From positions 1,862,001 to 1,926,000 of the forward strand of contig NZ_CP018155.1 in the NCBI RefSeq assembly GCF_001889045.1: 64,000 nucleotides of DNA. Reading direction: 5' to 3'. This document shows positions 1 to 64,000 of this stretch, piece by piece (position 1 is the first letter of the stretch; each line of letters opens with the position of its first letter). Both the position numbers and the translations under genes were made by a program. Below the pieces are notes generated by a model, which worked only from the letters and a program-made list of their open reading frames with translations, did no database searches and was not told the DNA's origin. The stretch comes from Tenacibaculum todarodis (GTDB lineage Bacteria > Bacteroidota > Bacteroidia > Flavobacteriales > Flavobacteriaceae).

Positions 1-1
1 A

Positions 2-1006
2 ATAATTGAAGGAACAAATACCATTATTGCAACAGGTTCTAAACCATCTACTTTACCTTTTATTACTTTAGACAAAGAACGTATTATTACGTCTACTGAA
101 GCTTTAGTATTAAAAGAAGTTCCTAAACATTTATTAGTAATTGGTGGTGGGGTTATTGGATTAGAATTAGGTTCAGTTTACAAGCGTTTAGGCGCAGAAG
201 TTACCGTTATTGAGTACGCTCCAAAAATAACTCCAACTATGGATGCTGATATTTCTAAAGAACTTAACAAAGTACTGAAGAAACAAGGAATGAAAATTAA
301 CGCAAATCACGGTGTTACTTCTGTTGAAAGAAATGGTGATGAAGTTATTGTAAAAGCTACCAATAAGAAAGGTGAAGAAGTTACTTTTACTGGAGATTAC
401 TGTTTAGTTGCTGTTGGTCGTAAACCATTTACAACTGGACTAGGTTTAGAAAAAGTTGGTATTAAAGTTTCTGACAGAGGAATGATTGAAGTTAACGATC
501 ATTTACAAACAAATGTTGGTAATATTTTTGCAATTGGAGATGTTGTTCGTGGAGCAATGTTAGCACACAAAGCTGAAGAAGAAGGTGTTGTTGTTGCTGA
601 ATTTTTAGCAGGAGAAAAACCACATATCGATTATAATTTAATTCCAGGAATTATTTACACATGGCCAGAAGTTGCTGCTGTAGGTAAAACTGAAGACGAA
701 TTAAAAGATGCTGGTGTTGCTTATAAAGCTGGAAAATTCTCAATGCGTGCTTTAGGTAGATCTAGAGCAAGTGGAGATATTGACGGATTTGTAAAAGTAT
801 TAGCTGATAAAAATACAGATGAAATTCTAGGAGTTCATATGGTTGGCGCACGTGTTGCCGATTTAATTATGGAAATGGCAGTTGCTATGGAGTTTAGAGC
901 TTCTGCAGAAGACATTGCAAGAATTTGTCATGGTCACCCAACATATTCTGAAGCAGTAAAAGAAGCTTCTAAAGCCGCTTGGGATGGAAAACCTTTGAAT
1001 TCTTAA
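2..1006 (+). CDS. lpdA: Dihydrolipoyl dehydrogenase (E3), 5' part outside window
   Basis: Flavoprotein that reoxidises lipoamide in the 2-oxoacid dehydrogenase complexes. The reading frame is open from base 2, so the N-terminal FAD-binding part lies outside the window. Visible are the second Rossmann motif (VIGGGVIGLELG), the FAD-contacting AIGDVVRGAMLAHKAEEEG segment, and the C-terminal dimerisation domain with the catalytic His-Glu pair in HGHPTYSEA. An internal ATG at 239 is not a real start, because the coding frame and family similarity continue upstream of it. A strong hairpin follows the stop. Assignment to lpd rather than another disulfide reductase rests on the C-terminal motif. Confidence 0.93.
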   Translation: MIEGTNTIIATGSKPSTLPFITLDKERIITSTEALVLKEVPKHLLVIGGGVIGLELGSVYKRLGAEVTVIEYAPKITPTMDADISKELNKVLKKQGMKINANHGVTSVERNGDEVIVKATNKKGEEVTFTGDYCLVAVGRKPFTTGLGLEKVGIKVSDRGMIEVNDHLQTNVGNIFAIGDVVRGAMLAHKAEEEGVVVAEFLAGEKPHIDYNLIPGIIYTWPEVAAVGKTEDELKDAGVAYKAGKFSMRALGRSRASGDIDGFVKVLADKNTDEILGVHMVGARVADLIMEMAVAMEFRASAEDIARICHGHPTYSEAVKEASKAAWDGKPLNS

Positions 1007-1041
1007 ATTATAGATTCCCGATTTCTCGGGAATGACATTTA

Positions 1042-1083
1042 TAAAAAAAATCCGAAGTAAAATTTACTTCGGATTTTTTTGTT
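1042..1083. terminator. Bidirectional rho-independent terminator
   Basis: A hairpin (ATCCGAAGTAA paired with TTACTTCGGAT) is flanked by an A-run on the left and a T-run on the right. It can end lpdA from the left and the toxin gene from the right. Confidence 0.85.
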
Positions 1084-1098
1084 TTTTTTGAATAAAAA

Positions 1099-1386
1099 TT
1101 ACGTTATATTTTTTAAATCTTGTCTACCAATAATTGCCATAATTTCTACCGTATTGCCATTTATTTTGTAATAAATACTTTCAGAACCACATACACAACG
1201 TCTATATCCAATTTTTATATAATCTACAGATTCAAAAGAAAAAGGGTTTTCTGTTATAATATCAAAATACTCAAAAAAAGAATCGAAATATTTATCTGCT
1301 TGAATCATTCCAAATTTTTCAACTCCGTATTTATGAATCTTAAGTAAGTCTTCTTTCGCTATATTACTTAGCTTATAGCTTGTCAT
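1099..1386 (-). CDS. RelE/ParE-family toxin
   Basis: A 95-residue protein with the ParE/RelE fold pattern: an N-terminal helical pair (LSNIAKEDLLKIHKYG), then beta-rich IGYRRCVCGSESIYYKING and a closing VEIMAIIGRQD strand and loop. These toxins inhibit gyrase (ParE) or cleave ribosome-bound mRNA (RelE); the sequence alone does not decide which. Its start overlaps the antitoxin stop by one base (TAATG), so the pair is translationally coupled. This is a chromosomal pair, not part of the cassette array. Confidence 0.85.
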   Translation of the reverse strand: MTSYKLSNIAKEDLLKIHKYGVEKFGMIQADKYFDSFFEYFDIITENPFSFESVDYIKIGYRRCVCGSESIYYKINGNTVEIMAIIGRQDLKNIT

Positions 1387-1619
1387 TAAATTAACGACTT
1401 AGATTCCGCTAATATCTGTTCTTTATTTAAATTTGTAAATCCGCTTTTCTCGGCTTTTTCTAACTTAGCACTAATCCAATCAATTTGTCTTTGTTGTTTT
1501 CTTGCTTGTCTAATTAAATCGTTTACAAGCTCACTTTTAGTAGTATACTCTTTTTGGTCAACCTGACTTTTTAACCACTCATCATTTGGTTGCGTAAATG
1601 AAATACTTTGTCTTGCCAT
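1386..1619 (-). CDS. ParD-like ribbon-helix-helix antitoxin
   Basis: A 77-residue protein. The N-terminus (ARQSISFTQPNDEWLKSQV) fits a ribbon-helix-helix DNA-binding strand and helix, and the rest is a charged helical tail that would wrap the toxin (QRQIDWISAKLEKAEKSGF). It resembles the ParD/CC2985 antitoxin family. It is the first gene of the pair and has a palindrome just upstream of its start, consistent with autoregulation. Confidence 0.85.
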   Translation of the reverse strand: MARQSISFTQPNDEWLKSQVDQKEYTTKSELVNDLIRQARKQQRQIDWISAKLEKAEKSGFTNLNKEQILAESKSLI

Positions 1620-1627
1620 AATATTTA

Positions 1628-1651
1628 TTTTGGTGCTAATTTACACCAAAA
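1628..1651. promoter_or_regulatory. Operator palindrome of the toxin-antitoxin operon
   Basis: TTTTGGTG and CACCAAAA arms are separated by 8 bases, 9-32 bp upstream of the antitoxin start. The position fits a ribbon-helix-helix operator for autoregulation; binding is inferred. Confidence 0.65.
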
Positions 1652-1700
1652 ATGATTAGTTTACAAATTTTAATTTCTCAGCTTTATAAATACCGAATAA

Positions 1701-3326
1701 CTATTTCACTATTTCAAGCGATGTAAATTTAAATGAAGTTCCATCAAACAAACCTTTATCCGATAGTTTTAAAGCAGGAATTACCAACAATGCCATAAAA
1801 GATAAACTCATATAAGGTGCACGTAATTTACTTCCCATTTGCTTAGCCATTTTATCTAACTCAGCATAAGCTCTTCCAATTTCTTCCGCAGGTTTATCAG
1901 ACATAATTCCTGCAACAGGTAAAGAAACTATTTTTTCTTCGGAATTGTTTACCGCACAAACTCCACCGCTATTTTCTATAATTAAATTTACTGCTTTACA
2001 AATGGCTTCGTCGGAAACTCCAACCGCAATAATATTATGAGAATCGTGCCCAACAGAACTTGCAATTGCACCTTCTTTTAATCCGAAGTTTTTAATAAAC
2101 GCAATAGCCGGTTCGTCATTTTTATAACGATTTACAACGGTCATTTTTAAAACATCGGTATCTATACTTGAAACTAAATTTCCATCTACAATTAAAGAAT
2201 CTTCTTCAAGTTGATTGGTAACCAACTCACCATCTAAAGCTTCAATAACTCTTATTTTTTCTGATGAAGACTCAAACCTAAAGTCTGAAATGTTCTTTTT
2301 ATCAGTATCAAAATTATTCAGCACTTCAAAATCTACATGCTTTACAAAAGATTCTCCGTTTTTTGCGACTAATTCTCCATTTATATAGGTTTCTAAAACG
2401 TTGAATTTCTCTAAACTATCAACAACAATAAAATCTGCATCGTTACCTTTTTGCAACAATCCAACGTCTAAATTGTAATGTTTTACAGGATTTACACAAG
2501 CAGCCTGTAATACTTTAAAAACATCAATTCCTTTAGCAACTGCTCTTTCACAAAGCTGATTTATATGACCCAACAACAAATCATCTGGATGTTTATCGTC
2601 TGAACAAAACATCATGTTTTCAAAATGTTCTGGTAATAAATCTATTAAAGCTTCAAAGTTTTTTGCCGCAGAACCTTCTCTGATAATTACTTTCATTCCT
2701 TTCTGTAACTTTTCTAATGCTTCATCATAAGAAAAACACTCGTGATCTGTAGAAATTCCTGCAGCAATATATTTGGTAACATCATCTCCTCTTAAACCTG
2801 GCGCATGACCATCAATTGGTTTATTGTTGTTTTTTGCATGTTGAATTTTCTTTAAAACTTCAGCGTCGTCAAATAAAACACCTGGATAATTCATCATTTC
2901 TGCAAGATATTTAATGTCTGGATTTTCCATCATTAATTTAATATCTTCTGCATTAATAATTGCGCCAGCACTTTCAAAAGAAGTTGCAGGAACACAACTT
3001 GGAGCTCCAAAATTGAATTTTAACGGAACTTTTTTTCCATTTTCAATCATAAATTCAACACCTTTTACACCTAAAACATTGGCAATTTCATGCGGATCAG
3101 AAACCGTTGCAACTGTTCCATGTTTTACTGCAATTTTAGCAAATTCCGAAGGCACCAACATTGAACTTTCAATATGAATATGCGCATCTACAAAACCCGG
3201 TAAAATGTAATTTTCTTTACTATGATTGGCTTCTCTAATTGCTGAAATCTTTCCGTTTTCAACTTCAACCTCACCTTTAAAAATTCTTTTGTTCTGTATG
3301 TCAACTATGTTTCCTTGTACTATCAT
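1701..3326 (-). CDS. ade: Adenine deaminase
   Basis: Amidohydrolase-superfamily enzyme converting adenine to hypoxanthine and ammonia in purine salvage. The 541 residues are a normal full length. Visible are the metal-binding [10 protein letters not shown] motif near residue 49, [14 protein letters not shown], the IDGHAPG and STDHECFS histidines, [11 protein letters not shown], and the C-terminal domain with [14 protein letters not shown]. Transcribed alone, leftward, tail to tail with nothing close. Secondary adenine deaminases (Ade type) carry exactly this two-part layout. Confidence 0.93.
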
Positions 3327-3377
3327 TGCGTTCTGTTTCTAAAACAAATTTACAAAGAAAAACACCTCTACTACAAT

Positions 3378-4694
3378 TTATTCAAAAGGATATATTTTCA
3401 CATCCTTACCCAACCAACTTTGTAATTTATCATATATTTTTTGTTGATTTTCTTTTGAGAAATCCTTAATTCTTGTTCCATGATGCCCACCTTTTAAAAC
3501 CATTTTTAAAGCATCTACTTCTGGTTTTGGGTTTGGTGCACAAGCACCCCAAGGATCATTTTCTCCATAAATAAATAAAATATTATTCCCTTTATTTTCA
3601 ATATAACTTCTTACTTCTTTTATGTAATTTGGATTATACGTTAAGGCAACATCTTGTGGTCCAAAACTTATTAAAGAGGTAGTTTTTACAAATTTCAATA
3701 AATCTATAACGGGTGTAAAATCATAACCATAATACCCTAATTCTGTCATATGCTGATAAAAAGATGGCAAATAATTGTAAACTCCAGCATCACTAAATAG
3801 ATAGAATCCTGCAACCTTTTTTAAGTATTGAAACAAATCTTGTGGACTTGCACTTTCATCTGGAATATCTTCACACTTGCTTCCCCATTGCCAAAAAGAA
3901 AAAGGAAATTCTAGCACTGCATGCTCTAAAGCTTCATCAATTGGTATTTTAGTGAAAGATACATTCTTTTTTTCAGCAAAACTTTTAAGTTCTGCCATAA
4001 TACTTTTTCTGTTTTTTAAAATAGCTCTTTGAAAATTTTTAATCTTACCCCTACACTCTTTGTTACCAAACGAATTAATTAAATCTGTTGTTCTTTTATC
4101 TTGTTGTGTATTAATTAATGGAGCAACATACGGCACAGCAACATCAATATCATTAGGATATTTAGATTTGTAAATCATTACCGTTTCTCCTCCTTTACTT
4201 ATTCCCGTAGACAACCATTTCGTTTTATAAATTGCTTTCAATTTGGTTACAATAGCATGATAATCTGCAACTGCTGCATCATTTTTTAAATATTTCCATT
4301 GAATAGAATCTGGTCTAGATTTTCCATAAAAACGATATTCAACTTGTACTTGATTTGCTTTTAACAAGGTGCTTAACTCATACGTTTGTGGTCTTGCATT
4401 ATATCCTTCAGTTACTAAAACAGTTGGCTTGTTATAATCTGAGTGAGAAACATATATATGATGTTCAAATGTTCCTGATTTTAAATTATTATGATCTAAA
4501 GGTTGTTGTAAGGTCAATTCAAATGCACCTGTAAAATGATCTGTTATTTTCACAGAATCTATTTTTGCCTTTGGAAATAAGATAGCTAACTGTTCTTTAA
4601 AAGTTAAACCATCTTGTTGCTTTTTTTTTGTTGAACAGGAAACAATTGCAACAGAAATAAATAGTAGAATGAATATTGTTTTTAGTGCCTTCAT
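3378..4694 (-). CDS. S37-family (PS-10-like) secreted serine aminopeptidase, lipoprotein
   Basis: A 438-residue predicted lipoprotein: hydrophobic signal followed by the lipobox-like AIVSCS. The alpha/beta-hydrolase peptidase core shows a nucleophile elbow STGISKGGE, an acid in IYGENDPWGA and a histidine in LKGGHHGTR. The overall pattern matches S37 (PS-10) tripeptidyl aminopeptidases. It probably trims peptides in the periplasm or at the outer membrane, which fits the downstream peptide and hydroxyproline catabolic genes, though it is read divergently from them. Confidence 0.85.
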   Translation of the reverse strand: MKALKTIFILLFISVAIVSCSTKKKQQDGLTFKEQLAILFPKAKIDSVKITDHFTGAFELTLQQPLDHNNLKSGTFEHHIYVSHSDYNKPTVLVTEGYNARPQTYELSTLLKANQVQVEYRFYGKSRPDSIQWKYLKNDAAVADYHAIVTKLKAIYKTKWLSTGISKGGETVMIYKSKYPNDIDVAVPYVAPLINTQQDKRTTDLINSFGNKECRGKIKNFQRAILKNRKSIMAELKSFAEKKNVSFTKIPIDEALEHAVLEFPFSFWQWGSKCEDIPDESASPQDLFQYLKKVAGFYLFSDAGVYNYLPSFYQHMTELGYYGYDFTPVIDLLKFVKTTSLISFGPQDVALTYNPNYIKEVRSYIENKGNNILFIYGENDPWGACAPNPKPEVDALKMVLKGGHHGTRIKDFSKENQQKIYDKLQSWLGKDVKIYPFE

Positions 4695-4830
4695 TTTTAT
4701 CGATTTAATTTTCTAAATTTAAAGGAAGTAAATTAATCTAATTGATAGTATTTTAACCAAGTATTGGTAAATATTATGCTAAAACAAGCTATTATGTTAT
4801 TATACCTTGAATTTTTCTTATTTTTAATTT

Positions 4831-5799
4831 ATGGATAAAATTAAACAAATAAGTAATAAATTTATTGAGGAGAATACCTATTTTCTAGAATTAATTACTG
4901 AATTAAAACAATCTTTTTCTTCTAATGAAGTTATAGTGCCAATGCGTCATCATCACGATTTTCCTAACCCAGAAGTGAATGCAGATTCTACTTTACTTTT
5001 AATGCCAGCCTGGAACCCAAGTAAAAATGCAGGTGTAAAAATTGTGACTGTGAGTCCGGAAAATGGGCAGTTTGATTTACCTTCTATCCAAGGTACTTAT
5101 ATTTATTTTGATGCAGTTAAGGGATCTATTAAAGCAATTTTAGAAGCCAAAAGTTTAACGGTTATAAGAACCGCTGCAGCTTCTGCTTTAGCATCAAGTT
5201 ATTTATCTAGGGAAGACTCGTCAACTTTATTAATGATTGGAACGGGTGCGCTGTCTATTAATTTAATTAAAGCGCATGCAGCTGTTCGCCCGATTAAGAA
5301 TGTATTTATTTGGGGAAGAAATTTTAACAAAGCAGTCGCAATTTCTGAAGCATTAAAGAATGAAAACTTTACGATAACTCCTATAAGAACGATTGAAGAA
5401 AAAATAGCTGAAGTAGCTATTGTTTCTTGTGCAACTTTATCCAAAACACCCCTTATTTTAGGAAAATATTTACAAAAAGGACAGCATATAGATTTGGTTG
5501 GTGCTTATAAAAAAGACATGAGAGAAGCAGATGATGAAACTATTTCTAAAGCTTCGATTTATCTTGATACTTTTCAAGGTGGATTAAAAGAAAGTGGAGA
5601 TATTGTTATTCCATTACAAAACGAAACTCTAAAAAAAGAAGACATAAAAGCAGATTTATTTCAACTATGTTCTAATCAAAAATCGGGTAGAAATAACCAA
5701 AAAGAAATAACGGTATTTAAATCTGTGGGGCATGCCTTAGAAGATTTAGCAGCGGTCAATTACTATTATAATAAATTTATAAATGAGTACAACCTATAA
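4831..5799 (+). CDS. Ornithine cyclodeaminase/mu-crystallin family reductase, probable delta1-pyrroline-2-carboxylate reductase
   Basis: 322 residues with the OCD/mu-crystallin layout: substrate domain with VPMRHHHDFP and PAWNPSKNAGVKIVTV, then a Rossmann NAD(P) site (LMIGTGALSINLIKAHAAV, IWGRN) and DLVGAYKKDMREADDE. In this family, members beside trans-3-hydroxyproline dehydratase reduce delta1-pyrroline-2-carboxylate to L-proline, and the next gene (overlapping by 17 bp) is such a dehydratase. The two genes therefore look like a coupled T3LHyp-to-proline pathway. True ornithine cyclodeaminase is less likely from context. Confidence 0.8.
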   Translation: MDKIKQISNKFIEENTYFLELITELKQSFSSNEVIVPMRHHHDFPNPEVNADSTLLLMPAWNPSKNAGVKIVTVSPENGQFDLPSIQGTYIYFDAVKGSIKAILEAKSLTVIRTAAASALASSYLSREDSSTLLMIGTGALSINLIKAHAAVRPIKNVFIWGRNFNKAVAISEALKNENFTITPIRTIEEKIAEVAIVSCATLSKTPLILGKYLQKGQHIDLVGAYKKDMREADDETISKASIYLDTFQGGLKESGDIVIPLQNETLKKEDIKADLFQLCSNQKSGRNNQKEITVFKSVGHALEDLAAVNYYYNKFINEYNL

Positions 5800-6850
5800 A
5801 AATATACTTTCAAAAACCAATTTTACACCAAATAAAGATTGGTTAAAAATTAAAACGATCGATATGCACACAGGAGGAGAACCGCTGCGTGTTATTGTTG
5901 ATGGTTTTCCTGAATTAAAAGGAAGTTCAGTTTTAGAATATAGACGTTATTGTAAAGAAAATTTCGATCATTTAAGAACTGCATTAATGTTTGAACCTCG
6001 CGGACATGCAGATATGTATGGTTGTATTTTATTGCCACCAAATGATAATGATGGAGACTTCGGAATTATCTTTTTACACAATGAAGGCTACTCTACAATG
6101 TGTGGGCATGCAATTATTGCTATAACTACTTTAGCTATTAAAATGAACTGGATAACTGTAACTGAAGGAGAAAATATTCTTAAAATTGATGCACCATGCG
6201 GAAGAATTACTTCTTTTGCAAATGTAGAAAACGGAGAAGTAAAAGGAGTCCGATTTCATTGTGTGCCTAGTTTTGTTGTCGGGTTAGATAGAACTTTAGA
6301 AATTGAAGGTTTAGGTAAAATTACTTATGATTTAGCTTATGGAGGTGCTTTTTATGCGTATGTAGATATGGCAAAAAATAATTTTAATTTCGATTTAAGT
6401 ACAAACTCTTATAGGGCATTAATTACAAACGGAATGAAAATTAAAAATGCCGTACTAAAAGCAGATAAAGAAATTTTACATCCTTTTGAAGATGATTTAA
6501 GTTTTTTATACGGAACTATTTTTATAGACAACAACAAACAGCCCACTGGAAATGATAGCAAAAACGTTTGCATTTTTGCTGAGGGAGAAGTAGATCGTTG
6601 CCCAACAGGTTCTGGAGTATCAGGCAGAATGGCAATACATAAAGCTAGAAATGAAATAGATTATGGAGAAACCATAACTATTGAAAGTATCACCAATTCT
6701 GTTTTTAAAGGTTCTATAATTTCAGAAGAAGATTATGGTCCGTTTACCGCTGTAATTCCACAAGTTGAAGGAACTGCACATATTACAGGAATGCACACTT
6801 TTGTAGTTGATCCAAACGACCCAATGAAAAACGGTTTTATACTGAGATAA
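5783..6850 (+). CDS. trans-3-hydroxy-L-proline dehydratase (proline racemase family)
   Basis: 355 residues of the proline racemase fold. The first catalytic site keeps its cysteine (TMCGHAIIAI), but the second is CPTGSGVSGR, with threonine where racemases and epimerases have PCGTG. The Cys/Thr pair is the known signature of trans-3-hydroxyproline dehydratase, which gives pyrroline-2-carboxylate. It overlaps the reductase gene by 17 bp, so the two are co-translated. The second family member in this locus (14686-15693) has both cysteines and so a different job. Confidence 0.85.
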   Translation: MSTTYKNILSKTNFTPNKDWLKIKTIDMHTGGEPLRVIVDGFPELKGSSVLEYRRYCKENFDHLRTALMFEPRGHADMYGCILLPPNDNDGDFGIIFLHNEGYSTMCGHAIIAITTLAIKMNWITVTEGENILKIDAPCGRITSFANVENGEVKGVRFHCVPSFVVGLDRTLEIEGLGKITYDLAYGGAFYAYVDMAKNNFNFDLSTNSYRALITNGMKIKNAVLKADKEILHPFEDDLSFLYGTIFIDNNKQPTGNDSKNVCIFAEGEVDRCPTGSGVSGRMAIHKARNEIDYGETITIESITNSVFKGSIISEEDYGPFTAVIPQVEGTAHITGMHTFVVDPNDPMKNGFILR

Positions 6851-6884
6851 TAAATACAACAAAGACCCAACAATAGTATTTTAT

Positions 6885-9800
6885 ATGTTGAAAACAGATT
6901 ACAATCAAGTTAAAATCACAACCCAAAAAGCAGAAGAAATTCTTTCTGAAGTATTTCAAATAAAAGGGAAAGCGGCTATTTTACCAGGAGAAATCGATTT
7001 TAATTTTAGAATTAAAGTTGATAATTCTGAAGGTTATATTCTAAAAATATCGCGTCCAAATGAAGATGAAAACTATTTAGATTTTCAACAAAAACTATTA
7101 CAATATGTTGCAGAAAATGGAGAAGATTTAATTGCTCCAAAAGTAGTAAATGATAAAGAAGGAAAAGTAATTGCAACTATTAAAGACGATTTTGGAAACA
7201 CCCGAAAAGTACGTTTATTAACATGGGTTTCTGGCAGAGTCTGGAGCTCTGTAAATCCGCAGTTAAACAGTTTACGTTCTAGTTTAGGTAAACAATGTGG
7301 TTTATTAACTGCTTCTTTAAAAGGTTTTAACCACAAAAAAGCATCAAGAGCATTTGTTTGGGATGTTGCACAATCTCTTTGGACAAAAGAGCATATTCAT
7401 TTATTTTCTGATAAAAAAAAAGAAATTATCACCTATTTCCAAAATGAATTTGAAGCAAAAAAAACATCCTATGATGCTTTAAGAAAATCGGTTGTACATA
7501 ATGATGCTAATGACAATAATGTTATTGTATCTAAAGAACTTATAAACCCAACCGTAAAAGCTGCTATAGATTATGGAGACGCTATTTACACACAAATAAT
7601 TAACGATTTAGCAATTGCTTGTGCGTATGCAATTATGAATCATAATGATGTTTTAGAGGCTTGTTTGCCAATCATAAAAGGGTATCATAGTACTTTTCCG
7701 TTACAAGAAAATGAGTTAGCTCATTTGTACAATGCCATTGCAATGCGCTTGGTTATTTCTGTTACAAAATCTGCCATCAATAAAATTGAAGAACCAAATA
7801 ACGAGTATTTATTAATTAGTGAGCAGCGTGCTTGGGACGTTTTAAAAAAATGGAGAGCCATTCATCCACAATTTGCTGAATATAGCTTTAGAGCTGTGTG
7901 CGGATTTATTGCGCATCCTAATGAAGAAAAGTTCAAAAAATGGACTGTTAATAATACTTTTCTATTATCCGACTTGTTTCCAACCATACAAAGAAACGAA
8001 GCCTATCATTTAGATTTAAGTGTTTCTAGTAAATGGATTGGTCATCAAAATGATTTTAATAATCTAGATTTATTTCAGTTTAAAATAGATCAATTACAGA
8101 AAAAAAATCCAACTAAAATTTTTGCCGGCGGTTATTTAGAACCAAGAGCTTTATACACTTCTAAGGCGTATGATACCGTTGGAAACTCTGGACGAGAAAG
8201 CAGAACTATTCATTTAGGAGTCGATTTTTGGCTGCCAGCTTATACACCAGTTCATGCGCTTTTTGATGGCGAAGTTGTAATTGCTTTTAACGATGCTGGA
8301 GAAAAAGAATATGGTGGATTGGTAGTATTAAAACATATCTTAGAAGATTTTGAATTCTACACTTTATACGGCCATAATACTGCAGAAAGTGCAACAAAAA
8401 ATAAAATTGGAGATCTAATTTTAAAGGGTGATAAAATTGCTGAATTGGCAAATTATCCTGAAAACGGTAATTGGGCGCCACATCTACATTTTCAAATTAT
8501 GCTTTCCTTATTTGATTATAAAATTGACTTTCCTGGTGTTGCTTATTTAAAACAAATTGATGTTTGGAAAAGTGTTTGCCCAGACCCTAACTTATTGTTT
8601 AAATCGGATGCATTGATAGGAAAAACAACACTTTCTAATGAGTCTATTATCAACTACAGAAAACAGCATTTAGGAAAAAGTTTAAGTCTGCAATACAAAA
8701 CTCCTATTAAAATGGTTCGTGGAGCGGGTCAATATTTAATGGATCAATTCGGAAAAAAATATTTAGATACTGTAAATAATGTAGCACATGTGGGTCATGA
8801 ACATTATAAGGTTGTAAAAGCGGGTCAAAAACAAATGGCTTTGATAAATACCAATTCTAGGTATTTACATGAAAATATGAATGAATTAGCAAAAGAGCTG
8901 ATTGAAACTTTGCCCAAAGAATTAAATGTTTTACACTTCGTAAATTCTGGAAGCGAGGCAAATGAACTAGCCATAAGAATGGTAAAAGCAGTTACGGGAG
9001 AAAAAGATATGATTGCCAGTGAAGTTGGCTATCACGGAAACTCGAATATGTGTGTAGATATTTCCTCTTACAAATTTGATGGAAAAGGTGGAAACGGAGC
9101 ACCAGAACACACACACATATTTCCATTACCAGATGCGTTTAGAGGAAAATATAGAGGAGAAAATGTTGCTTGTAAATATGTAGCAGAAGTTCAAAAATGT
9201 ATAGATAACATTCAGAAAAAAGGAAGAAATGTTGGTGGATTTATTGTTGAACCTATTATTTCTTGTGGCGGACAAATAGAACTACCCGAAGGTTTTTTAG
9301 CCAAGTCTTACGAATTAGTTAGACAAGCTGGCGGCATTTGTATTTCAGATGAAGTGCAAACAGGTGTAGGTAGAATGGGCAAAACTTTTTGGGGTTTTCA
9401 ATTGCATAATGTTGTGCCAGATATTGTAACTATTGGAAAACCTTTAGGAAACGGACACCCAATTGCGGCTGTTGCTTGCACTCAAAAAGTGGCAGAAGCT
9501 TTTGCAAACGGAATGGAATATTTTAACACTTTTGGTGGAAATCCTGTTTCTTGTGCCATTGCCACCGAAGTTATAAAAACTGTAAAAACAGAGAAACTAC
9601 AAGAAAATGCGTTAGAAGTTGGCGAGTTTTTAAAAGCTGAATTACATAAACTTTCTAAAGAATTTCCAATAATTGGTAATGTACGCGGACAAGGATTGTT
9701 TCTAGGGATTGAATTGGTAGATGTCAACTTAAATCCGTTAGCAGCGCAAACAGATTATTTAGCAAACCGAATGAAAGATCATGGTATTTTAATGAGTACA

Positions 9801-9923
9801 GATGGTTTGGATTATAATGTTTTAAAAATTAAACCTCCAATTGTTTTTACCATAGAAAATGCAAATGAATTATTACTTTACTTAAAGAAAATTTTAAAAG
9901 AAGATTTTATGACCGTGAATTAA
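6885..9923 (+). CDS. Trifunctional fusion: APH-like kinase + M23 peptidase-like domain + class III aminotransferase
   Basis: 1012 residues in three parts. Residues about 1-340 are an aminoglycoside/hydroxylysine-kinase-like phosphotransferase with VVHNDANDNNVIV and AAIDYGDA. Residues about 430-560 are a LytM/M23 fold with HLGVDF (near 443), YGHN and HLHFQ (near 533). Residues about 600-1005 are a PLP class III aminotransferase with FVNSGSEANELA, SDEVQTGVGR and the PLP lysine in TIGKPLGNGHP. This architecture exists in other bacteria but its substrate is not settled. Context suggests modified amino acids from collagen-like peptides, such as hydroxylysine (inference). No frameshift is visible. 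Confidence 0.85.
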   Translation: MLKTDYNQVKITTQKAEEILSEVFQIKGKAAILPGEIDFNFRIKVDNSEGYILKISRPNEDENYLDFQQKLLQYVAENGEDLIAPKVVNDKEGKVIATIKDDFGNTRKVRLLTWVSGRVWSSVNPQLNSLRSSLGKQCGLLTASLKGFNHKKASRAFVWDVAQSLWTKEHIHLFSDKKKEIITYFQNEFEAKKTSYDALRKSVVHNDANDNNVIVSKELINPTVKAAIDYGDAIYTQIINDLAIACAYAIMNHNDVLEACLPIIKGYHSTFPLQENELAHLYNAIAMRLVISVTKSAINKIEEPNNEYLLISEQRAWDVLKKWRAIHPQFAEYSFRAVCGFIAHPNEEKFKKWTVNNTFLLSDLFPTIQRNEAYHLDLSVSSKWIGHQNDFNNLDLFQFKIDQLQKKNPTKIFAGGYLEPRALYTSKAYDTVGNSGRESRTIHLGVDFWLPAYTPVHALFDGEVVIAFNDAGEKEYGGLVVLKHILEDFEFYTLYGHNTAESATKNKIGDLILKGDKIAELANYPENGNWAPHLHFQIMLSLFDYKIDFPGVAYLKQIDVWKSVCPDPNLLFKSDALIGKTTLSNESIINYRKQHLGKSLSLQYKTPIKMVRGAGQYLMDQFGKKYLDTVNNVAHVGHEHYKVVKAGQKQMALINTNSRYLHENMNELAKELIETLPKELNVLHFVNSGSEANELAIRMVKAVTGEKDMIASEVGYHGNSNMCVDISSYKFDGKGGNGAPEHTHIFPLPDAFRGKYRGENVACKYVAEVQKCIDNIQKKGRNVGGFIVEPIISCGGQIELPEGFLAKSYELVRQAGGICISDEVQTGVGRMGKTFWGFQLHNVVPDIVTIGKPLGNGHPIAAVACTQKVAEAFANGMEYFNTFGGNPVSCAIATEVIKTVKTEKLQENALEVGEFLKAELHKLSKEFPIIGNVRGQGLFLGIELVDVNLNPLAAQTDYLANRMKDHGILMSTDGLDYNVLKIKPPIVFTIENANELLLYLKKILKEDFMTVN

Positions 9924-9924
9924 A

Positions 9925-10473
9925 TTACCTCGGATAGATAACGTTATCTAAAGCAACATCAAATTCATGCAAACCTTCAATTTTTGAGATTGGTTTGAAG
10001 AAATTTAAACCAATAATCATTGCATCTTTTCTGCAATTCGATAAAAACCGATCGTAATATCCTTTTCCATAACCAACTCTGTAGTTATTTTCATCGGAAA
10101 TTAACATCGGAACAAATATTAAATCCAACTCCGTTTCTAAAATCTCTTCTGCATTAATTGGTTCTGGAACTCCGAATTTATTAAGGGTTATTTTAGTATC
10201 TTCATCAAAATAAAAATGAGATAAAGTAGTAGATTCAAAATTACATCTACTTACTACAATTCTTTTGTTTTTACTTCTAAAATAACCTATTAGAGGTTTT
10301 GTGTCAATCTCTTTAAACTTTCTCATGGAAAGAAATAAATGCACATTTTTAACATTAGAAATGTCTAAATCATAGATTTGTTGATACATGTTTTCTTGAA
10401 ATTGAGTAATTTCAACCTCAGACAAATTGTTTCGTTTCTCTTTATATAATTTTCTAAGTTCGCTTTTTTTCAT
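9925..10473 (-). CDS. 5-formyltetrahydrofolate cyclo-ligase
   Basis: 182 residues from the ATG at 10473 (MKKSELRKLYKEKR), preferred over an upstream in-frame start at 10566 that would run into the neighbouring peptidase gene. ATP-dependent conversion of 5-formyl-THF to methenyl-THF. Diagnostic motifs are the N-terminal RKLYKEKRN and the C-terminal VGYGKGYYDRFL. A housekeeping one-carbon gene, not obviously tied to the flanking hydroxyproline locus. Confidence 0.9.
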   Translation of the reverse strand: MKKSELRKLYKEKRNNLSEVEITQFQENMYQQIYDLDISNVKNVHLFLSMRKFKEIDTKPLIGYFRSKNKRIVVSRCNFESTTLSHFYFDEDTKITLNKFGVPEPINAEEILETELDLIFVPMLISDENNYRVGYGKGYYDRFLSNCRKDAMIIGLNFFKPISKIEGLHEFDVALDNVIYPR

Positions 10474-10507
10474 GCTATCAAAGATATTAAGAAAACTTTT
10501 AATATTA

Positions 10508-11716
10508 TTAAACACCAAACGGATTCTCAATACTAAACATAGGCTTAGTAAACCATTTTGGGCCATCTTTTGTCATATAAATATGATCTTCTAAACGGAT
10601 ACCAAATTTATCTGGAACACAAATCATGGGTTCATTACTAAAGGTCATTCCTTCGGTTAAAATGGTTTTATCATTTCTAACAATATATGGCCATTCATGA
10701 ATTCCTAAACCAATTCCATGTCCTGTTCTATGTGGTAATCCTGGTAATTTATAATCTGGTCCTAAACCATGAGATTCTAAAACAACTCTTGAAGCATTAT
10801 CTACATCTGCACAAGTATTTCCTAATTGTGCTGCATCAAATGCTGCTTGTTGTGTTTCTTTTTCAATATTCCAAATACGAGTTTGCTCTTCATTTGGTTT
10901 TCCAAAAACATAAGTTCTTGTTATATCAGAAATATAATCCTGTAACATACAACCGGTATCTATTAAAACCATGTCGTTTTCTTCTAGATTTTTTGGTGTT
11001 TTTACGCCATGCGGAAAAGAAGAATCTACACCAAATAATACAATACAAAAATATGATCCTGAAGCTGCTCCATGTTTTATATGCGCATCGTTAATAAAAT
11101 CGGTTACTTCTTTTGCTGAAATTCCTACACGTAAAATTCTTGCTACTGCTTTATGGACTTCTAATGTGATGTTCATTGCATGTTGCATAATAGCAATTTC
11201 TGCTTCCGATTTAATCATTCTACAACCTGCAGTAATGGCTTTTGCGCTTACTAATGTATATGAATCCTGACAGTTTCTTATACCATCAAACACAAAAAAA
11301 GGTGTTGCTTCATCCATAGAAATAGCTCCAGATGCCACGTCATTTTCTTTTAAAAGTGTTGCGAATAATTGGTATGGAGATTCATGTTCTTCCCAACCAT
11401 GAACAGTTCCTTCTATTAGCATAAAATCGAAAATAGTTCCTATTTCAAATTCTGGAGTAATATAAATTAGTTTCCCATTAGGAAACAATAACGCACCAAC
11501 CATACGTTCACTTGCATTCCATTTCATCCCTGTAAAATAGAATAAATTGGTACCAGAATGAAGATACAAAGCAGGAACGTTTTGCTCTTGCATTAACTTA
11601 CAAGCTTTGTCTATTCTTTGTTGAAACTCTTCTTTTTGAATTGGTTTTACTAAATGTGCAGTTGGCTTAATTGCTGCTAATTCTGCTTTTATGGTGGATC
11701 CTCCTATTCCTATCAT
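10508..11716 (-). CDS. M24 family Xaa-Pro peptidase (prolidase-like)
   Basis: 402 residues; creatinase-like N-domain followed by the pita-bread M24 domain. Metal ligands are seen in LIDTGCMLQDYISDITRTYVF, the HRTGHGIGLGIHEWP histidines, and the glutamates in FSNEPMI and IRLEDH. The enzyme would release residues next to proline or hydroxyproline. It follows a second M24 gene at 1 bp spacing, as one unit with the D-hydroxyproline oxidase, supporting a role in breaking down proline- and hydroxyproline-rich peptides. Confidence 0.87.
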   Translation of the reverse strand: MIGIGGSTIKAELAAIKPTAHLVKPIQKEEFQQRIDKACKLMQEQNVPALYLHSGTNLFYFTGMKWNASERMVGALLFPNGKLIYITPEFEIGTIFDFMLIEGTVHGWEEHESPYQLFATLLKENDVASGAISMDEATPFFVFDGIRNCQDSYTLVSAKAITAGCRMIKSEAEIAIMQHAMNITLEVHKAVARILRVGISAKEVTDFINDAHIKHGAASGSYFCIVLFGVDSSFPHGVKTPKNLEENDMVLIDTGCMLQDYISDITRTYVFGKPNEEQTRIWNIEKETQQAAFDAAQLGNTCADVDNASRVVLESHGLGPDYKLPGLPHRTGHGIGLGIHEWPYIVRNDKTILTEGMTFSNEPMICVPDKFGIRLEDHIYMTKDGPKWFTKPMFSIENPFGV

Positions 11717-11717
11717 A

Positions 11718-13016
11718 CTATTTTTTATTATTCATTAAAGCCTCAATGTCTTCTATTTCTATTGGCATTGCTTCTGTTAAATTGCTATTTCCGTTTTCTG
11801 TAATTACATAGTCGTTTTCTAACCTGCAACCAATTTCTTCTTCTGGAATATAAATTCCGGGTTCGCAAGTAAGTACCATTCCTATTTCTAATGGACGAGA
11901 ATACAATCCAACATCATGCACATCTAATCCAATATGATGTGCTGTACCATGCATAAAATATTTTTTATACAATGGTTTTTCAGGATCTTGGTTAGCAACG
12001 GCATCTGCATCTAACAAACCAAGTTTTATCAATTCTGTTTCAACTAAATTTGCCATTTCTAACTCGTAATCTGCTGGAAGTACTCCAGGTTTCAACAGCT
12101 TACTTCCTTCTTTTAAACAATGTAAAACAGCGCTATATACTTCTTTTTGCCTTTTGCTAAATTTTCCATTTACAGGAAAACAACGTGTAGTATCGCTATT
12201 ATAATTGGCATAACAAACACCAAAATCCATGAGTATCATTTCGCCATCTTTACAAACAGCATCATTGGTATTATAATGCAATGCACAAGCGTTTTTACCA
12301 GAAGCTACAATAGGTTTAAAAGCATGTCTTGTTGCTCCAGATTTTATTAAATTATAAGCTAATTCTGCTTCTAACTCATATTCATTTATATTTGGTTTAC
12401 AGGTTTTTAAAACACGTTTAAAACTAACAACACTAATATCTGCAGCTTTTTGCATTTGCGCAATTTCTACTTCCGATTTTATTGGACGCAAATCTCTAGT
12501 TATTTTTGCTGCTCGATGATAATTATGTAAAGGATATTTTTTTTTACACCATTGTATCATTCTATCTTGTTGTGTTTCTTGGTCTTTAGTTGCACGTTTT
12601 AAATATTCATTATGTCCAAGATAAAATCCGTCTGCTTCAAATGCCATGTATTGCAAAAGCATTTCAAAATCATGAATCCATTCTACTCTAGAAATTCCAG
12701 AAACCTGAGTTGCTTGCTCTTTGGTTAGTTTTTCTCCATCCCAAATTTTTATTTGTTCACTAGTTTCTTTGACAAATAGAATAGACTTATTCTCCTTTTT
12801 ATGTGCATCAGGATATAAAACAAGAATGGTTTCTTCTTGGTCTATTCCTGAGAGGTAAAACAAATCATTGTTTTGTGTAAAACCCATAACATCATCTGCA
12901 TTATTATGTTTGACATCATTGGATGTTAAAATAGCAATGGTATTTGGTTCCATTTTAGAACTGAAATTATTTCTATTTTTTTGGAATAAGGTATTCGGAA
13001 TTGGTTGATATCTCAT
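11718..13016 (-). CDS. pepP: Xaa-Pro aminopeptidase (M24B, aminopeptidase P type)
   Basis: 432 residues from the ATG at 13016 (MRYQPIPNTLF), chosen because an earlier ATG at 13046 would overlap the upstream oxidase gene and adds an atypical leader. N-domain typical of aminopeptidase P (NTIAILTSNDVKHNNADD). Catalytic M24 part has MDFGVCYANYNSDTTRCFP, HGTAHHIGLDVHD, CEPGIY and GCRLENDY. Cleaves N-terminal residues preceding proline. Starts 1 bp after the stop of the oxidase gene. Confidence 0.88.
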   Translation of the reverse strand: MRYQPIPNTLFQKNRNNFSSKMEPNTIAILTSNDVKHNNADDVMGFTQNNDLFYLSGIDQEETILVLYPDAHKKENKSILFVKETSEQIKIWDGEKLTKEQATQVSGISRVEWIHDFEMLLQYMAFEADGFYLGHNEYLKRATKDQETQQDRMIQWCKKKYPLHNYHRAAKITRDLRPIKSEVEIAQMQKAADISVVSFKRVLKTCKPNINEYELEAELAYNLIKSGATRHAFKPIVASGKNACALHYNTNDAVCKDGEMILMDFGVCYANYNSDTTRCFPVNGKFSKRQKEVYSAVLHCLKEGSKLLKPGVLPADYELEMANLVETELIKLGLLDADAVANQDPEKPLYKKYFMHGTAHHIGLDVHDVGLYSRPLEIGMVLTCEPGIYIPEEEIGCRLENDYVITENGNSNLTEAMPIEIEDIEALMNNKK

Positions 13017-13017
13017 A

Positions 13018-14262
13018 TTAAAATCTTCTATCTGGATGAAATGCATGTAAATTTAGCGAAGTTTTTTTATCTGAGATAATTTCGGAAACTAACTTCCCAG
13101 TTGCAGGTCCTAAACTCCAACCCATCATTGCATGTCCTGTTGCAATTGTTAAATTATTACACTTGGAAGATTTTCCAATATATGGTAAACCATCAGGTGA
13201 ACAAGGACGCAAACCACAGTCTGCTAAAGCCTTCTCTACTTCCAAAATATCTAAATTATTATAAAAACTTTTTGCTGCATTAGCAATAGCCTCTACTCTA
13301 GTTAGATTGATTTTATGATTAATTTCGGCAATTTCCATAGTACCAGCAAAACGTGTAAAACCTTGCATTGGTGTAACAGCTACTTTGGCTTCGCATAAAA
13401 TTGCAGGAATAGAAATTCCTGTTTCTCTGTTTATATTAATTCTGTATCCTTTTCCTGCTTGAATTGGAATTTGTAATCCTAGTTTCTTAGTAAGTAAAGG
13501 GCTCCAACTTCCTGCAGCTAAAACAACTTCATCTGCTTCTAGTTCTTGATTATTTGTTATGATTTTGGAAATGCTTCCGTTTAAAATCTCCAAATCTTTA
13601 ACCTCTTCATTAGCATAAAAAATAACACCTCTTACTTTTAAATAATTTAACATTTCAGACATAAAATCTGATGGAGTCATGTGAGCATCACTATCATAAT
13701 AAATTGCTCCTTTAATATTTAGGTTTGCATTAGGCTCTAAAATAGCTACTTCTTTTTTGGTTAAGTTTTTTACTCCTAAACCTTCTGTAATTCCTCGCTT
13801 ACCAATTTCCCATTCTTCTTCTCCAACTTTATCAGATTTGTAACACATGAGTAAGCCTTTGCGTTCATAATGAAAATTAAAATCTTTGGATGCTTTTATA
13901 TCTTCGTATAAATCACGACTTAAAATATTTATATCTTTAATTACAGGAATTGCTTTTTCTACTTTAGAAGCTGTAGCAGACTTTTTAAAAGCCCAAGTCC
14001 ATTTTAAAAAATCGGAATTTAAACGAGGCTTTATATAAAAAGGACTTGACGAATTAAACATCCATTTAATTCCTTTATTTATCATTCCTGGAGCTGCCAA
14101 CGGAATAAAATGACTTGGTGTTATATAACCAGCATTTACATAAGATGCACCACTTGAAAAATTAGATTTATCTATAACTGTTACTTGATGTCCTTCTTTT
14201 TGCAGATAATATGCAGAACATAAACCTATAATTCCGCCTCCAATAACTATACAATGTTTCAT
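13018..14262 (-). CDS. FAD-dependent D-amino-acid (D-hydroxyproline) dehydrogenase, DadA-like
   Basis: 414 residues of the glycine oxidase/DadA fold: N-terminal VIGGGIIGLCSAYYLQKEG dinucleotide site, GASYVNAGYITPSH, and a C-terminal FAD contact (GLRPCSPDGLPYIG, ATGHAMMGWSLGPATG). It lies between 4-hydroxyproline epimerase and the Xaa-Pro peptidases. Its likely substrate is cis-4-hydroxy-D-proline, oxidised to pyrroline-4-hydroxy-2-carboxylate. A generic D-amino-acid dehydrogenase cannot be excluded from sequence alone. Confidence 0.83.
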   Translation of the reverse strand: MKHCIVIGGGIIGLCSAYYLQKEGHQVTVIDKSNFSSGASYVNAGYITPSHFIPLAAPGMINKGIKWMFNSSSPFYIKPRLNSDFLKWTWAFKKSATASKVEKAIPVIKDINILSRDLYEDIKASKDFNFHYERKGLLMCYKSDKVGEEEWEIGKRGITEGLGVKNLTKKEVAILEPNANLNIKGAIYYDSDAHMTPSDFMSEMLNYLKVRGVIFYANEEVKDLEILNGSISKIITNNQELEADEVVLAAGSWSPLLTKKLGLQIPIQAGKGYRININRETGISIPAILCEAKVAVTPMQGFTRFAGTMEIAEINHKINLTRVEAIANAAKSFYNNLDILEVEKALADCGLRPCSPDGLPYIGKSSKCNNLTIATGHAMMGWSLGPATGKLVSEIISDKKTSLNLHAFHPDRRF

Positions 14263-14282
14263 TGAATTAATGATTAAATGAA

Positions 14283-14645
14283 TTAATTGTTACCAGCACT
14301 TTTTCTAGCTTTTGATACTATTTTAAGAATTTGTAATGCTTCATCCATTAAAGGTTCTATTTTTTCATTTGAAACAAAACCAGCATCTTTTAACATTTCT
14401 AACCAAAACAATGTTTCATCAGCTTCTTCAACTACTATTGACATTTTTGAAAAAAACTCTCTTTGAGAACGAGCTATACATGCGGCTCTGTAATTTGCAG
14501 CAACAGATGTCACTGAACGGATTAATTGTCGCCCAATAACTCTTGTAGAATCTGTTTTTTTAATATTATCATATAACAGAATAACATCTAAAGCTAGCTG
14601 TTTTGTCCTTTTTTTTAATAATTCTACAAATTCTGTTTTACTCAT
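14283..14645 (-). CDS. Four-helix-bundle protein (S23/IVP family)
   Basis: 120 residues, four long helices with the family motifs RQLIRSVTSVAANYRAACIARSQREFFSKM and EADETLFWLEML. S23 proteins are found as intervening-sequence ORFs in 23S rRNA genes and, commonly in Bacteroidota, as free chromosomal genes of unknown role. Here it is inserted between two hydroxyproline genes on the same strand with short gaps, and may be carried along without a metabolic function. Confidence 0.85.
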   Translation of the reverse strand: MSKTEFVELLKKRTKQLALDVILLYDNIKKTDSTRVIGRQLIRSVTSVAANYRAACIARSQREFFSKMSIVVEEADETLFWLEMLKDAGFVSNEKIEPLMDEALQILKIVSKARKSAGNN

Positions 14646-14685
14646 AATATATTATTTATTCATTATCTCATTGCTTCATTAAAAA

Positions 14686-15693
14686 TCAAATCACCTGAAA
14701 ACCAAACGCATAAGGATCATCTACATCATCTATTGTAATGGTATTGTGCCCAAAAATTTTTGCCCAACCTTGAATACTTGGTATTATGGCTTTTTTTCCA
14801 TCTAAAAGGGTTTCTTTTTCTACACGACCAATAAACTTGCTTCCTATAAAACTTTCGTGAATAAAAGGCTCACCAACTTGCAGTTTTCCTTTAGCATACA
14901 ATTGTGCTAAACGTGCCGAAGTTCCTGTTCCGCAAGGACTTCTATCTATTGCTTTATCTCCATAAAAAACAGCATTTCTTCCTGAGGAAGTTGGATCTAT
15001 TGGATTTCCAGTCCATAACATGTGCGTAACATCTCTAATGGTTTCGTTTTCTGGATGCACAAATAGATTTGGATATTTTTCATTTATTCTGTCGCGAACA
15101 ATTTGCGAATATTGAATAATTTTGGAAGCTGTAAAATCATGAACTCCAGAAAAGTTTTTCTGTGGATCTACAATGGCATAATAATTTCCGCCATAGGCAA
15201 CATCAAAAGTAATTTCTCCTAATTCTGGACATTCTATCGTTAAATTTTGAGCCGCTAGATAACTTTTTACATTCGTTAATTTTACCCAATCTACTTTTTC
15301 TCCAGTTTGCTGATATGCAATTTCTACCAAACCAGCTGGAGCTTCCATTTTAATTTTTCCAGGAATTTTTGGTGTTATCAAACCCTCTTCAATTGCTATG
15401 GTAATTGTTCCAATGGTTCCATGTCCACACATTGGTAAACAACCAGAAGTTTCTATAAACAGAATAGCAAAATCATTTTCCGGATTATGTGGAGGAAACA
15501 GAATACTTCCGCTCATCATATCATGTCCTCGAGGTTCAAACATTAGTCCTTTACGAATCCAATCGTATTCTTTTAAAAAATGTTGACGTTTCTCACTCAT
15601 GGTATTTCCAATTAAATTTGGTCCACCACTTTTTATAACTCGCACAGGATTTCCGCAAGTGTGTGCATCAATACAAACAAAGGTTTTTTTCAT
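14686..15693 (-). CDS. 4-hydroxyproline 2-epimerase
   Basis: 335 residues, proline racemase family with both catalytic cysteines: LPMCGHGTIGTI and SPCGTGTSARL. This Cys/Cys signature plus FIDAHTCGNPVRV fits trans-4-hydroxy-L-proline to cis-4-hydroxy-D-proline epimerase; proline racemase itself is the alternative. Neighbours supply the following steps (D-hydroxyproline oxidase and semialdehyde dehydrogenase), making epimerase the better call. Confidence 0.87.
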   Translation of the reverse strand: MKKTFVCIDAHTCGNPVRVIKSGGPNLIGNTMSEKRQHFLKEYDWIRKGLMFEPRGHDMMSGSILFPPHNPENDFAILFIETSGCLPMCGHGTIGTITIAIEEGLITPKIPGKIKMEAPAGLVEIAYQQTGEKVDWVKLTNVKSYLAAQNLTIECPELGEITFDVAYGGNYYAIVDPQKNFSGVHDFTASKIIQYSQIVRDRINEKYPNLFVHPENETIRDVTHMLWTGNPIDPTSSGRNAVFYGDKAIDRSPCGTGTSARLAQLYAKGKLQVGEPFIHESFIGSKFIGRVEKETLLDGKKAIIPSIQGWAKIFGHNTITIDDVDDPYAFGFQVI

Positions 15694-15766
15694 ATTTCTT
15701 TTCCGTTAAAACGAAAATCTAATTAAAAACACCTACAGGTTTTGAAAACCTTATAGGATATTAAAT

Positions 15767-17368
15767 TTATATTTTATCAGTTGTTTTTACACCATCTACA
15801 TGTCTTAAAATGTTTAATGGGTTTTCATTTTTAAGTTCGTTTGGTAATAAATTATTTGGCCAAGATTGAAAACTAAATGGTCTTACCCATCGTTTTATAG
15901 AATCTACACCAACTGCTGTAAAGCGAGAATCTGTTGAAGCTGGATATGGCCCACCATGTAACATGGAAGGACAAACCTCAACTCCTGTTGGAACGCCATT
16001 AAAAATAATACGTCCAACTCTATTTTGCAATGCAGAAACAATATTTGGGTTTGCAGCAATTTCTTTATCTGTTGCTACAATTGTTCCTGTTAATTGTCCT
16101 TCTAATTTATTTAAAATTTGTTCTATTTGCGCTTCATTATCACTTTCTACTAATAAAGAAAATGGGCCAAATACTTCGTGATGTAATGTTGGATTTTCTA
16201 AAAATGTTTTACCGGAAACTTTAGATACTATTTGGCGACCATAGTTAGCCTTTGGTGTTCCATCATAATTTGCTAAAACTTCTACACCTTTTTGTGCAAG
16301 CGCTTTTTCTTTATTACTCTTGTAAGCACCAACGATATTTGGATGCAGCATGCATGAAGGTTCAATTTTTACAATTTCTTCTGCTAATGTTTGTGCAAAT
16401 GTATTTAATCCTTCTCCTTTAATTCCTAATAACAATCCTGGATTTGTACAAAATTGTCCAGCTCCTAAAGTAATAGAACCTGCATATGTTTTTGCCCAAG
16501 CATCTGCTTCTTTATTTAAAGCTTCTGGTAAAAACACTACTGGATTTATACTTCCCATTTCTGCAAAAACTGGTATTGGTTCTGGTCTTGTAGCTGCCAA
16601 ATCATATAAAGCTCTACCTCCACGAATACTTCCTGTAAATCCTACTCCTTTTACATTTGGATTTTTCACTAATGCTTGTCCTACTTCAATTCCGCTAGAA
16701 TTTAAATTAGAGAATACACCATTTGGCATTCCTGTTTTTTCTGCTGCTTTAATTATTGCAGAAGCTACCATTTCTCCTGTTCCTGCATGCATTGGATGCG
16801 ATTTTACAAGTACAGGACATCCAGCTGCTAAAGCTGCTGCTGTGTCTCCTCCAGCTGTTGAAAATGCTAACGGAAAATTGGATGCTCCAAAAACAACTAT
16901 TGGTCCTAAACCAATATTCATTTTACGTAAATCTCCTTTTGGCATTGGTTGTCTTTCTGGTTGTGCTGTATCAATTGTTGCTTCTAGCCAAGAACCTTCT
17001 TCTACATGATTTGCAAAAGCTCTTAATTGCCCAAGCGTTCTTCCTCTTTCTCCTATTGCTCTTCCAGCTGGTAAGCCAGATTCTGAAGCATATACAGTAA
17101 GTAACTCGTCTCCTAGGTTTTCAATTTCTTCAGCTATTGCTCTTAAAAAACCTGCTTTTTCTTTTCCAGATTTTTTAGAGTACACTTGAAATGCATCTGC
17201 TGCTAAATCTGTTGCTTGATTGATTTCATCTTGAGTAGCTTCAGTAAAAACATTCGTATTCTCTGTGTTTGTTTGCGGATTAAAAGTTGTGTACGTTTTT
17301 TTTCCTTTGGCAGATAATTGATTGCCTATGTAATTTTTTCCTGTAACGTGTGTTCCAGCTGTATTCAT
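15767..17368 (-). CDS. 2-oxoglutarate semialdehyde dehydrogenase-like aldehyde dehydrogenase
   Basis: 533-residue NAD(P)-dependent aldehyde dehydrogenase with the nucleophile in GAGQFCTNPGL, the general-base glutamate in FAEMGSINPV and the cofactor loop VGFTGSIRGGRAL. The long N-terminus and lack of the usual ELGGK motif match the ketoglutarate-semialdehyde dehydrogenase branch. It catalyses the last step of the hydroxyproline pathway, giving 2-oxoglutarate. Read divergently from the deaminase gene, with 298 bp between them. Confidence 0.87.
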   Translation of the reverse strand: MNTAGTHVTGKNYIGNQLSAKGKKTYTTFNPQTNTENTNVFTEATQDEINQATDLAADAFQVYSKKSGKEKAGFLRAIAEEIENLGDELLTVYASESGLPAGRAIGERGRTLGQLRAFANHVEEGSWLEATIDTAQPERQPMPKGDLRKMNIGLGPIVVFGASNFPLAFSTAGGDTAAALAAGCPVLVKSHPMHAGTGEMVASAIIKAAEKTGMPNGVFSNLNSSGIEVGQALVKNPNVKGVGFTGSIRGGRALYDLAATRPEPIPVFAEMGSINPVVFLPEALNKEADAWAKTYAGSITLGAGQFCTNPGLLLGIKGEGLNTFAQTLAEEIVKIEPSCMLHPNIVGAYKSNKEKALAQKGVEVLANYDGTPKANYGRQIVSKVSGKTFLENPTLHHEVFGPFSLLVESDNEAQIEQILNKLEGQLTGTIVATDKEIAANPNIVSALQNRVGRIIFNGVPTGVEVCPSMLHGGPYPASTDSRFTAVGVDSIKRWVRPFSFQSWPNNLLPNELKNENPLNILRHVDGVKTTDKI

Positions 17369-17596
17369 AATCTATTTAATTTTAAAAATGTTAAATGAAA
17401 TACCTAAAGTACTTCATCTTTATAAAGATTTTAATTTATGTAGCCTATTATAGTAATAAGCTAATAATAAATATTTTGATTACAAAAATAATATTGATTT
17501 AATGTATGTTTTGTTTGTTTTCTATCTTGTTATGGTATTATTTTACCTATTTAAACGTATTTATTAACTTTATACGCAAATATCATACATAATACA

Positions 17597-17627
17597 TTGT
17601 TTTCTTTGGCTATTTTATATAGCTTTG
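17597..17627 (+). promoter_or_regulatory. Bacteroidota-type promoter for the DapA-family gene
   Basis: TTG at 17597-17599, a 20-base spacer, then TAGCTTTG at 17620-17627, matching the TTG-N17-23-TAnnTTTG primary-sigma consensus. It lies 39 bp before the ATG. The rest of the 298-bp divergent region is AT-rich and no clear palindrome was spotted. Confidence 0.6.
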
Positions 17628-17666
17628 TAAGGAATTTATTGACATAATTTTAGACATGAAAAAAAT

Positions 17667-18635
17667 ATGAAAAAAACAAATAGAACAGATTGGAGACATA
17701 CAGTTATGCCAGCTGTGTTTACATGGCTAAAAGAAGTAAAACCTGGTATCCTTGAAATTGACTTTGATGCAACAAAAAAACACGCTGCAAATATTTTAAA
17801 AGTTCAGGGAAAAGGTGGAAGCAGAATGGGAGGACTTGTCGGTTCTGGCACTTTGGGTGAGAATAGTTACCTAACTTCCGAACAACGGCTTGCTCTACTT
17901 AAAGCCCTTTCTGAAGTTGCTAAAGAATACAGTGTACCGTTAATTAGCGGAGCTGCAGCAGAAACTAAAGAAGAGCTTGCTAAAATCGTAGAAGACCTTG
18001 CAACTATTGGGGTGGATTCTGTTATGGTTATGCCGCCAAAAACCACAACAGTTCCATCTGATGAAGAGATGTTTGCGTATTATGAGCTTGCTGAAATAAC
18101 TGCAAGAGGTGCAGGTGTAACTATTATGCCTTATAATAATCCCGACGCAGCAGGATATCATGCACTTTCAACAAATCTTCTTAGAAGAATTTCTGTGCTG
18201 CCTAATGTAACTGCTCTTAAAATATCGACTATAGATGTTTCCATTATTGAAACATTGATGCTAGAGAACAACGATTTAAAAGTTTTGGCAGGGGTTGATA
18301 CTGTAACTGTACATGCAGGACTTGCTGGAGCATGTGGTGGAATTACAGGTGTAGGTTGTATCTTTCCAAAAGCTAGTGTTACTATGCAAGAGTATGTGGT
18401 AAACGGTGAATGGGCGAAAGCCAATCAAATATCTCGAGCTATGAATTCTATTTCATACCTAGATGCGCAGCCGCTACTTATGGAATATCTTAAATATGCT
18501 TTTGCAATTCATCATAATGATACTGACGGAGGGCTTCGTACCTTTGGTAATAAATTAACGCAACAACAAATTGATGATGTCAAAGCAAGATATATTCTAG
18601 CAAAAGAAAGACTTGAAGCTCTAGATCTAATATAG
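17667..18635 (+). CDS. DapA-family lyase, probable pyrroline-4-hydroxy-2-carboxylate deaminase
   Basis: 322 residues of the dihydrodipicolinate synthase/N-acetylneuraminate lyase barrel: GSGTLGENSYLTSEQR near the N-terminus, IMPYNNPDAAGYH, and the Schiff-base lysine in NVTALKISTID. In hydroxyproline clusters a DapA-family deaminase turns pyrroline-4-hydroxy-2-carboxylate into 2-oxoglutarate semialdehyde, exactly the step missing between the oxidase and the dehydrogenase here. True DapA is unlikely, since the usual GTTGE loop is altered to GSGTLGE. Confidence 0.83.
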   Translation: MKKTNRTDWRHTVMPAVFTWLKEVKPGILEIDFDATKKHAANILKVQGKGGSRMGGLVGSGTLGENSYLTSEQRLALLKALSEVAKEYSVPLISGAAAETKEELAKIVEDLATIGVDSVMVMPPKTTTVPSDEEMFAYYELAEITARGAGVTIMPYNNPDAAGYHALSTNLLRRISVLPNVTALKISTIDVSIIETLMLENNDLKVLAGVDTVTVHAGLAGACGGITGVGCIFPKASVTMQEYVVNGEWAKANQISRAMNSISYLDAQPLLMEYLKYAFAIHHNDTDGGLRTFGNKLTQQQIDDVKARYILAKERLEALDLI

Positions 18636-18775
18636 AACGACTTTTTTATTATTCAAAAAAGGAAAACTCCATTTGTGTGGCTTTTGCAACAAATACTTTG
18701 TAAATTTCTATAGAGTGATTTTCTTCTTTTTATTCGGATATAAATTTAAAACTGTCTATTAAAAACAAAAACTTA

Positions 18776-19615
18776 ATGAAAGTTTTACCATTTGAAATAC
18801 CAAAAACAAAAAACTTAGGACTGATTTATCAAGAAGATAAAGAAGAACTTTTTTATGATAAATTGCATCAACATGAAGAGATACAATTGTGTTATATCGT
18901 TAAAGGTGAAGGAACTTTAATTATTGGAGACACTATTAACGATTATAAATCTGGAGATGTTTTGGTTATTGGTAGTAATTTACCTCATGTATTTAAAAGC
19001 GACACTTCTACTATAGACGCATCTTTTATGATTTCTTTATTTTTCACAAAAAACTCTTTTGGAAAAAACTTTTTTGCTTTGGATGACTTTAAAGAATTAA
19101 AACCCTTCTTTAAAAAATCTCGCACTGGTTTTAAGTTATTATCCAATCAACAAAAAGTACAAAAACAGTTTTTAAGTTTACAAACAGCTTCTAATTTAGA
19201 ACGTTTTATTGGTTTTTTTGAAATTATTAAGTTGATAAAAAAATCTAAAACGCAAGCTTTGGCTGAGTTTGTCTATCCTAAAAAATATACGGATAACGAA
19301 GGAAAACGAATGCGAAATGTTATGGATTACACCATACATCATTACTATAAAAATATTGGTTTGGATGAGATTGCTAACAAAGCAAATATGACTCCGAATG
19401 CTTTTTGTAGGTATTTTAAACAACGTACTAACAAAACGTATTTTTCTTTTTTAAACGAACTAAGAGTTGAAAATGCTTGTAAATTATTGGTAGGAAATAA
19501 AGGCTTATCTGTAAGTGAAATTGCGTATCAATGTGGGTTTAAAAACTTATCTAATTTTAATAGAAAGTTTAAAGAAGTTAAGAAAATTACGCCTTCAAAA
19601 TATCGAAAAAACTAA
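18776..19615 (+). CDS. AraC-family transcriptional regulator
   Basis: 279 residues: N-terminal cupin sensor (QHEEIQLCYIVKGEGTLIIGD, GDVLVIGSNLPHVF) and C-terminal double helix-turn-helix (LDEIANKANMTPNAFCRYFKQRT; VSEIAYQCGFKNLSNFNRKFK). It sits downstream of the deaminase and likely controls the divergent hydroxyproline genes, with the inducer bound in the cupin pocket (inference). Confidence 0.88.
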   Translation: MKVLPFEIPKTKNLGLIYQEDKEELFYDKLHQHEEIQLCYIVKGEGTLIIGDTINDYKSGDVLVIGSNLPHVFKSDTSTIDASFMISLFFTKNSFGKNFFALDDFKELKPFFKKSRTGFKLLSNQQKVQKQFLSLQTASNLERFIGFFEIIKLIKKSKTQALAEFVYPKKYTDNEGKRMRNVMDYTIHHYYKNIGLDEIANKANMTPNAFCRYFKQRTNKTYFSFLNELRVENACKLLVGNKGLSVSEIAYQCGFKNLSNFNRKFKEVKKITPSKYRKN

Positions 19616-19977
19616 AGATTATTGAACTCTTCCTTTAACTTCTTAGTCAAACTTCTAACTATTAAATCATAAGAATGATCTATCAATTCAAAAGCAAAAG
19701 TATCTGAAACATCAGCATTTAAATGAACAGTATTCCAGTGTTTTTTATTCATGTGATAACCTGGATGTACACTTTCATATTCACCACGAAGTTCTACTGC
19801 CCAATCAGGATCGCATTTTACATTCATTTTTGCGTCACCTTTTTCCCAAGAAGTTAAACCTGTGAGTAAAAACATTTTATTCATTACTTTAAAAACCAAT
19901 GTAACATCATCAAAAGGAAAATGTTCTGTCACTCCTTTTTTAGCAATACAATAATCTCTTAGTTGTTCTATGTGCAT
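19612..19977 (-). CDS. YjbR/MmcQ family DNA-binding-like protein
   Basis: 121 residues with the YjbR/CyaY-like pattern (EHFPFDDVTLVFKVMNKMFLL, VKCDPDWAVELRGEYESVHPGYHMNKKHWNTV). The family is widespread and its function is not established. Its end overlaps the stop of the convergent AraC gene by a few bases. Confidence 0.85.
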   Translation of the reverse strand: MHIEQLRDYCIAKKGVTEHFPFDDVTLVFKVMNKMFLLTGLTSWEKGDAKMNVKCDPDWAVELRGEYESVHPGYHMNKKHWNTVHLNADVSDTFAFELIDHSYDLIVRSLTKKLKEEFNNL

Positions 19978-19979
19978 CG

Positions 19980-20228
19980 TTATTTTTTATTGAAGAATTT
20001 AATGATTAAAAAGATTATTGATATTATTCCAAATAGTAATAGGAAATATTTAAGTAGCCCTAAAAACATAAAACTTGAAAAATCTACTCTACGAAAATGT
20101 AAAGACTTTTCTAATATCAAAAAAAGATTATTAATAGATACCTTCGTAGGTTCACTATAATTAATCAAATAATATAATACCCAAGACAGCACACAATAAA
20201 TTATAACTCTAGAATACTTTCTAATCAT
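19980..20228 (-). CDS. Hypothetical small membrane protein
   Basis: 82 residues with two hydrophobic stretches: residues about 7-22 near the N-terminus, and FLGLLKYFLLLFGIISIIFLI near the C-terminus. No family recognised. It lies between the YjbR gene and the DUF4230 gene on the same strand with gaps of 2 and 6 bp, so probably co-transcribed. Confidence 0.6.
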   Translation of the reverse strand: MIRKYSRVIIYCVLSWVLYYLINYSEPTKVSINNLFLILEKSLHFRRVDFSSFMFLGLLKYFLLLFGIISIIFLIIKFFNKK

Positions 20229-20234
20229 AAAAAA

Positions 20235-20849
20235 CTATTCTTTCAATTTCTTCTGTGCAGACATCGGTAACTCTAATTGAGAATAATCTAAAGACCAGCC
20301 AATAGTTTCTACTAAATTTTCCATTAAATGAATTGCCTCAAGAGCTTCTTTACTTGCCGTTTCCATTAAATTACTCTCTGGTATTTTGTCTAAAATATGC
20401 TCTTTTGCTTCTTTGTTTAAAGCGGTTAAATCTGATGCATCAAACTTATTTAACATGCCGTTTTGCATATCATAATAACGTAAATCTGGTTCTAATGATA
20501 ATACTTCTGGTTGCGGAAAATCTGTAACTGTTATTGTTTTACGTTTACTATCGGCAACCATTTTCATCTTTTTAAAATCGAAACCAATATGTGCTTTTGC
20601 ATTTATTAAGATAAGTGCTTTCTTTTTGCTGGTAAACATTCCCATCCATTTTTCTTTGGTGTTTTCATGATGATAAATTTCAGAGAATTCACCTTGAACA
20701 GTTATCAGTTTTAGCACTCTTTTTATTTTATCTAACAATATAACCGATTGTTTTTCAGTTAAATTACGTTTTTTAGAAAACGAAAATCGAAGAAAAATAA
20801 AATAAGAAATAATGGCTCCGCCAATTAATCCGAGAAAAAGTAATTCCAT
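20235..20849 (-). CDS. DUF4230 family membrane-anchored protein
   Basis: 204 residues: an N-terminal membrane anchor (LLFLGLIGGAIISYFIFL) followed by a DUF4230-type domain (LKLITVQGEFSEIYHH, KALILINAKAHIGFDFKKM, ITVTDFPQPEVLSLEPDLRY). Function unknown; common in Bacteroidota. Confidence 0.75.
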   Translation of the reverse strand: MELLFLGLIGGAIISYFIFLRFSFSKKRNLTEKQSVILLDKIKRVLKLITVQGEFSEIYHHENTKEKWMGMFTSKKKALILINAKAHIGFDFKKMKMVADSKRKTITVTDFPQPEVLSLEPDLRYYDMQNGMLNKFDASDLTALNKEAKEHILDKIPESNLMETASKEALEAIHLMENLVETIGWSLDYSQLELPMSAQKKLKE

Positions 20850-20910
20850 AGAAAACGAAATTACTAATTATCTTTAAACTAACCATTAAAAAGCTACCAT
20901 TTACTGTGGT

Positions 20911-20938
20911 TTTGTTTCAAAAATTAATCATATATTTG
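20911..20938 (+). promoter_or_regulatory. rpsO promoter
   Basis: TATATTTG at 20931-20938 fits TAnnTTTG; a TTTG lies 16 bases upstream, slightly short of the usual spacing. It sits 55 bp before the rpsO ATG. Confidence 0.55.
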
Positions 20939-20944
20939 CAGCTT

Positions 20945-20960
20945 CAATGAAAAGTCATTG
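20945..20960 (+). promoter_or_regulatory. Hairpin in rpsO leader (possible S15 autoregulatory site)
   Basis: CAATGA-AAAG-TCATTG forms a perfect 6-bp stem in the predicted rpsO 5' UTR. S15 represses its own mRNA through leader structures in several phyla; whether this hairpin does so is inference. Confidence 0.35.
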
Positions 20961-20992
20961 ATATACATAATAATCATTTAAATAATATTGGA

Positions 20993-21262
20993 ATGTATTT
21001 AACAAAAGAAGTAAAAGAAGGTCTTTTTGAAAAGCACGGTAAAGGTAAAACTGATACTGGAACATCTGAAGGACAAATTGCATTATTCACATTTAGAATT
21101 AATCACTTAACTGAGCACTTAAAGCAAAATCGTAAAGATTACAATACTGAGCGTTCATTAGTAAGATTAGTAGGTAAGCGTAGAAGTTTATTAGATTATC
21201 TAAAGAAAACAGAAATCAATAGATATCGTGCAATTATTAAAGAATTAGGAATTAGAAAATAA
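20993..21262 (+). CDS. rpsO: 30S ribosomal protein S15
   Basis: 89 residues, full length. Contains the S15 signature HLTEHLKQNRKDYNTERSL followed by LVGKRRSLLDYLKKT. Binds 16S rRNA at the central-domain junction. Followed by a terminator and then pnp, the classic rpsO-pnp neighbourhood. Confidence 0.97.
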   Translation: MYLTKEVKEGLFEKHGKGKTDTGTSEGQIALFTFRINHLTEHLKQNRKDYNTERSLVRLVGKRRSLLDYLKKTEINRYRAIIKELGIRK

Positions 21263-21271
21263 TTCTTATAC

Positions 21272-21305
21272 AAAAGAGGCTGGAATTTTCAGCCTCTTTT
21301 TTTTA
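21272..21305 (+). terminator. rho-independent terminator after rpsO
   Basis: GAGGCTG-GAATTTT-CAGCCTC hairpin followed by a run of eight T. It separates rpsO from pnp transcription at least in part. Confidence 0.85.
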
Positions 21306-21444
21306 TGAAAACAAATTAAAAGTCTGAAACTAACAACATCAGCAAAATATAAAAAATCAGAATTCTTAACAACAGTTCTGTATTTCCATCAGGAAAAACC
21401 ACAACACAACAACAAAACAAAGTTAAATTTAGAATTAAAAATTT

Positions 21445-23670
21445 ATGATTCCAAAAGTATTTAGAGAGGTCATTGACCTTGGAGACGGAAGAACCATCTC
21501 GTTAGAAACCGGTAAATTAGCTAAACAAGCACACGGTTCGGTTGTTGTTCAAATGGGAAAAGCAATGTTATTATGTACAGTAGTTTCTAGCTACAAAGCA
21601 GGTACTGTTGACTTTTTACCATTAACAGTAGATTATAGAGAAAAATTTGCTGCTGCAGGTAGATATCCTGGAGGATTCTTTAAAAGAGAAGCAAGACCAA
21701 GTGACGGAGAGATCTTAACAATGCGTTTAGTAGACCGTGTTTTACGTCCGTTATTTCCAAAAGATTATCATAGTGAAGTACAAGTAATGATCCAATTAAT
21801 GTCTCATGATGAAGATGTTATGCCAGATGCATTAGCAGGTTTAGCAGCATCAGCAGCTATTCAATTATCTGATTTTCCTTTTGAATGTCCAATTTCTGAA
21901 GCACGTGTTGCTAGAGTAAATGGAGAATTTGTAATTAACCCAAGTAGAGCTCAATTAGCAGAATCTGACATCGATATGATGATTGGAGCATCAGCCGATT
22001 CAGTAATGATGGTTGAAGGTGAAATGGATGAAATTTCTGAAGAAGAAATGGCAGATGCAATTAAGTTTGCTCACGAATCTATCAAGATTCAATGTGCTGC
22101 TCAGGTTCGTTTAGCTGAAGCTTTTGGTAAAAAAGAAACAAGAGAATACGAAGGAGAAAGAGAAGATGAAACATTAGCTGCAAAAATAAATGACTTTTGT
22201 TATGACAAATGTTATACAATTGCTAAAAAAGGAACTTCTAAAGTAGAACGTTCTACTGCATTTGCAGAAGTAAAAGAAGAATTAGTAGCTACTTTTACCG
22301 AAGAAGAAATTGCAGATTATGGAGATTTAATTGGAAAATATTTCAATAAATCACAAAAAAATGCAGTTAGAGAATTAACATTAGCAGAAGGTTTACGTTT
22401 AGATGGAAGAAAGACTGATGAAATTAGACCAATTTGGTGTGAAGTAGATTACTTACCATCTACACACGGTTCTTCAATCTTTACACGTGGAGAAACACAA
22501 GCATTAGCAACGGTAACTTTAGGAACTTCTAGAGATGCAATTAAAATAGATATGCCATCTTACGAAGGTGAAGAAAACTTCTATTTACATTATAACTTCC
22601 CTCCTTTTTGTACGGGTGAAGCTAGACCATTAAGAGGAACATCTCGTAGAGAAGTTGGTCATGGTAACTTGGCTCAGCGTGGTTTAAAAGGAATGATTCC
22701 AGATGATTGCCCATATACAGTAAGAGTTGTTTCTGAAGTATTAGAATCTAACGGTTCTTCTTCAATGGCAACTGTTTGTGCTGGTACAATGGCATTAATG
22801 GATGCAGGTGTAAAAATGACAAGACCGGTTTCTGGTATTGCAATGGGATTAATTTCTGACGGAGATCGTTACGCAGTTTTATCTGATATTTTAGGTGATG
22901 AAGATCACTTAGGAGATATGGACTTTAAAGTAACGGGTACTTCTGAAGGAATTACTGCATGTCAAATGGATATTAAAGTAAAAGGACTTTCATACGAAAT
23001 TTTAGTAAATGCACTAAAACAAGCTCGTGATGGTCGTTTACATATTTTAGGAAAATTAACGGATACAATTTCATCTGCAAACGAAGAAGTAAAAGATCAT
23101 GCTCCTAAAATGATTAACAGACGCATACCTAATGATATGATTGGTGCATTTATTGGACCAGGTGGTAAACACATTCAAGAATTACAGAAAGAAACAGAAA
23201 CTACTATTGTAATTACTGAAGACCCTGTAACTGAAGAAGGAATTATTGAAATTCTTGGAACAAAACCAGAAGGAATTGAAGCTGTAATTGCTAAGATCGA
23301 ATCTATGTTATTCAAACCAGAAAAAGGTTCTGCATACGAAGTTAAAGTAATTAAAATGTTAGATTTTGGTGCTGTTGTAGAATATGTAGAAGCTCCAGGA
23401 AATGAAGTTTTATTACATGTTTCTGAATTAGCATGGGAACGTACAGAAAATGTTACTGATGTAGTAAACATGGGCGATGTTTTTGATGTAAAATACTTTG
23501 GTGTTGACCCAAGAACTCGTAAAGAAAAAGTATCTAGAAAGGCATTGTTACCAAAACCAGAAGGTTATGTAGCAAGACCACCAAGAGACAATAATAAAGG
23601 TAGAGATAATCGTGGACGTGATAACAGAAGTGACGATAGAAAACCTAGAGCTCCAAGAAAAGAAGATTAA
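21445..23670 (+). CDS. pnp: Polyribonucleotide nucleotidyltransferase (PNPase)
   Basis: 741 residues: two RNase PH domains ([46 protein letters not shown]), a KH domain ([20 protein letters not shown], near residue 565-585) and an S1 domain ([25 protein letters not shown]). It ends in an Arg/Gly/Asn/Asp-rich tail. A phosphorolytic 3'-5' exonuclease of the RNA degradation machinery. It is the last core gene before the cassette platform. Confidence 0.97.
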
Positions 23671-23730
23671 TTTTTTTATGGAACCTTATCGAGTCACCCT
23701 AAAATAGTTTGACGATTATAAGTTTAATTA

Positions 23731-23768
23731 AACCAGAGCATTTATTTGTTCTGGTTTTTTTTTATAAT
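23731..23768. terminator. Terminator between pnp and the integrase gene
   Basis: AACCAGA/TCTGGTT stem followed by a run of T in the + direction. It would end pnp; its right end overlaps the 3' end of the convergent integrase gene. Confidence 0.75.
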
Positions 23769-24829
23769 ACATCTAATGGACTTTTTATTTTAGAAGTTGC
23801 TGTATTAGATACATGTGTGTAAATTTGTGTGGTTTTAATGTTATAATGACCTAACAGTTGTTGTATAAAACGTAGATCTGCACCACTTTCTAAAAGATGC
23901 GTTGCATAGCTATGACGTAAACCATGAATACCTATTTGTTTCTTTATTCCGGCATTTTTCATAGCACGCTTAAAAACAGCTTGCACACTTCTTGCACTAT
24001 AAGCGCCACCATATTGACCTTCAAAAAGCCAGTTTTTGGGCTTATAAGCTTTGTAATATTCTCTTAATAATTCTAAAACACTTTCTGGTAAATTTACATA
24101 CCTATCTTTTTTTCCTTTCGCACCTTCAATTAGCACTTGCATTCTATTGCTATCAATATTAGAAATCTTGATATTAACAATTTCACTTACACGCAAACCC
24201 ATGCCATAACATAACTTTAAGGCAAGTAAATGCTTTTGATTAGCTACTTGCTTAAAAAGTTTTTTTATTTCAGATTTGCTCAACATTTTAGGTAGCGTGG
24301 ATGGCTTTTTAGGCCTTGGAATATCGAAAAACATTTGTGGCTTATGCATAACTTTTTCAAAATAAAACTTTATAGCATTAATTTTACCATTCATTTTTCT
24401 TTCGCCCATATTTAAAACTCTAACACAATAGAGGAAATAATCTTTTAACCTTTTATGTGATAAATCATCGACAGAATTGTGTTTTAATATGATTAATAAG
24501 TGTGTAAATTCTGCTTCATACATACGAATAGTATTCGGACTATAAGCCTTAAGCACTAATTGTTCATGAAATTTTAACAACGCTATTTTGTTATTGTCAC
24601 CTATCTTATTAAGTAATTTTATAGGTTTTGTATCTTGAGTTATTCCTAGAACTGTTCTTACAGAAGGAAGATCTGGCAGATACCAAGACTTATTGCTTTG
24701 GCTCCATTTTGCGGATGGAAAACGTTTTTTTAAATCATTAACTAGATTTTGTTTATATTGAAAACTGATCCAAATTACATTTCTTTTTCTATGTTCTCCT
24801 AGGCTAAAAGTGTAGTGATTAAAATCCAT
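23762..24829 (-). CDS. Tyrosine recombinase, putative integron-like integrase of the cassette array
   Basis: 355 residues. An N-terminal extension (residues about 1-75, with KWSQSNKSWYLPDL) precedes a SAM-like core-binding domain (about 80-165) and a catalytic domain with R213 (GLRVSE), K238/K240 (GAKGKKDR), H302 and R305 (HGLRHS), H328 (LLGHYN) and Y337 (TQIYTH). Between the catalytic lysine region and HGLRHS the spacing is XerD-like; the extra segment that marks classical IntI was not found. It is read away from a one-directional cassette array whose first unit starts 168 bp from its ATG, the same topology as intI-attI-cassettes. That it mobilises these cassettes is inferred from position. 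Confidence 0.85.
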   Translation of the reverse strand: MDFNHYTFSLGEHRKRNVIWISFQYKQNLVNDLKKRFPSAKWSQSNKSWYLPDLPSVRTVLGITQDTKPIKLLNKIGDNNKIALLKFHEQLVLKAYSPNTIRMYEAEFTHLLIILKHNSVDDLSHKRLKDYFLYCVRVLNMGERKMNGKINAIKFYFEKVMHKPQMFFDIPRPKKPSTLPKMLSKSEIKKLFKQVANQKHLLALKLCYGMGLRVSEIVNIKISNIDSNRMQVLIEGAKGKKDRYVNLPESVLELLREYYKAYKPKNWLFEGQYGGAYSARSVQAVFKRAMKNAGIKKQIGIHGLRHSYATHLLESGADLRFIQQLLGHYNIKTTQIYTHVSNTATSKIKSPLDVL

Positions 24830-24939
24830 TTATAATTACGTTATTTATATATCAATAATTTATAAATATAACAAAAAAAAGAATATGATATATGGAAACC
24901 GTATACACCTACCATGTAATTACTCATTAAAACAGGTGT

Positions 24940-24970
24940 TTGTGAGTGAAATTAAATTATTGTATTTTTG
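24940..24970 (+). promoter_or_regulatory. Pc-like promoter reading into the cassette array
   Basis: TTG at 24940-24942, 20 bases, then TATTTTTG at 24963-24970: a close match to the Bacteroidota TTG-N17-23-TAnnTTTG promoter. It points away from the integrase gene into the first cassette. Transcription would start about 20 bp before the attI-like crossover. Confidence 0.6.
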
Positions 24971-24976
24971 AAACAA

Positions 24977-24998
24977 TACGTACGTATATTTACGTGTT
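24977..24998 (+). other. attI-like site at the integrase-proximal end of the array
   Basis: ACGTA-TATT-TACGT inverted repeat (24982-24995) lies directly beside G^TT at 24996/24997, where cassette 1 begins with TTGTGTAAC. Two inverted boxes beside the crossover resemble a tyrosine-recombinase core site. The crossover is fixed by the complement of cassette 1's first bases, found at 25397-25406. Confidence 0.65.
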
Positions 24999-25100
24999 GT
25001 GTAACATTAACAGCACGCAATCTGAACTAACAAAAGTTGAGGGCTTTTTAAACTTCTGAAAGCCTTAAACGAAAATAAAATATTAAAAAACCGAATAATT

Positions 25101-25229
25101 ATGAGCGCAAATATTATAACAAAAGTAGTGGTTAAAGGACTTGCAGCAGTTGCAGCATTAGCAGCAAGTGTGAGATTAGCAAAAGATGCTAATGCTGACA
25201 AAAATAAACTGAATAAAAAAACTGAATAA
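25101..25229 (+). CDS. Hypothetical 42-residue protein (cassette 1, first gene)
   Basis: ATG at 25101, stop at 25227-25229. The product begins MSANIITKVVVKG and continues with an Ala-rich stretch, LAAVAALAASVRLA, that could be one membrane helix, then a Lys/Asp/Asn tail. No family recognised. It is followed 4 bp later by a second small ORF, so cassette 1 is probably bicistronic. A hydrophobic helix with a charged tail would also suit a small membrane-active peptide (speculative). Confidence 0.5.
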   Translation: MSANIITKVVVKGLAAVAALAASVRLAKDANADKNKLNKKTE

Positions 25230-25233
25230 AATT

Positions 25234-25395
25234 ATGAATGAAGAAAAAAGCAGTTTGGAAAAAATTGAGAACTCTATTCTCGACAAACTAAACCCTAATC
25301 AAAAAATCGCATATGATTTAGGAGACAAAGGTGGAAGTTGGATAAGTAAAATGATTGACAAAGTTGTTGATTTTGTGATTCCTGAAAAAAAATAA
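25234..25395 (+). CDS. Hypothetical 53-residue protein (cassette 1, second gene)
   Basis: ATG at 25234 to TAA at 25393-25395, 4 bp after the preceding ORF. Contains KIENSILDKLNPNQKIAYDLG and an amphipathic WISKMIDKVVDFVIP segment. Not recognised. It ends 1 bp before the attC-like site of cassette 1, the usual position for a cassette gene. Confidence 0.5.
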   Translation: MNEEKSSLEKIENSILDKLNPNQKIAYDLGDKGGSWISKMIDKVVDFVIPEKK

Positions 25396-25396
25396 C

Positions 25397-25525
25397 GTTA
25401 CACAACAACGTATAAAAATAATTGCGGTTTTGTGCTAAAACAAAGGTAGTTGCGTGTTTGCTACATCTGATTTTCCTTCGGAAAATCCTCGCACGCAAAC
25501 CCGCAACTATTCTTATACAAAACCG
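25397..25525 (+). repeat. attC-like site of cassette 1
   Basis: Opens with GTTACACAAC, complement of the cassette 5' end at 24996. Inner arms GTAGTTGCGTGTTTGC / GCAAACCCGCAACTA enclose a GATTTTCC-TTCG-GGAAAATC-like hairpin. Closes at CCG^TTG. Confidence 0.85.
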
Positions 25526-25544
25526 TTGTGCGTCATTAAAACCA

Positions 25545-26066
25545 ATGAATACGATAAAAGCCGAAATAGATAAAAGTGACTACGGAACAGATGAATTTCT
25601 GAATCTGAAAATTGACGGATTTTGGCTTGACGAAAAACTCGAAGAACTTTATCCGAACAATATGTACAAAGGACTTTATCCAACTTTACTTTTTGCAATG
25701 GAAATAGCACAGGAGGAAAAAGTTGTTTGGAATAGAATTTTACCAAAGGTCGGAGAAATAGCAATTAGCCCAATTCTAATGTGTCCTGATGATAATGACT
25801 TTTCTTGCACTCTGATTTTGGCAGAAATTGAAAATTGTAAAAATACGATAAAGTGGAATAAATTAGGAATTGATAAAACGACAGAATATGACGCTGAAAA
25901 AGTTGGCTCAAAAGTTGAATGGTTTGAAAAAATAAGCGGATTTGAATTCTCAAAAGCTGATTATGAAAAGATGTTATCAGAATTTAAAAAGCATTATCTA
26001 ATAGAAAAAACGAATTGGGATAAACGGAATCCTGAATTTAAACAAAAAATACCGTTTGAAAAATAA
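25545..26066 (+). CDS. Hypothetical protein (cassette 2)
   Basis: 173 residues from the ATG at 25545 (MNTIKAEIDKSDYG), preferred to the in-frame ATG at 25422 because that one lies inside the attC-like site of cassette 1, before the cassette boundary at 25526. Soluble, acidic, no signal peptide; the region PILMCPDDNDFSCTLILAEIE is the most distinctive part. No family recognised; an immunity-type protein is possible from size and composition but unsupported. Confidence 0.75.
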   Translation: MNTIKAEIDKSDYGTDEFLNLKIDGFWLDEKLEELYPNNMYKGLYPTLLFAMEIAQEEKVVWNRILPKVGEIAISPILMCPDDNDFSCTLILAEIENCKNTIKWNKLGIDKTTEYDAEKVGSKVEWFEKISGFEFSKADYEKMLSEFKKHYLIEKTNWDKRNPEFKQKIPFEK

Positions 26067-26070
26067 CGAA

Positions 26071-26200
26071 CGCACAACACCGTGTATAATTAATTGCTTT
26101 GGTCATTGCTTATTTGGAAAATTCCTTCGGAATTTTCTCTGGCAAGTATTTGTTTACTAATTTAGTTGCTTAACCACGCAACTAACCATACACAATCACG
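26071..26200 (+). repeat. attC-like site of cassette 2
   Basis: Opens with CGCACAAC (complement of the cassette start TTGTGCG at 25526). Central hairpin AAAATTCC-TTCG-GGAATTTT; closes at CACG^TTG. Confidence 0.85.
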
Positions 26201-26223
26201 TTGTAAAACATTTAAAACGAACC

Positions 26224-27069
26224 TTGAGAATTCAAATTATCATACTGATTTTAATCGCAAATTTTGCTTTCGGACAAGAAAAAGTTACGATTGACAAAGA
26301 TATTGTAAAGTATGAAATTAAAGACGAATTCAACCGATTTGACAATATAGCTAACGAACTTAAAAGTTATAAAAGTTTAGATATAGAATCTAATGACAAG
26401 TCGAATATTAAAATTCTAAATAGATATAGTACAGGTTTTACTGGACACACTATTTCAATAATAATCGACAAAAAATTAAATGTAGTAAAAGCAAACTATG
26501 AATATTGGACGGATGTTGCAGAAATTGGAACGGAATACAAAGTAGATAGTATCGATTTGAAATTGAACCAAAATCCATTCGAAAAAATAAACGGTTTACG
26601 TGGACAATATACAATGCAAGTAAAAAAAGTTAGTTTAGATGGAGAACTATTAGAGAAAATAATATTCAAAGGAAAATTCAAAACTTTCAAAGGAATTGAT
26701 AAATCATCATCTGATTATTTATGGGCTTTGAAACAAAACAAAGTATTTTACGGAATAACAAATGAAAACGGAGTTTACTTGCGTCCGGATAAAATGCCTT
26801 CATTAAAATCTGACCATAAAATTCTGACCGAAAAAATAAAAAAAATTCAAGGCTATAAACCTGAAAAAATAAGAGCTTTCGTTATAATTAACGAAAAAGG
26901 GAAAATCGAAAAAGAACCATTTAGGTTTTTTGGAGAATTTAGAAAATTGAATAACGAAACACAAAAACAAGTTAAGGAATTGCTGATTGAATTTACTGAA
27001 TGGTATCCTGCTTGTGTAAATGAAAAAGAAGTTAAATCCCAAATTCCGATAGTAATTGGAATTAAATAA
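26224..27069 (+). CDS. Secreted hypothetical protein with TonB-C-like end (cassette 3)
   Basis: 281 residues from a TTG start at 26224, supported by the signal peptide that begins there (MRIQIIILILIANFAFGQ). The mature part is beta-rich. The C-terminus (FVIINEKGKIE ... LLIEFTEWYPAC ... SQIPIVIGIK) resembles the TonB C-terminal-like domain of many Bacteroidota secreted proteins. Function unknown. The gene starts 23 bp after the cassette boundary. Confidence 0.8.
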   Translation: MRIQIIILILIANFAFGQEKVTIDKDIVKYEIKDEFNRFDNIANELKSYKSLDIESNDKSNIKILNRYSTGFTGHTISIIIDKKLNVVKANYEYWTDVAEIGTEYKVDSIDLKLNQNPFEKINGLRGQYTMQVKKVSLDGELLEKIIFKGKFKTFKGIDKSSSDYLWALKQNKVFYGITNENGVYLRPDKMPSLKSDHKILTEKIKKIQGYKPEKIRAFVIINEKGKIEKEPFRFFGEFRKLNNETQKQVKELLIEFTEWYPACVNEKEVKSQIPIVIGIK

Positions 27070-27074
27070 AAAAC

Positions 27075-27203
27075 GTTTTACAACACCGTATATAATTTAT
27101 TGCTAGTTCTAGCCTACTTACGAAAATCCTCGCGGATTTTCTATTCGGTTTTTATTTGCTAAATTAGGTGCTTAAAACACGCAACAAACCATATACAACA
27201 ACG
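27075..27203 (+). repeat. attC-like site of cassette 3
   Basis: Opens with GTTTTACAAC (complement of cassette start). Hairpin GAAAATCC-TCGC-GGATTTTC. Nearly identical to the sites at 34570 and 46416. Confidence 0.87.
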
Positions 27204-27239
27204 TTGTGCAACATTTGAAAAAAAATCCGTGAAAAAAGA

Positions 27240-29225
27240 ATGATAGTAGAATTTTTAGGACAAGGCTTACATCTCGAAGAAGATGAAACGTGCGGAAATC
27301 ACGTTTGTTCTGCTATAAAAGACGAATCATTTACACAAATAACAATCTTTGTCGCATTTTTGAGAAAACCTGGTTTAGACTATTTAGCACCTTTCATAAA
27401 ACAAGCAAGAAAAGAAAATAGAAATGTAACTTTCTATGTTGGAATTGATGAAAGAGTTACATCAAAAGAGGCTCTCGAATTACTTTTAGAATTAGACACA
27501 GAAACGTACATTTATTATTCTGACAGTTACATTTACCATCCTAAAATTTACTTATTTGAAGGAGATAGAAATAGAATAATTACAGGTTCATCAAATCTTA
27601 CTAAATCAGGACTTTTTTATAACGTTGAGTCCTCAATCCTTTTGGACTTTACAAATACTGACAAAAGTGGATTAAAAATTATAAATCAGTTAAAAGAATT
27701 TTATTCTTCATTTTTCGATTTTAGCGACCCAAATCTGGAATTATTGACAAGTGAATACTTGAATAAACTTGTTCTTGAAGATAAAGTATCATCTGAAGAA
27801 TTTTCAAAAGGCTCTGACTACAATTCAAATATTCACGATAACTCAAAAAAAAGAGGTAGAAATCCGAAAATTACTGGTTTAGGTAATTTAGAAATCAAGG
27901 AAAAGAAACCGATTAAAAAGTATCAGTCAATACTAAAAATAACAGAAGATTATCTTGCGAAGTGGGATTATATGTTTAAAAAAATGGAACTTTTCTATAA
28001 AGAAAATGAACATTGTACAGTTCCAAGAGAATACAAAGACAGAACACTTTACGGTTGGTATAGTAAACAAAAACAATTATTTAAAGCTGGAATCTTACCT
28101 AAAGAACATTTAGAGAAATTAAAAACAATAAATTTCTATTTCGGAGATGCTCACGTATTGTATTGGGACAAAAAATGGCTCGACAGTTATAGTCAATTAT
28201 TAAAAGTCTATAAAGAAACAGGAGAAAGTAATGTAAAAAGATATAAAGATAATACTCATCCTCTTTTTTATATTTCAAATTGGGTTGCTTTGGAACGAGG
28301 AAAATATAAAAAAGGAAAACTAAAAGATTGGCAAATAGAAAAACTCGAAAAAATAGGTTTTAAATGGGAAATGGATGGAGTTAGGTCATTAAATAACGAA
28401 GATGATTGGCTCGATAAATTAGCACTTTTAGAACAATATAAAATAGAATTTGGAGATTGCAATGTTTCACAAACTTTTAAGAATCCTAAATACCCAAAAC
28501 TTGGTAAATGGTTAAATGACCAAAGAACATATTACAAAAAGAAAAGAGATTTTTTGAACGAGGAAAGAATTGTTCTTTTAGAAGATATGGGTGTTATTTG
28601 GGATATGGATGTTTATAATTTTGAACAAAGAATTAAAGAAATTCAAGAATACAAAAAAGAATTTGGAGATTTTAATATCCCATCAAATTACAAACCAAAT
28701 CCAAATCTTGGAAATTATGTTTATCGCATAAAAACAAAAGGAATTAAAGAAGATTGGAAAAAAGAAAAATTGCATCAAATTGGGTTCTTTGAAATTGGAA
28801 CGAAATCAAAAAAAGAAAAAGGCGGACATATTACACAGAATTGGTATAATAACTTAAACAAGTTAAAAAAATTAAAGAATCCAGATTTAAAAAAAGATAA
28901 TCTTGAATATCCTAAATTGGCTAAATGGCTTCATAACCAAAAAAGAACTTTTAGATATGGCAGACTAAAAGAAGAACAAATTAATGAACTAAAAAAGTTA
29001 AACATAAAACTTCCTGCAAGGAGTAAAAAAAGAAAAAAGTGGGATGAATATATTGAAATCATTGAACTTTTTAGAGAGGAATATGGAACAAAAGAAATTA
29101 CGTCTGAATTTGATAAAGAGATTTATATTTGGGTAAATCAGCAAAGAGCAAATTACAGAGCAAAAGCATTGAAAACTGAAAAAGTAGAAAAATTAAAAGA
29201 ATTAGGAATTATAGAAAGTGAATAA
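27240..29225 (+). CDS. PLD-like nuclease fused to helicase-associated (HA) repeats (cassette 4)
   Basis: 661 residues. An N-terminal phospholipase-D-superfamily domain (about 1-170) has the HxK-type motif in YHPKIYLFEGDRNRIITGSSNLTKSG, as in PLD-type nucleases of restriction and defence systems. From about residue 235 come at least four 60-75-residue units of the helicase-associated type (WDKKWLDSYSQLLKVYKETG ... WVALERGKYKKGKL ... IEKLEKIGFKWE). No helicase core is present. Probably a DNA-acting defence or genome-maintenance protein (inference). The ATG at 27240 is 36 bp past the cassette boundary. Confidence 0.82.
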   Translation: MIVEFLGQGLHLEEDETCGNHVCSAIKDESFTQITIFVAFLRKPGLDYLAPFIKQARKENRNVTFYVGIDERVTSKEALELLLELDTETYIYYSDSYIYHPKIYLFEGDRNRIITGSSNLTKSGLFYNVESSILLDFTNTDKSGLKIINQLKEFYSSFFDFSDPNLELLTSEYLNKLVLEDKVSSEEFSKGSDYNSNIHDNSKKRGRNPKITGLGNLEIKEKKPIKKYQSILKITEDYLAKWDYMFKKMELFYKENEHCTVPREYKDRTLYGWYSKQKQLFKAGILPKEHLEKLKTINFYFGDAHVLYWDKKWLDSYSQLLKVYKETGESNVKRYKDNTHPLFYISNWVALERGKYKKGKLKDWQIEKLEKIGFKWEMDGVRSLNNEDDWLDKLALLEQYKIEFGDCNVSQTFKNPKYPKLGKWLNDQRTYYKKKRDFLNEERIVLLEDMGVIWDMDVYNFEQRIKEIQEYKKEFGDFNIPSNYKPNPNLGNYVYRIKTKGIKEDWKKEKLHQIGFFEIGTKSKKEKGGHITQNWYNNLNKLKKLKNPDLKKDNLEYPKLAKWLHNQKRTFRYGRLKEEQINELKKLNIKLPARSKKRKKWDEYIEIIELFREEYGTKEITSEFDKEIYIWVNQQRANYRAKALKTEKVEKLKELGIIESE

Positions 29226-29229
29226 AAAC

Positions 29230-29358
29230 GTTGCACAACACCGTATAAAATTAATTGCTGGTTTCAGCCAATTTACGAAAGTCCTTGCGGACTTTCTATC
29301 TGTGATTTATTTGCTAACTTTAGTGCTTAAAACACGCAACTAATCTTATACAAACACG
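29230..29358 (+). repeat. attC-like site of cassette 4
   Basis: Opens with GTTGCACAAC, complement of GTTGTGCAAC at 27203. Hairpin GAAAGTCC-TTGC-GGACTTTC: the A-T pair of other sites is changed to G-C on both arms. Confidence 0.87.
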
Positions 29359-29399
29359 TTGTAAGTAATTTAAGCCAAAATACTGAATTTCAATAAACA

Positions 29400-30407
29400 A
29401 TGAAAAATAAATTTGTAATTATCATTTTAATATTTGTATCATTTAATGTTCATTCTCAAATAAAAAAATCTGAATTAGAATCACGTGCAGGAATTCAATA
29501 CGAAATAGGAAAAGAAAATCCATACACTGGAAAAGTATATACTTATTATGACAATAACGAAAAAGAATCTCTCGCTGAATTTAAAAACGGAATACTAAAT
29601 GGAGAAATAAAAAACTGGTATTTAAATGGAAAATTACAAGTTTCAGGAAAAATGTTAAATGGAGAAAAAGATGGAATTTGGATTGCTTGGTTTGCTAACG
29701 GAAATAAAATTAGAGAAGGAAAATATATAAATAATAAAGAAGAGGGAAATTTTAAATGGTGGTTTGAAAACGGAAAAATAAAAAAGGAAGGAATCTATAA
29801 AAATGGAGTCACAAATGGCAAATGGACTTGGTATTTTGAAAATGGAGAAAAAGAATCCGAGGGTAAATTACTAAACGATAGAAATATAGGTAAATGGTTT
29901 TGGTGGAATGAAAGAGGAGAACTAATACACGAAAAAGATTTTTCAAATCAAGAAAACGAATTGAAATTTAAAAATTTAGAACAATTAATCATTGGAAAAT
30001 GGGAATATATAAAAACCGTTGACAAAGAGAGTAATTCGATTCAACATACTATTAGAAAGTATCCAAATGGAGAAGAAATGAAAATTATTGCAAGTGGACC
30101 AGATATTACCATAAATAAAGATGGAACTTATGAGAAAAAATTCACTGAAAATAATACAGATTATGGAAATTGGAAATTTATTTCAGAAAAAGAAATTGAA
30201 TATGAAATGTTTATTGCTCGAGATTCAAGACAAGGAAAATTAATAGTTCAAACTCAAAAATTGTTACCGAATAAAAAATGGAGACAAGATGAAAATGGCA
30301 ATTTTCTTGATGCATCATCTGACAAAATAATTGGAATAACAGAAAACGAAATGAAAGTTGAATATGAGAAAGATTACGTATTAATTTATAAAAAAAAGTC
30401 TGAATAA
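29400..30407 (+). CDS. Secreted YwqK/MORN-like repeat protein with lipocalin-like C-terminus (cassette 5)
   Basis: 335 residues: signal peptide (FVIIILIFVSFNVHSQ), then about six repeats of roughly 23 residues, residues 45-195, with the pattern NG-x-x-x-G-x-W-x-x-W-F-x-N-G-K-x-x-x-E-G (MORN_2/YwqK type), then LIIGKWEYIKTVDKESNS resembling a lipocalin-like domain. YwqK is an antitoxin in the B. subtilis LXG system, but in Bacteroidota such repeats are common in secreted proteins of unknown role. A much larger relative is in cassette 10. Confidence 0.82.
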   Translation: MKNKFVIIILIFVSFNVHSQIKKSELESRAGIQYEIGKENPYTGKVYTYYDNNEKESLAEFKNGILNGEIKNWYLNGKLQVSGKMLNGEKDGIWIAWFANGNKIREGKYINNKEEGNFKWWFENGKIKKEGIYKNGVTNGKWTWYFENGEKESEGKLLNDRNIGKWFWWNERGELIHEKDFSNQENELKFKNLEQLIIGKWEYIKTVDKESNSIQHTIRKYPNGEEMKIIASGPDITINKDGTYEKKFTENNTDYGNWKFISEKEIEYEMFIARDSRQGKLIVQTQKLLPNKKWRQDENGNFLDASSDKIIGITENEMKVEYEKDYVLIYKKKSE

Positions 30408-30411
30408 AAAC

Positions 30412-30540
30412 TACTTACAACACCGTGTATAATTCATTGCTAGCACTCGCCTACTTACGAAAATCCTCGCGGATTTTCTATTCAGTTTTTATTTGCTAAA
30501 TTAGGTGCTCAAACACGCAACGAAATCATACACAATCACG
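30412..30540 (+). repeat. attC-like site of cassette 5
   Basis: Opens with TACTTACAAC (complement of GTTGTAAGTA at 29358). Hairpin GAAAATCC-TCGC-GGATTTTC; closes at CACG^TTG. Confidence 0.87.
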
Positions 30541-30565
30541 TTGTACACTATTTACGAAAAAAACT

Positions 30566-31144
30566 ATGAAAAGACTGATTTTACTGATTATTTTTCTTTC
30601 AACATTATTCTCTTATTCACAGGAATTTATAAAATGTAAAGACTCAATAAATTACCTTTATATAAAAAACAATAATTATCATTCTTATCTGAAAGTAGAA
30701 GGAAAATTAGAAAAAACTGAAAATCCAAAAGTCTTCAAATTAGGTGACTATATCTTGCAAACCTTATTAATAGAAAAAAATAAATTTAATAAAGGAAAAG
30801 ACAATGAAATTGAAATTATTGTGAATTATATATTGAAAGAATCTGAATATCTTACAAGTGTCTATAAGTCTAAATTGGACTTAAATTTTGTACCTATTGA
30901 ATTAGAGAAAAATAAAAAAGCTGTTTTATGGTTTTTTAAAATACCAGAAGAATTTAAGAAAAATATAAATGAACCAATAAAAGCTGAAAGACAAGTATTT
31001 GTTTCGAGATTAACAGAAGAATTCATTTATTCAATCGCATCAACACAATTTGAAAATCAAAGTTTTGAGAAAATAAAGGAAATTTTGGGCGAATTAATAA
31101 AATCTGTTGAATATGGAAAAGTGAAAGAAGAAATTTGTAATTAA
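30566..31144 (+). CDS. Secreted hypothetical protein (cassette 6)
   Basis: 192 residues with a clear signal peptide (MKRLILLIIFLSTLFSYSQ). The mature part is lysine-rich and mixed alpha/beta, with AVLWFFKIPEEFKKN centrally. No family recognised. Starts 26 bp after the cassette boundary and ends 4 bp before its attC. Confidence 0.75.
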   Translation: MKRLILLIIFLSTLFSYSQEFIKCKDSINYLYIKNNNYHSYLKVEGKLEKTENPKVFKLGDYILQTLLIEKNKFNKGKDNEIEIIVNYILKESEYLTSVYKSKLDLNFVPIELEKNKKAVLWFFKIPEEFKKNINEPIKAERQVFVSRLTEEFIYSIASTQFENQSFEKIKEILGELIKSVEYGKVKEEICN

Positions 31145-31148
31145 AAAC

Positions 31149-31278
31149 AGTGTACAACACCGTATAAACTTTATTGCTAGTTATAGCTCACTTGGGAAAT
31201 TCCTCCGGAATTTCAACGTTCGTGTTTTATTTGCTAAATTTAATGCTTAAACCACGCAACAAAGCTTATACATAAACG
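31149..31278 (+). repeat. attC-like site of cassette 6
   Basis: Opens with AGTGTACAAC (complement of GTTGTACACT at 30540). Hairpin GAAATTCC-TCC-GGAATTTC, another compensated variant. Confidence 0.87.
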
Positions 31279-31354
31279 TTAGCTGTAATTGAAAAAAAAC
31301 TCGAACTAACATAAAACTCATATTTTATATATTTAAAAACAGATATTAAATTCC

Positions 31355-33097
31355 TTGAAACAGAATCCCACTATATATAAAATAGAACAAGAATATAACT
31401 TCACTACTGTAGTTGATGGAGTTTTAGCTCACTTATTAGTAAATAAAAAGCCTTCAATTGTTCGAGATATTAAGTTAAGCGATTATGATGCTAAGCTTAT
31501 TGTGATACAGTCAAGTGAAAAAGAATCAGAATGGGCTAAATTCTTTCCGAAAGAATACATCCAAGGAATATCTCTTGAGTATCAAATACCGTCAATCCTC
31601 ATACTTGTAAATACAAATTCTGGAATCTTTTCAATAATTGGAGGAGCATTCTATAAATATATCCTACCCTTCCTAGACACATCTTATGGACTAAATACTT
31701 ATTCACGAATAATGAATCCTGTCCAAGATGAAATAATTACAATCAAAACTAGAGGTGTTACTGGCTTACGTGCTGGAATGTCAGAACAGTTTAAAGATAA
31801 TTATCGTTTAATGGACTACATAAAGTTTGGCAAAATACCAACTGAATTAAAAATCAAACTCTCGATTGAAACTGCTGACCTTTATTTTAGTCAGTATTTA
31901 ACAAACAGGTCGCCAAACATAATTTTAAATATATCAAGCGGTTTTAATATAAATAAAAAGCTCTCTTTTCAGGAATTAGGTCTTTTAGTAGAAATATTAG
32001 AACATATCGAAAAGAAGAAAGCGGATGATTTTTTTAGTTCCTACAAAGAAATTACAAATAAAGATACTATTTCGGACTCGTTAAAACCAGCAGTCATAAA
32101 TGAGTTATTTAACAAACGAGCCAACATTATAAATAATAAAATTTCGAATTTTGATATATGCTATCCTAACAAAATAGAGGATTTTTATAGTGCTGATGAA
32201 TATGTAATTAAACTAAAAGAAGACAAAAGAAAATATAAGGAAATTGGTAGAACAAACGACAAAAGTGAGATTCTTAAAATTGTTTTGGTATACTTAAATA
32301 CAGAAAATTTCGATGGCAATTTGGCATCATTCAGTTATAGAATATATAATATTTACATATACACATATAAAAATGGAACAAAAAAACTAATTCTAAAAAC
32401 AGCTCTAATATACCATCTAAACACAGAACTTTATATCAAAGACTTAGGTACTTATATTTATTTAGATTCTAAGTGGTATAAATTGAGAGGTATTTTCATA
32501 AAAGAAATGAATGAAAGATGTTCTGAAATTTTAAATGGGCAAGATTTAAAAAATAAGGTACTAAATGAGGAATGGATTAAAAAAGCAAGTGGAAAACGAG
32601 AAAATGAATCAACTTACAACGATAGATATAAAAAAGAGAATTATCTTGTTCTAGATACAATAAGTCCAGAGTCGATAGAATTAGCAGATGTTATGTATAT
32701 TGAGGATAATACAATTTATTTATGTCACGTAAAATATGGCTTTAGCACAGATATGAGAGAACTTTATAGCCAAATCATATCTTCTGCAAGAAGATTAAAA
32801 AATGACCTTAAAGATGAGAAAAACATTTACTTACGAAAGGTTTATAAAAGCTTAAAAACAAAAAATAAAAATAGAAACTTAACAGAAGAAGAGTTTGTAA
32901 ATCTTTTTAAAGAAAGTGATAGTATAAAATATGTGATGTGTATTACAAGTCATTTGAAAAACAAACCACTTCAGAAAACAATGAATAAATACACCTCTAA
33001 CATTGCAAAGTTATCATTAATACAATGCTACCAAGAAATGAGAACAGAATATTATGATTTATCTTTTGAAGTTATAAAGAATGATGCTTGTTTCTAA
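31355..33097 (+). CDS. DUF6119/TIGR04141-like sporadically distributed protein (cassette 7)
   Basis: 580 residues from a TTG start at 31355 (MKQNPTIYKIEQEYNF). The C-terminal half carries STYNDRYKKENYLVLDTIS, IELADVMYIEDNTIYLCHVKYG and LYSQIISSARRL. This resembles the region after which the sporadic TIGR04141/DUF6119 proteins are recognised, and the E-x(n)-HVK pattern hints at a nuclease-like fold. Function unknown; patchy distribution and company of defence-like genes suggest anti-phage activity (inference). The first 76 bp of the cassette are noncoding. Confidence 0.65.
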   Translation: MKQNPTIYKIEQEYNFTTVVDGVLAHLLVNKKPSIVRDIKLSDYDAKLIVIQSSEKESEWAKFFPKEYIQGISLEYQIPSILILVNTNSGIFSIIGGAFYKYILPFLDTSYGLNTYSRIMNPVQDEIITIKTRGVTGLRAGMSEQFKDNYRLMDYIKFGKIPTELKIKLSIETADLYFSQYLTNRSPNIILNISSGFNINKKLSFQELGLLVEILEHIEKKKADDFFSSYKEITNKDTISDSLKPAVINELFNKRANIINNKISNFDICYPNKIEDFYSADEYVIKLKEDKRKYKEIGRTNDKSEILKIVLVYLNTENFDGNLASFSYRIYNIYIYTYKNGTKKLILKTALIYHLNTELYIKDLGTYIYLDSKWYKLRGIFIKEMNERCSEILNGQDLKNKVLNEEWIKKASGKRENESTYNDRYKKENYLVLDTISPESIELADVMYIEDNTIYLCHVKYGFSTDMRELYSQIISSARRLKNDLKDEKNIYLRKVYKSLKTKNKNRNLTEEEFVNLFKESDSIKYVMCITSHLKNKPLQKTMNKYTSNIAKLSLIQCYQEMRTEYYDLSFEVIKNDACF

Positions 33098-33121
33098 TAA
33101 CAAAAACATTGCGAAAACAAC

Positions 33122-33252
33122 TACAGCTAACACCGTGTATAATTAATTGCTTTGTAAGTACTCATCTGGAATATTCCTTCGGAATATTCTTAGGTTCGTA
33201 AAAGTTTACTAATTTAGTTGCTTAACCACACAACTAATCATACACAAACACG
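33122..33252 (+). repeat. attC-like site of cassette 7
   Basis: Opens with TACAGCTAAC (complement of GTTAGCTGTA at 31278). Hairpin GAATATTCC-TTC-GGAATATTC. The right arm CATACACAAACACG^TT is an unoccupied copy of the IS110 target. Confidence 0.87.
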
Positions 33253-33284
33253 TTGCCAGTAATTAAAAAAAACGAAAGAGAAAT

Positions 33285-34568
33285 ATGACAAAAAAGACAG
33301 CTAAAGAATCAAAAGAATACGCATTTGAAGTTTTGATTCTTGACCCAAATGGAAAGAGTGAAATTTTATCGCCTAAAAGTTTAGTTTATGGTTTAATGTC
33401 AACTGAAAAATTATGGGACAATGCCAAAAGTGTAGAAAAAGATGGAACATATTCTATTAGCGATGGAGCTATAGAATTAAAAATTAAACCAGTAGATACA
33501 TCTTCCACTTTGTACGATTTGATTGAAGCTGGGTTTTTAATAAAAATTACTTCTAATGATTTTGAAAAACTAGAAAGATTTCGATACTTGTTTGTAATAC
33601 ATTTAAGGAAACGTCTTTCTTTTGAACATATTCGAATACTAACAGATGATATTTCTACAGAAATATCGAACAAAGCATACCCTCTTATAAATGAACTTGA
33701 AAATCTTTTAAGACGATATATATCAAAATTTTTTACTCAAAAAATCGGATTAGATTGGTGGGAAAAGGCTGTTCCTGACAAAGTTATTGCTAAAACTAAA
33801 ATGAGAACAGGAAATGAAAATGTATTTTCAAACATAGTTCAAACAGACCTTACTCTAATAGATTTTGATGACCTTGGAGAAATAATTTACAAACACAAAT
33901 TAGGTTTCAATCGACCTCAAAATTTAGCAGAAAGTTTGGTAAGCATAAACACAATTGAAGAGCTCGAAAAACTAAAAGCAGATTTAGATAGTAATTACAA
34001 CAGATTTTTTAAGCAAAATTTTAAGGATAAAGACTTTGACAAAAAATGGAAACAACTTTTTAAAGTCCGTAACAAAGTTGCTCATAATAATTTATTTGTT
34101 TTAGAAGATTTAAAAACGACTGTTACATTACATAAAGAATTAAAAGAAATAATTTTAACGGCAGAATCTAAAATAGATGACTTCAAATTTTCAGTTGAAG
34201 AACAAGTAGCAATTAGAGAGACAATTTCAGAAAAAGATGAAAAAGAAGAAAACAAACCTAGTATCAAAGTTTTAGGAAAGGTTGATCTTTCAGAATTTGA
34301 TAAAGATGATGATGAATCACAATTTGAAATTATTACAGAAGAAGAATTTATGAAAGTATTAGAAAGAGCAGAAAGGTCTGTCAAACTTTCCCATTTTAAA
34401 TATGTAGGACTGAAATCATTTATTACCAAACTTTTAGGTTCGAAAGGTTATTCTTTTGGTCCAAGTTATGCTCTTGCAAACATACTTAAAGAACAAAATA
34501 AAGTCGAAATTTATGATGTCGAAGACGATATGTCGTATTGGCCTGTAAAAGCAATAAGGAAAATATAA
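33285..34568 (+). CDS. HEPN (Swt1/ApeA-like) protein (cassette 8)
   Basis: 427 residues. The central helical region ends with KQLFKVRNKVAHNNLFV (about residues 254-271), where RNKVAH is the R-x4-H motif of HEPN ribonucleases. The N-terminal part is mixed alpha/beta, an acidic linker follows (about 315-350), and the C-terminus (GLKSFITKLLGSKGYSFGPSYALANILKEQNKVEIYDVED) looks like a winged helix. HEPN domains often act as RNases in toxin-antitoxin and abortive-infection systems. No partner gene is in the cassette, so it would act alone. Confidence 0.75.
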   Translation: MTKKTAKESKEYAFEVLILDPNGKSEILSPKSLVYGLMSTEKLWDNAKSVEKDGTYSISDGAIELKIKPVDTSSTLYDLIEAGFLIKITSNDFEKLERFRYLFVIHLRKRLSFEHIRILTDDISTEISNKAYPLINELENLLRRYISKFFTQKIGLDWWEKAVPDKVIAKTKMRTGNENVFSNIVQTDLTLIDFDDLGEIIYKHKLGFNRPQNLAESLVSINTIEELEKLKADLDSNYNRFFKQNFKDKDFDKKWKQLFKVRNKVAHNNLFVLEDLKTTVTLHKELKEIILTAESKIDDFKFSVEEQVAIRETISEKDEKEENKPSIKVLGKVDLSEFDKDDDESQFEIITEEEFMKVLERAERSVKLSHFKYVGLKSFITKLLGSKGYSFGPSYALANILKEQNKVEIYDVEDDMSYWPVKAIRKI

Positions 34569-34569
34569 C

Positions 34570-34697
34570 TACTGGCAACACCGTATATAATTTATTGCTA
34601 GTTCTAGCCTACTTACGAAAATCCTCGCGGATTTTCTATTCGGTTTTTATTTGCTAAATTACATGCTAAACCACGCAACAAACCATATACAAACACG
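34570..34697 (+). repeat. attC-like site of cassette 8
   Basis: Opens with TACTGGCAAC (complement of GTTGCCAGTA at 33252). Near-identical body to the site at 27075. Confidence 0.87.
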
Positions 34698-34735
34698 TTG
34701 GCAGCAACTAAAAAAAAACACAGTACTTCACTAAA

Positions 34736-36001
34736 ATGGAAGATAACAATACACCTACTTGGTTGAAAATAATGCAGAATGGTTCAATTGGAGAAGCAAG
34801 AGCAAAAGCCTTCTTAATTGACAGGTTTTGGATATTAGAACGCTCTGTCGATATTGATGGAGCAGACTTCATAATTCAACGAAAAGTTACAAAACAAAAT
34901 CTTCTTGATAGAAATCCACCACGTCTAGGTGTTGTACAAGTAAAATTTTTTGATTCAAATAAGACATACCATTATATTCCTAAAGTTTATATTGTAGATA
35001 ATGAAGAAAAATCAAGGGATGAATTTTTTGTTCTTTGCCATACAGGAAGCGAAGACAATCCAAAGACATTTTTTCTTACTGCAAAAGAGATTTTAGAAAA
35101 TTTTGAAGTAATTATTAAAAATGGGGTTGAAAAATTCAGAATATCTGGAAATAGTGTTTTAAATACAAACAGGTACCTAATTACCTCTAATAAAAACACA
35201 CTTGACAGAATAGAGAATCAGTTAAAATTAGCAGATTTCACAAAAAACAGAAATTTTCTCTCTTGGAAATTGCCGAGTGCGAACTCAGATACAGATGCCA
35301 TAATAACTGAATTTAAGGAACCCTTAGATAATTGGTGGGGAGAAATCCCAAAAGAATTTAAAAATTTAAAAGAATCTGCTCATTCTGCAATGATAAATAT
35401 AGAGGAGATATATGATTACTTTAAAAAGATAACAGAAGAAATTGACCCAATAAAAGCTTTTGAATATCTAAATGAAATTAGTTACGAATGTCGTGACGGA
35501 CTTGGAAATTGGAGTATTAGTTTACCAAATGATTTGTATGATGAAGACTTTGAAACTGTTTGTCACCAACACATAGAAAGAGTAAATCACTTAAAAGAGA
35601 AAGGGCTTTTGGATAAGTTCATTGGACTAAAGCAAATTCTAAAAAAAACTATTTCTAATTACATCTGTGAGAATTTACCAATAGATGCTAATACTGTCCT
35701 TTCAATATTTATTGATTTTTCTAAAGAAGACCTCACAATAAACTCAATAAATTTTGAACTTACTCAAGCAACTGATTATTGGAATGTGCCAAATATACTT
35801 AACAAATTTGGACATATTGATACTGATAAATATCACGGAATAAAGGATATTTCGGATGGAAAATTTGAATACTATTGGTTAGCGGGTAGAATTTGGATGA
35901 GTGAAATTGACAAAACCGATATCCCTAACTTCTATAGAACTAAAAATTTTAGTGTGTACTATGAATGTATGGAAAAAATGTACGAAGAGATGTCGGAGTA
36001 A
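34736..36001 (+). CDS. DUF4365-type nuclease-like protein (cassette 9)
   Basis: 421 residues. The N-terminal domain (about 10-130) has NGSIGEARAKAFLID, VDIDGADFIIQRK and LGVVQVKFF, giving the E...D-G-x-D...Q-V-K pattern of DUF4365/PD-(D/E)xK-like domains found in defence proteins. The rest (about 190-421) is helical and unrecognised. It lies between HEPN and YwqK-type cassettes, and starts 38 bp after the cassette boundary. Confidence 0.72.
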   Translation: MEDNNTPTWLKIMQNGSIGEARAKAFLIDRFWILERSVDIDGADFIIQRKVTKQNLLDRNPPRLGVVQVKFFDSNKTYHYIPKVYIVDNEEKSRDEFFVLCHTGSEDNPKTFFLTAKEILENFEVIIKNGVEKFRISGNSVLNTNRYLITSNKNTLDRIENQLKLADFTKNRNFLSWKLPSANSDTDAIITEFKEPLDNWWGEIPKEFKNLKESAHSAMINIEEIYDYFKKITEEIDPIKAFEYLNEISYECRDGLGNWSISLPNDLYDEDFETVCHQHIERVNHLKEKGLLDKFIGLKQILKKTISNYICENLPIDANTVLSIFIDFSKEDLTINSINFELTQATDYWNVPNILNKFGHIDTDKYHGIKDISDGKFEYYWLAGRIWMSEIDKTDIPNFYRTKNFSVYYECMEKMYEEMSE

Positions 36002-36007
36002 ATAGCA

Positions 36008-36199
36008 GCTGCCAACAACGTGTATAAAACATAGCTAGTAAGTGCTAAACTGAAAGGTTTGTACATATTTGCAAAGACCACCAAATTTTTAAATTTGGCT
36101 TTTAAAATAGAAAAGTAAAAACAAAACATAAAAATTCGGCTCGTGCTAAATCCGAAAAGTTAGCGTCTATTTAAACGCTACGTTTCATACACAAGACCG
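36008..36199 (+). repeat. attC-like site of cassette 9 (long type)
   Basis: 192 bp. Opens with GCTGCCAAC (complement of GTTGGCAGC at 34697). Hairpin CCAAATTT-TTAAATTTGG in place of the usual GAAAATCC stem; further pairing CGGCTCGTGCTAAATCCG; closes at ACCG^TTAG. Confidence 0.82.
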
Positions 36200-36227
36200 T
36201 TAGCACCAATACGAGAAAAACCAACGA

Positions 36228-38588
36228 ATGAAAAATATTACATTGAAAACATTACTATTTCTTCTACTCTTTATAAGCCAAATTTCTTTTGGACAAAGAC
36301 TTACATTGAACGACATTGAAAATATTTGCAACAAATCAAATTGGGAAAGTGTCAATCAATTTCTAATGAATAAGAATTGGGAATACTATGAATCTGAAAA
36401 GGGAAATTCAGAAAAGTATAGCACTATAACTTGGTCTTATGAAAAAACTTATGGAGATAAGGCTTCTGCTTGGTTTTACCTTTATACTTATGAAGGATTT
36501 CCAAATAAATTAAGTTATTCCGTTTTTAATAAGCCTTCATATTCTGCCATCCAAAATTCACTAAGTTCAAAAGGTTACAAACTTCAAAATAGCGAAATTG
36601 AAAACAATGAATTAATTTCTACATATGCGAATAGCAAATTTATTTTAAAAATAACAACAGAAAAAAGAGAAAAAGATAGTTATTCAAGTTTTGACGAAAG
36701 TATTACTGCATACAGATTTTTATTAATAAAAAAGTCAAGTATTTACGACCCAGATAACGGAAAGAAAGTCGATTACTATTATGGCAATACAAAACAAGCT
36801 GAATATACAAAAGTAAATGGAGAAATTAATGGTGCTTTAAAAGTCTATTATGAAAATGGAAAACTAAAAAAGACAGGTTATTATAAAAATGGTTTAGCAA
36901 ATGGAAACTTTGTAGAGTATGACGAAGAAGGAAATAAAACGTTCGAATATTATCAGAGCAACGATAAAAAAAATGGAAAATTAACAGCATACGAAGACAA
37001 TAAAATATCTTATTCAACTCACTACAAAGATGATATTCAAAATGGAGAGAGAACCGAATACTATTATGATGACGAAAGCGGAAGACTATACCTAAAAGTA
37101 ATTGGAACCTTATTGGAAGGAGAAAAAGAAGGAAATTGGAGTTTAATCTTCATAGATAAAGAAAAAGGAGAAAGAATATTAACAAAAACAAATTACTCGA
37201 AAGGTTTAAAAAATGGTTATTCACAAGATATAAAAGGAGACAGCTTAATAATAGCAAACTATACAAACGATAAATTAGACGGCAACTACAAAGTTTATTT
37301 AGATGTTACAAGAACTGTATTTGGAGGCGTTATAGAGACTGATGTTTCAAAATTATTTTTAATATCAGAAGGGAAGTATCAGGAAGATAAAAAAACAGAT
37401 TATTGGAAAAACTATTCCTTAACAAAATCTTTAAGTAGTGAAGGAAACTATTTGAACGATGAAAAAACTGGCGAATGGAAAAATTACTATTCAAAATATA
37501 CTAATGACGATAAACCTACTCACTATTCAGAAAAACTGTACTTAATAGAAAATTACAAAAAAGGTAAACTAAATGGATTGTCAACTCGATTTTCCTATTT
37601 GAATAAAGAGAAATACAAGTGTTCAGAATTAGACGAAAACAATAAACCAAAAGATTCCTGCACTCGAATGGTTTACCAAAAAGTTTTACAAAAATCTAAT
37701 TACAAAAACAACAAATTGAATGGTGCTTTTGAGTTAAGAGATTCATTAGATATTTTAGTAGCAAAAGGTAATTTTACAAATGACCAAAAAATTGGCAAAT
37801 GGTTTCATCGTTATGAAGATGAAGATTATGACGGTAACCCTTACACATATTTTATGGAAGGCTCTTATGAAGATGATGAACGAGAAGGAGAATGGATATA
37901 CTATTATAAAAAAGGAGAAATCAACAAAACTATAAATTATTCAAACGGAGAATTTGATGGAAAATTCACAGAATGGAATAATCAAAATAAACCAAAAGAA
38001 ATAAAACGTTTTGATGATGGAAAATTTAGGGAACTAATTGTTTATGATAGCATAGGACAACAGCCTGAAAGAAAATTTGAAATTTTTGATGAATATTCAA
38101 ACAGATATAAATGCAGATTTACCCAATACTTGCCAAACGGAAAAATTTCTCAAGTTTATTGGTTAAAAAAAGAAAATGAAATAAGCCATAATTGGTTTGA
38201 AATTTCATTCCTATTAAAACTAAAAGAAAACGACAAGTCAAAAATTTACAAAGACGGAACATATAAAGATTACGACATAAATAATAGACCTCTAATTATT
38301 GGAGAATACTTTGAAGAAAGTAAAATTGGAGATTGGACTTACTATTACTATCCGCAAAAAGTCAAAATAGAAATCGAATATGACGACAATAAAATTATTT
38401 CGGAAAAGTACTTGGATTTAAATGATGCTATATTCTCTGGAGAGTTCACTTATATTAACGAAGAAGATTATATTAAAGAAATTCGTAAAATTAAGAATGG
38501 ATTAAGAAATGGAAATACGGAATTTATCGACATAAATACTGGAAAAAGAATTAAAAAAGTAAAATACAAAGACGGAAAAATAAAATAA
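36228..38588 (+). CDS. Large secreted YwqK/MORN-like repeat protein (cassette 10)
   Basis: 786 residues: signal peptide (LFLLLFISQISFGQ), an N-terminal domain of about 170 residues, then repeats from about residue 185 to the end with NG-K-x-K-x-x-G-Y-Y-K-N-G, LNDEKTGEWKNYYS, EDDEREGEWIYYYKKGEINK, and so on. Repeat units are more degenerate than in cassette 5. Probably exported to the periplasm or surface; role unknown. It is the largest single-gene cassette. Confidence 0.82.
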   Translation: MKNITLKTLLFLLLFISQISFGQRLTLNDIENICNKSNWESVNQFLMNKNWEYYESEKGNSEKYSTITWSYEKTYGDKASAWFYLYTYEGFPNKLSYSVFNKPSYSAIQNSLSSKGYKLQNSEIENNELISTYANSKFILKITTEKREKDSYSSFDESITAYRFLLIKKSSIYDPDNGKKVDYYYGNTKQAEYTKVNGEINGALKVYYENGKLKKTGYYKNGLANGNFVEYDEEGNKTFEYYQSNDKKNGKLTAYEDNKISYSTHYKDDIQNGERTEYYYDDESGRLYLKVIGTLLEGEKEGNWSLIFIDKEKGERILTKTNYSKGLKNGYSQDIKGDSLIIANYTNDKLDGNYKVYLDVTRTVFGGVIETDVSKLFLISEGKYQEDKKTDYWKNYSLTKSLSSEGNYLNDEKTGEWKNYYSKYTNDDKPTHYSEKLYLIENYKKGKLNGLSTRFSYLNKEKYKCSELDENNKPKDSCTRMVYQKVLQKSNYKNNKLNGAFELRDSLDILVAKGNFTNDQKIGKWFHRYEDEDYDGNPYTYFMEGSYEDDEREGEWIYYYKKGEINKTINYSNGEFDGKFTEWNNQNKPKEIKRFDDGKFRELIVYDSIGQQPERKFEIFDEYSNRYKCRFTQYLPNGKISQVYWLKKENEISHNWFEISFLLKLKENDKSKIYKDGTYKDYDINNRPLIIGEYFEESKIGDWTYYYYPQKVKIEIEYDDNKIISEKYLDLNDAIFSGEFTYINEEDYIKEIRKIKNGLRNGNTEFIDINTGKRIKKVKYKDGKIK

Positions 38589-38592
38589 GTAC

Positions 38593-38786
38593 TGGTGCTA
38601 ACAACGTATATAGCTCATAGCTAATTAGTTGCATAAACAAAGTTAAGGATTATTTGGAAAGTCGCCAAATTTTTAAATTTGACGATTTTCAGTAAAAAAG
38701 ATAAATAGTAAAATTTAAAAATCTGGCTTAGGCGTAATCCGAAAATAATTTTCTAATTTACACGCTACGAGCCATATACAAAACCG
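38593..38786 (+). repeat. attC-like site of cassette 10 (long type)
   Basis: 194 bp. Opens with TGGTGCTAAC (complement of GTTAGCACCA at 36199). Contains GGAAAGTCGCCAAATTT and its near-complement; closes at ACCG^TTG. Confidence 0.82.
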
Positions 38787-38814
38787 TTGCCAATAATTAT
38801 GACCACCACCACGA

Positions 38815-39528
38815 ATGAAAGAAATCTACGAGCCTAAATTTGTTGAAAAGCTATTTGACAAAATGAGTAGTTCGTATTCAAAAATGAATTACATAACCTC
38901 ATTTGGATTTAGTGAAAGATGGAGAAGACAGTGTGTTGAAGAAATTGAAATCGAGAAAGGAAAAATAGTTGTCGATTTAATGACTGGAATGGGAGAATGT
39001 TGGAAACATATTTTAAAAAATTCGGACAAAAACTCAAAACTAATCGGAATTGACTTCTCAACGGAAATGATTAATCGTGCGGAGAAGAATAAATCGAAAT
39101 TCAGAAAATCTAAAGTTGAGATTCTTAAAGAAAATGTTTTTGACAACTCAATCCCAAACGAAACTGCTGATTATGTAATTTCAGGTTTTGGGCTAAAGAC
39201 ATTTAATGATGAACAACTTGGAGAATTAGCAAAAGAAATTAACCGAATTTTAAAACCAAATGGAAAATTTTCACTGATTGACGTTTCTGTTCCGAAAAGT
39301 AGAATATTAAAACCATTTTATATGTTTTACTTGAAAAATATTATTCCTATTTTAGGAAAAGTATTTCTTGGAAGTCCAGAGACTTATAGAATGTTAGGAG
39401 TTTATACAGAACAATTTGGTAACTCAAAAAACACACATCGGATTTTTAACAGACCAGAATTTAAAGTTGAATATGTGGAATATTTTTTCGGTTGTGCAAG
39501 TGGAATTAAAGGAAGAAAAATAAAATAA
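38815..39528 (+). CDS. Class I SAM-dependent methyltransferase, UbiE/MenG-like (cassette 11)
   Basis: 237 residues. The SAM motif VVDLMTGMGECWKHIL is followed by LIGIDFSTEMINRAE and GLKTFNDEQLGELAKEINRILKPNGKFSLIDVSVP, as in UbiE/COQ5-like enzymes. The substrate is unknown; a quinone is unlikely for a cassette gene, and a small molecule is a guess. ATG at 38815, 28 bp after the boundary. Its attC is split by the first IS110 copy. Confidence 0.82.
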   Translation: MKEIYEPKFVEKLFDKMSSSYSKMNYITSFGFSERWRRQCVEEIEIEKGKIVVDLMTGMGECWKHILKNSDKNSKLIGIDFSTEMINRAEKNKSKFRKSKVEILKENVFDNSIPNETADYVISGFGLKTFNDEQLGELAKEINRILKPNGKFSLIDVSVPKSRILKPFYMFYLKNIIPILGKVFLGSPETYRMLGVYTEQFGNSKNTHRIFNRPEFKVEYVEYFFGCASGIKGRKIK

Positions 39529-39529
39529 C

Positions 39530-39651
39530 TATTGGCAACACCGTGTATAATTAATTGCTTGTTTCTAGCCTACTTACGAAAATCCGCGAGGATTTTCTAT
39601 TCGGTTTTTATTTGCTAAATTACGTGCTTAGCCACGCAACTAATCATACAC
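39530..39651 (+). repeat. attC-like site of cassette 11, left part (interrupted by IS110)
   Basis: Opens with TATTGGCAAC (complement of GTTGCCAATA at 38786). The central loop is inverted to AAAATCC-GCGA-GGATTTT. The site resumes at 40879-40885 (AAACACG); the two parts sum to 129 bp, the standard length. Confidence 0.85.
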
Positions 39652-39691
39652 GTATTCCAAGATCAAATCCTAATAAAATTTAGTTTTTATT

Positions 39692-40684
39692 TTAAGCAGC
39701 ATAATTTTGAAGAACAACATATGGTGTTCCTCTTTTAACAACTGCAAATGCTCTTGCTATTAGTTTGTTTCTCACATTATTTATCGCCAACATTTTATCT
39801 TTTCCTTCTGCCAACTTTTTTTGATAATACAACTTTAACTCACTATCATGTTGTATTGCAGAAACACTTGCCATACTCAATAAACTTTTCATCTTTCTGT
39901 CTCCTAAATAATGACATTGTTTTCGCCTGTGAATGCTGGTGCCAGAACGATGCTCAAAAGGTGCAGTTCCACAATAACTGGAAAAAGCACGCCAACTTTT
40001 AAAACGGGTAAAGTTACCTGTATGATAAATTAATTGGCAAGCAACGACCAAACCAATTCCTTTCATACTTTTTAGTAATTCGTAATTTTTACTCATAGAA
40101 ACATCATCAAAAATGATTTCTTCAATTCTAATTTCTATAGATTTTACTTGTTTAGACAAATAGTCAATACTACGCTTTAAACTGATACAACCTAAATCTG
40201 TTGTAGAACTTGTTAAAAGTACTTTCATCTCTTTTAAAGTGCCTTTTAAACCTGCATTATTTCGAACTAATTGATCTCTTAAAGCTAACAGTCTACCAAG
40301 TTCTAAATGAGAACTGCTTTTTACTGTACTCGGCATTAACTCTTCTCTGTAAAACCAACCATACTTTGCTATTACTTGAGCATCTAGCTTATCTGTTTTC
40401 TCTTTTACAATCCCAGAAGAACGCTTAATTTTTAACGGACTCTCCTCAACATAAACAACTTTCTTACTATGGAAATAAAGTGCCAACTTTAATGAATAAT
40501 AACCTGTGTTCTCAAAACAATAAAAAACAGCACTTTCTTTTGTCTGTTTTAAAACCCATTTTAAGAGACTTTTGTAACCAGCTATATCGTTCTTAAACTC
40601 TTGGTGAACTTGAGCATGATAACAATAGGCATCAATCGTCTTTTTTGATACATCTATTCCTACTACTTCTCTGTAATTTTTCAT
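39692..40684 (-). CDS. IS110-family transposase (copy 1)
   Basis: 330 residues. The N-terminal DEDD RuvC-like domain has GIDVSKK (D10), FYCFENTG (E58) and EKTDKLDAQVIA (the two Asp). The C-terminal transposase_20 domain has SMKGIGLVVACQLIYHTG and HRSGTSIHRR, where the serine after the arginine is the expected catalytic nucleophile. IS110 enzymes work with a bridge RNA encoded in the element's noncoding end. Intact, and identical to two other copies, so likely active recently. Confidence 0.95.
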   Translation of the reverse strand: MKNYREVVGIDVSKKTIDAYCYHAQVHQEFKNDIAGYKSLLKWVLKQTKESAVFYCFENTGYYSLKLALYFHSKKVVYVEESPLKIKRSSGIVKEKTDKLDAQVIAKYGWFYREELMPSTVKSSSHLELGRLLALRDQLVRNNAGLKGTLKEMKVLLTSSTTDLGCISLKRSIDYLSKQVKSIEIRIEEIIFDDVSMSKNYELLKSMKGIGLVVACQLIYHTGNFTRFKSWRAFSSYCGTAPFEHRSGTSIHRRKQCHYLGDRKMKSLLSMASVSAIQHDSELKLYYQKKLAEGKDKMLAINNVRNKLIARAFAVVKRGTPYVVLQNYAA

Positions 40685-40878
40685 ATTTTTACAATTAGAA
40701 TGATTAAATATGTTGCAAAAACTACTTCCTTTATCGGGTTTTTATAATCCTGGTATTCCAAATGGTTCTTTGCAACTTTATAGGAACTGAGGACTCGTAC
40801 GTGTAAGGGAACTGCAATTCTAAAACACGTTATAGTTCTCCTCCTTTCCTATATAAAGATATTTAATACAAACTAAAG
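40685..40878 (-). ncRNA. Candidate bridge RNA region of IS110 copy 1
   Basis: Noncoding end read leftward before the transposase. A stem (AGGAACT at 40782 with AGTTCT at 40834) encloses AAACACGTT (40823-40831), equal to the target right flank, and TACGTGTA (40798-40805), whose complement TACACGTA equals the left junction. Further on, GTATTCCAA (40753-40761) equals the element's left terminus. The order target loop then donor loop matches known bridge RNAs. Confidence 0.6.
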
Positions 40879-40885
40879 AAACACG
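40879..40885 (+). repeat. attC-like site of cassette 11, right part
   Basis: AAACACG^TT, the last seven bases of the site interrupted by IS110 copy 1; cassette 12 begins after it. Confidence 0.8.
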
Positions 40886-40903
40886 TTGGCAATAATTAAA
40901 AAA

Positions 40904-41320
40904 ATGAAAACCACCTTTCAAGAAATTTCTTCAATACTTAAAGTTTACCAACAAACTATTAAAAATTTTTGTTCAGATTTTGGAATAGATTTTAATAATC
41001 AATTTATTGGTCGAGGTTTTGTTTCAAATTCAATATTTAAGCCAGAATTTATTGACTTTTTAAAATCAAATCATAATTTTATTCGTTTATATGAAAAAGA
41101 TAATTATCACGATAAAACTGCTTCCTATATTGCAAAAAAAATTAACAGACCTTTAGATGAAATTGAGAAATATCTTAAAAAAAATAATTCTAATTTTCAT
41201 AACGACATAAATTTTAAATTTGAAAACAGTAGCTGTTTAAAATATATTTCATCATATGCAATAGATTATAATTTAGGGGGTAACTATGAATTTCTAAAAT
41301 TTAATAATTATTTAAAATGA
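40904..41320 (+). CDS. Hypothetical protein, paralogue of the last gene of cassette 12
   Basis: 138 residues from the ATG at 40904 (MKTTFQEISSILKVYQQTIKNF), preferred to a TTG at 40886 that is the cassette boundary itself. Helical, with IARxKKI-like AASYIAKKINRPLDEIEKYLKKNN resembling a helix-turn-helix. The product aligns by eye with the 42994-43503 product (YQQTIKNF / YNKTINNY; DFLKSNHNFIRLYEKDNYHDKT / EFLKSHREKLIEYENDYYKSKT). It is the first of five genes in one cassette; its stop overlaps the next start. Confidence 0.7.
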   Translation: MKTTFQEISSILKVYQQTIKNFCSDFGIDFNNQFIGRGFVSNSIFKPEFIDFLKSNHNFIRLYEKDNYHDKTASYIAKKINRPLDEIEKYLKKNNSNFHNDINFKFENSSCLKYISSYAIDYNLGGNYEFLKFNNYLK

Positions 41321-41985
41321 AACATAATAAAGAATTTAAGATTTTCGAATTAATTAGACTGAACCATACTCTTTGCCATTACTGTATGGATGAGTACAAA
41401 AACAAATCAAATATTTATGTTCCTGCTTTTGAAATAATAAATAAAGGAAAAGGATTTTTTGAAGAATATACTTTAGAATATGATTTTTGGAAAAAAAATA
41501 AATACACTTATAAAAACTTAATAAGCATTAATTTTCTTGATTATGTGGCTAAAGAAGAAAAAATTATTTACTTACCAACTATTATTTTTTTTGGAAAATT
41601 AGAGGATTGGCAACTTATCTCTTATTTGGCAATATTAAATCACTTCAATCCAAAAATATATTATGAATTTTATAAAAAAGGTGAGTCTCTGAATAATATT
41701 AAAAGTGAAATTGTTGAAAATGACAATACTTTAGTTAAAAACATTGTCTGTTTAAGAAATGAGGAAGAAATAAGTTTGTTGGAGTTTGCAAAACTTGAAT
41801 TTGAAAAAATAATTAATAAAAATGAACTAATTGAAATTGTGGAATATTATCTATATAATGAGCATAAAGAACATTATAATGATATTGTAGACGATTATGT
41901 AAAAGATGATTTTGGTGCAGACTATAGCTACAATGACCAATTAGATTTAGACCAACAAAGCCCTGAATATTGGGATAATCTTTAA
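41317..41985 (+). CDS. Hypothetical acidic protein (cassette 12, second gene)
   Basis: 222 residues, overlapping the previous stop by 4 bp (ATGA), hence translationally coupled. Soluble, with CHYCMDEYKNKS near the N-terminus (a Cys pair that could bind metal) and a very acidic C-terminus (DIVDDYVKDDFGADY). No family recognised. Confidence 0.7.
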   Translation: MKHNKEFKIFELIRLNHTLCHYCMDEYKNKSNIYVPAFEIINKGKGFFEEYTLEYDFWKKNKYTYKNLISINFLDYVAKEEKIIYLPTIIFFGKLEDWQLISYLAILNHFNPKIYYEFYKKGESLNNIKSEIVENDNTLVKNIVCLRNEEEISLLEFAKLEFEKIINKNELIEIVEYYLYNEHKEHYNDIVDDYVKDDFGADYSYNDQLDLDQQSPEYWDNL

Positions 41986-42040
41986 AACTTAATTTTAAAA
42001 TTTTCTAAAAAAATTTAAAAACTAATAATTATACACAAAA

Positions 42041-42400
42041 ATGGAAGATTTTAAATCAAAAATAAAAATACCATTATCACTAAAATTAGATAAAATAATT
42101 TCAAAGTTATTAGATAAAAACGAAATTAATAAAGGGTATGTACTTGAAGTTGGCTCATTTATTTCAGCCCATTTTATAGAAAACTTACATCAACAAAACT
42201 TTAAAAAAGGTAAAGGTCCTTTAACTAAATACCAATTAGAAGTAATTTTTGAGAATGTTGGCGACTTTTATTTACAAAATTTCAAGAATCAATTTACTCA
42301 ATCAGATGCAGAAGTAATAATGAAAAGAACAATGGATATTGTAATGTCAGAAAATTCAGAAAAAATTATATCTGATTATTTTAAAAAATTAAATATTTAA
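42041..42400 (+). CDS. Hypothetical helical protein (cassette 12, third gene)
   Basis: 119 residues, mostly helical: KIPLSLKLDKIISKLLDKNEINKGYVLEVGSFISAHFIENL. No signal peptide and no recognised family. 55 bp after the previous stop, same strand. Confidence 0.68.
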   Translation: MEDFKSKIKIPLSLKLDKIISKLLDKNEINKGYVLEVGSFISAHFIENLHQQNFKKGKGPLTKYQLEVIFENVGDFYLQNFKNQFTQSDAEVIMKRTMDIVMSENSEKIISDYFKKLNI

Positions 42401-42411
42401 CTCTCAAAAAA

Positions 42412-42966
42412 ATGAAAAATATTTTAATTATGTATATAATTATTTTACCGAATTTAATTTTTGCTCAAAAAAATAACTGGGTAGAATTTTTGAAAGAGAA
42501 AATTATAATATTGGAAATAAATAAAACAAGAGAATATAAAATTGAAGATTTAATATTCGATGTTACTTGGAATAAGAAATTAAATTATTCAAAAAATATT
42601 GGCTATTATGGTGGAATTGAAAAATTGACCATACACAAAGGAAATAAGAAATTACAAATAATAAAAATCATAGAAGATTCAGTAGCTCTTGGAAATATTT
42701 ATTTTTCTTTTTATGACTATAATTTTGATGGTTACACGGATTTTTCTATTCCAATTAATTGTGGAAATAGTTGTTGGGAAAAATATTATATCTTCAATCC
42801 TAAATTAAATAGATTTGAACACAAGAAGAGTTGGGATTATTTAAGAATTCAAAGAATAGATAAAAAAAACAAACTAATTATATCTCATCCAAGCGGAAAT
42901 GCAATTAAAGATAACATAAAATTATTTAAGATAAAAGGAATGGAAATTATTGAAATTAATACTTAA
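42412..42966 (+). CDS. Secreted hypothetical protein with XAC2610-like motif (cassette 12, fourth gene)
   Basis: 184 residues with a signal peptide (MKNILIMYIIILPNLIFAQ). Centrally FYDYNFDGYTDFSIPINCG, a D-x-N-x-D-G-x-x-D stretch as in XAC2610-type and EF-hand-like calcium loops, followed by WEKYYIFNPKLNRFEH. Probably periplasmic; function unknown. Starts 12 bp after the third gene. Confidence 0.7.
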   Translation: MKNILIMYIIILPNLIFAQKNNWVEFLKEKIIILEINKTREYKIEDLIFDVTWNKKLNYSKNIGYYGGIEKLTIHKGNKKLQIIKIIEDSVALGNIYFSFYDYNFDGYTDFSIPINCGNSCWEKYYIFNPKLNRFEHKKSWDYLRIQRIDKKNKLIISHPSGNAIKDNIKLFKIKGMEIIEINT

Positions 42967-42993
42967 TAACCATACCATATTTAAAATTAACAA

Positions 42994-43503
42994 ATGACTT
43001 TAGGAGAATTAAGAAAAGAATTAGATGTTTACAATAAGACTATAAATAATTATAATAAAACATTCAACTTAAATTTGAATATTCATACTTATGTAAAAAA
43101 TCCACAGAAGTATGCTATTAAAGACTATCAAGAAATAAACGATAAATTAGTTGAATTTTTAAAATCTCACAGAGAAAAATTAATTGAATATGAAAACGAC
43201 TATTATAAAAGTAAAACTATAACAGAAATATCTATCAAATTAAGAATAGACATTACAACAATTGTGGAATATTTACAGAAAAGATTAAATACATATTTAA
43301 TTATTTCAAAAAAAGAAAATCCAAAAAATGAAAAAATATTAATAGACAAAATAGATGGAGATGCACATTATGTCTGTCCAGAAAATGAAGGTTTAATTTA
43401 CGAAAAAACTAAAGTTTGTAAAATGTCGAGTTATGATATTTTAAAAAAAATACAAATTGAAATTCTGAAAAGTAGAATTGAATTTAACATGAAAGAAAAA
43501 TAA
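42994..43503 (+). CDS. Hypothetical protein, paralogue of the first gene of cassette 12
   Basis: 169 residues. The N-terminal 100 residues parallel the 40904-41320 product (LRKELDVYNKTINNYNKTFNLNLN; KTITEISIKLRIDITTIVEYLQKRLN), with about 50 extra residues at the C-terminus containing YVCPENEGLIYEKTKVCKM. Possibly a DNA-binding or adaptor protein from its HTH-like middle, but not recognised. Ends 2 bp before the cassette's attC. Confidence 0.7.
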   Translation: MTLGELRKELDVYNKTINNYNKTFNLNLNIHTYVKNPQKYAIKDYQEINDKLVEFLKSHREKLIEYENDYYKSKTITEISIKLRIDITTIVEYLQKRLNTYLIISKKENPKNEKILIDKIDGDAHYVCPENEGLIYEKTKVCKMSSYDILKKIQIEILKSRIEFNMKEK

Positions 43504-43504
43504 C

Positions 43505-43634
43505 TATTGCCAACACCGTATAAACTTTATTGCTGGTTTTGGCTCACTTGGGAAATTCCTTCGGAATTTCGCCGTTCGTGTTTTATTTAGTAAATTCACT
43601 GCTTAAACAACGCAACAAAGCTTATACAAAAACG
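43505..43634 (+). repeat. attC-like site of cassette 12
   Basis: Opens with TATTGCCAAC, complement of GTTGGCAATA at 40885. This shows that the five genes form one cassette and that the IS110 copy lies in the preceding site. Hairpin GAAATTCC-TTC-GGAATTTC. Confidence 0.87.
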
Positions 43635-43662
43635 TTGGCAACAAGCTAAAAAAACATCGAGA

Positions 43663-44742
43663 ATGAATGAAAAATGGGAAGAAATTTGCTTTTTACTGTC
43701 CGAAAATATAGGAACAGAAATTAGCGAAAGTGAATTTGAACAAAATGTAATCCAAGCGTTAAGGGTTTTGAATTGGAAAGAGTTTGCTGGCGATATTCAA
43801 ATTCGACCATCATTTCCATTTGGAGCATCTAACAGAATAATGCCTGATTTTGTGATTAATTCACCTGATAAGAAAAATCTGTTTGTAATTGAAATTAAAC
43901 AACCAAGCATTCCATTAACGACTAAATTTCAGCAACAACTTTTTTCCTATATGCGACAATTAAGGCTTGAATATGGAGTTTTAATTGGTGAAGCTATACA
44001 AGTATTTTACGATGGCGATTTAACAAATCACGATGACCCAGTTCTACTCGAAACATTCCGAATAGAAAAGACAGAAACAAAAGGAGAGAAATTTGTAGAA
44101 TTGTTCACTAAAGAAAATTTCAGTTTTGATTTACTAAAGTCATTTACAGAAAATTCTTTAAAGAAAATCAATCGAAGAGCTGACCGAAAAATTCTCACCA
44201 ACAAAATATTATCGGAAGAATATCAATCAAAAGTTTTAGAGTTGATTAAGCAAGATTTCTTAAACGAATATGATGCGGAATTAATTGACAATGCCTTAAG
44301 CGAGATAACAATAAATATTTTGGGACATCAGAATATCGAAACACCAAAACGAATAGTTTACGAACAAACTAACTCGGAAAACGGAAGTTCAAGAGATACG
44401 ACAAAATACAGGCTAAATGGTGGCAATAAACGACTTGCAAAAAATAGATTTGTCTTGGAATTTGTAAGACAATATTTAAAAAGGAAACCGACAACGTTTA
44501 GTCGTTTGAAAAACGTGTTTCTCGATGAATTTCAAGGTTCTACAGGAGTTGTTAACGAACTTGAGTTTGTAGAAACGAAATACGCCAACAAAACGGACAA
44601 AAGACATTTTCTTGAAAATGACGAAATTTTAGAAAGTTCCGATGGAATAAAATTTGTTGTATCAACTCAATGGGGAAAACATAACATAACCGAAATTGTC
44701 GATTTAGCAAGAAAAGAAGGTTTTCAAGTGGAAGAAGTCTGA
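43663..44742 (+). CDS. HsdR_N-like type I restriction endonuclease domain protein (cassette 13)
   Basis: 359 residues. The N-terminal domain (about 15-130) matches the type I restriction R-subunit nuclease fold: FEQNVIQALRVLNWKEF, MPDFVINSPDKKNLFVIEIKQPS (D...E-x-K) and FQQQLFSYMRQLRLEYGVLIG. No helicase motor and no specificity or methylase partner is present, so this is an orphan nuclease-domain protein. The C-terminal 150 residues are unrecognised (RLAKNRFVLEFVRQYLKRKP). Defence function is inferred. Confidence 0.78.
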   Translation: MNEKWEEICFLLSENIGTEISESEFEQNVIQALRVLNWKEFAGDIQIRPSFPFGASNRIMPDFVINSPDKKNLFVIEIKQPSIPLTTKFQQQLFSYMRQLRLEYGVLIGEAIQVFYDGDLTNHDDPVLLETFRIEKTETKGEKFVELFTKENFSFDLLKSFTENSLKKINRRADRKILTNKILSEEYQSKVLELIKQDFLNEYDAELIDNALSEITINILGHQNIETPKRIVYEQTNSENGSSRDTTKYRLNGGNKRLAKNRFVLEFVRQYLKRKPTTFSRLKNVFLDEFQGSTGVVNELEFVETKYANKTDKRHFLENDEILESSDGIKFVVSTQWGKHNITEIVDLARKEGFQVEEV

Positions 44743-44768
44743 ATTGAAAATCAGAACTCAAAAAGCCA

Positions 44769-44961
44769 GTTGCCAACAACGTATATAGCTCATAGCTTGG
44801 TAGTTGCTTAATCAAAGTTAAGGCATATTTGGAAAGTCGCCAAATTTTTAAATTTGACGATTTCCAATAAAAAAGATAAATAGTAAAATTTAAAAATCTA
44901 GCTTGTGCTTAATCCGAAAATTATTTTCTAATTTGCACGCTACGAGCCATATACAGAGACG
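44769..44961 (+). repeat. attC-like site of cassette 13 (long type)
   Basis: 193 bp. Opens with GTTGCCAAC (complement of GTTGGCAAC at 43634). Closes at GACG, directly joined to mini-cassette 1. Confidence 0.8.
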
Positions 44962-45126
44962 ATGGGATGCAATACCTTCGGTCTTTTGCATCCCATCGCC
45001 GCGCGGCTTCGCCGATGACATGCGCAGCCCTTCGGGACTGCACACATCATCGGCTAAATTCAATTTTTGAAATTGAAAAATACTGCGTATCTTCCAATTT
45101 CAAAAACTAAATTTAGCCTCGCGGCG
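44962..45126 (+). repeat. ORF-less mini-cassette, copy 1
   Basis: 165 bp, visibly more GC-rich than its surroundings; five identical copies in the array. The 5' end ATGGGATGCAA is the complement of TTGCATCCCAT at its positions 26-36, right where its own attC-like part begins (CGCCGCG ... CGCGGCG at the end). Inner arms: GCCGATGA/TCATCGGC, GCAG-CCCTTCGGG-ACTGC, and CAATTTTTGAAATTG-type arms. It lies exactly between G and TT of a cassette junction. Confidence 0.85.
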
Positions 45127-45138
45127 TTAGCATACATT

Positions 45139-45642
45139 ATGAAAAACATCACGTTACTGATTTTAATATTGAGTTTTATAAGTTGTAATTCGGACAAAAA
45201 AATGGCTGAATCAAAAACTACATCTGAAAAACTAAATGCTGACCTAATCGGAATTTATGAATATAAAACACCTGAACAATCCGAAAATCACTACATCGTT
45301 ATTGACACTTTGAATGGAAATTATAACGGACTTTATTTCGGAACCGAAGATAGCGGCGGACACGGAGTTTTCTTTTATGGAAACGGAATGGAAAACCTGA
45401 ATTTAGATAACGATAAAATCAGTTTTGAAATCGGAAAAAGAAACTTATACGAAACGACTCGATTTAGAATCGTAAAAAACAGAAAGAATTTAGAAAAGGA
45501 TTCAACAAGCGGAGTTTCAAAAGGACAATTAAAATATAACGGAGAAATAACGAAAAACGGAATTGAAGTAAACTGCGAATCGGAATTTGGAGATTGTTGG
45601 GAAAACGAAATGAATTTTGAAAAACTAACTGAAAATAAATAA
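45139..45642 (+). CDS. Hypothetical lipoprotein (cassette 15)
   Basis: 167 residues from the ATG at 45139, chosen over an in-frame ATG at 45067 that lies inside the mini-cassette. The start gives a lipoprotein signal (LLILILSFISCNSDKK) that the longer form would bury. The mature domain is beta-rich (DLIGIYEYKTPEQSENHYIVIDTLNGNYNG, FGTEDSGGHGVFFYGNG). No family recognised. 12 bp after the cassette boundary. Confidence 0.8.
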   Translation: MKNITLLILILSFISCNSDKKMAESKTTSEKLNADLIGIYEYKTPEQSENHYIVIDTLNGNYNGLYFGTEDSGGHGVFFYGNGMENLNLDNDKISFEIGKRNLYETTRFRIVKNRKNLEKDSTSGVSKGQLKYNGEITKNGIEVNCESEFGDCWENEMNFEKLTENK

Positions 45643-45643
45643 C

Positions 45644-45772
45644 GTATGCTAACAATGGCTATAGTTCATTGCTTCGGATTTTCTGCCGAAAATCCTCGCA
45701 CTTTTACTATCTTGGTTTCTTAATCGGAAAATCCTCGCGGATTTTCACGCAACGAAACCATAGCCGAAACCG
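45644..45772 (+). repeat. attC-like site of cassette 15
   Basis: Opens with GTATGCTAAC (complement of GTTAGCATAC at 45126). Divergent L boxes GGCTATAG / CATAGCC and two GAAAATCC-type segments; closes at ACCG^TTG. Confidence 0.83.
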
Positions 45773-45834
45773 TTGGCAACAAGCAAAAAAAACCGTTCCA
45801 AAAACAAAAAATAGTTCTGAATTTGAAAATTTTG

Positions 45835-45842
45835 TATATTTG
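45835..45842 (+). promoter_or_regulatory. Cassette-borne promoter of the toxin-antitoxin pair
   Basis: TATATTTG fits TAnnTTTG and lies 16 bp before the antitoxin ATG. A good -33 box is not obvious. A private promoter is typical of cassette toxin-antitoxin units. Confidence 0.45.
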
Positions 45843-45857
45843 AAAAAAGTTATAACA

Positions 45858-46100
45858 ATGGACATACAATCAAGAAAAATAGAGTTTATGCAAAAATTTC
45901 TTAAAATTCAAAGTGAAGAAGTTATTTCTAGGCTTGAAAATATATTGAGAAAAGGAAAGATCAATACTGAAAATATTGATTTTACACCAATGTCTATTAA
46001 TGAATTTAATTTGAGGATTGACCAATCAATGAATGATTCAGAAAACGGAAAGTTAATTGAGGCTAGTGATTTAAAAGCCAAAATGGAACAATGGGGTTAA
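45858..46100 (+). CDS. Putative antitoxin of RelE/ParE pair (cassette 16)
   Basis: 80 residues from the ATG at 45858 (MDIQSRKIEFMQKFLKIQSEEVISRLENILRK), preferred to the in-frame ATG at 45669 that lies in the preceding attC. Helical and charged, with MSINEFNLRIDQSMNDSENGKLIEASDLKAKMEQW: the layout of short antitoxins that accompany Bacteroidota ParE/RelE toxins. Overlaps the toxin start by 10 bp. Confidence 0.82.
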   Translation: MDIQSRKIEFMQKFLKIQSEEVISRLENILRKGKINTENIDFTPMSINEFNLRIDQSMNDSENGKLIEASDLKAKMEQWG

Positions 46101-46408
46101 AAATATATTGGACTGAATTTTCCGAAAAAGAACTCACTGAAATTTTTAAATATTATAACAGAAAAGCAAATTATCAAGTTGCAAAAAAAATAGTTGACGG
46201 AATTTATAATGAAACTTTAAAATTAAAAACTCAACCAGAAATTGGACAAATTGAGGAATTATTAAAAGGAAGGAAACAAAATTTTAGATATTTAGTGTTT
46301 AATAATTATAAAATTATTTATTGGATAAATACTAACAAAAATTGGGTTGAAATTAATGATGTATTTGATACTCGACAAAATCCACCGAAAATTAAGCGAA
46401 CGAAATAA
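46091..46408 (+). CDS. RelE/ParE-family toxin (cassette 16)
   Basis: 105 residues with a typical ParE/RelE pattern: IYWTEFSEKELTEIFKYYNRKANYQVAKKIVDGIYNE, then QNFRYLVFNNYKIIYWINTN and VEINDVFDTRQNP. Co-translated with its antitoxin. In integrons such pairs stabilise cassette arrays against loss; the same is likely here. Distinct in sequence from the chromosomal pair at 1099-1619. Confidence 0.88.
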   Translation: MGLKIYWTEFSEKELTEIFKYYNRKANYQVAKKIVDGIYNETLKLKTQPEIGQIEELLKGRKQNFRYLVFNNYKIIYWINTNKNWVEINDVFDTRQNPPKIKRTK

Positions 46409-46415
46409 TGCCAGA

Positions 46416-46541
46416 TTGCCAACACCGTATATAATTTATTGCTAGTTCTAGCCTACTTACGAAAATCCTCGCGGATTTTCTATTCGGTTTTTATTTGCTA
46501 ACTTTAGTGCTAAACCACGCAACAAACCATATACAATCACG
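46416..46541 (+). repeat. attC-like site of cassette 16
   Basis: Opens with TTGCCAAC (complement of GTTGGCAA at 45772; the next outer pair is mismatched). Body near-identical to the sites at 27075 and 34570. Joined to mini-cassette 2 at CACG. Confidence 0.85.
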
Positions 46542-46706
46542 ATGGGATGCAATACCTTCGGTCTTTTGCATCCCATCGCCGCGCGGCTTCGCCGATGACA
46601 TGCGCAGCCCTTCGGGACTGCACACATCATCGGCTAAATTCAATTTTTGAAATTGAAAAATACTGCGTATCTTCCAATTTCAAAAACTAAATTTAGCCTC
46701 GCGGCG
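46542..46706 (+). repeat. ORF-less mini-cassette, copy 2
   Basis: Identical 165-bp unit to 44962-45126, again between G and TT of a junction (CACG | unit | TTAGGCACA). Confidence 0.87.
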
Positions 46707-46740
46707 TTAGGCACAATACGAAAAAACACCAGTTAATAAA

Positions 46741-47469
46741 TTGAAAAATATCGCTAAAATATTTTGTTTCGGTCTTTTAATCTCAATGTACGGTTGCAGA
46801 TTTGGAGATTGGTATATTAGTGAACTATATGCCTTAAAAATAGAAGGAAGCTCTAAAATAATTTATAAATATGACGCTTGGGGAGGATTAGATTCGAACG
46901 CAAATGGATATATTATATTAGATTCAACAGAAACCTTTAAAGTTAATGTTCAAGAAGAATTACCATTTTATTACTTACGAGAGATTCCAAAAAAGAATAA
47001 AATTTTAGGAGTTACCCATAAGTGTGATAATAGTTGTGGAGAAAATTATAAGAACTCAACACCTATTTATGAGCCAATAGAAACCGAATACACAAAAAAA
47101 GAAAACATCGAAATCGAAAATACCATTTATCAATATCGTGGATTTGCGGAAAGAAGTGGTGGATTAGGAAGATTTCATTTTGAAAGTTTCAAAGAAGAAA
47201 GAGATAGTATTTTTTTCTATGATTTAGATGACGTAGAAAGTTTAAACGGAATTCATTTAGATAGTTTAAAACTAAAAAAGAAAATGGTGTTAATTCAAAA
47301 AAATGATAGTCTCGGAATAATCAAAAAAATTGTTATGGAAGATTTGAGAATTGACAAAAAGAATAATGAAGTTCTTTCTAATAAAACATATTTTTTAACG
47401 CCAAAAAATGAAACAAAAGTCGAAATGTTCTCTGATTATGGAATATTTAAACCAATTAGAGCGGAATAA
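46741..47469 (+). CDS. Hypothetical lipoprotein (cassette 18)
   Basis: 242 residues from a TTG at 46741, supported by the lipoprotein signal it opens (MKNIAKIFCFGLLISMYGCRF). Mature part mixed, with VTHKCDNSCGENYKNS and LSNKTYFLTPKNETKVEMFS. No family recognised. Confidence 0.75.
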   Translation: MKNIAKIFCFGLLISMYGCRFGDWYISELYALKIEGSSKIIYKYDAWGGLDSNANGYIILDSTETFKVNVQEELPFYYLREIPKKNKILGVTHKCDNSCGENYKNSTPIYEPIETEYTKKENIEIENTIYQYRGFAERSGGLGRFHFESFKEERDSIFFYDLDDVESLNGIHLDSLKLKKKMVLIQKNDSLGIIKKIVMEDLRIDKKNNEVLSNKTYFLTPKNETKVEMFSDYGIFKPIRAE

Positions 47470-47473
47470 GTAC

Positions 47474-47604
47474 TGTGCCTAACAACATATATAATTTATT
47501 GCTGGCTTTTTGCTTACTTGCGAAAATCCTCGCGGATTTTCTTGGTCTGTAATTATTTACTAAATTAGTTGCTTAATTCACGCAACAAACCATATATAAA
47601 CACG
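47474..47604 (+). repeat. attC-like site of cassette 18
   Basis: Opens with TGTGCCTAAC (complement of GTTAGGCACA at 46706). Hairpin GAAAATCC-TCGC-GGATTTTC. Confidence 0.87.
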
Positions 47605-47987
47605 TTACCTCTAATTACGCACGCACTCAAATCTGAACAAAATATGAACTGAAAACTGCGCAATTAAAGCGGAACAAAATGCTGAATTTATCACTCGAAA
47701 CCTGAATTTACTCTTGCGGAATTTTAGCAAGTTTACCGAAAAAAAACTAGTTTGATTTTCGATTTTTTTTTGAGTTTTAAGAAAGTAAAAACTAAAATAG
47801 TCGATTGCGGAATTTCACTCAATCGGAATTTAGCAAGTTTATGAAAACTGAACTGCATCTGAATTGAGCCACTTTCGGATTTGCTCACTCTATCGGAATT
47901 GAAAAACTTTGCGGAATAAAACGTAATCGGAATTTACTCAAGCGGAATTGAATTGCGGACGGAAAACTGGAACTGAAAATCAATAAC
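47605..47987 (+). other. ORF-less cassette body (cassette 19)
   Basis: 383 bp with no convincing ORF on either strand, yet bounded as a proper cassette: GTTACCTCTA at its start pairs with TAGAGGTAAC at its attC. It holds degenerate repeats of GCGGAATT/ATCGGAATT and two copies of GGAATTTAGCAAGTTTA-like sequence (near 47721 and 47822). May encode an RNA or be a decayed gene; nothing decides this. Confidence 0.6.
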
Positions 47988-48118
47988 TAGAGGTAACAAC
48001 GTGTATAAAAAATTGCTTATATTGGCTTAATCAAAAGGTAGTTGCTCGTTTGCACACATCTGAATTTCCTTCGGAAATTCCTCGCGCACAAACACGCAAC
48101 TATTCATACACAAAACCG
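47988..48118 (+). repeat. attC-like site of cassette 19
   Basis: Opens with TAGAGGTAAC. Same subtype as attC 1: GTAGTTGC-GTGTTTGC-like arms around GAATTTCC-TTC-GGAAATTC; closes at ACCG^TTAG. Confidence 0.85.
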
Positions 48119-48135
48119 TTAGCAAACATTAGAAA

Positions 48136-48801
48136 ATGGAATTCTGGAACAAGAAAATAGAACACTTTAGAATTGAAGATTCACAAATCTATGATGCTAA
48201 AATTTTAAGTCCTGATTACAGTCAGGAAAATAATTTGAGTTATTCAAAAATAAAAAAATTAAGAAATGAATGGATAAAAGTATTACCAAAACTTGAAAAT
48301 CTTGAATATCTATTTGTTGGACATAGAGTCAATCAAGAATATTTTGAATCAATTTGTAATATACCAAATTTGAAAGGTCTTGAAGTTAAAGTCAGTCAAA
48401 TTAAAGATTTTAGTTCTATTGGAAAACTGAAAAAATTAGAGAACCTTGATTTTTGCGGTAGTAAAGGAATTTCTAATTTGAAAGGAATTGAATTATTGCC
48501 TGAACTAAGATATTGCAAACTTTCTCAATTTTTCGGAATTGAAACTGTTGAGGAATTGTCGAAATTACATTCTCTCGAAAAACTGAACTTATTTGGAAAT
48601 TATCACGGACAATCTTTGAATTTAAAAAATATTGAACCTTTATCTAAATTGGAAAACTTAAAAGTACTTGGTTTAGACATCAAAACAAAGTTAAATCTAA
48701 ATTCCCTTCTGAATTTAAAAAATTTGAATTGTTTAATACTACCAGATTCATATCATTCTAAAATGAAAGATAAATTATCAAAAAAAATTGAATTAAGATA
48801 A
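48136..48801 (+). CDS. Leucine-rich repeat protein (cassette 20)
   Basis: 221 residues with about six LRR units: LENLEYLFVGHRV, IPNLKGLEVKVSQIKDFSSI, KLKKLENLDFCGSKGISNLKG, LHSLEKLNLFGNY, LSKLENLKVLGLDIKTKLN, LKNLNCLILPDS. No signal peptide, so cytoplasmic. LRR proteins mediate protein binding; the partner is unknown. Confidence 0.82.
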   Translation: MEFWNKKIEHFRIEDSQIYDAKILSPDYSQENNLSYSKIKKLRNEWIKVLPKLENLEYLFVGHRVNQEYFESICNIPNLKGLEVKVSQIKDFSSIGKLKKLENLDFCGSKGISNLKGIELLPELRYCKLSQFFGIETVEELSKLHSLEKLNLFGNYHGQSLNLKNIEPLSKLENLKVLGLDIKTKLNLNSLLNLKNLNCLILPDSYHSKMKDKLSKKIELR

Positions 48802-48805
48802 AAAC

Positions 48806-48934
48806 GTTTGCTAACACCGTGTATATTTTATTGCTTTCTTTTAGCCAACTTACGAAAATCCTTGCGGATTTTCTATTCAGTATTTATTTGCTAACTTTAC
48901 GCTAAACCATCGCAACAAAGCATACACAAACACG
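48806..48934 (+). repeat. attC-like site of cassette 20
   Basis: Opens with GTTTGCTAAC (complement of GTTAGCAAAC at 48118). Hairpin GAAAATCC-TTGC-GGATTTTC. Joined to mini-cassette 3 at CACG. Confidence 0.87.
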
Positions 48935-49099
48935 ATGGGATGCAATACCTTCGGTCTTTTGCATCCCATCGCCGCGCGGCTTCGCCGATGACATGCGCAG
49001 CCCTTCGGGACTGCACACATCATCGGCTAAATTCAATTTTTGAAATTGAAAAATACTGCGTATCTTCCAATTTCAAAAACTAAATTTAGCCTCGCGGCG
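48935..49099 (+). repeat. ORF-less mini-cassette, copy 3
   Basis: Identical to the other four copies; flanked by CACG and TTATGCCTC. Confidence 0.87.
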
Positions 49100-49122
49100 T
49101 TATGCCTCATTAATAGCCACCT

Positions 49123-50391
49123 ATGGAAATAAAAGATATAATTGAATCAATCGTTAATCTTTTCAACTTTGAACTGATTGAAGAAACGGAAACAAAAGTT
49201 ACATTCCGAATTGTATCTGAATATACTGCAATTCTTGACAAACAAAATCTTTCTGATATAATAGAGAAAATAGGAGGTTTAAAATCCAACGAAAACATAG
49301 AATTATTTGATTCTCAAAATTATGAAGTACTCGTCCGAAATGAGTCTCGAATTGCAATGAGAAGAGAATTAGAACAAGTTGACAGTGTAAATAAGTTGGA
49401 ATATAGCCTAAATAGTCCTTCCGATGAATATCTCGTTTTCTTATTGTTTAATCTAAATAAAGAGAACACACCTAATATATTTCGTAGAAGTATAATGGGT
49501 CACAGATTAAAAAGAATATTTGGAGAACAAGAGGAACAACCCGAATTATTTGAGCATTCTTTACTTGAGGTAATAAAACGAGGATTAATGCGTCTTGAAA
49601 CTATTAGTATAAAATCTAAAACTATTAGAAAATTAGATGAATACGAACGTTTTCTTTATGCTTTCATATTTAATCTAGGTTTTAATTTAGATATGAACAT
49701 TCAACCTCTTCGCTTTATTGAAGAATTTACTCAACCATATAAAATTGGAAGAATTAGGAGAGCAAGACCTATGGAAGTCGAACCACCTAAACGAATTTAT
49801 ATAAATGATTTAGTACTACATTATCAAAAAGCTATTTCATCTGATAGTATTGACCATCAATATTTATCATACTATCACGTTATGGAATACTTCTTTGAAA
49901 AAATATATAACGATGATGTTATAGACACAATTAGGCAAGAACTAACAAAACCAAATTTCTCATACAAGAGACAAAGAGATGTAAAAGGTTTGGTAAGTAC
50001 TATTCAAAAAAAATTACGTTACCGAAATGAAGAATTTAGCATAAACGAACTTGAAGCTTTAGAATTAACCTTAAAGAAATACATATCAGATATAGAAATG
50101 TTCACAGAATCTTTAGATGAGTTATCTGAAACATTACTTGATTATTATAAAGGGAATGAAGTTAGTTTTTGTCAAGGTCAAAAAGTAGATTTTAAAAACA
50201 CAAACAAAGAAGAAATTTATAGAAATCTTGCTAAAAGGATTTATAAAACAAGAAATGCTATTGTTCATAGTAAAGAAAACGAAAAAAGTAAATATGTTCC
50301 GTTTAAAAATGACAAAGATTTGATAAACGAATTGTATTTAATGCGTTTAATAGCTGAAACTCTAATATTAGAAACCTCAAAAGAACTGTAG
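49123..50391 (+). CDS. HEPN (ApeA-like) domain protein (cassette 22)
   Basis: 422 residues. The C-terminal half has YLSYYHVMEYFFEKIYND and RIYKTRNAIVHSKENE (about 371-386); RNAIVH is the R-x4-H HEPN motif as in ApeA-type proteins. The N-terminal half (about 1-200) is mixed alpha/beta and unrecognised. ApeA-like HEPN proteins are known abortive-infection effectors; defence use here is inferred. ATG at 49123, 23 bp after the cassette boundary. Confidence 0.75.
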   Translation: MEIKDIIESIVNLFNFELIEETETKVTFRIVSEYTAILDKQNLSDIIEKIGGLKSNENIELFDSQNYEVLVRNESRIAMRRELEQVDSVNKLEYSLNSPSDEYLVFLLFNLNKENTPNIFRRSIMGHRLKRIFGEQEEQPELFEHSLLEVIKRGLMRLETISIKSKTIRKLDEYERFLYAFIFNLGFNLDMNIQPLRFIEEFTQPYKIGRIRRARPMEVEPPKRIYINDLVLHYQKAISSDSIDHQYLSYYHVMEYFFEKIYNDDVIDTIRQELTKPNFSYKRQRDVKGLVSTIQKKLRYRNEEFSINELEALELTLKKYISDIEMFTESLDELSETLLDYYKGNEVSFCQGQKVDFKNTNKEEIYRNLAKRIYKTRNAIVHSKENEKSKYVPFKNDKDLINELYLMRLIAETLILETSKEL

Positions 50392-50397
50392 AATAAC

Positions 50398-50591
50398 GAG
50401 GCATAACAATGTATATAAAAAATAGCGCAAGTCGTTGCTAATACTAAGGTTTGGGCATTTTTAGGAAGTCGCCAAATTTTTAAATTTGACGATTTCCAAT
50501 AAAAAGATAAATAGTGAAATTTAAAAATTTGGCTTGTGTTTAATCCGAAAATTATCGCTTATTTTCAGCGCTACTTTTCATATACGAGACG
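50398..50591 (+). repeat. attC-like site of cassette 22 (long type)
   Basis: 194 bp. Opens with GAGGCATAAC (complement of GTTATGCCTC at 49099). GGAAGTCGCCAAATTT arms; closes at GACG^TTAG. Confidence 0.82.
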
Positions 50592-50629
50592 TTAGCTGTA
50601 ATAAAACTGAACCCAAGCAAGCAAGAACA

Positions 50630-51217
50630 ATGAAACTTATAATTCATATTTATTTAAAGAAAATTAAAGTTATTCTGTTTGTAATTGCAATCGCATCACT
50701 AACTTCTTGTGCTTCATTTAAGAAAAGTAAATTATCTGAAAATCAAACCTATTTGACTGACGAAAATTTAAACTTATTAAACGGTACATACAAGAATAAT
50801 ATGTACAAAGGACCTGCACTTTCTGAATATTTTTGGGGTTCACGTATAAATATGAAAGAATTTCAATCTATTTATGAATTAATTTCTGAAAAAAAAGTTC
50901 CTTATTTCATTACATTGAAAGTCCTCGATAAAAACAGTCTGAGGGTTGAAATTAAAGTTGATGAAAGAATCCTAAAATCAAATGTAATTAAAGGTAAAGT
51001 GAGAAATGGATATTTTGAACAGAATAGAAAAATGGGTGCAGTTCCAGTAATTCTGTTTAACACAATTTATTCATCAAAGTTCAGAATTGGATATTTAAAA
51101 GACAATAATTTAATAACTGACTTTAAAAAGATTGAATTCGGAACATACTATTTCTTAATTCCTTTCAGTGATAATAAAGAAATTAATAATTTAATACATA
51201 AGAAAGTAGATGAATGA
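50630..51217 (+). CDS. Hypothetical lipoprotein-like membrane protein (cassette 23)
   Basis: 195 residues from the ATG at 50630 (MKLIIHIYLKKIKVILFVIAIASLTSCASFKKS). The in-frame ATG at 50534 lies inside the preceding long attC. The LTSCAS lipobox suggests a lipoprotein with an unusually long n-region. The rest is beta-rich, not recognised. Confidence 0.75.
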   Translation: MKLIIHIYLKKIKVILFVIAIASLTSCASFKKSKLSENQTYLTDENLNLLNGTYKNNMYKGPALSEYFWGSRINMKEFQSIYELISEKKVPYFITLKVLDKNSLRVEIKVDERILKSNVIKGKVRNGYFEQNRKMGAVPVILFNTIYSSKFRIGYLKDNNLITDFKKIEFGTYYFLIPFSDNKEINNLIHKKVDE

Positions 51218-51228
51218 AACGAAAATAC

Positions 51229-51358
51229 TACAGCTAACAAAGTATATAATTTATTGCTAGTTTTAGCTCACTTGCGAAATTCCTTCGGAATTTAGCCGTT
51301 CGTGATTTATTTAGTAACTTGGTTGCTTAAACCACGCAACAAACCATATACATAACCG
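51229..51358 (+). repeat. attC-like site of cassette 23
   Basis: Opens with TACAGCTAAC (complement of GTTAGCTGTA at 50591). Hairpin GAAATTCC-TTC-GGAATTT; closes at ACCG^TTG. Confidence 0.86.
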
Positions 51359-51384
51359 TTGTGCCTAATTAGAAAAAAAACTGA

Positions 51385-53343
51385 ATGATAACATCTATAT
51401 TTTTACGCCATTTTAAAATTTATAAAGGAATTACTTTCATCCCTATTTCAGAAGGAGTTGGGTTTTCTAGTTTAATTGGCGAAAATGGAGTTGGAAAAAG
51501 TTCTGTTTTAGAAGCTATTGATTGTGTTTTGAATCAAAAAAACAATAATTGGCCAATAAATAACGAAGCCAAAAATGAAGGTGTTGGTGGAGATAATTTT
51601 CCATATATAGCTCCAGTATTTTTAATCAAAAAAGAAAAATTAAGAAACACAAAACTAGCGGACCAAGAATTATTCCGAAAAGCTGAAAAATTATCCAATT
51701 TTATTTGGAACAATAATCTTAAGGCTCCAACAAAAAGTTCATCTGCATTTAATGAGCACGTTAATGAATTGAAAAAGTCTTATGATAAAGATGATTATTT
51801 CATTCTAATCGTTGGTAAAAAACATAATGATAACTCTATATATTTTGGAGGTTATCAAAACTATCTAGATTTTATCGGAGAAAAACCAACAATAAAACCC
51901 TCTGAAAAAGAAATACAAGAATATTTTAAAGGTTTTTATGATTATATTATCTCACACTATTCTTACTTATATATTCCAGTAGAAACAGATGTTTTTACTT
52001 ATACCAAATTAGAAACTGTAGAAATGCAGAAACTAATGGACAAAAACATTCAGGATGAAATCGTTAAAGCAATTAAACCAGGAACCTTAAAACAAATCAA
52101 TAAAGATTTAAATTATTTTGTTAAAGATGTTGAAAGTATATTAGAAGAATACGAGTATAAAGGCTATCACAAGAATAGCTTAACAATGCCTGATTTAGTT
52201 TCTAAAATAATTGAAGCATACTTTTCTATTAAGGTTTTAAACAAAAAGCCAAAAAACGGCTCTAAACTAATACCTGTCAGCGAATTAAGTTCTGGTGAGA
52301 AAAGAAAAGCACTAATTGATGTAGCATATTCATTTCTCTTAAAAAATAAGAACACAAATTCAAATGTAATTCTAGCTGTTGACGAACCAGAAGCATCTTT
52401 ACATATTTCTGCTTGTTATGACCAATTTGAAAAACTTTTTAGTTTAACTAAAAATAAACATCAAATAATCATATCTACCCATTGGTATGGATTTTTACCA
52501 ATTGTTTTGAATGGAAGTGCAACTTCAATTAGAAAAAAAGCTTCAAATGAGAACTCTGCTGATTTTTTTAATCTATATAATTACAGAGAAACAATAACAC
52601 AAGCTAGAAAAAAAACTAAAGGTAAATTACCAATTGACTATAATATTAAAAGCTATAATGATTTAGTTCAATCAATTCTATTTTCAATTTTAAAAAATGA
52701 ACCATACAATTGGATTGTATGTGAAGGTCTTTCAGAAAAAATATATTTTGAAATTATGTTCAAAAACGAAATTGAAAATAACAAATTAAGAATACTTCCT
52801 TTGGGTTCTTTCAAAGAAGTCAGAAAGTTATATAATAACTTATTATCTCCAATCAAAGATCCAGATTATACTATAAATGGTAAAGTCATTTGCCTTATTG
52901 ACACAGATTCAGAAAGAGTAGAAGTTGATTATGAAAACAATAATAAAAATTTATTTTTTTATAGACTTTGGAATAATAAAAAAAATAATTTAAAAACTGA
53001 ACTTATAGACGTAAACAGAAACTCAATGAATCCACCAACTGAAATTGAAGACTGTTTGAATCCATACGTTTATAAGCAAACATTAATTGAATTTACAGAG
53101 GAATACGAAAGCATTAAAAGTATTATAAGTAACTGTGAAGTTAGAGAAAATGCGACTAACTCCTATTCTACTTTCGATTTAAGAGATAGTGAAAAAGATG
53201 ATATCAAAGCTTTTTTCGATGATAATCAAGGTTATAACAAAATAAGATTTGCAGAAAAATATATTGAAATCTTACAAAAACCATTTTTCAAAGATGAAAA
53301 TGAAATGGAATGGATTATGAAAATAAAAAAAGTAATTAACTAG
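51385..53343 (+). CDS. OLD-family ATPase/TOPRIM nuclease-like protein (cassette 24)
   Basis: 652 residues. Walker A GENGVGKSS (32-40), ABC-type signature LSSGEKRKA (about 302-310), Walker B VILAVDEPEASLH (about 328-340) and the following IIISTHW switch. A TOPRIM-like second part has NWIVCEGLSEK (about 442-452) and CLIDTDSERV (about 503-512). This is the layout of OLD (overcoming lysogenization defect) nucleases, of which class 2 pairs with GajB/UvrD helicases; no such partner is here, so class 1-like. Likely anti-phage. Its stop codon TAG is part of the attC opening. Confidence 0.85.
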   Translation: MITSIFLRHFKIYKGITFIPISEGVGFSSLIGENGVGKSSVLEAIDCVLNQKNNNWPINNEAKNEGVGGDNFPYIAPVFLIKKEKLRNTKLADQELFRKAEKLSNFIWNNNLKAPTKSSSAFNEHVNELKKSYDKDDYFILIVGKKHNDNSIYFGGYQNYLDFIGEKPTIKPSEKEIQEYFKGFYDYIISHYSYLYIPVETDVFTYTKLETVEMQKLMDKNIQDEIVKAIKPGTLKQINKDLNYFVKDVESILEEYEYKGYHKNSLTMPDLVSKIIEAYFSIKVLNKKPKNGSKLIPVSELSSGEKRKALIDVAYSFLLKNKNTNSNVILAVDEPEASLHISACYDQFEKLFSLTKNKHQIIISTHWYGFLPIVLNGSATSIRKKASNENSADFFNLYNYRETITQARKKTKGKLPIDYNIKSYNDLVQSILFSILKNEPYNWIVCEGLSEKIYFEIMFKNEIENNKLRILPLGSFKEVRKLYNNLLSPIKDPDYTINGKVICLIDTDSERVEVDYENNNKNLFFYRLWNNKKNNLKTELIDVNRNSMNPPTEIEDCLNPYVYKQTLIEFTEEYESIKSIISNCEVRENATNSYSTFDLRDSEKDDIKAFFDDNQGYNKIRFAEKYIEILQKPFFKDENEMEWIMKIKKVIN

Positions 53344-53469
53344 GCACAACAACGTATAAAATTAATTGCTAGTACAAGCCTACTTACGAAAATCCTCGCG
53401 GATTTTCTATTCGGTTTGTATTTGCAAAATTAGTTGCTTAGACAACGCAACTAATCTTATACAAAACCG
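53341..53469 (+). repeat. attC-like site of cassette 24
   Basis: Opens with TAGGCACAAC (complement of GTTGTGCCTA at 51358), sharing its first three bases with the stop codon of the OLD gene. Joined to mini-cassette 4 at ACCG. Confidence 0.87.
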
Positions 53470-53634
53470 ATGGGATGCAATACCTTCGGTCTTTTGCATC
53501 CCATCGCCGCGCGGCTTCGCCGATGACATGCGCAGCCCTTCGGGACTGCACACATCATCGGCTAAATTCAATTTTTGAAATTGAAAAATACTGCGTATCT
53601 TCCAATTTCAAAAACTAAATTTAGCCTCGCGGCG
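53470..53634 (+). repeat. ORF-less mini-cassette, copy 4
   Basis: Identical to the other copies; flanked by ACCG and TTAGCACCA. Confidence 0.87.
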
Positions 53635-53665
53635 TTAGCACCAATTTGAAAATTAACAAGAAAAT

Positions 53666-54760
53666 ATGACGAATGAATATTTAGAATATTATCCGAACAA
53701 ACTTGCAAAAGATTTCAAATTTGACAAACATTTAAAAAACGAAAAAAGGTTTCAAGAATATTGCAGAGGGAAAGAAATTCCATATTACAAAGACGAGGGA
53801 AATTGGGGAACAAAACTTGACATAGGGAATATACCAATAAAAGAAGCTGTAAAAAGAGCTTTTATTTTACAAGAATTTGGAGTTTGGAAAGAATGGAAAA
53901 ATACAGGAAAGAATATTTTTAATTTTTCAAAAAACCTAACAGAACTTTTGAAAGAAACAAATGTCCTTGACCTTGATATTTCAATTATAAAACTACCATA
54001 CAAAAACTTTTACATTGACTTAACTTCAGCAAAAATTCCTTTTGAAGAAAATGGCTCTGAGTTTATTGAAGGTGCGTTTATAACAGATGAAAATTATGAT
54101 GCTGACAATGGAGACTCTTTTGAAAGAGCAATAGGTGTAGATTTTGCTGGTAAAGACTACATTGAAAAATATTGGAAAATAAATAAAAATCTTTGTTGGG
54201 ATGGAGATAGAGGTTTTCATTCAATGACACTCTTTCTTGAAAAAAATGGTGATTTAAGAACTATTCAAGACGCTATTAATTTTGATAAAAAAGGATTTGT
54301 TGGAGAAGCAACTTTTGACGAAAGAGATGATAATACAAAAATAGAATTATATCTAATTCATAAACAATTCGTAGATAGAACAATAAATTTCATTATAAAT
54401 TGTCTTTTATATCTAACAACTAAAGATGTCGATATTGAAAAAGAATATCCATCCGATTTACCCTCTTATTTGAAAACAAAACTAAATAAGGCTAATACTA
54501 AAAGGAAAAAAGAAATTGTAGAAACTGAAATTATAAAAGGAGGGTTTACAAAAATCAAATACGTTGGTCGGAAAATTAAGTCGAATTATATCTCAAATAC
54601 TCCAGATAGAGAAATATCAACTCATTGGAGAAAAGGACATTGGAGAAATCAAAAAATTGGAGAAAATTTATTAGAATCAAAACTTATTTGGATAATTCCT
54701 ACAATTGTAAATAAAGAAAAAGGAGAACCGAAAAAAGGACATATTTACGAAATAAAATAA
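53666..54760 (+). CDS. Hypothetical protein (cassette 26)
   Basis: 364 residues, soluble, no signal peptide. Distinctive stretches: YCRGKEIPYYKDEGNWGTKLDIG, CWDGDRGFHSMTLFLEKNGDLRTIQDAI and the C-terminal ISTHWRKGHWRNQKIGENLLESKLIWIIPTIVN. The basic, His/Trp-rich tail could contact nucleic acid. No family recognised. ATG at 53666, 31 bp after the boundary. Confidence 0.75.
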   Translation: MTNEYLEYYPNKLAKDFKFDKHLKNEKRFQEYCRGKEIPYYKDEGNWGTKLDIGNIPIKEAVKRAFILQEFGVWKEWKNTGKNIFNFSKNLTELLKETNVLDLDISIIKLPYKNFYIDLTSAKIPFEENGSEFIEGAFITDENYDADNGDSFERAIGVDFAGKDYIEKYWKINKNLCWDGDRGFHSMTLFLEKNGDLRTIQDAINFDKKGFVGEATFDERDDNTKIELYLIHKQFVDRTINFIINCLLYLTTKDVDIEKEYPSDLPSYLKTKLNKANTKRKKEIVETEIIKGGFTKIKYVGRKIKSNYISNTPDREISTHWRKGHWRNQKIGENLLESKLIWIIPTIVNKEKGEPKKGHIYEIK

Positions 54761-54765
54761 AAAAC

Positions 54766-54895
54766 TGGTGCTAACACCGTATAAACTTTATTGCTGGTTT
54801 TAGCTCACTTGAGAAATTCCTCCGGAATTTCGCCGTTCGTGTTTTATTTAGTAAATTCACTGCTTAAACAACGCAACAAAGCTTATACAACAACG
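54766..54895 (+). repeat. attC-like site of cassette 26
   Basis: Opens with TGGTGCTAAC (complement of GTTAGCACCA at 53634). Nearly the same body as attC 12 (43505). Confidence 0.87.
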
Positions 54896-54908
54896 TTGCC
54901 CACAATTT

Positions 54909-55799
54909 ATGAAAATCATCAATTATATAATAATTCTGCTTTTAATTGGAACTTCTTGTAAGGGAAAACCAAAATCTGAAATTATAAAGACGGACGAATT
55001 TGAATTAATCAAAGCCGAAAACCAAAAAGGATTATTGATTTTATTTCCTTGTTTCCCTTGTGATGCAGAAAACACATTATCTGAATTTAAAATTACGGAA
55101 ATCAGTTTGGAAAATGACTTTTCGGTTTTAGCAATGAACTTGAATCAACGACTATTTTTAAGACAAATTGAAAAACAAAAAATAGCAGAACAATTGGAAA
55201 GTATAATTACTAAAAACCAACTATCAAAGGAAAATATATTTATAGGTGGTTTTTCAAGTGGCGGAAATGTAAGTCTGTTAATTAGCGATTACCTTGTGGA
55301 GAGCAAAAGTCTAATTGAACCTAAAGGCGTTTTTATAGTAGACTCGCCAATTGACCTTTTAGCACTCTATAAAACTGCTAAAAAGAATTTAGAATTGAAC
55401 TTTTCCGAGCCATCTATTCAAGAAGCAAAGTGGATTAAAGAGTTTTTTGACAATGAGTTTGGAAATCCAAAAAATGGAATAGTCAATTATGAAAATAACT
55501 CACCTTTTACTTATGAAACACAAAATATCAGTAATTTAAAAGGATTACAAAATTTAAAAATCAGATTATATACAGAACCTGACTTGAAATGGTGGAAAGA
55601 AAACCGAAAAAACGATTTTGAAGATTTAAATGCTTTTTACATTGAAAAAGTATCAGACAAATTAAAATCTGAATTTGGAAACAAAAATATCGAATTAATA
55701 AAAACAGAGAACAAAGGCTATCGAGCAAATGGAGAAAGACATCCACATTCTTGGGCGATTGTTAACGAAAAAGATTTGATAAAATGGATGACGGAATAA
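54909..55799 (+). CDS. Secreted alpha/beta-hydrolase-like lipoprotein (cassette 27)
   Basis: 296 residues. Lipoprotein signal (MKIINYIIILLLIGTSCKGK). The core has FIGGFSSGGNVSLL, a G-x-S-x-G nucleophile elbow, preceded by LLILFPCFPCDAENT. A late HSWAIV supplies a possible catalytic histidine. Substrate unknown. Confidence 0.78.
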   Translation: MKIINYIIILLLIGTSCKGKPKSEIIKTDEFELIKAENQKGLLILFPCFPCDAENTLSEFKITEISLENDFSVLAMNLNQRLFLRQIEKQKIAEQLESIITKNQLSKENIFIGGFSSGGNVSLLISDYLVESKSLIEPKGVFIVDSPIDLLALYKTAKKNLELNFSEPSIQEAKWIKEFFDNEFGNPKNGIVNYENNSPFTYETQNISNLKGLQNLKIRLYTEPDLKWWKENRKNDFEDLNAFYIEKVSDKLKSEFGNKNIELIKTENKGYRANGERHPHSWAIVNEKDLIKWMTE

Positions 55800-55803
55800 A
55801 AAC

Positions 55804-55926
55804 TGTGGGCAACACCGTGTATAATTAATTGCTTGGTTTTAGCTTATTTACGAAAGTCCTCGCGGACTTTCTATCAGTGATTTATTTGCTACCTTTAGTG
55901 CATAAACCACGCAACTAATCATACAC
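55804..55926 (+). repeat. attC-like site of cassette 27, left part (interrupted by IS110)
   Basis: Opens with TGTGGGCAAC (complement of GTTGCCCACA at 54895). Hairpin GAAAGTCC-TCGC-GGACTTTC. Continues at 57154-57160; total 130 bp. Confidence 0.85.
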
Positions 55927-55966
55927 GTATTCCAAGATCAAATCCTAATAAAATTTAGTTTTTATT

Positions 55967-56959
55967 TTAAGCAGCATAATTTTGAAGAACAACATATGGT
56001 GTTCCTCTTTTAACAACTGCAAATGCTCTTGCTATTAGTTTGTTTCTCACATTATTTATCGCCAACATTTTATCTTTTCCTTCTGCCAACTTTTTTTGAT
56101 AATACAACTTTAACTCACTATCATGTTGTATTGCAGAAACACTTGCCATACTCAATAAACTTTTCATCTTTCTGTCTCCTAAATAATGACATTGTTTTCG
56201 CCTGTGAATGCTGGTGCCAGAACGATGCTCAAAAGGTGCAGTTCCACAATAACTGGAAAAAGCACGCCAACTTTTAAAACGGGTAAAGTTACCTGTATGA
56301 TAAATTAATTGGCAAGCAACGACCAAACCAATTCCTTTCATACTTTTTAGTAATTCGTAATTTTTACTCATAGAAACATCATCAAAAATGATTTCTTCAA
56401 TTCTAATTTCTATAGATTTTACTTGTTTAGACAAATAGTCAATACTACGCTTTAAACTGATACAACCTAAATCTGTTGTAGAACTTGTTAAAAGTACTTT
56501 CATCTCTTTTAAAGTGCCTTTTAAACCTGCATTATTTCGAACTAATTGATCTCTTAAAGCTAACAGTCTACCAAGTTCTAAATGAGAACTGCTTTTTACT
56601 GTACTCGGCATTAACTCTTCTCTGTAAAACCAACCATACTTTGCTATTACTTGAGCATCTAGCTTATCTGTTTTCTCTTTTACAATCCCAGAAGAACGCT
56701 TAATTTTTAACGGACTCTCCTCAACATAAACAACTTTCTTACTATGGAAATAAAGTGCCAACTTTAATGAATAATAACCTGTGTTCTCAAAACAATAAAA
56801 AACAGCACTTTCTTTTGTCTGTTTTAAAACCCATTTTAAGAGACTTTTGTAACCAGCTATATCGTTCTTAAACTCTTGGTGAACTTGAGCATGATAACAA
56901 TAGGCATCAATCGTCTTTTTTGATACATCTATTCCTACTACTTCTCTGTAATTTTTCAT
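55967..56959 (-). CDS. IS110-family transposase (copy 2)
   Basis: 330 residues, the same protein as the 39692-40684 copy, with the DEDD RuvC-like residues and the C-terminal HRSGTS serine intact. The identity indicates very recent copying. Confidence 0.95.
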   Translation of the reverse strand: MKNYREVVGIDVSKKTIDAYCYHAQVHQEFKNDIAGYKSLLKWVLKQTKESAVFYCFENTGYYSLKLALYFHSKKVVYVEESPLKIKRSSGIVKEKTDKLDAQVIAKYGWFYREELMPSTVKSSSHLELGRLLALRDQLVRNNAGLKGTLKEMKVLLTSSTTDLGCISLKRSIDYLSKQVKSIEIRIEEIIFDDVSMSKNYELLKSMKGIGLVVACQLIYHTGNFTRFKSWRAFSSYCGTAPFEHRSGTSIHRRKQCHYLGDRKMKSLLSMASVSAIQHDSELKLYYQKKLAEGKDKMLAINNVRNKLIARAFAVVKRGTPYVVLQNYAA

Positions 56960-57153
56960 ATTTTTACAATTAGAATGATTAAATATGTTGCAAAAACTAC
57001 TTCCTTTATCGGGTTTTTATAATCCTGGTATTCCAAATGGTTCTTTGCAACTTTATAGGAACTGAGGACTCGTACGTGTAAGGGAACTGCAATTCTAAAA
57101 CACGTTATAGTTCTCCTCCTTTCCTATATAAAGATATTTAATACAAACTAAAG
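56960..57153 (-). ncRNA. Candidate bridge RNA region of IS110 copy 2
   Basis: Same sequence as in copy 1: target-like AAACACGTT at 57098-57106 and donor-like GTATTCCAA at 57028-57036. Confidence 0.58.
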
Positions 57154-57160
57154 AAACACG
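57154..57160 (+). repeat. attC-like site of cassette 27, right part
   Basis: AAACACG^TTACC, end of the split site; cassette 28 begins at 57161. Confidence 0.8.
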
Positions 57161-57179
57161 TTACCATACATACGCCAAA

Positions 57180-57656
57180 ATGCCCAAAATTGAACTTCAA
57201 ACTGAAATAAAAGCTGATAGAAAAGTTGTATTTGACCTTTCGAGAAGTATCGATTTACACAAAATTTCCACTGAACAAACTAATGAAGAAGCAATCGCTG
57301 GAAAAACAAGCGGATTAATTGGAATGGATGAAAGCGTAACGTGGAGAGCTAAACATTTTGGAATCTACCAAAAACTGACTTCCAAAATAACGGAATTTGA
57401 CCGACCAAATTTCTTTGTGGACGAAATGGTTAAAGGAGCATTTAAAGAATTTAAACACGAACATCACTTTGCGGAATTGAATAACGGAACTTTGATGACT
57501 GATATTTTTGAGTATAATTCACCTTTTGGAATATTAGGAAAGATTGCAGACAAACTATTCCTTAAAAAATATATGACTGAATTACTGACCGAACGAAATA
57601 GAGTTGTAAAAGAGTTTGCGGAATCTGAAAAATGGAAAGAAATAATAAATGAATAA
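57180..57656 (+). CDS. SRPBCC/START-like ligand-binding protein (cassette 28)
   Basis: 158 residues with the polyketide-cyclase-type SRPBCC pattern: IELQTEIKADRKVVFDLSRSIDLH at the N-terminus, VTWRAKHFGIYQKLTSKITEFDRPNFFVDEMVKGAFKEFKHEHHF, and a closing long helix (MTELLTERNRVVKEFAES). A hydrophobic pocket for a small ligand is expected; the substrate is unknown. Similar proteins are common in Bacteroidota. Confidence 0.85.
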   Translation: MPKIELQTEIKADRKVVFDLSRSIDLHKISTEQTNEEAIAGKTSGLIGMDESVTWRAKHFGIYQKLTSKITEFDRPNFFVDEMVKGAFKEFKHEHHFAELNNGTLMTDIFEYNSPFGILGKIADKLFLKKYMTELLTERNRVVKEFAESEKWKEIINE

Positions 57657-57661
57657 AGTAC

Positions 57662-57792
57662 GTATGGTAACAACGTGTATAAAAAATTGCGTAGTTTAGT
57701 GCTTAACCAAAGTCAGTTGCATTTTTGTTACGTCTGATTTTCCTTCGGAAAATCAGACGTAACAAAAACGCAACTTTCCATACACAAAACCG
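57662..57792 (+). repeat. attC-like site of cassette 28
   Basis: Opens with GTATGGTAAC (complement of GTTACCATAC at 57160). Contains a long perfect hairpin: GTTACGTCTGATTTTCC and its complement around TTCG; closes at ACCG^TTAG. Confidence 0.87.
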
Positions 57793-57806
57793 TTAGCAAC
57801 AACTAA

Positions 57807-58610
57807 ATGACGACAACGACAGCAACATTTACAGGAATAAAAAAGAAAATTCAAGAACAAATTGAAAAATCAAAAAGCTCAATTAAAATTTCTGTTGCGT
57901 GGTTTACAAGTAAAGATTTATTAGGTCAATTAATTGATAAAGTTGAAAATGGGTGTCAAGTTGAAATAATAATAAGTGACAATATTGAAAATAAGAGATT
58001 ATCATTTGATAAATTTATTAAACTTGGAGGTAAAGTTTTTATAATGCAAACAAGGAGCGGGAAATTTCTGCACGATAAATTTGCAGTTTTTGATGAAAAT
58101 AAGCTAATTGCTGGTTCTTATAATTGGACAAATTCAGCTGAATATTATAATCACGAATTCATTATACAAAGTGAGGAAAATATATTGTTGAAACAATTCA
58201 ATATTAGATTTAAAAACTTAAAAGAAATTGTTACAAATTATGACCAATTAATACTATCAAGTAAATCCGAATTATTAGCAGACACGAAAGAAACCGAATT
58301 TCTAAAACTTGAGAATGAATTAGAAGAACGATTTATGGAAACTATAAAAGAAGCTAATGATTTAGGTGCGAAAATTAATTCAAATAACATTATTTCATAT
58401 ATTCATAATTATGGAGCAATTGGAGGAGCTTCAAGATTAATTAATTTAGGAACCGAAAAATTACAATCAGGATTTATAAAACTTTGGGAAATAAAAAGAT
58501 TAGACATAAGTTTTGAAAGTATAATTCTTCAGGAAAAATATAGAATACTATTTAGTAAAGAAATTTTAGAAAAAGCTGAAAAAAGATTAAAAAAATTAGA
58601 AGGGAAATAA
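57807..58610 (+). CDS. PLD-like domain protein (cassette 29)
   Basis: 267 residues. The phospholipase-D-type domain (about 1-120) has KIQEQIEKSKSSIKISVAWFTS and HDKFAVFDENKLIAGSYNWTNSAEYYNHE (H-x-K...G-S-x-N). A single HKD motif implies dimerisation, as in Nuc-type nucleases. The C-terminal half is helical (NELEERFMETIKEANDLGAKIN). Nuclease function inferred. ATG 14 bp after the cassette boundary. Confidence 0.83.
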   Translation: MTTTTATFTGIKKKIQEQIEKSKSSIKISVAWFTSKDLLGQLIDKVENGCQVEIIISDNIENKRLSFDKFIKLGGKVFIMQTRSGKFLHDKFAVFDENKLIAGSYNWTNSAEYYNHEFIIQSEENILLKQFNIRFKNLKEIVTNYDQLILSSKSELLADTKETEFLKLENELEERFMETIKEANDLGAKINSNNIISYIHNYGAIGGASRLINLGTEKLQSGFIKLWEIKRLDISFESIILQEKYRILFSKEILEKAEKRLKKLEGK

Positions 58611-58616
58611 AAAGCA

Positions 58617-58746
58617 GTTGCTAACACCGTATATAATTTATTGCTGGCTTCTTACCTACTTGCGAAAGTCCTCGCGGACTTTCTTTGTCGGTAATTATTT
58701 ACTAAATTAGTTGCTTGAAACACTCAACAAACCATATACAACAACG
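58617..58746 (+). repeat. attC-like site of cassette 29
   Basis: Opens with GTTGCTAAC (complement of GTTAGCAAC at 57792). Hairpin GAAAGTCC-TCGC-GGACTTTC. Confidence 0.87.
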
Positions 58747-58769
58747 TTGTAAACAATTTAAGACGAACA

Positions 58770-59273
58770 TTGAGGAAAATAATAAAATACGGATTTTTGA
58801 CTTTTGCATTAGTGGTTTTTGGCTGTAACGGAGCTGATTATTACAATCTCGGAATTTACCAAGCAAGACAAGGAAATCAAGAAAAAGCAATAGAATATTT
58901 CACAAAAGCGATAGAAGTTAATCCTAAAGATGCAGACGCATATTATAATCGAGCTTACGCACAACACTTATTAGGTGGAAAGGAAAAGCAAACAATTTCT
59001 GATTACTCAAAATCTTTAGAACTAAATCCAAATGACAACGAAGCTCATATGAATCGTGGACTTATTTATATGAAAATGGGAAATAATGAAAAAGCAATTT
59101 CTGATTACAAAGAGTCAATCCGAATTAATCCTAATTATTCAATTGTATATGGAAATTTAGGAAATGCATACAAACTGAAATTAGATAATGAAAAGGCTTG
59201 TGAGAATTGGAAAAAATCTTTGGAATTAGGAAACGAAAATGTCCGACCAAGAATAAAAATGAATTGTGAATAA
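58770..59273 (+). CDS. Tetratricopeptide-repeat lipoprotein (cassette 30)
   Basis: 167 residues from a TTG at 58770, supported by the lipoprotein signal (FLTFALVVFGCNG). Three to four TPR units follow: YYNLGIYQARQGNQEKAIEYFTKAIEVNP, AYYNRAYAQHLLGGK..., AHMNRGLIYMKMGNNEKAISDYKESIRINP, YGNLGNAYKLKLDNEKACENWKKSLEL. Protein-protein interaction role at the membrane; partner unknown. Confidence 0.85.
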   Translation: MRKIIKYGFLTFALVVFGCNGADYYNLGIYQARQGNQEKAIEYFTKAIEVNPKDADAYYNRAYAQHLLGGKEKQTISDYSKSLELNPNDNEAHMNRGLIYMKMGNNEKAISDYKESIRINPNYSIVYGNLGNAYKLKLDNEKACENWKKSLELGNENVRPRIKMNCE

Positions 59274-59278
59274 AAAAC

Positions 59279-59407
59279 TGTTTACAACAACGTGTATAAT
59301 TCATTGCTAGTTATAGCCTACTTACGAAAGTCCTCGCGGACTTTCTACCTGTGATTTATTTGCTAACTTTAGTGCTTAAACACGCAACGAAATCATACAC
59401 AAACACG
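59279..59407 (+). repeat. attC-like site of cassette 30
   Basis: Opens with TGTTTACAAC (complement of GTTGTAAACA at 58746). Joined to mini-cassette 5 at CACG. Confidence 0.87.
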
Positions 59408-59572
59408 ATGGGATGCAATACCTTCGGTCTTTTGCATCCCATCGCCGCGCGGCTTCGCCGATGACATGCGCAGCCCTTCGGGACTGCACACATCATCGGC
59501 TAAATTCAATTTTTGAAATTGAAAAATACTGCGTATCTTCCAATTTCAAAAACTAAATTTAGCCTCGCGGCG
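59408..59572 (+). repeat. ORF-less mini-cassette, copy 5
   Basis: Identical to the other copies; flanked by CACG and TTGGCAAAC. Confidence 0.87.
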
Positions 59573-59604
59573 TTGGCAAACATTAAAAACCGAAAATAAA
59601 CTAA

Positions 59605-60147
59605 ATGGGATTTGGATTTAATCTTGGAATGATTTTCATAATACTTCCTCTGACTTTAATACTTTTTTTATTAGGAGCAATTACAAAAAAAGGAGGGTTT
59701 TTTAAAGCTATTGGTTGTATTTGGATTCCAATATTGTGCCTGATTGGACTTTCTGTAATTATGAGCATATTTCCTGACACAAGTGTTCTTGAAAAAGAAG
59801 ATTATTATGGAGAATATATAATTGACCGAAATTTTTTCAAAGGAAAACAAGCTGATTGGCAATACAACCATTTTAGAATGGAAATAACTGAAAACGATTC
59901 GATTTTTCTTTACACAATGGAAAATGGAAAAATAATTTCGATAAACAAAGGAACAATATCAACAGTAAAACCATATAGTTCTGAAAGACTCGTTCTAAAA
60001 ATGAATGAGCCTAATCACCATATTACTGAAACAAACCCGACAACTTATCGAAAAAGTTGGTGGAATTTTTATTTAGTTTTTAAATCTAAAAAGTTTCATA
60101 ATATGTATTTTAGAAAAGGAAAATGGGAAAAAATAAAAACTGAATAA
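59605..60147 (+). CDS. Hypothetical membrane protein (cassette 32)
   Basis: 180 residues. Two hydrophobic segments near the N-terminus (MIFIILPLTLILFLLGAI; AIGCIWIPILCLIGLSVIM), then a soluble beta-rich domain (YYGEYIIDRNFFKGKQADWQYNHFRMEITENDSIFLYTM). No family recognised. Confidence 0.75.
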   Translation: MGFGFNLGMIFIILPLTLILFLLGAITKKGGFFKAIGCIWIPILCLIGLSVIMSIFPDTSVLEKEDYYGEYIIDRNFFKGKQADWQYNHFRMEITENDSIFLYTMENGKIISINKGTISTVKPYSSERLVLKMNEPNHHITETNPTTYRKSWWNFYLVFKSKKFHNMYFRKGKWEKIKTE

Positions 60148-60152
60148 AAACG

Positions 60153-60274
60153 ATTTGCCAACACCGTGTATATTTTATTGCTTTCTTTTAGCCAACTTAC
60201 GAAAATCCTCTCGGATTTTCTATTCAGTAATTATTTGCTAACTTTACGCTAAACCAACGCAACAAAGCATACAC
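60153..60274 (+). repeat. attC-like site of cassette 32, left part (interrupted by IS110)
   Basis: Opens with ATTTGCCAAC (complement of GTTGGCAAAC at 59572 with one outer mismatch). Hairpin GAAAATCC-TCTC-GGATTTTC. Continues at 61502-61508; total 129 bp. Confidence 0.83.
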
Positions 60275-60314
60275 GTATTCCAAGATCAAATCCTAATAAA
60301 ATTTAGTTTTTATT

Positions 60315-61307
60315 TTAAGCAGCATAATTTTGAAGAACAACATATGGTGTTCCTCTTTTAACAACTGCAAATGCTCTTGCTATTAGTTTGTTTCTCACAT
60401 TATTTATCGCCAACATTTTATCTTTTCCTTCTGCCAACTTTTTTTGATAATACAACTTTAACTCACTATCATGTTGTATTGCAGAAACACTTGCCATACT
60501 CAATAAACTTTTCATCTTTCTGTCTCCTAAATAATGACATTGTTTTCGCCTGTGAATGCTGGTGCCAGAACGATGCTCAAAAGGTGCAGTTCCACAATAA
60601 CTGGAAAAAGCACGCCAACTTTTAAAACGGGTAAAGTTACCTGTATGATAAATTAATTGGCAAGCAACGACCAAACCAATTCCTTTCATACTTTTTAGTA
60701 ATTCGTAATTTTTACTCATAGAAACATCATCAAAAATGATTTCTTCAATTCTAATTTCTATAGATTTTACTTGTTTAGACAAATAGTCAATACTACGCTT
60801 TAAACTGATACAACCTAAATCTGTTGTAGAACTTGTTAAAAGTACTTTCATCTCTTTTAAAGTGCCTTTTAAACCTGCATTATTTCGAACTAATTGATCT
60901 CTTAAAGCTAACAGTCTACCAAGTTCTAAATGAGAACTGCTTTTTACTGTACTCGGCATTAACTCTTCTCTGTAAAACCAACCATACTTTGCTATTACTT
61001 GAGCATCTAGCTTATCTGTTTTCTCTTTTACAATCCCAGAAGAACGCTTAATTTTTAACGGACTCTCCTCAACATAAACAACTTTCTTACTATGGAAATA
61101 AAGTGCCAACTTTAATGAATAATAACCTGTGTTCTCAAAACAATAAAAAACAGCACTTTCTTTTGTCTGTTTTAAAACCCATTTTAAGAGACTTTTGTAA
61201 CCAGCTATATCGTTCTTAAACTCTTGGTGAACTTGAGCATGATAACAATAGGCATCAATCGTCTTTTTTGATACATCTATTCCTACTACTTCTCTGTAAT
61301 TTTTCAT
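60315..61307 (-). CDS. IS110-family transposase (copy 3)
   Basis: 330 residues, same protein as the other two copies, all catalytic motifs intact. It lies between the PLD/TPR end of the array and the last cassette. Confidence 0.95.
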   Translation of the reverse strand: MKNYREVVGIDVSKKTIDAYCYHAQVHQEFKNDIAGYKSLLKWVLKQTKESAVFYCFENTGYYSLKLALYFHSKKVVYVEESPLKIKRSSGIVKEKTDKLDAQVIAKYGWFYREELMPSTVKSSSHLELGRLLALRDQLVRNNAGLKGTLKEMKVLLTSSTTDLGCISLKRSIDYLSKQVKSIEIRIEEIIFDDVSMSKNYELLKSMKGIGLVVACQLIYHTGNFTRFKSWRAFSSYCGTAPFEHRSGTSIHRRKQCHYLGDRKMKSLLSMASVSAIQHDSELKLYYQKKLAEGKDKMLAINNVRNKLIARAFAVVKRGTPYVVLQNYAA

Positions 61308-61501
61308 ATTTTTACAATTAGAATGATTAAATATGTTGCAAAAACTACTTCCTTTATCGGGTTTTTATAATCCTGGTATTCCAAATGGTTCTTTGCAACT
61401 TTATAGGAACTGAGGACTCGTACGTGTAAGGGAACTGCAATTCTAAAACACGTTATAGTTCTCCTCCTTTCCTATATAAAGATATTTAATACAAACTAAA
61501 G
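61308..61501 (-). ncRNA. Candidate bridge RNA region of IS110 copy 3
   Basis: Same sequence as in copies 1 and 2: AAACACGTT at 61446-61454 and GTATTCCAA at 61376-61384. Confidence 0.58.
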
Positions 61502-61508
61502 AAACACG
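61502..61508 (+). repeat. attC-like site of cassette 32, right part
   Basis: AAACACG^TTG, end of the split site; the last cassette begins at 61509. Confidence 0.8.
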
Positions 61509-61542
61509 TTGTAAAACATTTAAAAAAAAACCGAAAACTGAA

Positions 61543-61995
61543 TTGAAAAAAGGAACTTTAATAATAATTTCGTTTGTATTGATTATACTTTCCTTTTGGC
61601 TCGGAATGAAAGTTGAGCGTGAATTAGCAAGTTGGGACGAAATCGGAAAACCAGTATTTGAAAAGGAACAGATTTACTTTCCGAATAAAAAAACCTTTCT
61701 TTATCTGAAAAGCAAAAATTGGGGATTGACTGCTGACCATAAAATTTCTGTTATTTCGACAAAGTCAGACCTTGAATTTCAACCTGACTCAATATCTGAA
61801 TATATTTTTCAAGGCTTTGGAGGAATAATATACAAAGTGGAAAATAATACTCTGAAAATCTACTCGCATCAAAAACCGAAAATTCCATCGAAATTTGAAT
61901 CAGAAATAAACGTGGAATTAATAGAAGTTAAGAATAATTCGGAATGGAATAAAATGAAGGAAAACATAAACAACAATTATCAAGAATTTGAATAA
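61543..61995 (+). CDS. Hypothetical membrane-anchored protein (cassette 33, first gene)
   Basis: 150 residues from a TTG at 61543, supported by the N-terminal anchor (LIIISFVLIILSFWLGM). The soluble part has FLYLKSKNWGLTADHKISVIST. No family recognised. Followed 2 bp later by a second small membrane gene. Confidence 0.72.
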   Translation: MKKGTLIIISFVLIILSFWLGMKVERELASWDEIGKPVFEKEQIYFPNKKTFLYLKSKNWGLTADHKISVISTKSDLEFQPDSISEYIFQGFGGIIYKVENNTLKIYSHQKPKIPSKFESEINVELIEVKNNSEWNKMKENINNNYQEFE

Positions 61996-61997
61996 AA

Positions 61998-62282
61998 ATG
62001 ATTCCAACAGATAGCGAATTTACGACTCTTTATATCGCATATTTATTAATGCTAATGTTTTTGATATTTGGTTTATTAAAATCAAAAAATAAAGCATTCT
62101 ACAAATGGAATTTTCTTTTTTTTGGAATCTATTTAGCAATAATGATTTATGTTTTTTCAGATTCAGAAAATTTCAGATATGGTAATTCACTTGTTGTCTT
62201 GTTTTATGGAGGAATATTTGTGCTTTTACACTTTATTATAATAGGAGTTATAAAACTATATAAATTAGTAATAAAAAAATAA
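61998..62282 (+). CDS. Hypothetical small membrane protein (cassette 33, second gene)
   Basis: 94 residues with three hydrophobic segments (LYIAYLLMLMFLIFGLL, WNFLFFGIYLAIMIYVF, LVVLFYGGIFVLLHFIIIGVI). Not recognised. Two base pairs after the preceding gene, so co-transcribed; the pair is the last cargo of the array. Confidence 0.7.
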   Translation: MIPTDSEFTTLYIAYLLMLMFLIFGLLKSKNKAFYKWNFLFFGIYLAIMIYVFSDSENFRYGNSLVVLFYGGIFVLLHFIIIGVIKLYKLVIKK

Positions 62283-62286
62283 AAAC

Positions 62287-62302
62287 GTTTTACAACACCG
62301 TA
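62287..62302 (+). repeat. Truncated attC-like site closing the array
   Basis: GTTTTACAAC (complement of GTTGTAAAAC at 61508) plus ACCGTA, after which the sequence departs from the attC pattern. The distal end of the array therefore lacks a complete site. Confidence 0.75.
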
Positions 62303-62432
62303 TTGTGTAGATAACACTCTGTATGTATTGATTTTATTGACTTAAACAAAAATTAATTAAAAAAGGTACAACATAGGTACAACTTTTTAAACTGTAAAAT
62401 AGAGAGGAAAATATAGTGATCTATAAGCATAA

Positions 62433-62469
62433 AAAAACCGTTACAAATATATTGTAACGGTTTCTTTTT
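62433..62469. terminator. Hairpin terminator at the right border of the array
   Basis: AACCGTTACAA / TTGTAACGGTT stem with A-run left and T-rich tail right. It can end the leftward DUF6266 gene, and array transcripts from the left. Confidence 0.75.
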
Positions 62470-62492
62470 GAATGTATTTATGCTTAAAGTTA

Positions 62493-63134
62493 TTAAGCTG
62501 CCGTACCAGAGCCTAAATACACGCTGTTTGATACTTGTGTTCCATCAGCAGAAACAAACGCCATAAATAGCTCTACTGCATCACCTGCATAAGTGCCTGG
62601 TATAGTAACGACTTGAGAACCTACTGTTCTATCAGCACCATCAAGAATAGAAATTGATTCTTTCTTACTTGGGTTGTAAACTAACACCATTGCTTTATCC
62701 GTTGCATTTGCATTTCCTTCTGCTGAGTTGTCACCCCATCCAAAAGAAACTTGTCCTGCATTGGTTAAATCAGTTGTACCATTTAAAACACCAGACAAAC
62801 CACCTCTACTTAATAACGCTAAAGAATAATCAATCGTGAAGTTAGGTGCAACACCGCCTACTGCATTATTCAACACATAAGACATAGCAGCATTAAATTC
62901 CGTTTTCTTGGTTGCAAATGACTTATAACCGATTTTTATAAAATCTTTAGTCGCTTGCAAATACTCCAAAGTAATAGTAAATTTATTACGCTGATTCACT
63001 TGTCCCTCTGTACGAGGATTCGCCACACTTGCTGGCTTAATTCTTATGTAGTCGATACCTTTCCAACTACCTCCAATAATACTTCCTACCTTACCCGATA
63101 AGCTTCCTAAAATACCCTGTGGAATTTTTCCCAT
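62493..63134 (-). CDS. DUF6266 family protein
   Basis: 213 residues with the family-typical N-terminus GILGSLSGKVGSIIGGSWKGIDYIRIKP and NPRTEGQVNQRNKF, then beta-rich repeats. The family is common in Flavobacteriia and its function is unknown. It belongs to the chromosome beyond the array, not to a cassette, as it is on the opposite strand and has no attC. Confidence 0.85.
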   Translation of the reverse strand: MGKIPQGILGSLSGKVGSIIGGSWKGIDYIRIKPASVANPRTEGQVNQRNKFTITLEYLQATKDFIKIGYKSFATKKTEFNAAMSYVLNNAVGGVAPNFTIDYSLALLSRGGLSGVLNGTTDLTNAGQVSFGWGDNSAEGNANATDKAMVLVYNPSKKESISILDGADRTVGSQVVTIPGTYAGDAVELFMAFVSADGTQVSNSVYLGSGTAA

Positions 63135-63271
63135 CTTTATTACAATTTAAAATTAATATTTGTTCGGATTTGGTACGGACTTGATATTGCTTTTAAACTT
63201 TGTTTACTCCTCTAATATAACCAAAATAATGCCATTTTGTTACTGTTTTCAGTCGTTTAGATGCCTTTGCA

Positions 63272-63712
63272 TTATGCTTCTTTCGTTTGCATCAAGTTGA
63301 AACAATTACGTATATATGCGACCTTTAAAACTGCCATTTTATCAATGACATTTTGTAACTCTTTTTCTTTTTTACTGATAACCTCAACCGCTTTAATATG
63401 TTTTTGCATTATATCCTCTGTATTAGAATTAGATTTTAAACTATTTTTAAGCGTTTTTCTGCAATCATCTATAGAGATAAACGGAATAACACTTCCTTTT
63501 AAATAATAAGCGTAAAAACCGCCTATTTGTAGCATCATAGATAAATGAAAAAGTGTGTTTTTCTCTTTTTCGGTTGAAGTAGTAACTACAAAACAATTAG
63601 GACAAGGATTTGAGAGCGGTTTTCCGCTGTTTAGTCCTTTGTTTAAGATGAAAAAATGAGGGTTTGAGTAAGTTTTTCCTGTACGGTGTGTTTTCAGTTC
63701 AAAAGTTGACAT
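63272..63712 (-). CDS. Hypothetical protein (possibly DUF6943-like)
   Basis: 146 residues. N-terminal TGKTYSNPHFFILNKGLNSGKPLSNPCPNCFVV, with a Cys-x2-Cys, then FHLSMMLQIGGFYAYYLKGSVIPFISIDDCRK and a lysine-rich helical tail. Such proteins often neighbour DUF6266 genes in Flavobacteriia as far as I recall, but I cannot verify the family. Nothing further is recognisable in the 288 bp to the right end of the window. Confidence 0.6.
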   Translation of the reverse strand: MSTFELKTHRTGKTYSNPHFFILNKGLNSGKPLSNPCPNCFVVTTSTEKEKNTLFHLSMMLQIGGFYAYYLKGSVIPFISIDDCRKTLKNSLKSNSNTEDIMQKHIKAVEVISKKEKELQNVIDKMAVLKVAYIRNCFNLMQTKEA

Positions 63713-64000
63713 AGCTATCCAATTTAAAATTGCTCGCTACGCTTCGCTACATTATTTTTTTTGAAAAGAATAAAAAGATAGCCATAGTTGTTGTGGCGTG
63801 GGTAAGGCTGTCAAGGTTTTTGGATAAAAGTTTTTTGAGTTAAAATGTTTAATGAAAAAGAAAAAGGTTTGTGAAAAAAGTTTTATTCAAAACCCGTAGG
63901 GCTTGACCTTTACAGGCTTGTGCGGCTGGCAGAGGAAGCCACATATATTTGCTACCTTTTTTTATTTTAATCCTATAAATGCGAATATTACTATAATTAT

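Follow-up and report, generated by a model that had tools for sequence, protein, structure and literature searches.

An integron-like cassette array beside a tyrosine recombinase lacking the I2 domain in Tenacibaculum todarodis

Results

A recombinase gene, an attI site and 28 cassettes

The window, i.e. the whole 64,000-bp stretch that was analysed from the chromosome of T. todarodis, probably a marine species (NZ_CP018155.1, positions 1,862,001 to 1,926,000), contains a tyrosine recombinase gene and, divergent from it, an array of 28 cassettes lying in one direction. The array starts at a crossover between 24996 and 24997 and closes near 62303 with a last site that is truncated. A preliminary description had recognized the array, its single direction and its extent (24997 to about 62302); it counted 33 units where we find 28, and the recombinase gene and attI were absent from it. 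The features are given below in window positions; for each cassette, the final figure is the length of the R'/R'' match described after the list.

23762..24829 (-) tyrosine recombinase, 355 aa, without I2, divergent from the array (profile matches, alignment)
24830..24900 region 5' of the integrase start; inverted repeat ATTTTGTATATCA...TGATATACAAAAT in many relatives, degenerate in the window
24939..24970 (+) candidate array promoter TTTG-N20-TATTTTTG, presumably of the Bacteroidetes -33/-7 type (pattern match)
24982..24998 (+) attI ACGTATATTTACGTG^TT, conserved in relatives
24997..25525 (+) cassette 1, no ORF of at least 80 aa wholly inside; site 25401-25528; 10 nt
25526..26200 (+) cassette 2; site 26073-26203; 9 nt
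26201..27203 (+) cassette 3; site 27079-27206; 10 nt
27204..29358 (+) cassette 4, PLDc_2 and helicase-associated repeats; site 29234-29361; 10 nt
29359..30540 (+) cassette 5, MORN repeats; site 30416-30543; 10 nt
30541..31278 (+) cassette 6; site 31153-31281; 10 nt
31279..33252 (+) cassette 7; site 33126-33255; 10 nt
33253..34697 (+) cassette 8, Swt1-like HEPN; site 34574-34700; 10 nt
34698..36199 (+) cassette 9; long site 36011-36202; 9 nt
36200..38786 (+) cassette 10; long site 38597-38789; 10 nt
38787..40885 (+) cassette 11, UbiE-type methyltransferase; site (from 39534) split by an IS110-family element; 10 nt
40886..43634 (+) cassette 12, five ORFs of at least 80 aa; site 43509-43637; 10 nt
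43635..45126 (+) cassette 13, HSDR_N-like / PDC-S57-like; long site 44772-44964, then 165-bp insert; 9 nt
45127..45772 (+) cassette 14; site 45648-45775; 10 nt
45773..46706 (+) cassette 15, ParE-type toxin and upstream ORF; site 46418-46544, then 165-bp insert; 8 nt
46707..47604 (+) cassette 16; site 47478-47607; 10 nt
47605..48118 (+) cassette 17, no ORF of at least 80 aa wholly inside; site 47992-48121; 10 nt
48119..49099 (+) cassette 18, leucine-rich repeats; site 48810-48937, then 165-bp insert; 10 nt
49100..50591 (+) cassette 19, MauJ/DzbB-like; long site 50402-50594; 10 nt
50592..51358 (+) cassette 20; site 51233-51361; 10 nt
51359..53634 (+) cassette 21, AAA_15 ATPase (best PADLOC match AriA, also OLD/GajA-like); site 53345-53472, then 165-bp insert; 10 nt
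53635..54895 (+) cassette 22; site 54770-54898; 10 nt
54896..57160 (+) cassette 23, lipase match below cut-off; site (from 55808) split by an IS110-family element; 10 nt
57161..57792 (+) cassette 24, polyketide_cyc-like; site 57666-57795; 10 nt
57793..58746 (+) cassette 25, PLD-like (DrmC-like); site 58620-58749; 9 nt
58747..59572 (+) cassette 26, TPR protein; site 59283-59410, then 165-bp insert; 10 nt
59573..61508 (+) cassette 27; site (from 60157) split by an IS110-family element; 9 nt
61509..62303 (+) cassette 28; site (AAC at 62294) cut off a few bases beyond R''; 10 nt

Twenty-seven sites are complete: 19 are uninterrupted, in five a GC-rich insert of 165 bp sits right at the crossover, and three carry an IS110-family element, the three elements being near-identical and lying at the same point inside their sites. 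The uninterrupted palindromes measure 127-131 bp (16 sites) or 192-193 bp (3 sites) and each ends in CG^TT, which bears out the earlier reading of palindromic sites ending in CG followed by TT. In every one of the 28 cassettes, the opening 8-10 nt (G^TT...) and the R'' arm of the cassette's own site are reverse complements of each other. The arms match within cassettes at 167 of 168 positions, while 2000 permutations gave a mean of 70.1 (sd 7.6, maximum 95). Movement of cassettes as circles cut at G^TT would produce such a match within each cassette. As far as DNA sequence can define them, the cassette boundaries and the R'/R'' signature are clear. Some of the cassette genes are defence-like, and a homologue of cassette 24, 71% identical, lies in the array of another genome (G056, locus L080).

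The sites are predicted to fold as bottom-strand hairpins

Folding prediction gave a more stable bottom strand for 18 of the 19 uninterrupted window sites, and compensatory changes were seen in 10 of the 23 stem pairs. On the bottom strand of 16 window sites, G.T pairs outnumbered A.C pairs by 88 to 6; since the bottom strand was used to build the model, the bias over all 294 sites is inflated. The sites share with attC inverted core sites, a bottom-strand hairpin and R'/R'' complementarity that is restored in the circle. Extrahelical bases on the R''-L'' arm are a described feature of classical attC (PMC2727003). A bulge on that arm was predicted in none of 16 window sites and in 12/143 and 4/113 sites of relatives; a bulge on the other arm was predicted in 9/16, 98/143 and 76/113, respectively.

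Palindromes between same-direction genes could also be terminators, RNA elements or dispersed repeats spread by homologous recombination; the sole window match at Rfam gathering scores was an S15 leader, away from the palindromes. This explanation is already contradicted, and we give it almost no credence: the arms match within cassettes and not within sites (28/28), the crossover has a constant position at G^TT, next to a conserved attI, and stem pairs that are G.T on the bottom strand would be A.C mismatches in a transcript.

The recombinase lacks I2 and falls outside the IntI clade

The best NCBIfam match of the window recombinase was NF040815 (XerA type), with 210.9 bits against a cut-off of 220, the match starting at residue 86, after an N-terminal extension. 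TIGR02249 (IntI) came second, with 195.7 bits over two stretches and a cut-off of 265. Residues 208-246 of 2a3v, corresponding to I2, have no counterpart in the window protein. I2 was also absent from all 47 aligned homologues (48 loci were entered, one of which, L089, had no long enough ORF) and present in all 11 aligned IntI proteins (from 20 loci). I2 is the integrase domain named as defining IntI integrons in PMC9668308. By its sequence, then, the locus does not qualify as an IntI-defined canonical integron: its recombinase is without I2, below the TIGR02249 cut-off and outside the IntI clade.

The integrase could nevertheless be a reduced IntI that secondarily lost I2, with its whole clade descending from IntI and the locus being a canonical integron. 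The tree groups the I2-less clades with IntI and apart from XerC/XerD (100/99); TIGR02249, second-best for the window protein, is the best match for one relative (L034); and one canonical IntI locus (L233) has an array-type site (65 bits) in the normal position beside IntI, while another IntI locus has three weak ones. However, the IntI rows form a clade of their own (100/100) that leaves out all I2-less rows, the window protein included, NF040815 outscores the IntI profile for the window protein, and a search at E 1 of the 1.5 kb around 20 canonical IntI loci (20 of 49 places) found no array-type site. In a tree with a midpoint root, 91/83 support for the I2-less rows together and no XerA rows, these observations weaken the loss of I2 as an explanation rather than refute it; we regard it as unlikely.

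Sites, attI and cassettes in related bacteria

The preliminary description had proposed a covariance-model search of Bacteroidota. A model built from the window sites alone was run on the loci of orthologous recombinases in this phylum, and sites were found beside related recombinases in many genera. The model detected 115 sites at 42 of the 80 ortholog loci. All 115 lay upstream of the integrase, on the attI side and on one strand, and none on the non-cassette side, the search space being 749 kb downstream of the integrase against 340 kb upstream. No site at E 0.001 or better was found at the remaining 38 loci, 16 with less than 500 bp upstream and 22 with more. Among nine larger clade-A stretches, one (L068) had no site at E 0.01 and one (L065) a single weak match. 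Only 56 of the 395 genomes in the phylum sample gave a site at E 1e-5, at most 8 candidates being scored per genome. A second I2-less clade has adjoining arrays too, its integrase and the cassettes downstream of it pointing the same way.

Of 127 testable cassettes of relatives, 103 matched at 5 or more of the 6 arm positions, compared with 8 of 145 same-site comparisons; the 24 failures likely reflect missed sites between those cassettes. When the cassette start was predicted from R'' of the first site, with only G^TT forced and attI not used in the search, a start was obtained in 39 of 41 usable ortholog loci. Thirty-three starts fell 123-183 bp from the gene, directly after the conserved attI, which adjoins the integrase gene and has a G^TT insertion point; the other six were 1.2-6 kb away and not at attI. 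The integron-like grammar noted earlier (G^TT crossover, R''-L''-hairpin-L'-R' sites, co-oriented cassettes) holds in the window and in relatives alike.

Six Arenibacter loci have the integrase and attI in common and not the first cassette: over 15 pairs, the integrases are 84-97% and the spacers 84-100% identical, while the DNA after G^TT is 43-51% identical (one shuffle gave 47%). The collection holds one genome per species, and it is at the species level that co-oriented arrays differ between close relatives. An identical cassette order, which the preliminary description had named as evidence against an integron-like array, is at odds with these first cassettes, which vary from species to species while integrase and attI stay similar. 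The same description had set sites occurring equally at non-cassette places against its proposal. They did not do so at the ortholog loci. Elsewhere in the genome, fourteen strong sites lie outside the window (matches of at least 51 bits; four weak ones, E 0.9 or worse, were dropped); nine end apparent solo cassettes and no cassette start was found for the other five. By chromosomal position, five of five solo sites at 0.24-0.64 Mb are on one strand and nine of nine at 0.87-2.08 Mb on the other; dnaA lies at 0.32 Mb, and noise in the GC skew obscures the replichores.

The genome also has XerC- and XerD-like genes, and Xer serves other elements as well. The array might be mobilised in trans by XerC/XerD or by an undetected IntI, the adjacent gene being a bystander. 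At E 1e-10 the genome has only two other homologues of the window recombinase (31% and 27%), both XerC/XerD-like, and it has no TIGR02249 match at E 1e-55. Orthologs of the adjacent gene lie beside same-type arrays, in fixed orientation, in many genera, and the related clade does likewise in another layout; in 33 of the 41 usable loci, 123-183 bp separate the gene from the first cassette. These observations make a bystander role very improbable. Plasmid and phage searches at E 1e-20 returned 519 and 47 records, respectively, with less than 60% identity among the matches listed.

Upstream of the integrase start, the best arm of the inverted repeat was at least 12 nt long in 20 of 33 rows examined, a count that excludes the window and has no shuffle control. 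The candidate promoter TTTG-N20-TATTTTTG, persuasive on inspection and likened to the Bacteroidetes -33/-7 consensus, has a pattern that occurs in the window at chance frequency (4 against 4.7 expected), and TANNTTTG is only weakly enriched in relatives (11/61 regions; shuffled mean 3.8, maximum 12).

Discussion

A conserved attI followed by species-specific first cassettes, an array on a fixed side and strand relative to the recombinase, and a bottom-strand stem bias are what sequence comparison establishes. We conclude that the locus is very probably a chromosomal cassette-capture platform, integron-like in its working, with a different class of tyrosine recombinase. The recombinase would act on the adjacent attI and on folded cassette sites. 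Recombination between two sites would excise a cassette as a circle, the bottom strand of whose site would fold into a hairpin with a perfect R arm, since one cassette supplies both R' and R''; the folded cassette would then be inserted at attI, its gene pointing away from the integrase. Since I2 is absent and R''-L'' bulges are absent or rare, the way of choosing the strand probably differs from that of known integrons.

Going further, we lean towards the view that Bacteroidota run a second kind of integron, with a recombinase lineage that never had I2 or dispensed with it and folded sites without the usual extrahelical bases. If so, single-strand cassette capture evolved twice or predates I2, and cassette platforms are common in a family where I2-requiring searches find none. 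In PMC7790495, integron theory holds that the gain of I2 let a Xer-like enzyme recombine single-stranded attC, intermediates lacking; a natural platform that has the cassette grammar but no I2, and whose sites show bulged bases rarely or never, allows a direct test of this claim. IntegronFinder calls an integrase only if the I2 profile also matches (PMC9668308), and I2-less platforms may be missed for that reason. IntegronFinder 2.0 gave no integrons in the genome of another Tenacibaculum species, which may truly lack one (PMC10013915). A large unsurveyed pool of mobile cassettes common to many Bacteroidota would follow if our reading is right. The suggestion that the platform is undescribed fares well in one respect: no earlier description is among the matches listed in an open-access collection that covers no bioRxiv preprints and few subscription papers. 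It needs qualification in another: this platform lacks what defines IntI integrons. Canonical integrons in Bacteroidota are already known.

Sedentary chromosomal integrons (IntI-attI-attC, e.g. the Vibrio cholerae superintegron) are alike in their divergent recombinase, adjacent attI, co-oriented cassettes, G^TT and bottom-strand hairpins, and toxin-type and gene-less cassettes also occur in them. They differ in that the window recombinase is without I2 and below the IntI cut-off, and in the R''-L'' bulges. In dimer resolution, Xer proteins work on double-stranded sites of the dif type. XerA-type recombinases share with the window protein a catalytic domain without I2, and NCBI names NF040815 'site-specific tyrosine recombinase/integron integrase'; the window gene differs in being extra, array-linked and N-terminally extended. 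In most classical cassettes R' and R'' are reported to self-pair over 9-11 nt (PMC2727003), compared with 8-10 nt here. Treponema integrons are reported to have integrase and cassettes in the same direction (PMC3607928), like the second I2-less clade; they are IntI-type, whereas the window's own clade has the divergent layout. Finally, the three IS110-family elements at one point inside array sites resemble the IS1111-attC group of insertion sequences, from which they differ in occupying the sites of an I2-less platform.

Organization of the array and its cassettes

The window's genome is a single contig of 3,019,213 bp, in which the cassette array is laid out as follows (window coordinates).

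Features of the locus
21445-23670, PNPase gene, upstream of the recombinase gene
23762-24829, minus strand, recombinase gene, between PNPase and the array
ending at about 62302, plus strand, array genes
beyond the array end, DUF6266 and DUF6943 genes

An S15-Flavobacteria ribosomal leader is found at 20931-20995, before a small gene upstream of PNPase. Most cassette genes belong to no Pfam family; the recognisable ones encode a ParE-type toxin, an AriA/OLD-like ATPase, PLD proteins near DrmC, a HEPN protein, a methyltransferase and repeat proteins. PADLOC was applied to 10 of the 32 ORFs.

Of the 28 sites in the array, 27 are complete and one is truncated. To settle what the unit of movement is, each cassette start (G^TT, the crossover point, plus about 7 bases) was compared, for complementarity, with the R'' arm of the site belonging to that cassette. 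All 28 cassettes showed such complementarity, in runs of 8-10 nt. Over six informative positions, 167 of 168 matched; in 2000 permutations the mean was 70.1 (sd 7.6, maximum 95). R'' matched the start following the same site at a mean of 2.6 of 6 positions (27 comparisons). Excision of a circle at G^TT would produce this within-cassette match, which also sets the cassette boundaries without recourse to gene prediction.

The cassette sites are predicted to fold better on the bottom strand

In an alignment of 16 window sites (127-131 bp), the bottom-strand stem comprises 23 pairs, and compensatory changes occur in 10 of these. Of the 19 uninterrupted sites, 18 have their more stable fold on the bottom strand. 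Stem pairs on this strand comprised 88 G.T versus 6 A.C in the 16 sites, and 1341 versus 132 in 294 distinct sites, a biased set mostly found with a bottom-strand model. Since a transcript would have mismatches where the bottom strand pairs G with T, these counts argue against an RNA role.

Related platforms and their attI

Platforms of this kind are frequent in the window's family. A homologue of the recombinase was present at E 1e-60 in 69 of 199 family genomes, counting the window's own, and at E 1e-40 in 43 of 58 genomes of the genus. Among the family homologues, 9 besides the window's own are full-length orthologs at 62-67% identity, one of which has two stops. A covariance model built from the 16 aligned sites recovered all 27 complete array sites (16 by construction). 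Around homologues both of the window's clade (the orthologs) and of a second clade of recombinases (35-47% identical), it found sites in 19 of 20 stretches (168 in all, at E 0.01), always on a single strand within a stretch. Integrase and cassettes are divergent in the 8 ortholog stretches with matches; in the 11 of the second clade, the cassettes lie downstream of the integrase and in its direction. When the arm test was extended to 150 of these 168 sites, 103 of 127 cassettes matched at a minimum of 5 of the 6 positions, versus 8 of 145 same-site comparisons. In a phylum sample, where no more than 8 candidates were scored for each genome, 56 of 395 genomes had a site at E 1e-5.

For an independent attI test we took the best 80 loci from a scan of named genomes (301 relatives), including Psychroserpens, Winogradskyella, Tenacibaculum, Arenibacter, Maribacter, Chryseobacterium, Flavobacterium covae/columnare, Parapedobacter and Sphingobacterium. 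At E 0.001 the model found 115 sites in 42 of these 80 ortholog loci, or 42 of the 64 with at least 500 bp of upstream sequence. All 115 lay upstream of the recombinase gene and on one strand, although 749 kb downstream were searched versus 340 kb upstream. The cassette start was then predicted from the R'' arm of the first site alone, in the 41 loci where that site was usable, and was found in 39. In 33 of these 39 it lay 123-183 bp from the gene, each time directly after a C[GA]TATAT[AT]TANGTG-like sequence, and in 6 it was 1.2-6 kb away. Over columns -11 to -2, 8 of 10 are conserved at 1.3-2.0 bits (34 rows including the window, G^TT being forced by the search).

In six Arenibacter loci the integrases are 84-97% identical and the spacers up to G^TT 84-100%; the 70-300 bases past G^TT are unrelated (43-51%; one shuffle gave 47%). 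A full-length homologue of the cassette 24 gene (71%) comes immediately after the integrase in L080, a second-clade platform, and a site follows it.

At three other loci (L109, L154, L157), differing ATG-start elements with a matching arm further on were seen by eye at the attI crossover, replacing the TT-type cassette; these may represent another class of mini-cassette. In the region corresponding to 24830-24900 of the window, immediately before the integrase gene, many ortholog loci carry an inverted repeat whose arms are 12-16 nt long (e.g. ATTTTGTATATCA / TGATATACAAAAT). It was counted in 20 of the 33 rows examined (a raw count, the window being outside these rows) and could represent operator or accessory binding sites.

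Apparent solo cassettes and inserted elements

Outside the window, the same genome has 14 strong sites (at least 51 bits); a matching cassette start was found upstream of 9 and not found for 5. Along the contig these solo sites shift strand: the 5 at 0.24-0.64 Mb are all on one strand, and the 9 at 0.87-2.08 Mb are all on the other. In eight of the nine apparent solo cassettes the start directly follows a compact hairpin half-site, TTCGCTAAC...ATTAAAAC...G (variants include TTCGTTAAC and TTTGTTAAC), whose right flank, where intact, continues TTAGCGAA or TTAAACGAA. Exact pattern matching in this genome gave four whole, unoccupied compact hairpins of 52-54 nt; similar hairpins at other places in it hold solo cassettes.

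Empty attC-like compact hairpins with loop ATTAAAAC (positions on G000:C1, the window's contig)
1579872
2875809
1405621
1423361

Within the array, two kinds of element occupy cassette sites.

Inserted elements (window coordinates unless the contig is named)
44961-45125, 46541-46705, 48934-49098, 53469-53633 and 59407-59571, a 165-bp GC-rich element in five identical copies, each at the crossover of one site
G000:C1:488455-488618, sixth, near-identical copy of the 165-bp element, alone in a compact hairpin target
39692-40684, 55967-56959 and 60315-61307, near-identical transposase genes of the IS110 family, lying within sites of the array (NCBIfam comparison for the first)

The 165-bp element begins ATGGGATGCAA and, 13 bases further on, has the matching arm TTGCATCCCAT; it thus resembles a mini-cassette that has no gene and starts with AT instead of TT. 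Pieces of it were also found after two solo sites. The three IS110-family copies break three sites at the same point, two of them differing from the first by 1 and 4 changes over 1255 nt, and offer a natural series from which the target choice of an RNA-guided transposase could be read.

The recombinase lacks I2

The 355-aa recombinase contains a Phage_integrase domain, and its presumed catalytic tyrosine is Y337. Its top NCBIfam match is the XerA-type NF040815 (210.9 bits, cut-off 220) and its second is IntI TIGR02249 (195.7 bits in two stretches, cut-off 265). Residues 208-246 of the V. cholerae integron integrase (PDB 2a3v, listed as IntI4) have no counterpart in it. Eleven aligned IntI share a stretch of about 42 residues that the window's protein lacks, and none of 47 aligned homologues has an insert at the position of I2, the additional domain that defines the IntI of canonical integrons. 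The window's genome has no TIGR02249 match at E 1e-55; its two other homologues at E 1e-10 are 31% and 27% identical and XerC/XerD-like.

In a midpoint-rooted tree of 59 rows, built without XerA rows, the window's clade and IntI each formed one group (both 100/100), and the I2-less rows plus IntI were separated from XerC/XerD (100/99). The grouping of all I2-less rows together reached 91/83 only, and the second clade did not form a demonstrated single group. According to a recombinase survey, the insertion is "not fully conserved" in an integron-like subgroup, yet essential for integron function (PMC8138268); the I2-less proteins may thus already belong to that subgroup.

Canonical IntI above the curated cut-off was seen in 46 of 148 sampled Bacteroidota genomes, 45 of the 46 labelled outside the window's class and none in its family. 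Within 1.5 kb of 20 canonical-IntI loci there was no array-type site at E 1; among 8 larger such loci, one had a single 65-bit array-type site and one had three weak sites.

Comparison with known systems

Judged by its sequence, the platform works like an integron. It is not an IntI integron, since defining features of that class were tested for and found absent. Among the matches listed, open-access titles and abstract starts held no description of a platform of this type (preprints and most subscription papers were outside the scope), and a set of 11 taxon attC models has none for Bacteroidota (PMC8352920). The layout of the second clade resembles that reported for Treponema integrons (PMC3607928). 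Folding predictions place bulges on the L'-R' arm in 9 of 16 window sites and in 98 of 143 and 76 of 113 sites of relatives. In classical attC the extrahelical bases are on the R''-L'' arm (PMC2727003), whereas predicted bulges on that arm are absent from the window sites (0 of 16) and rare in relatives (12 of 143 and 4 of 113).
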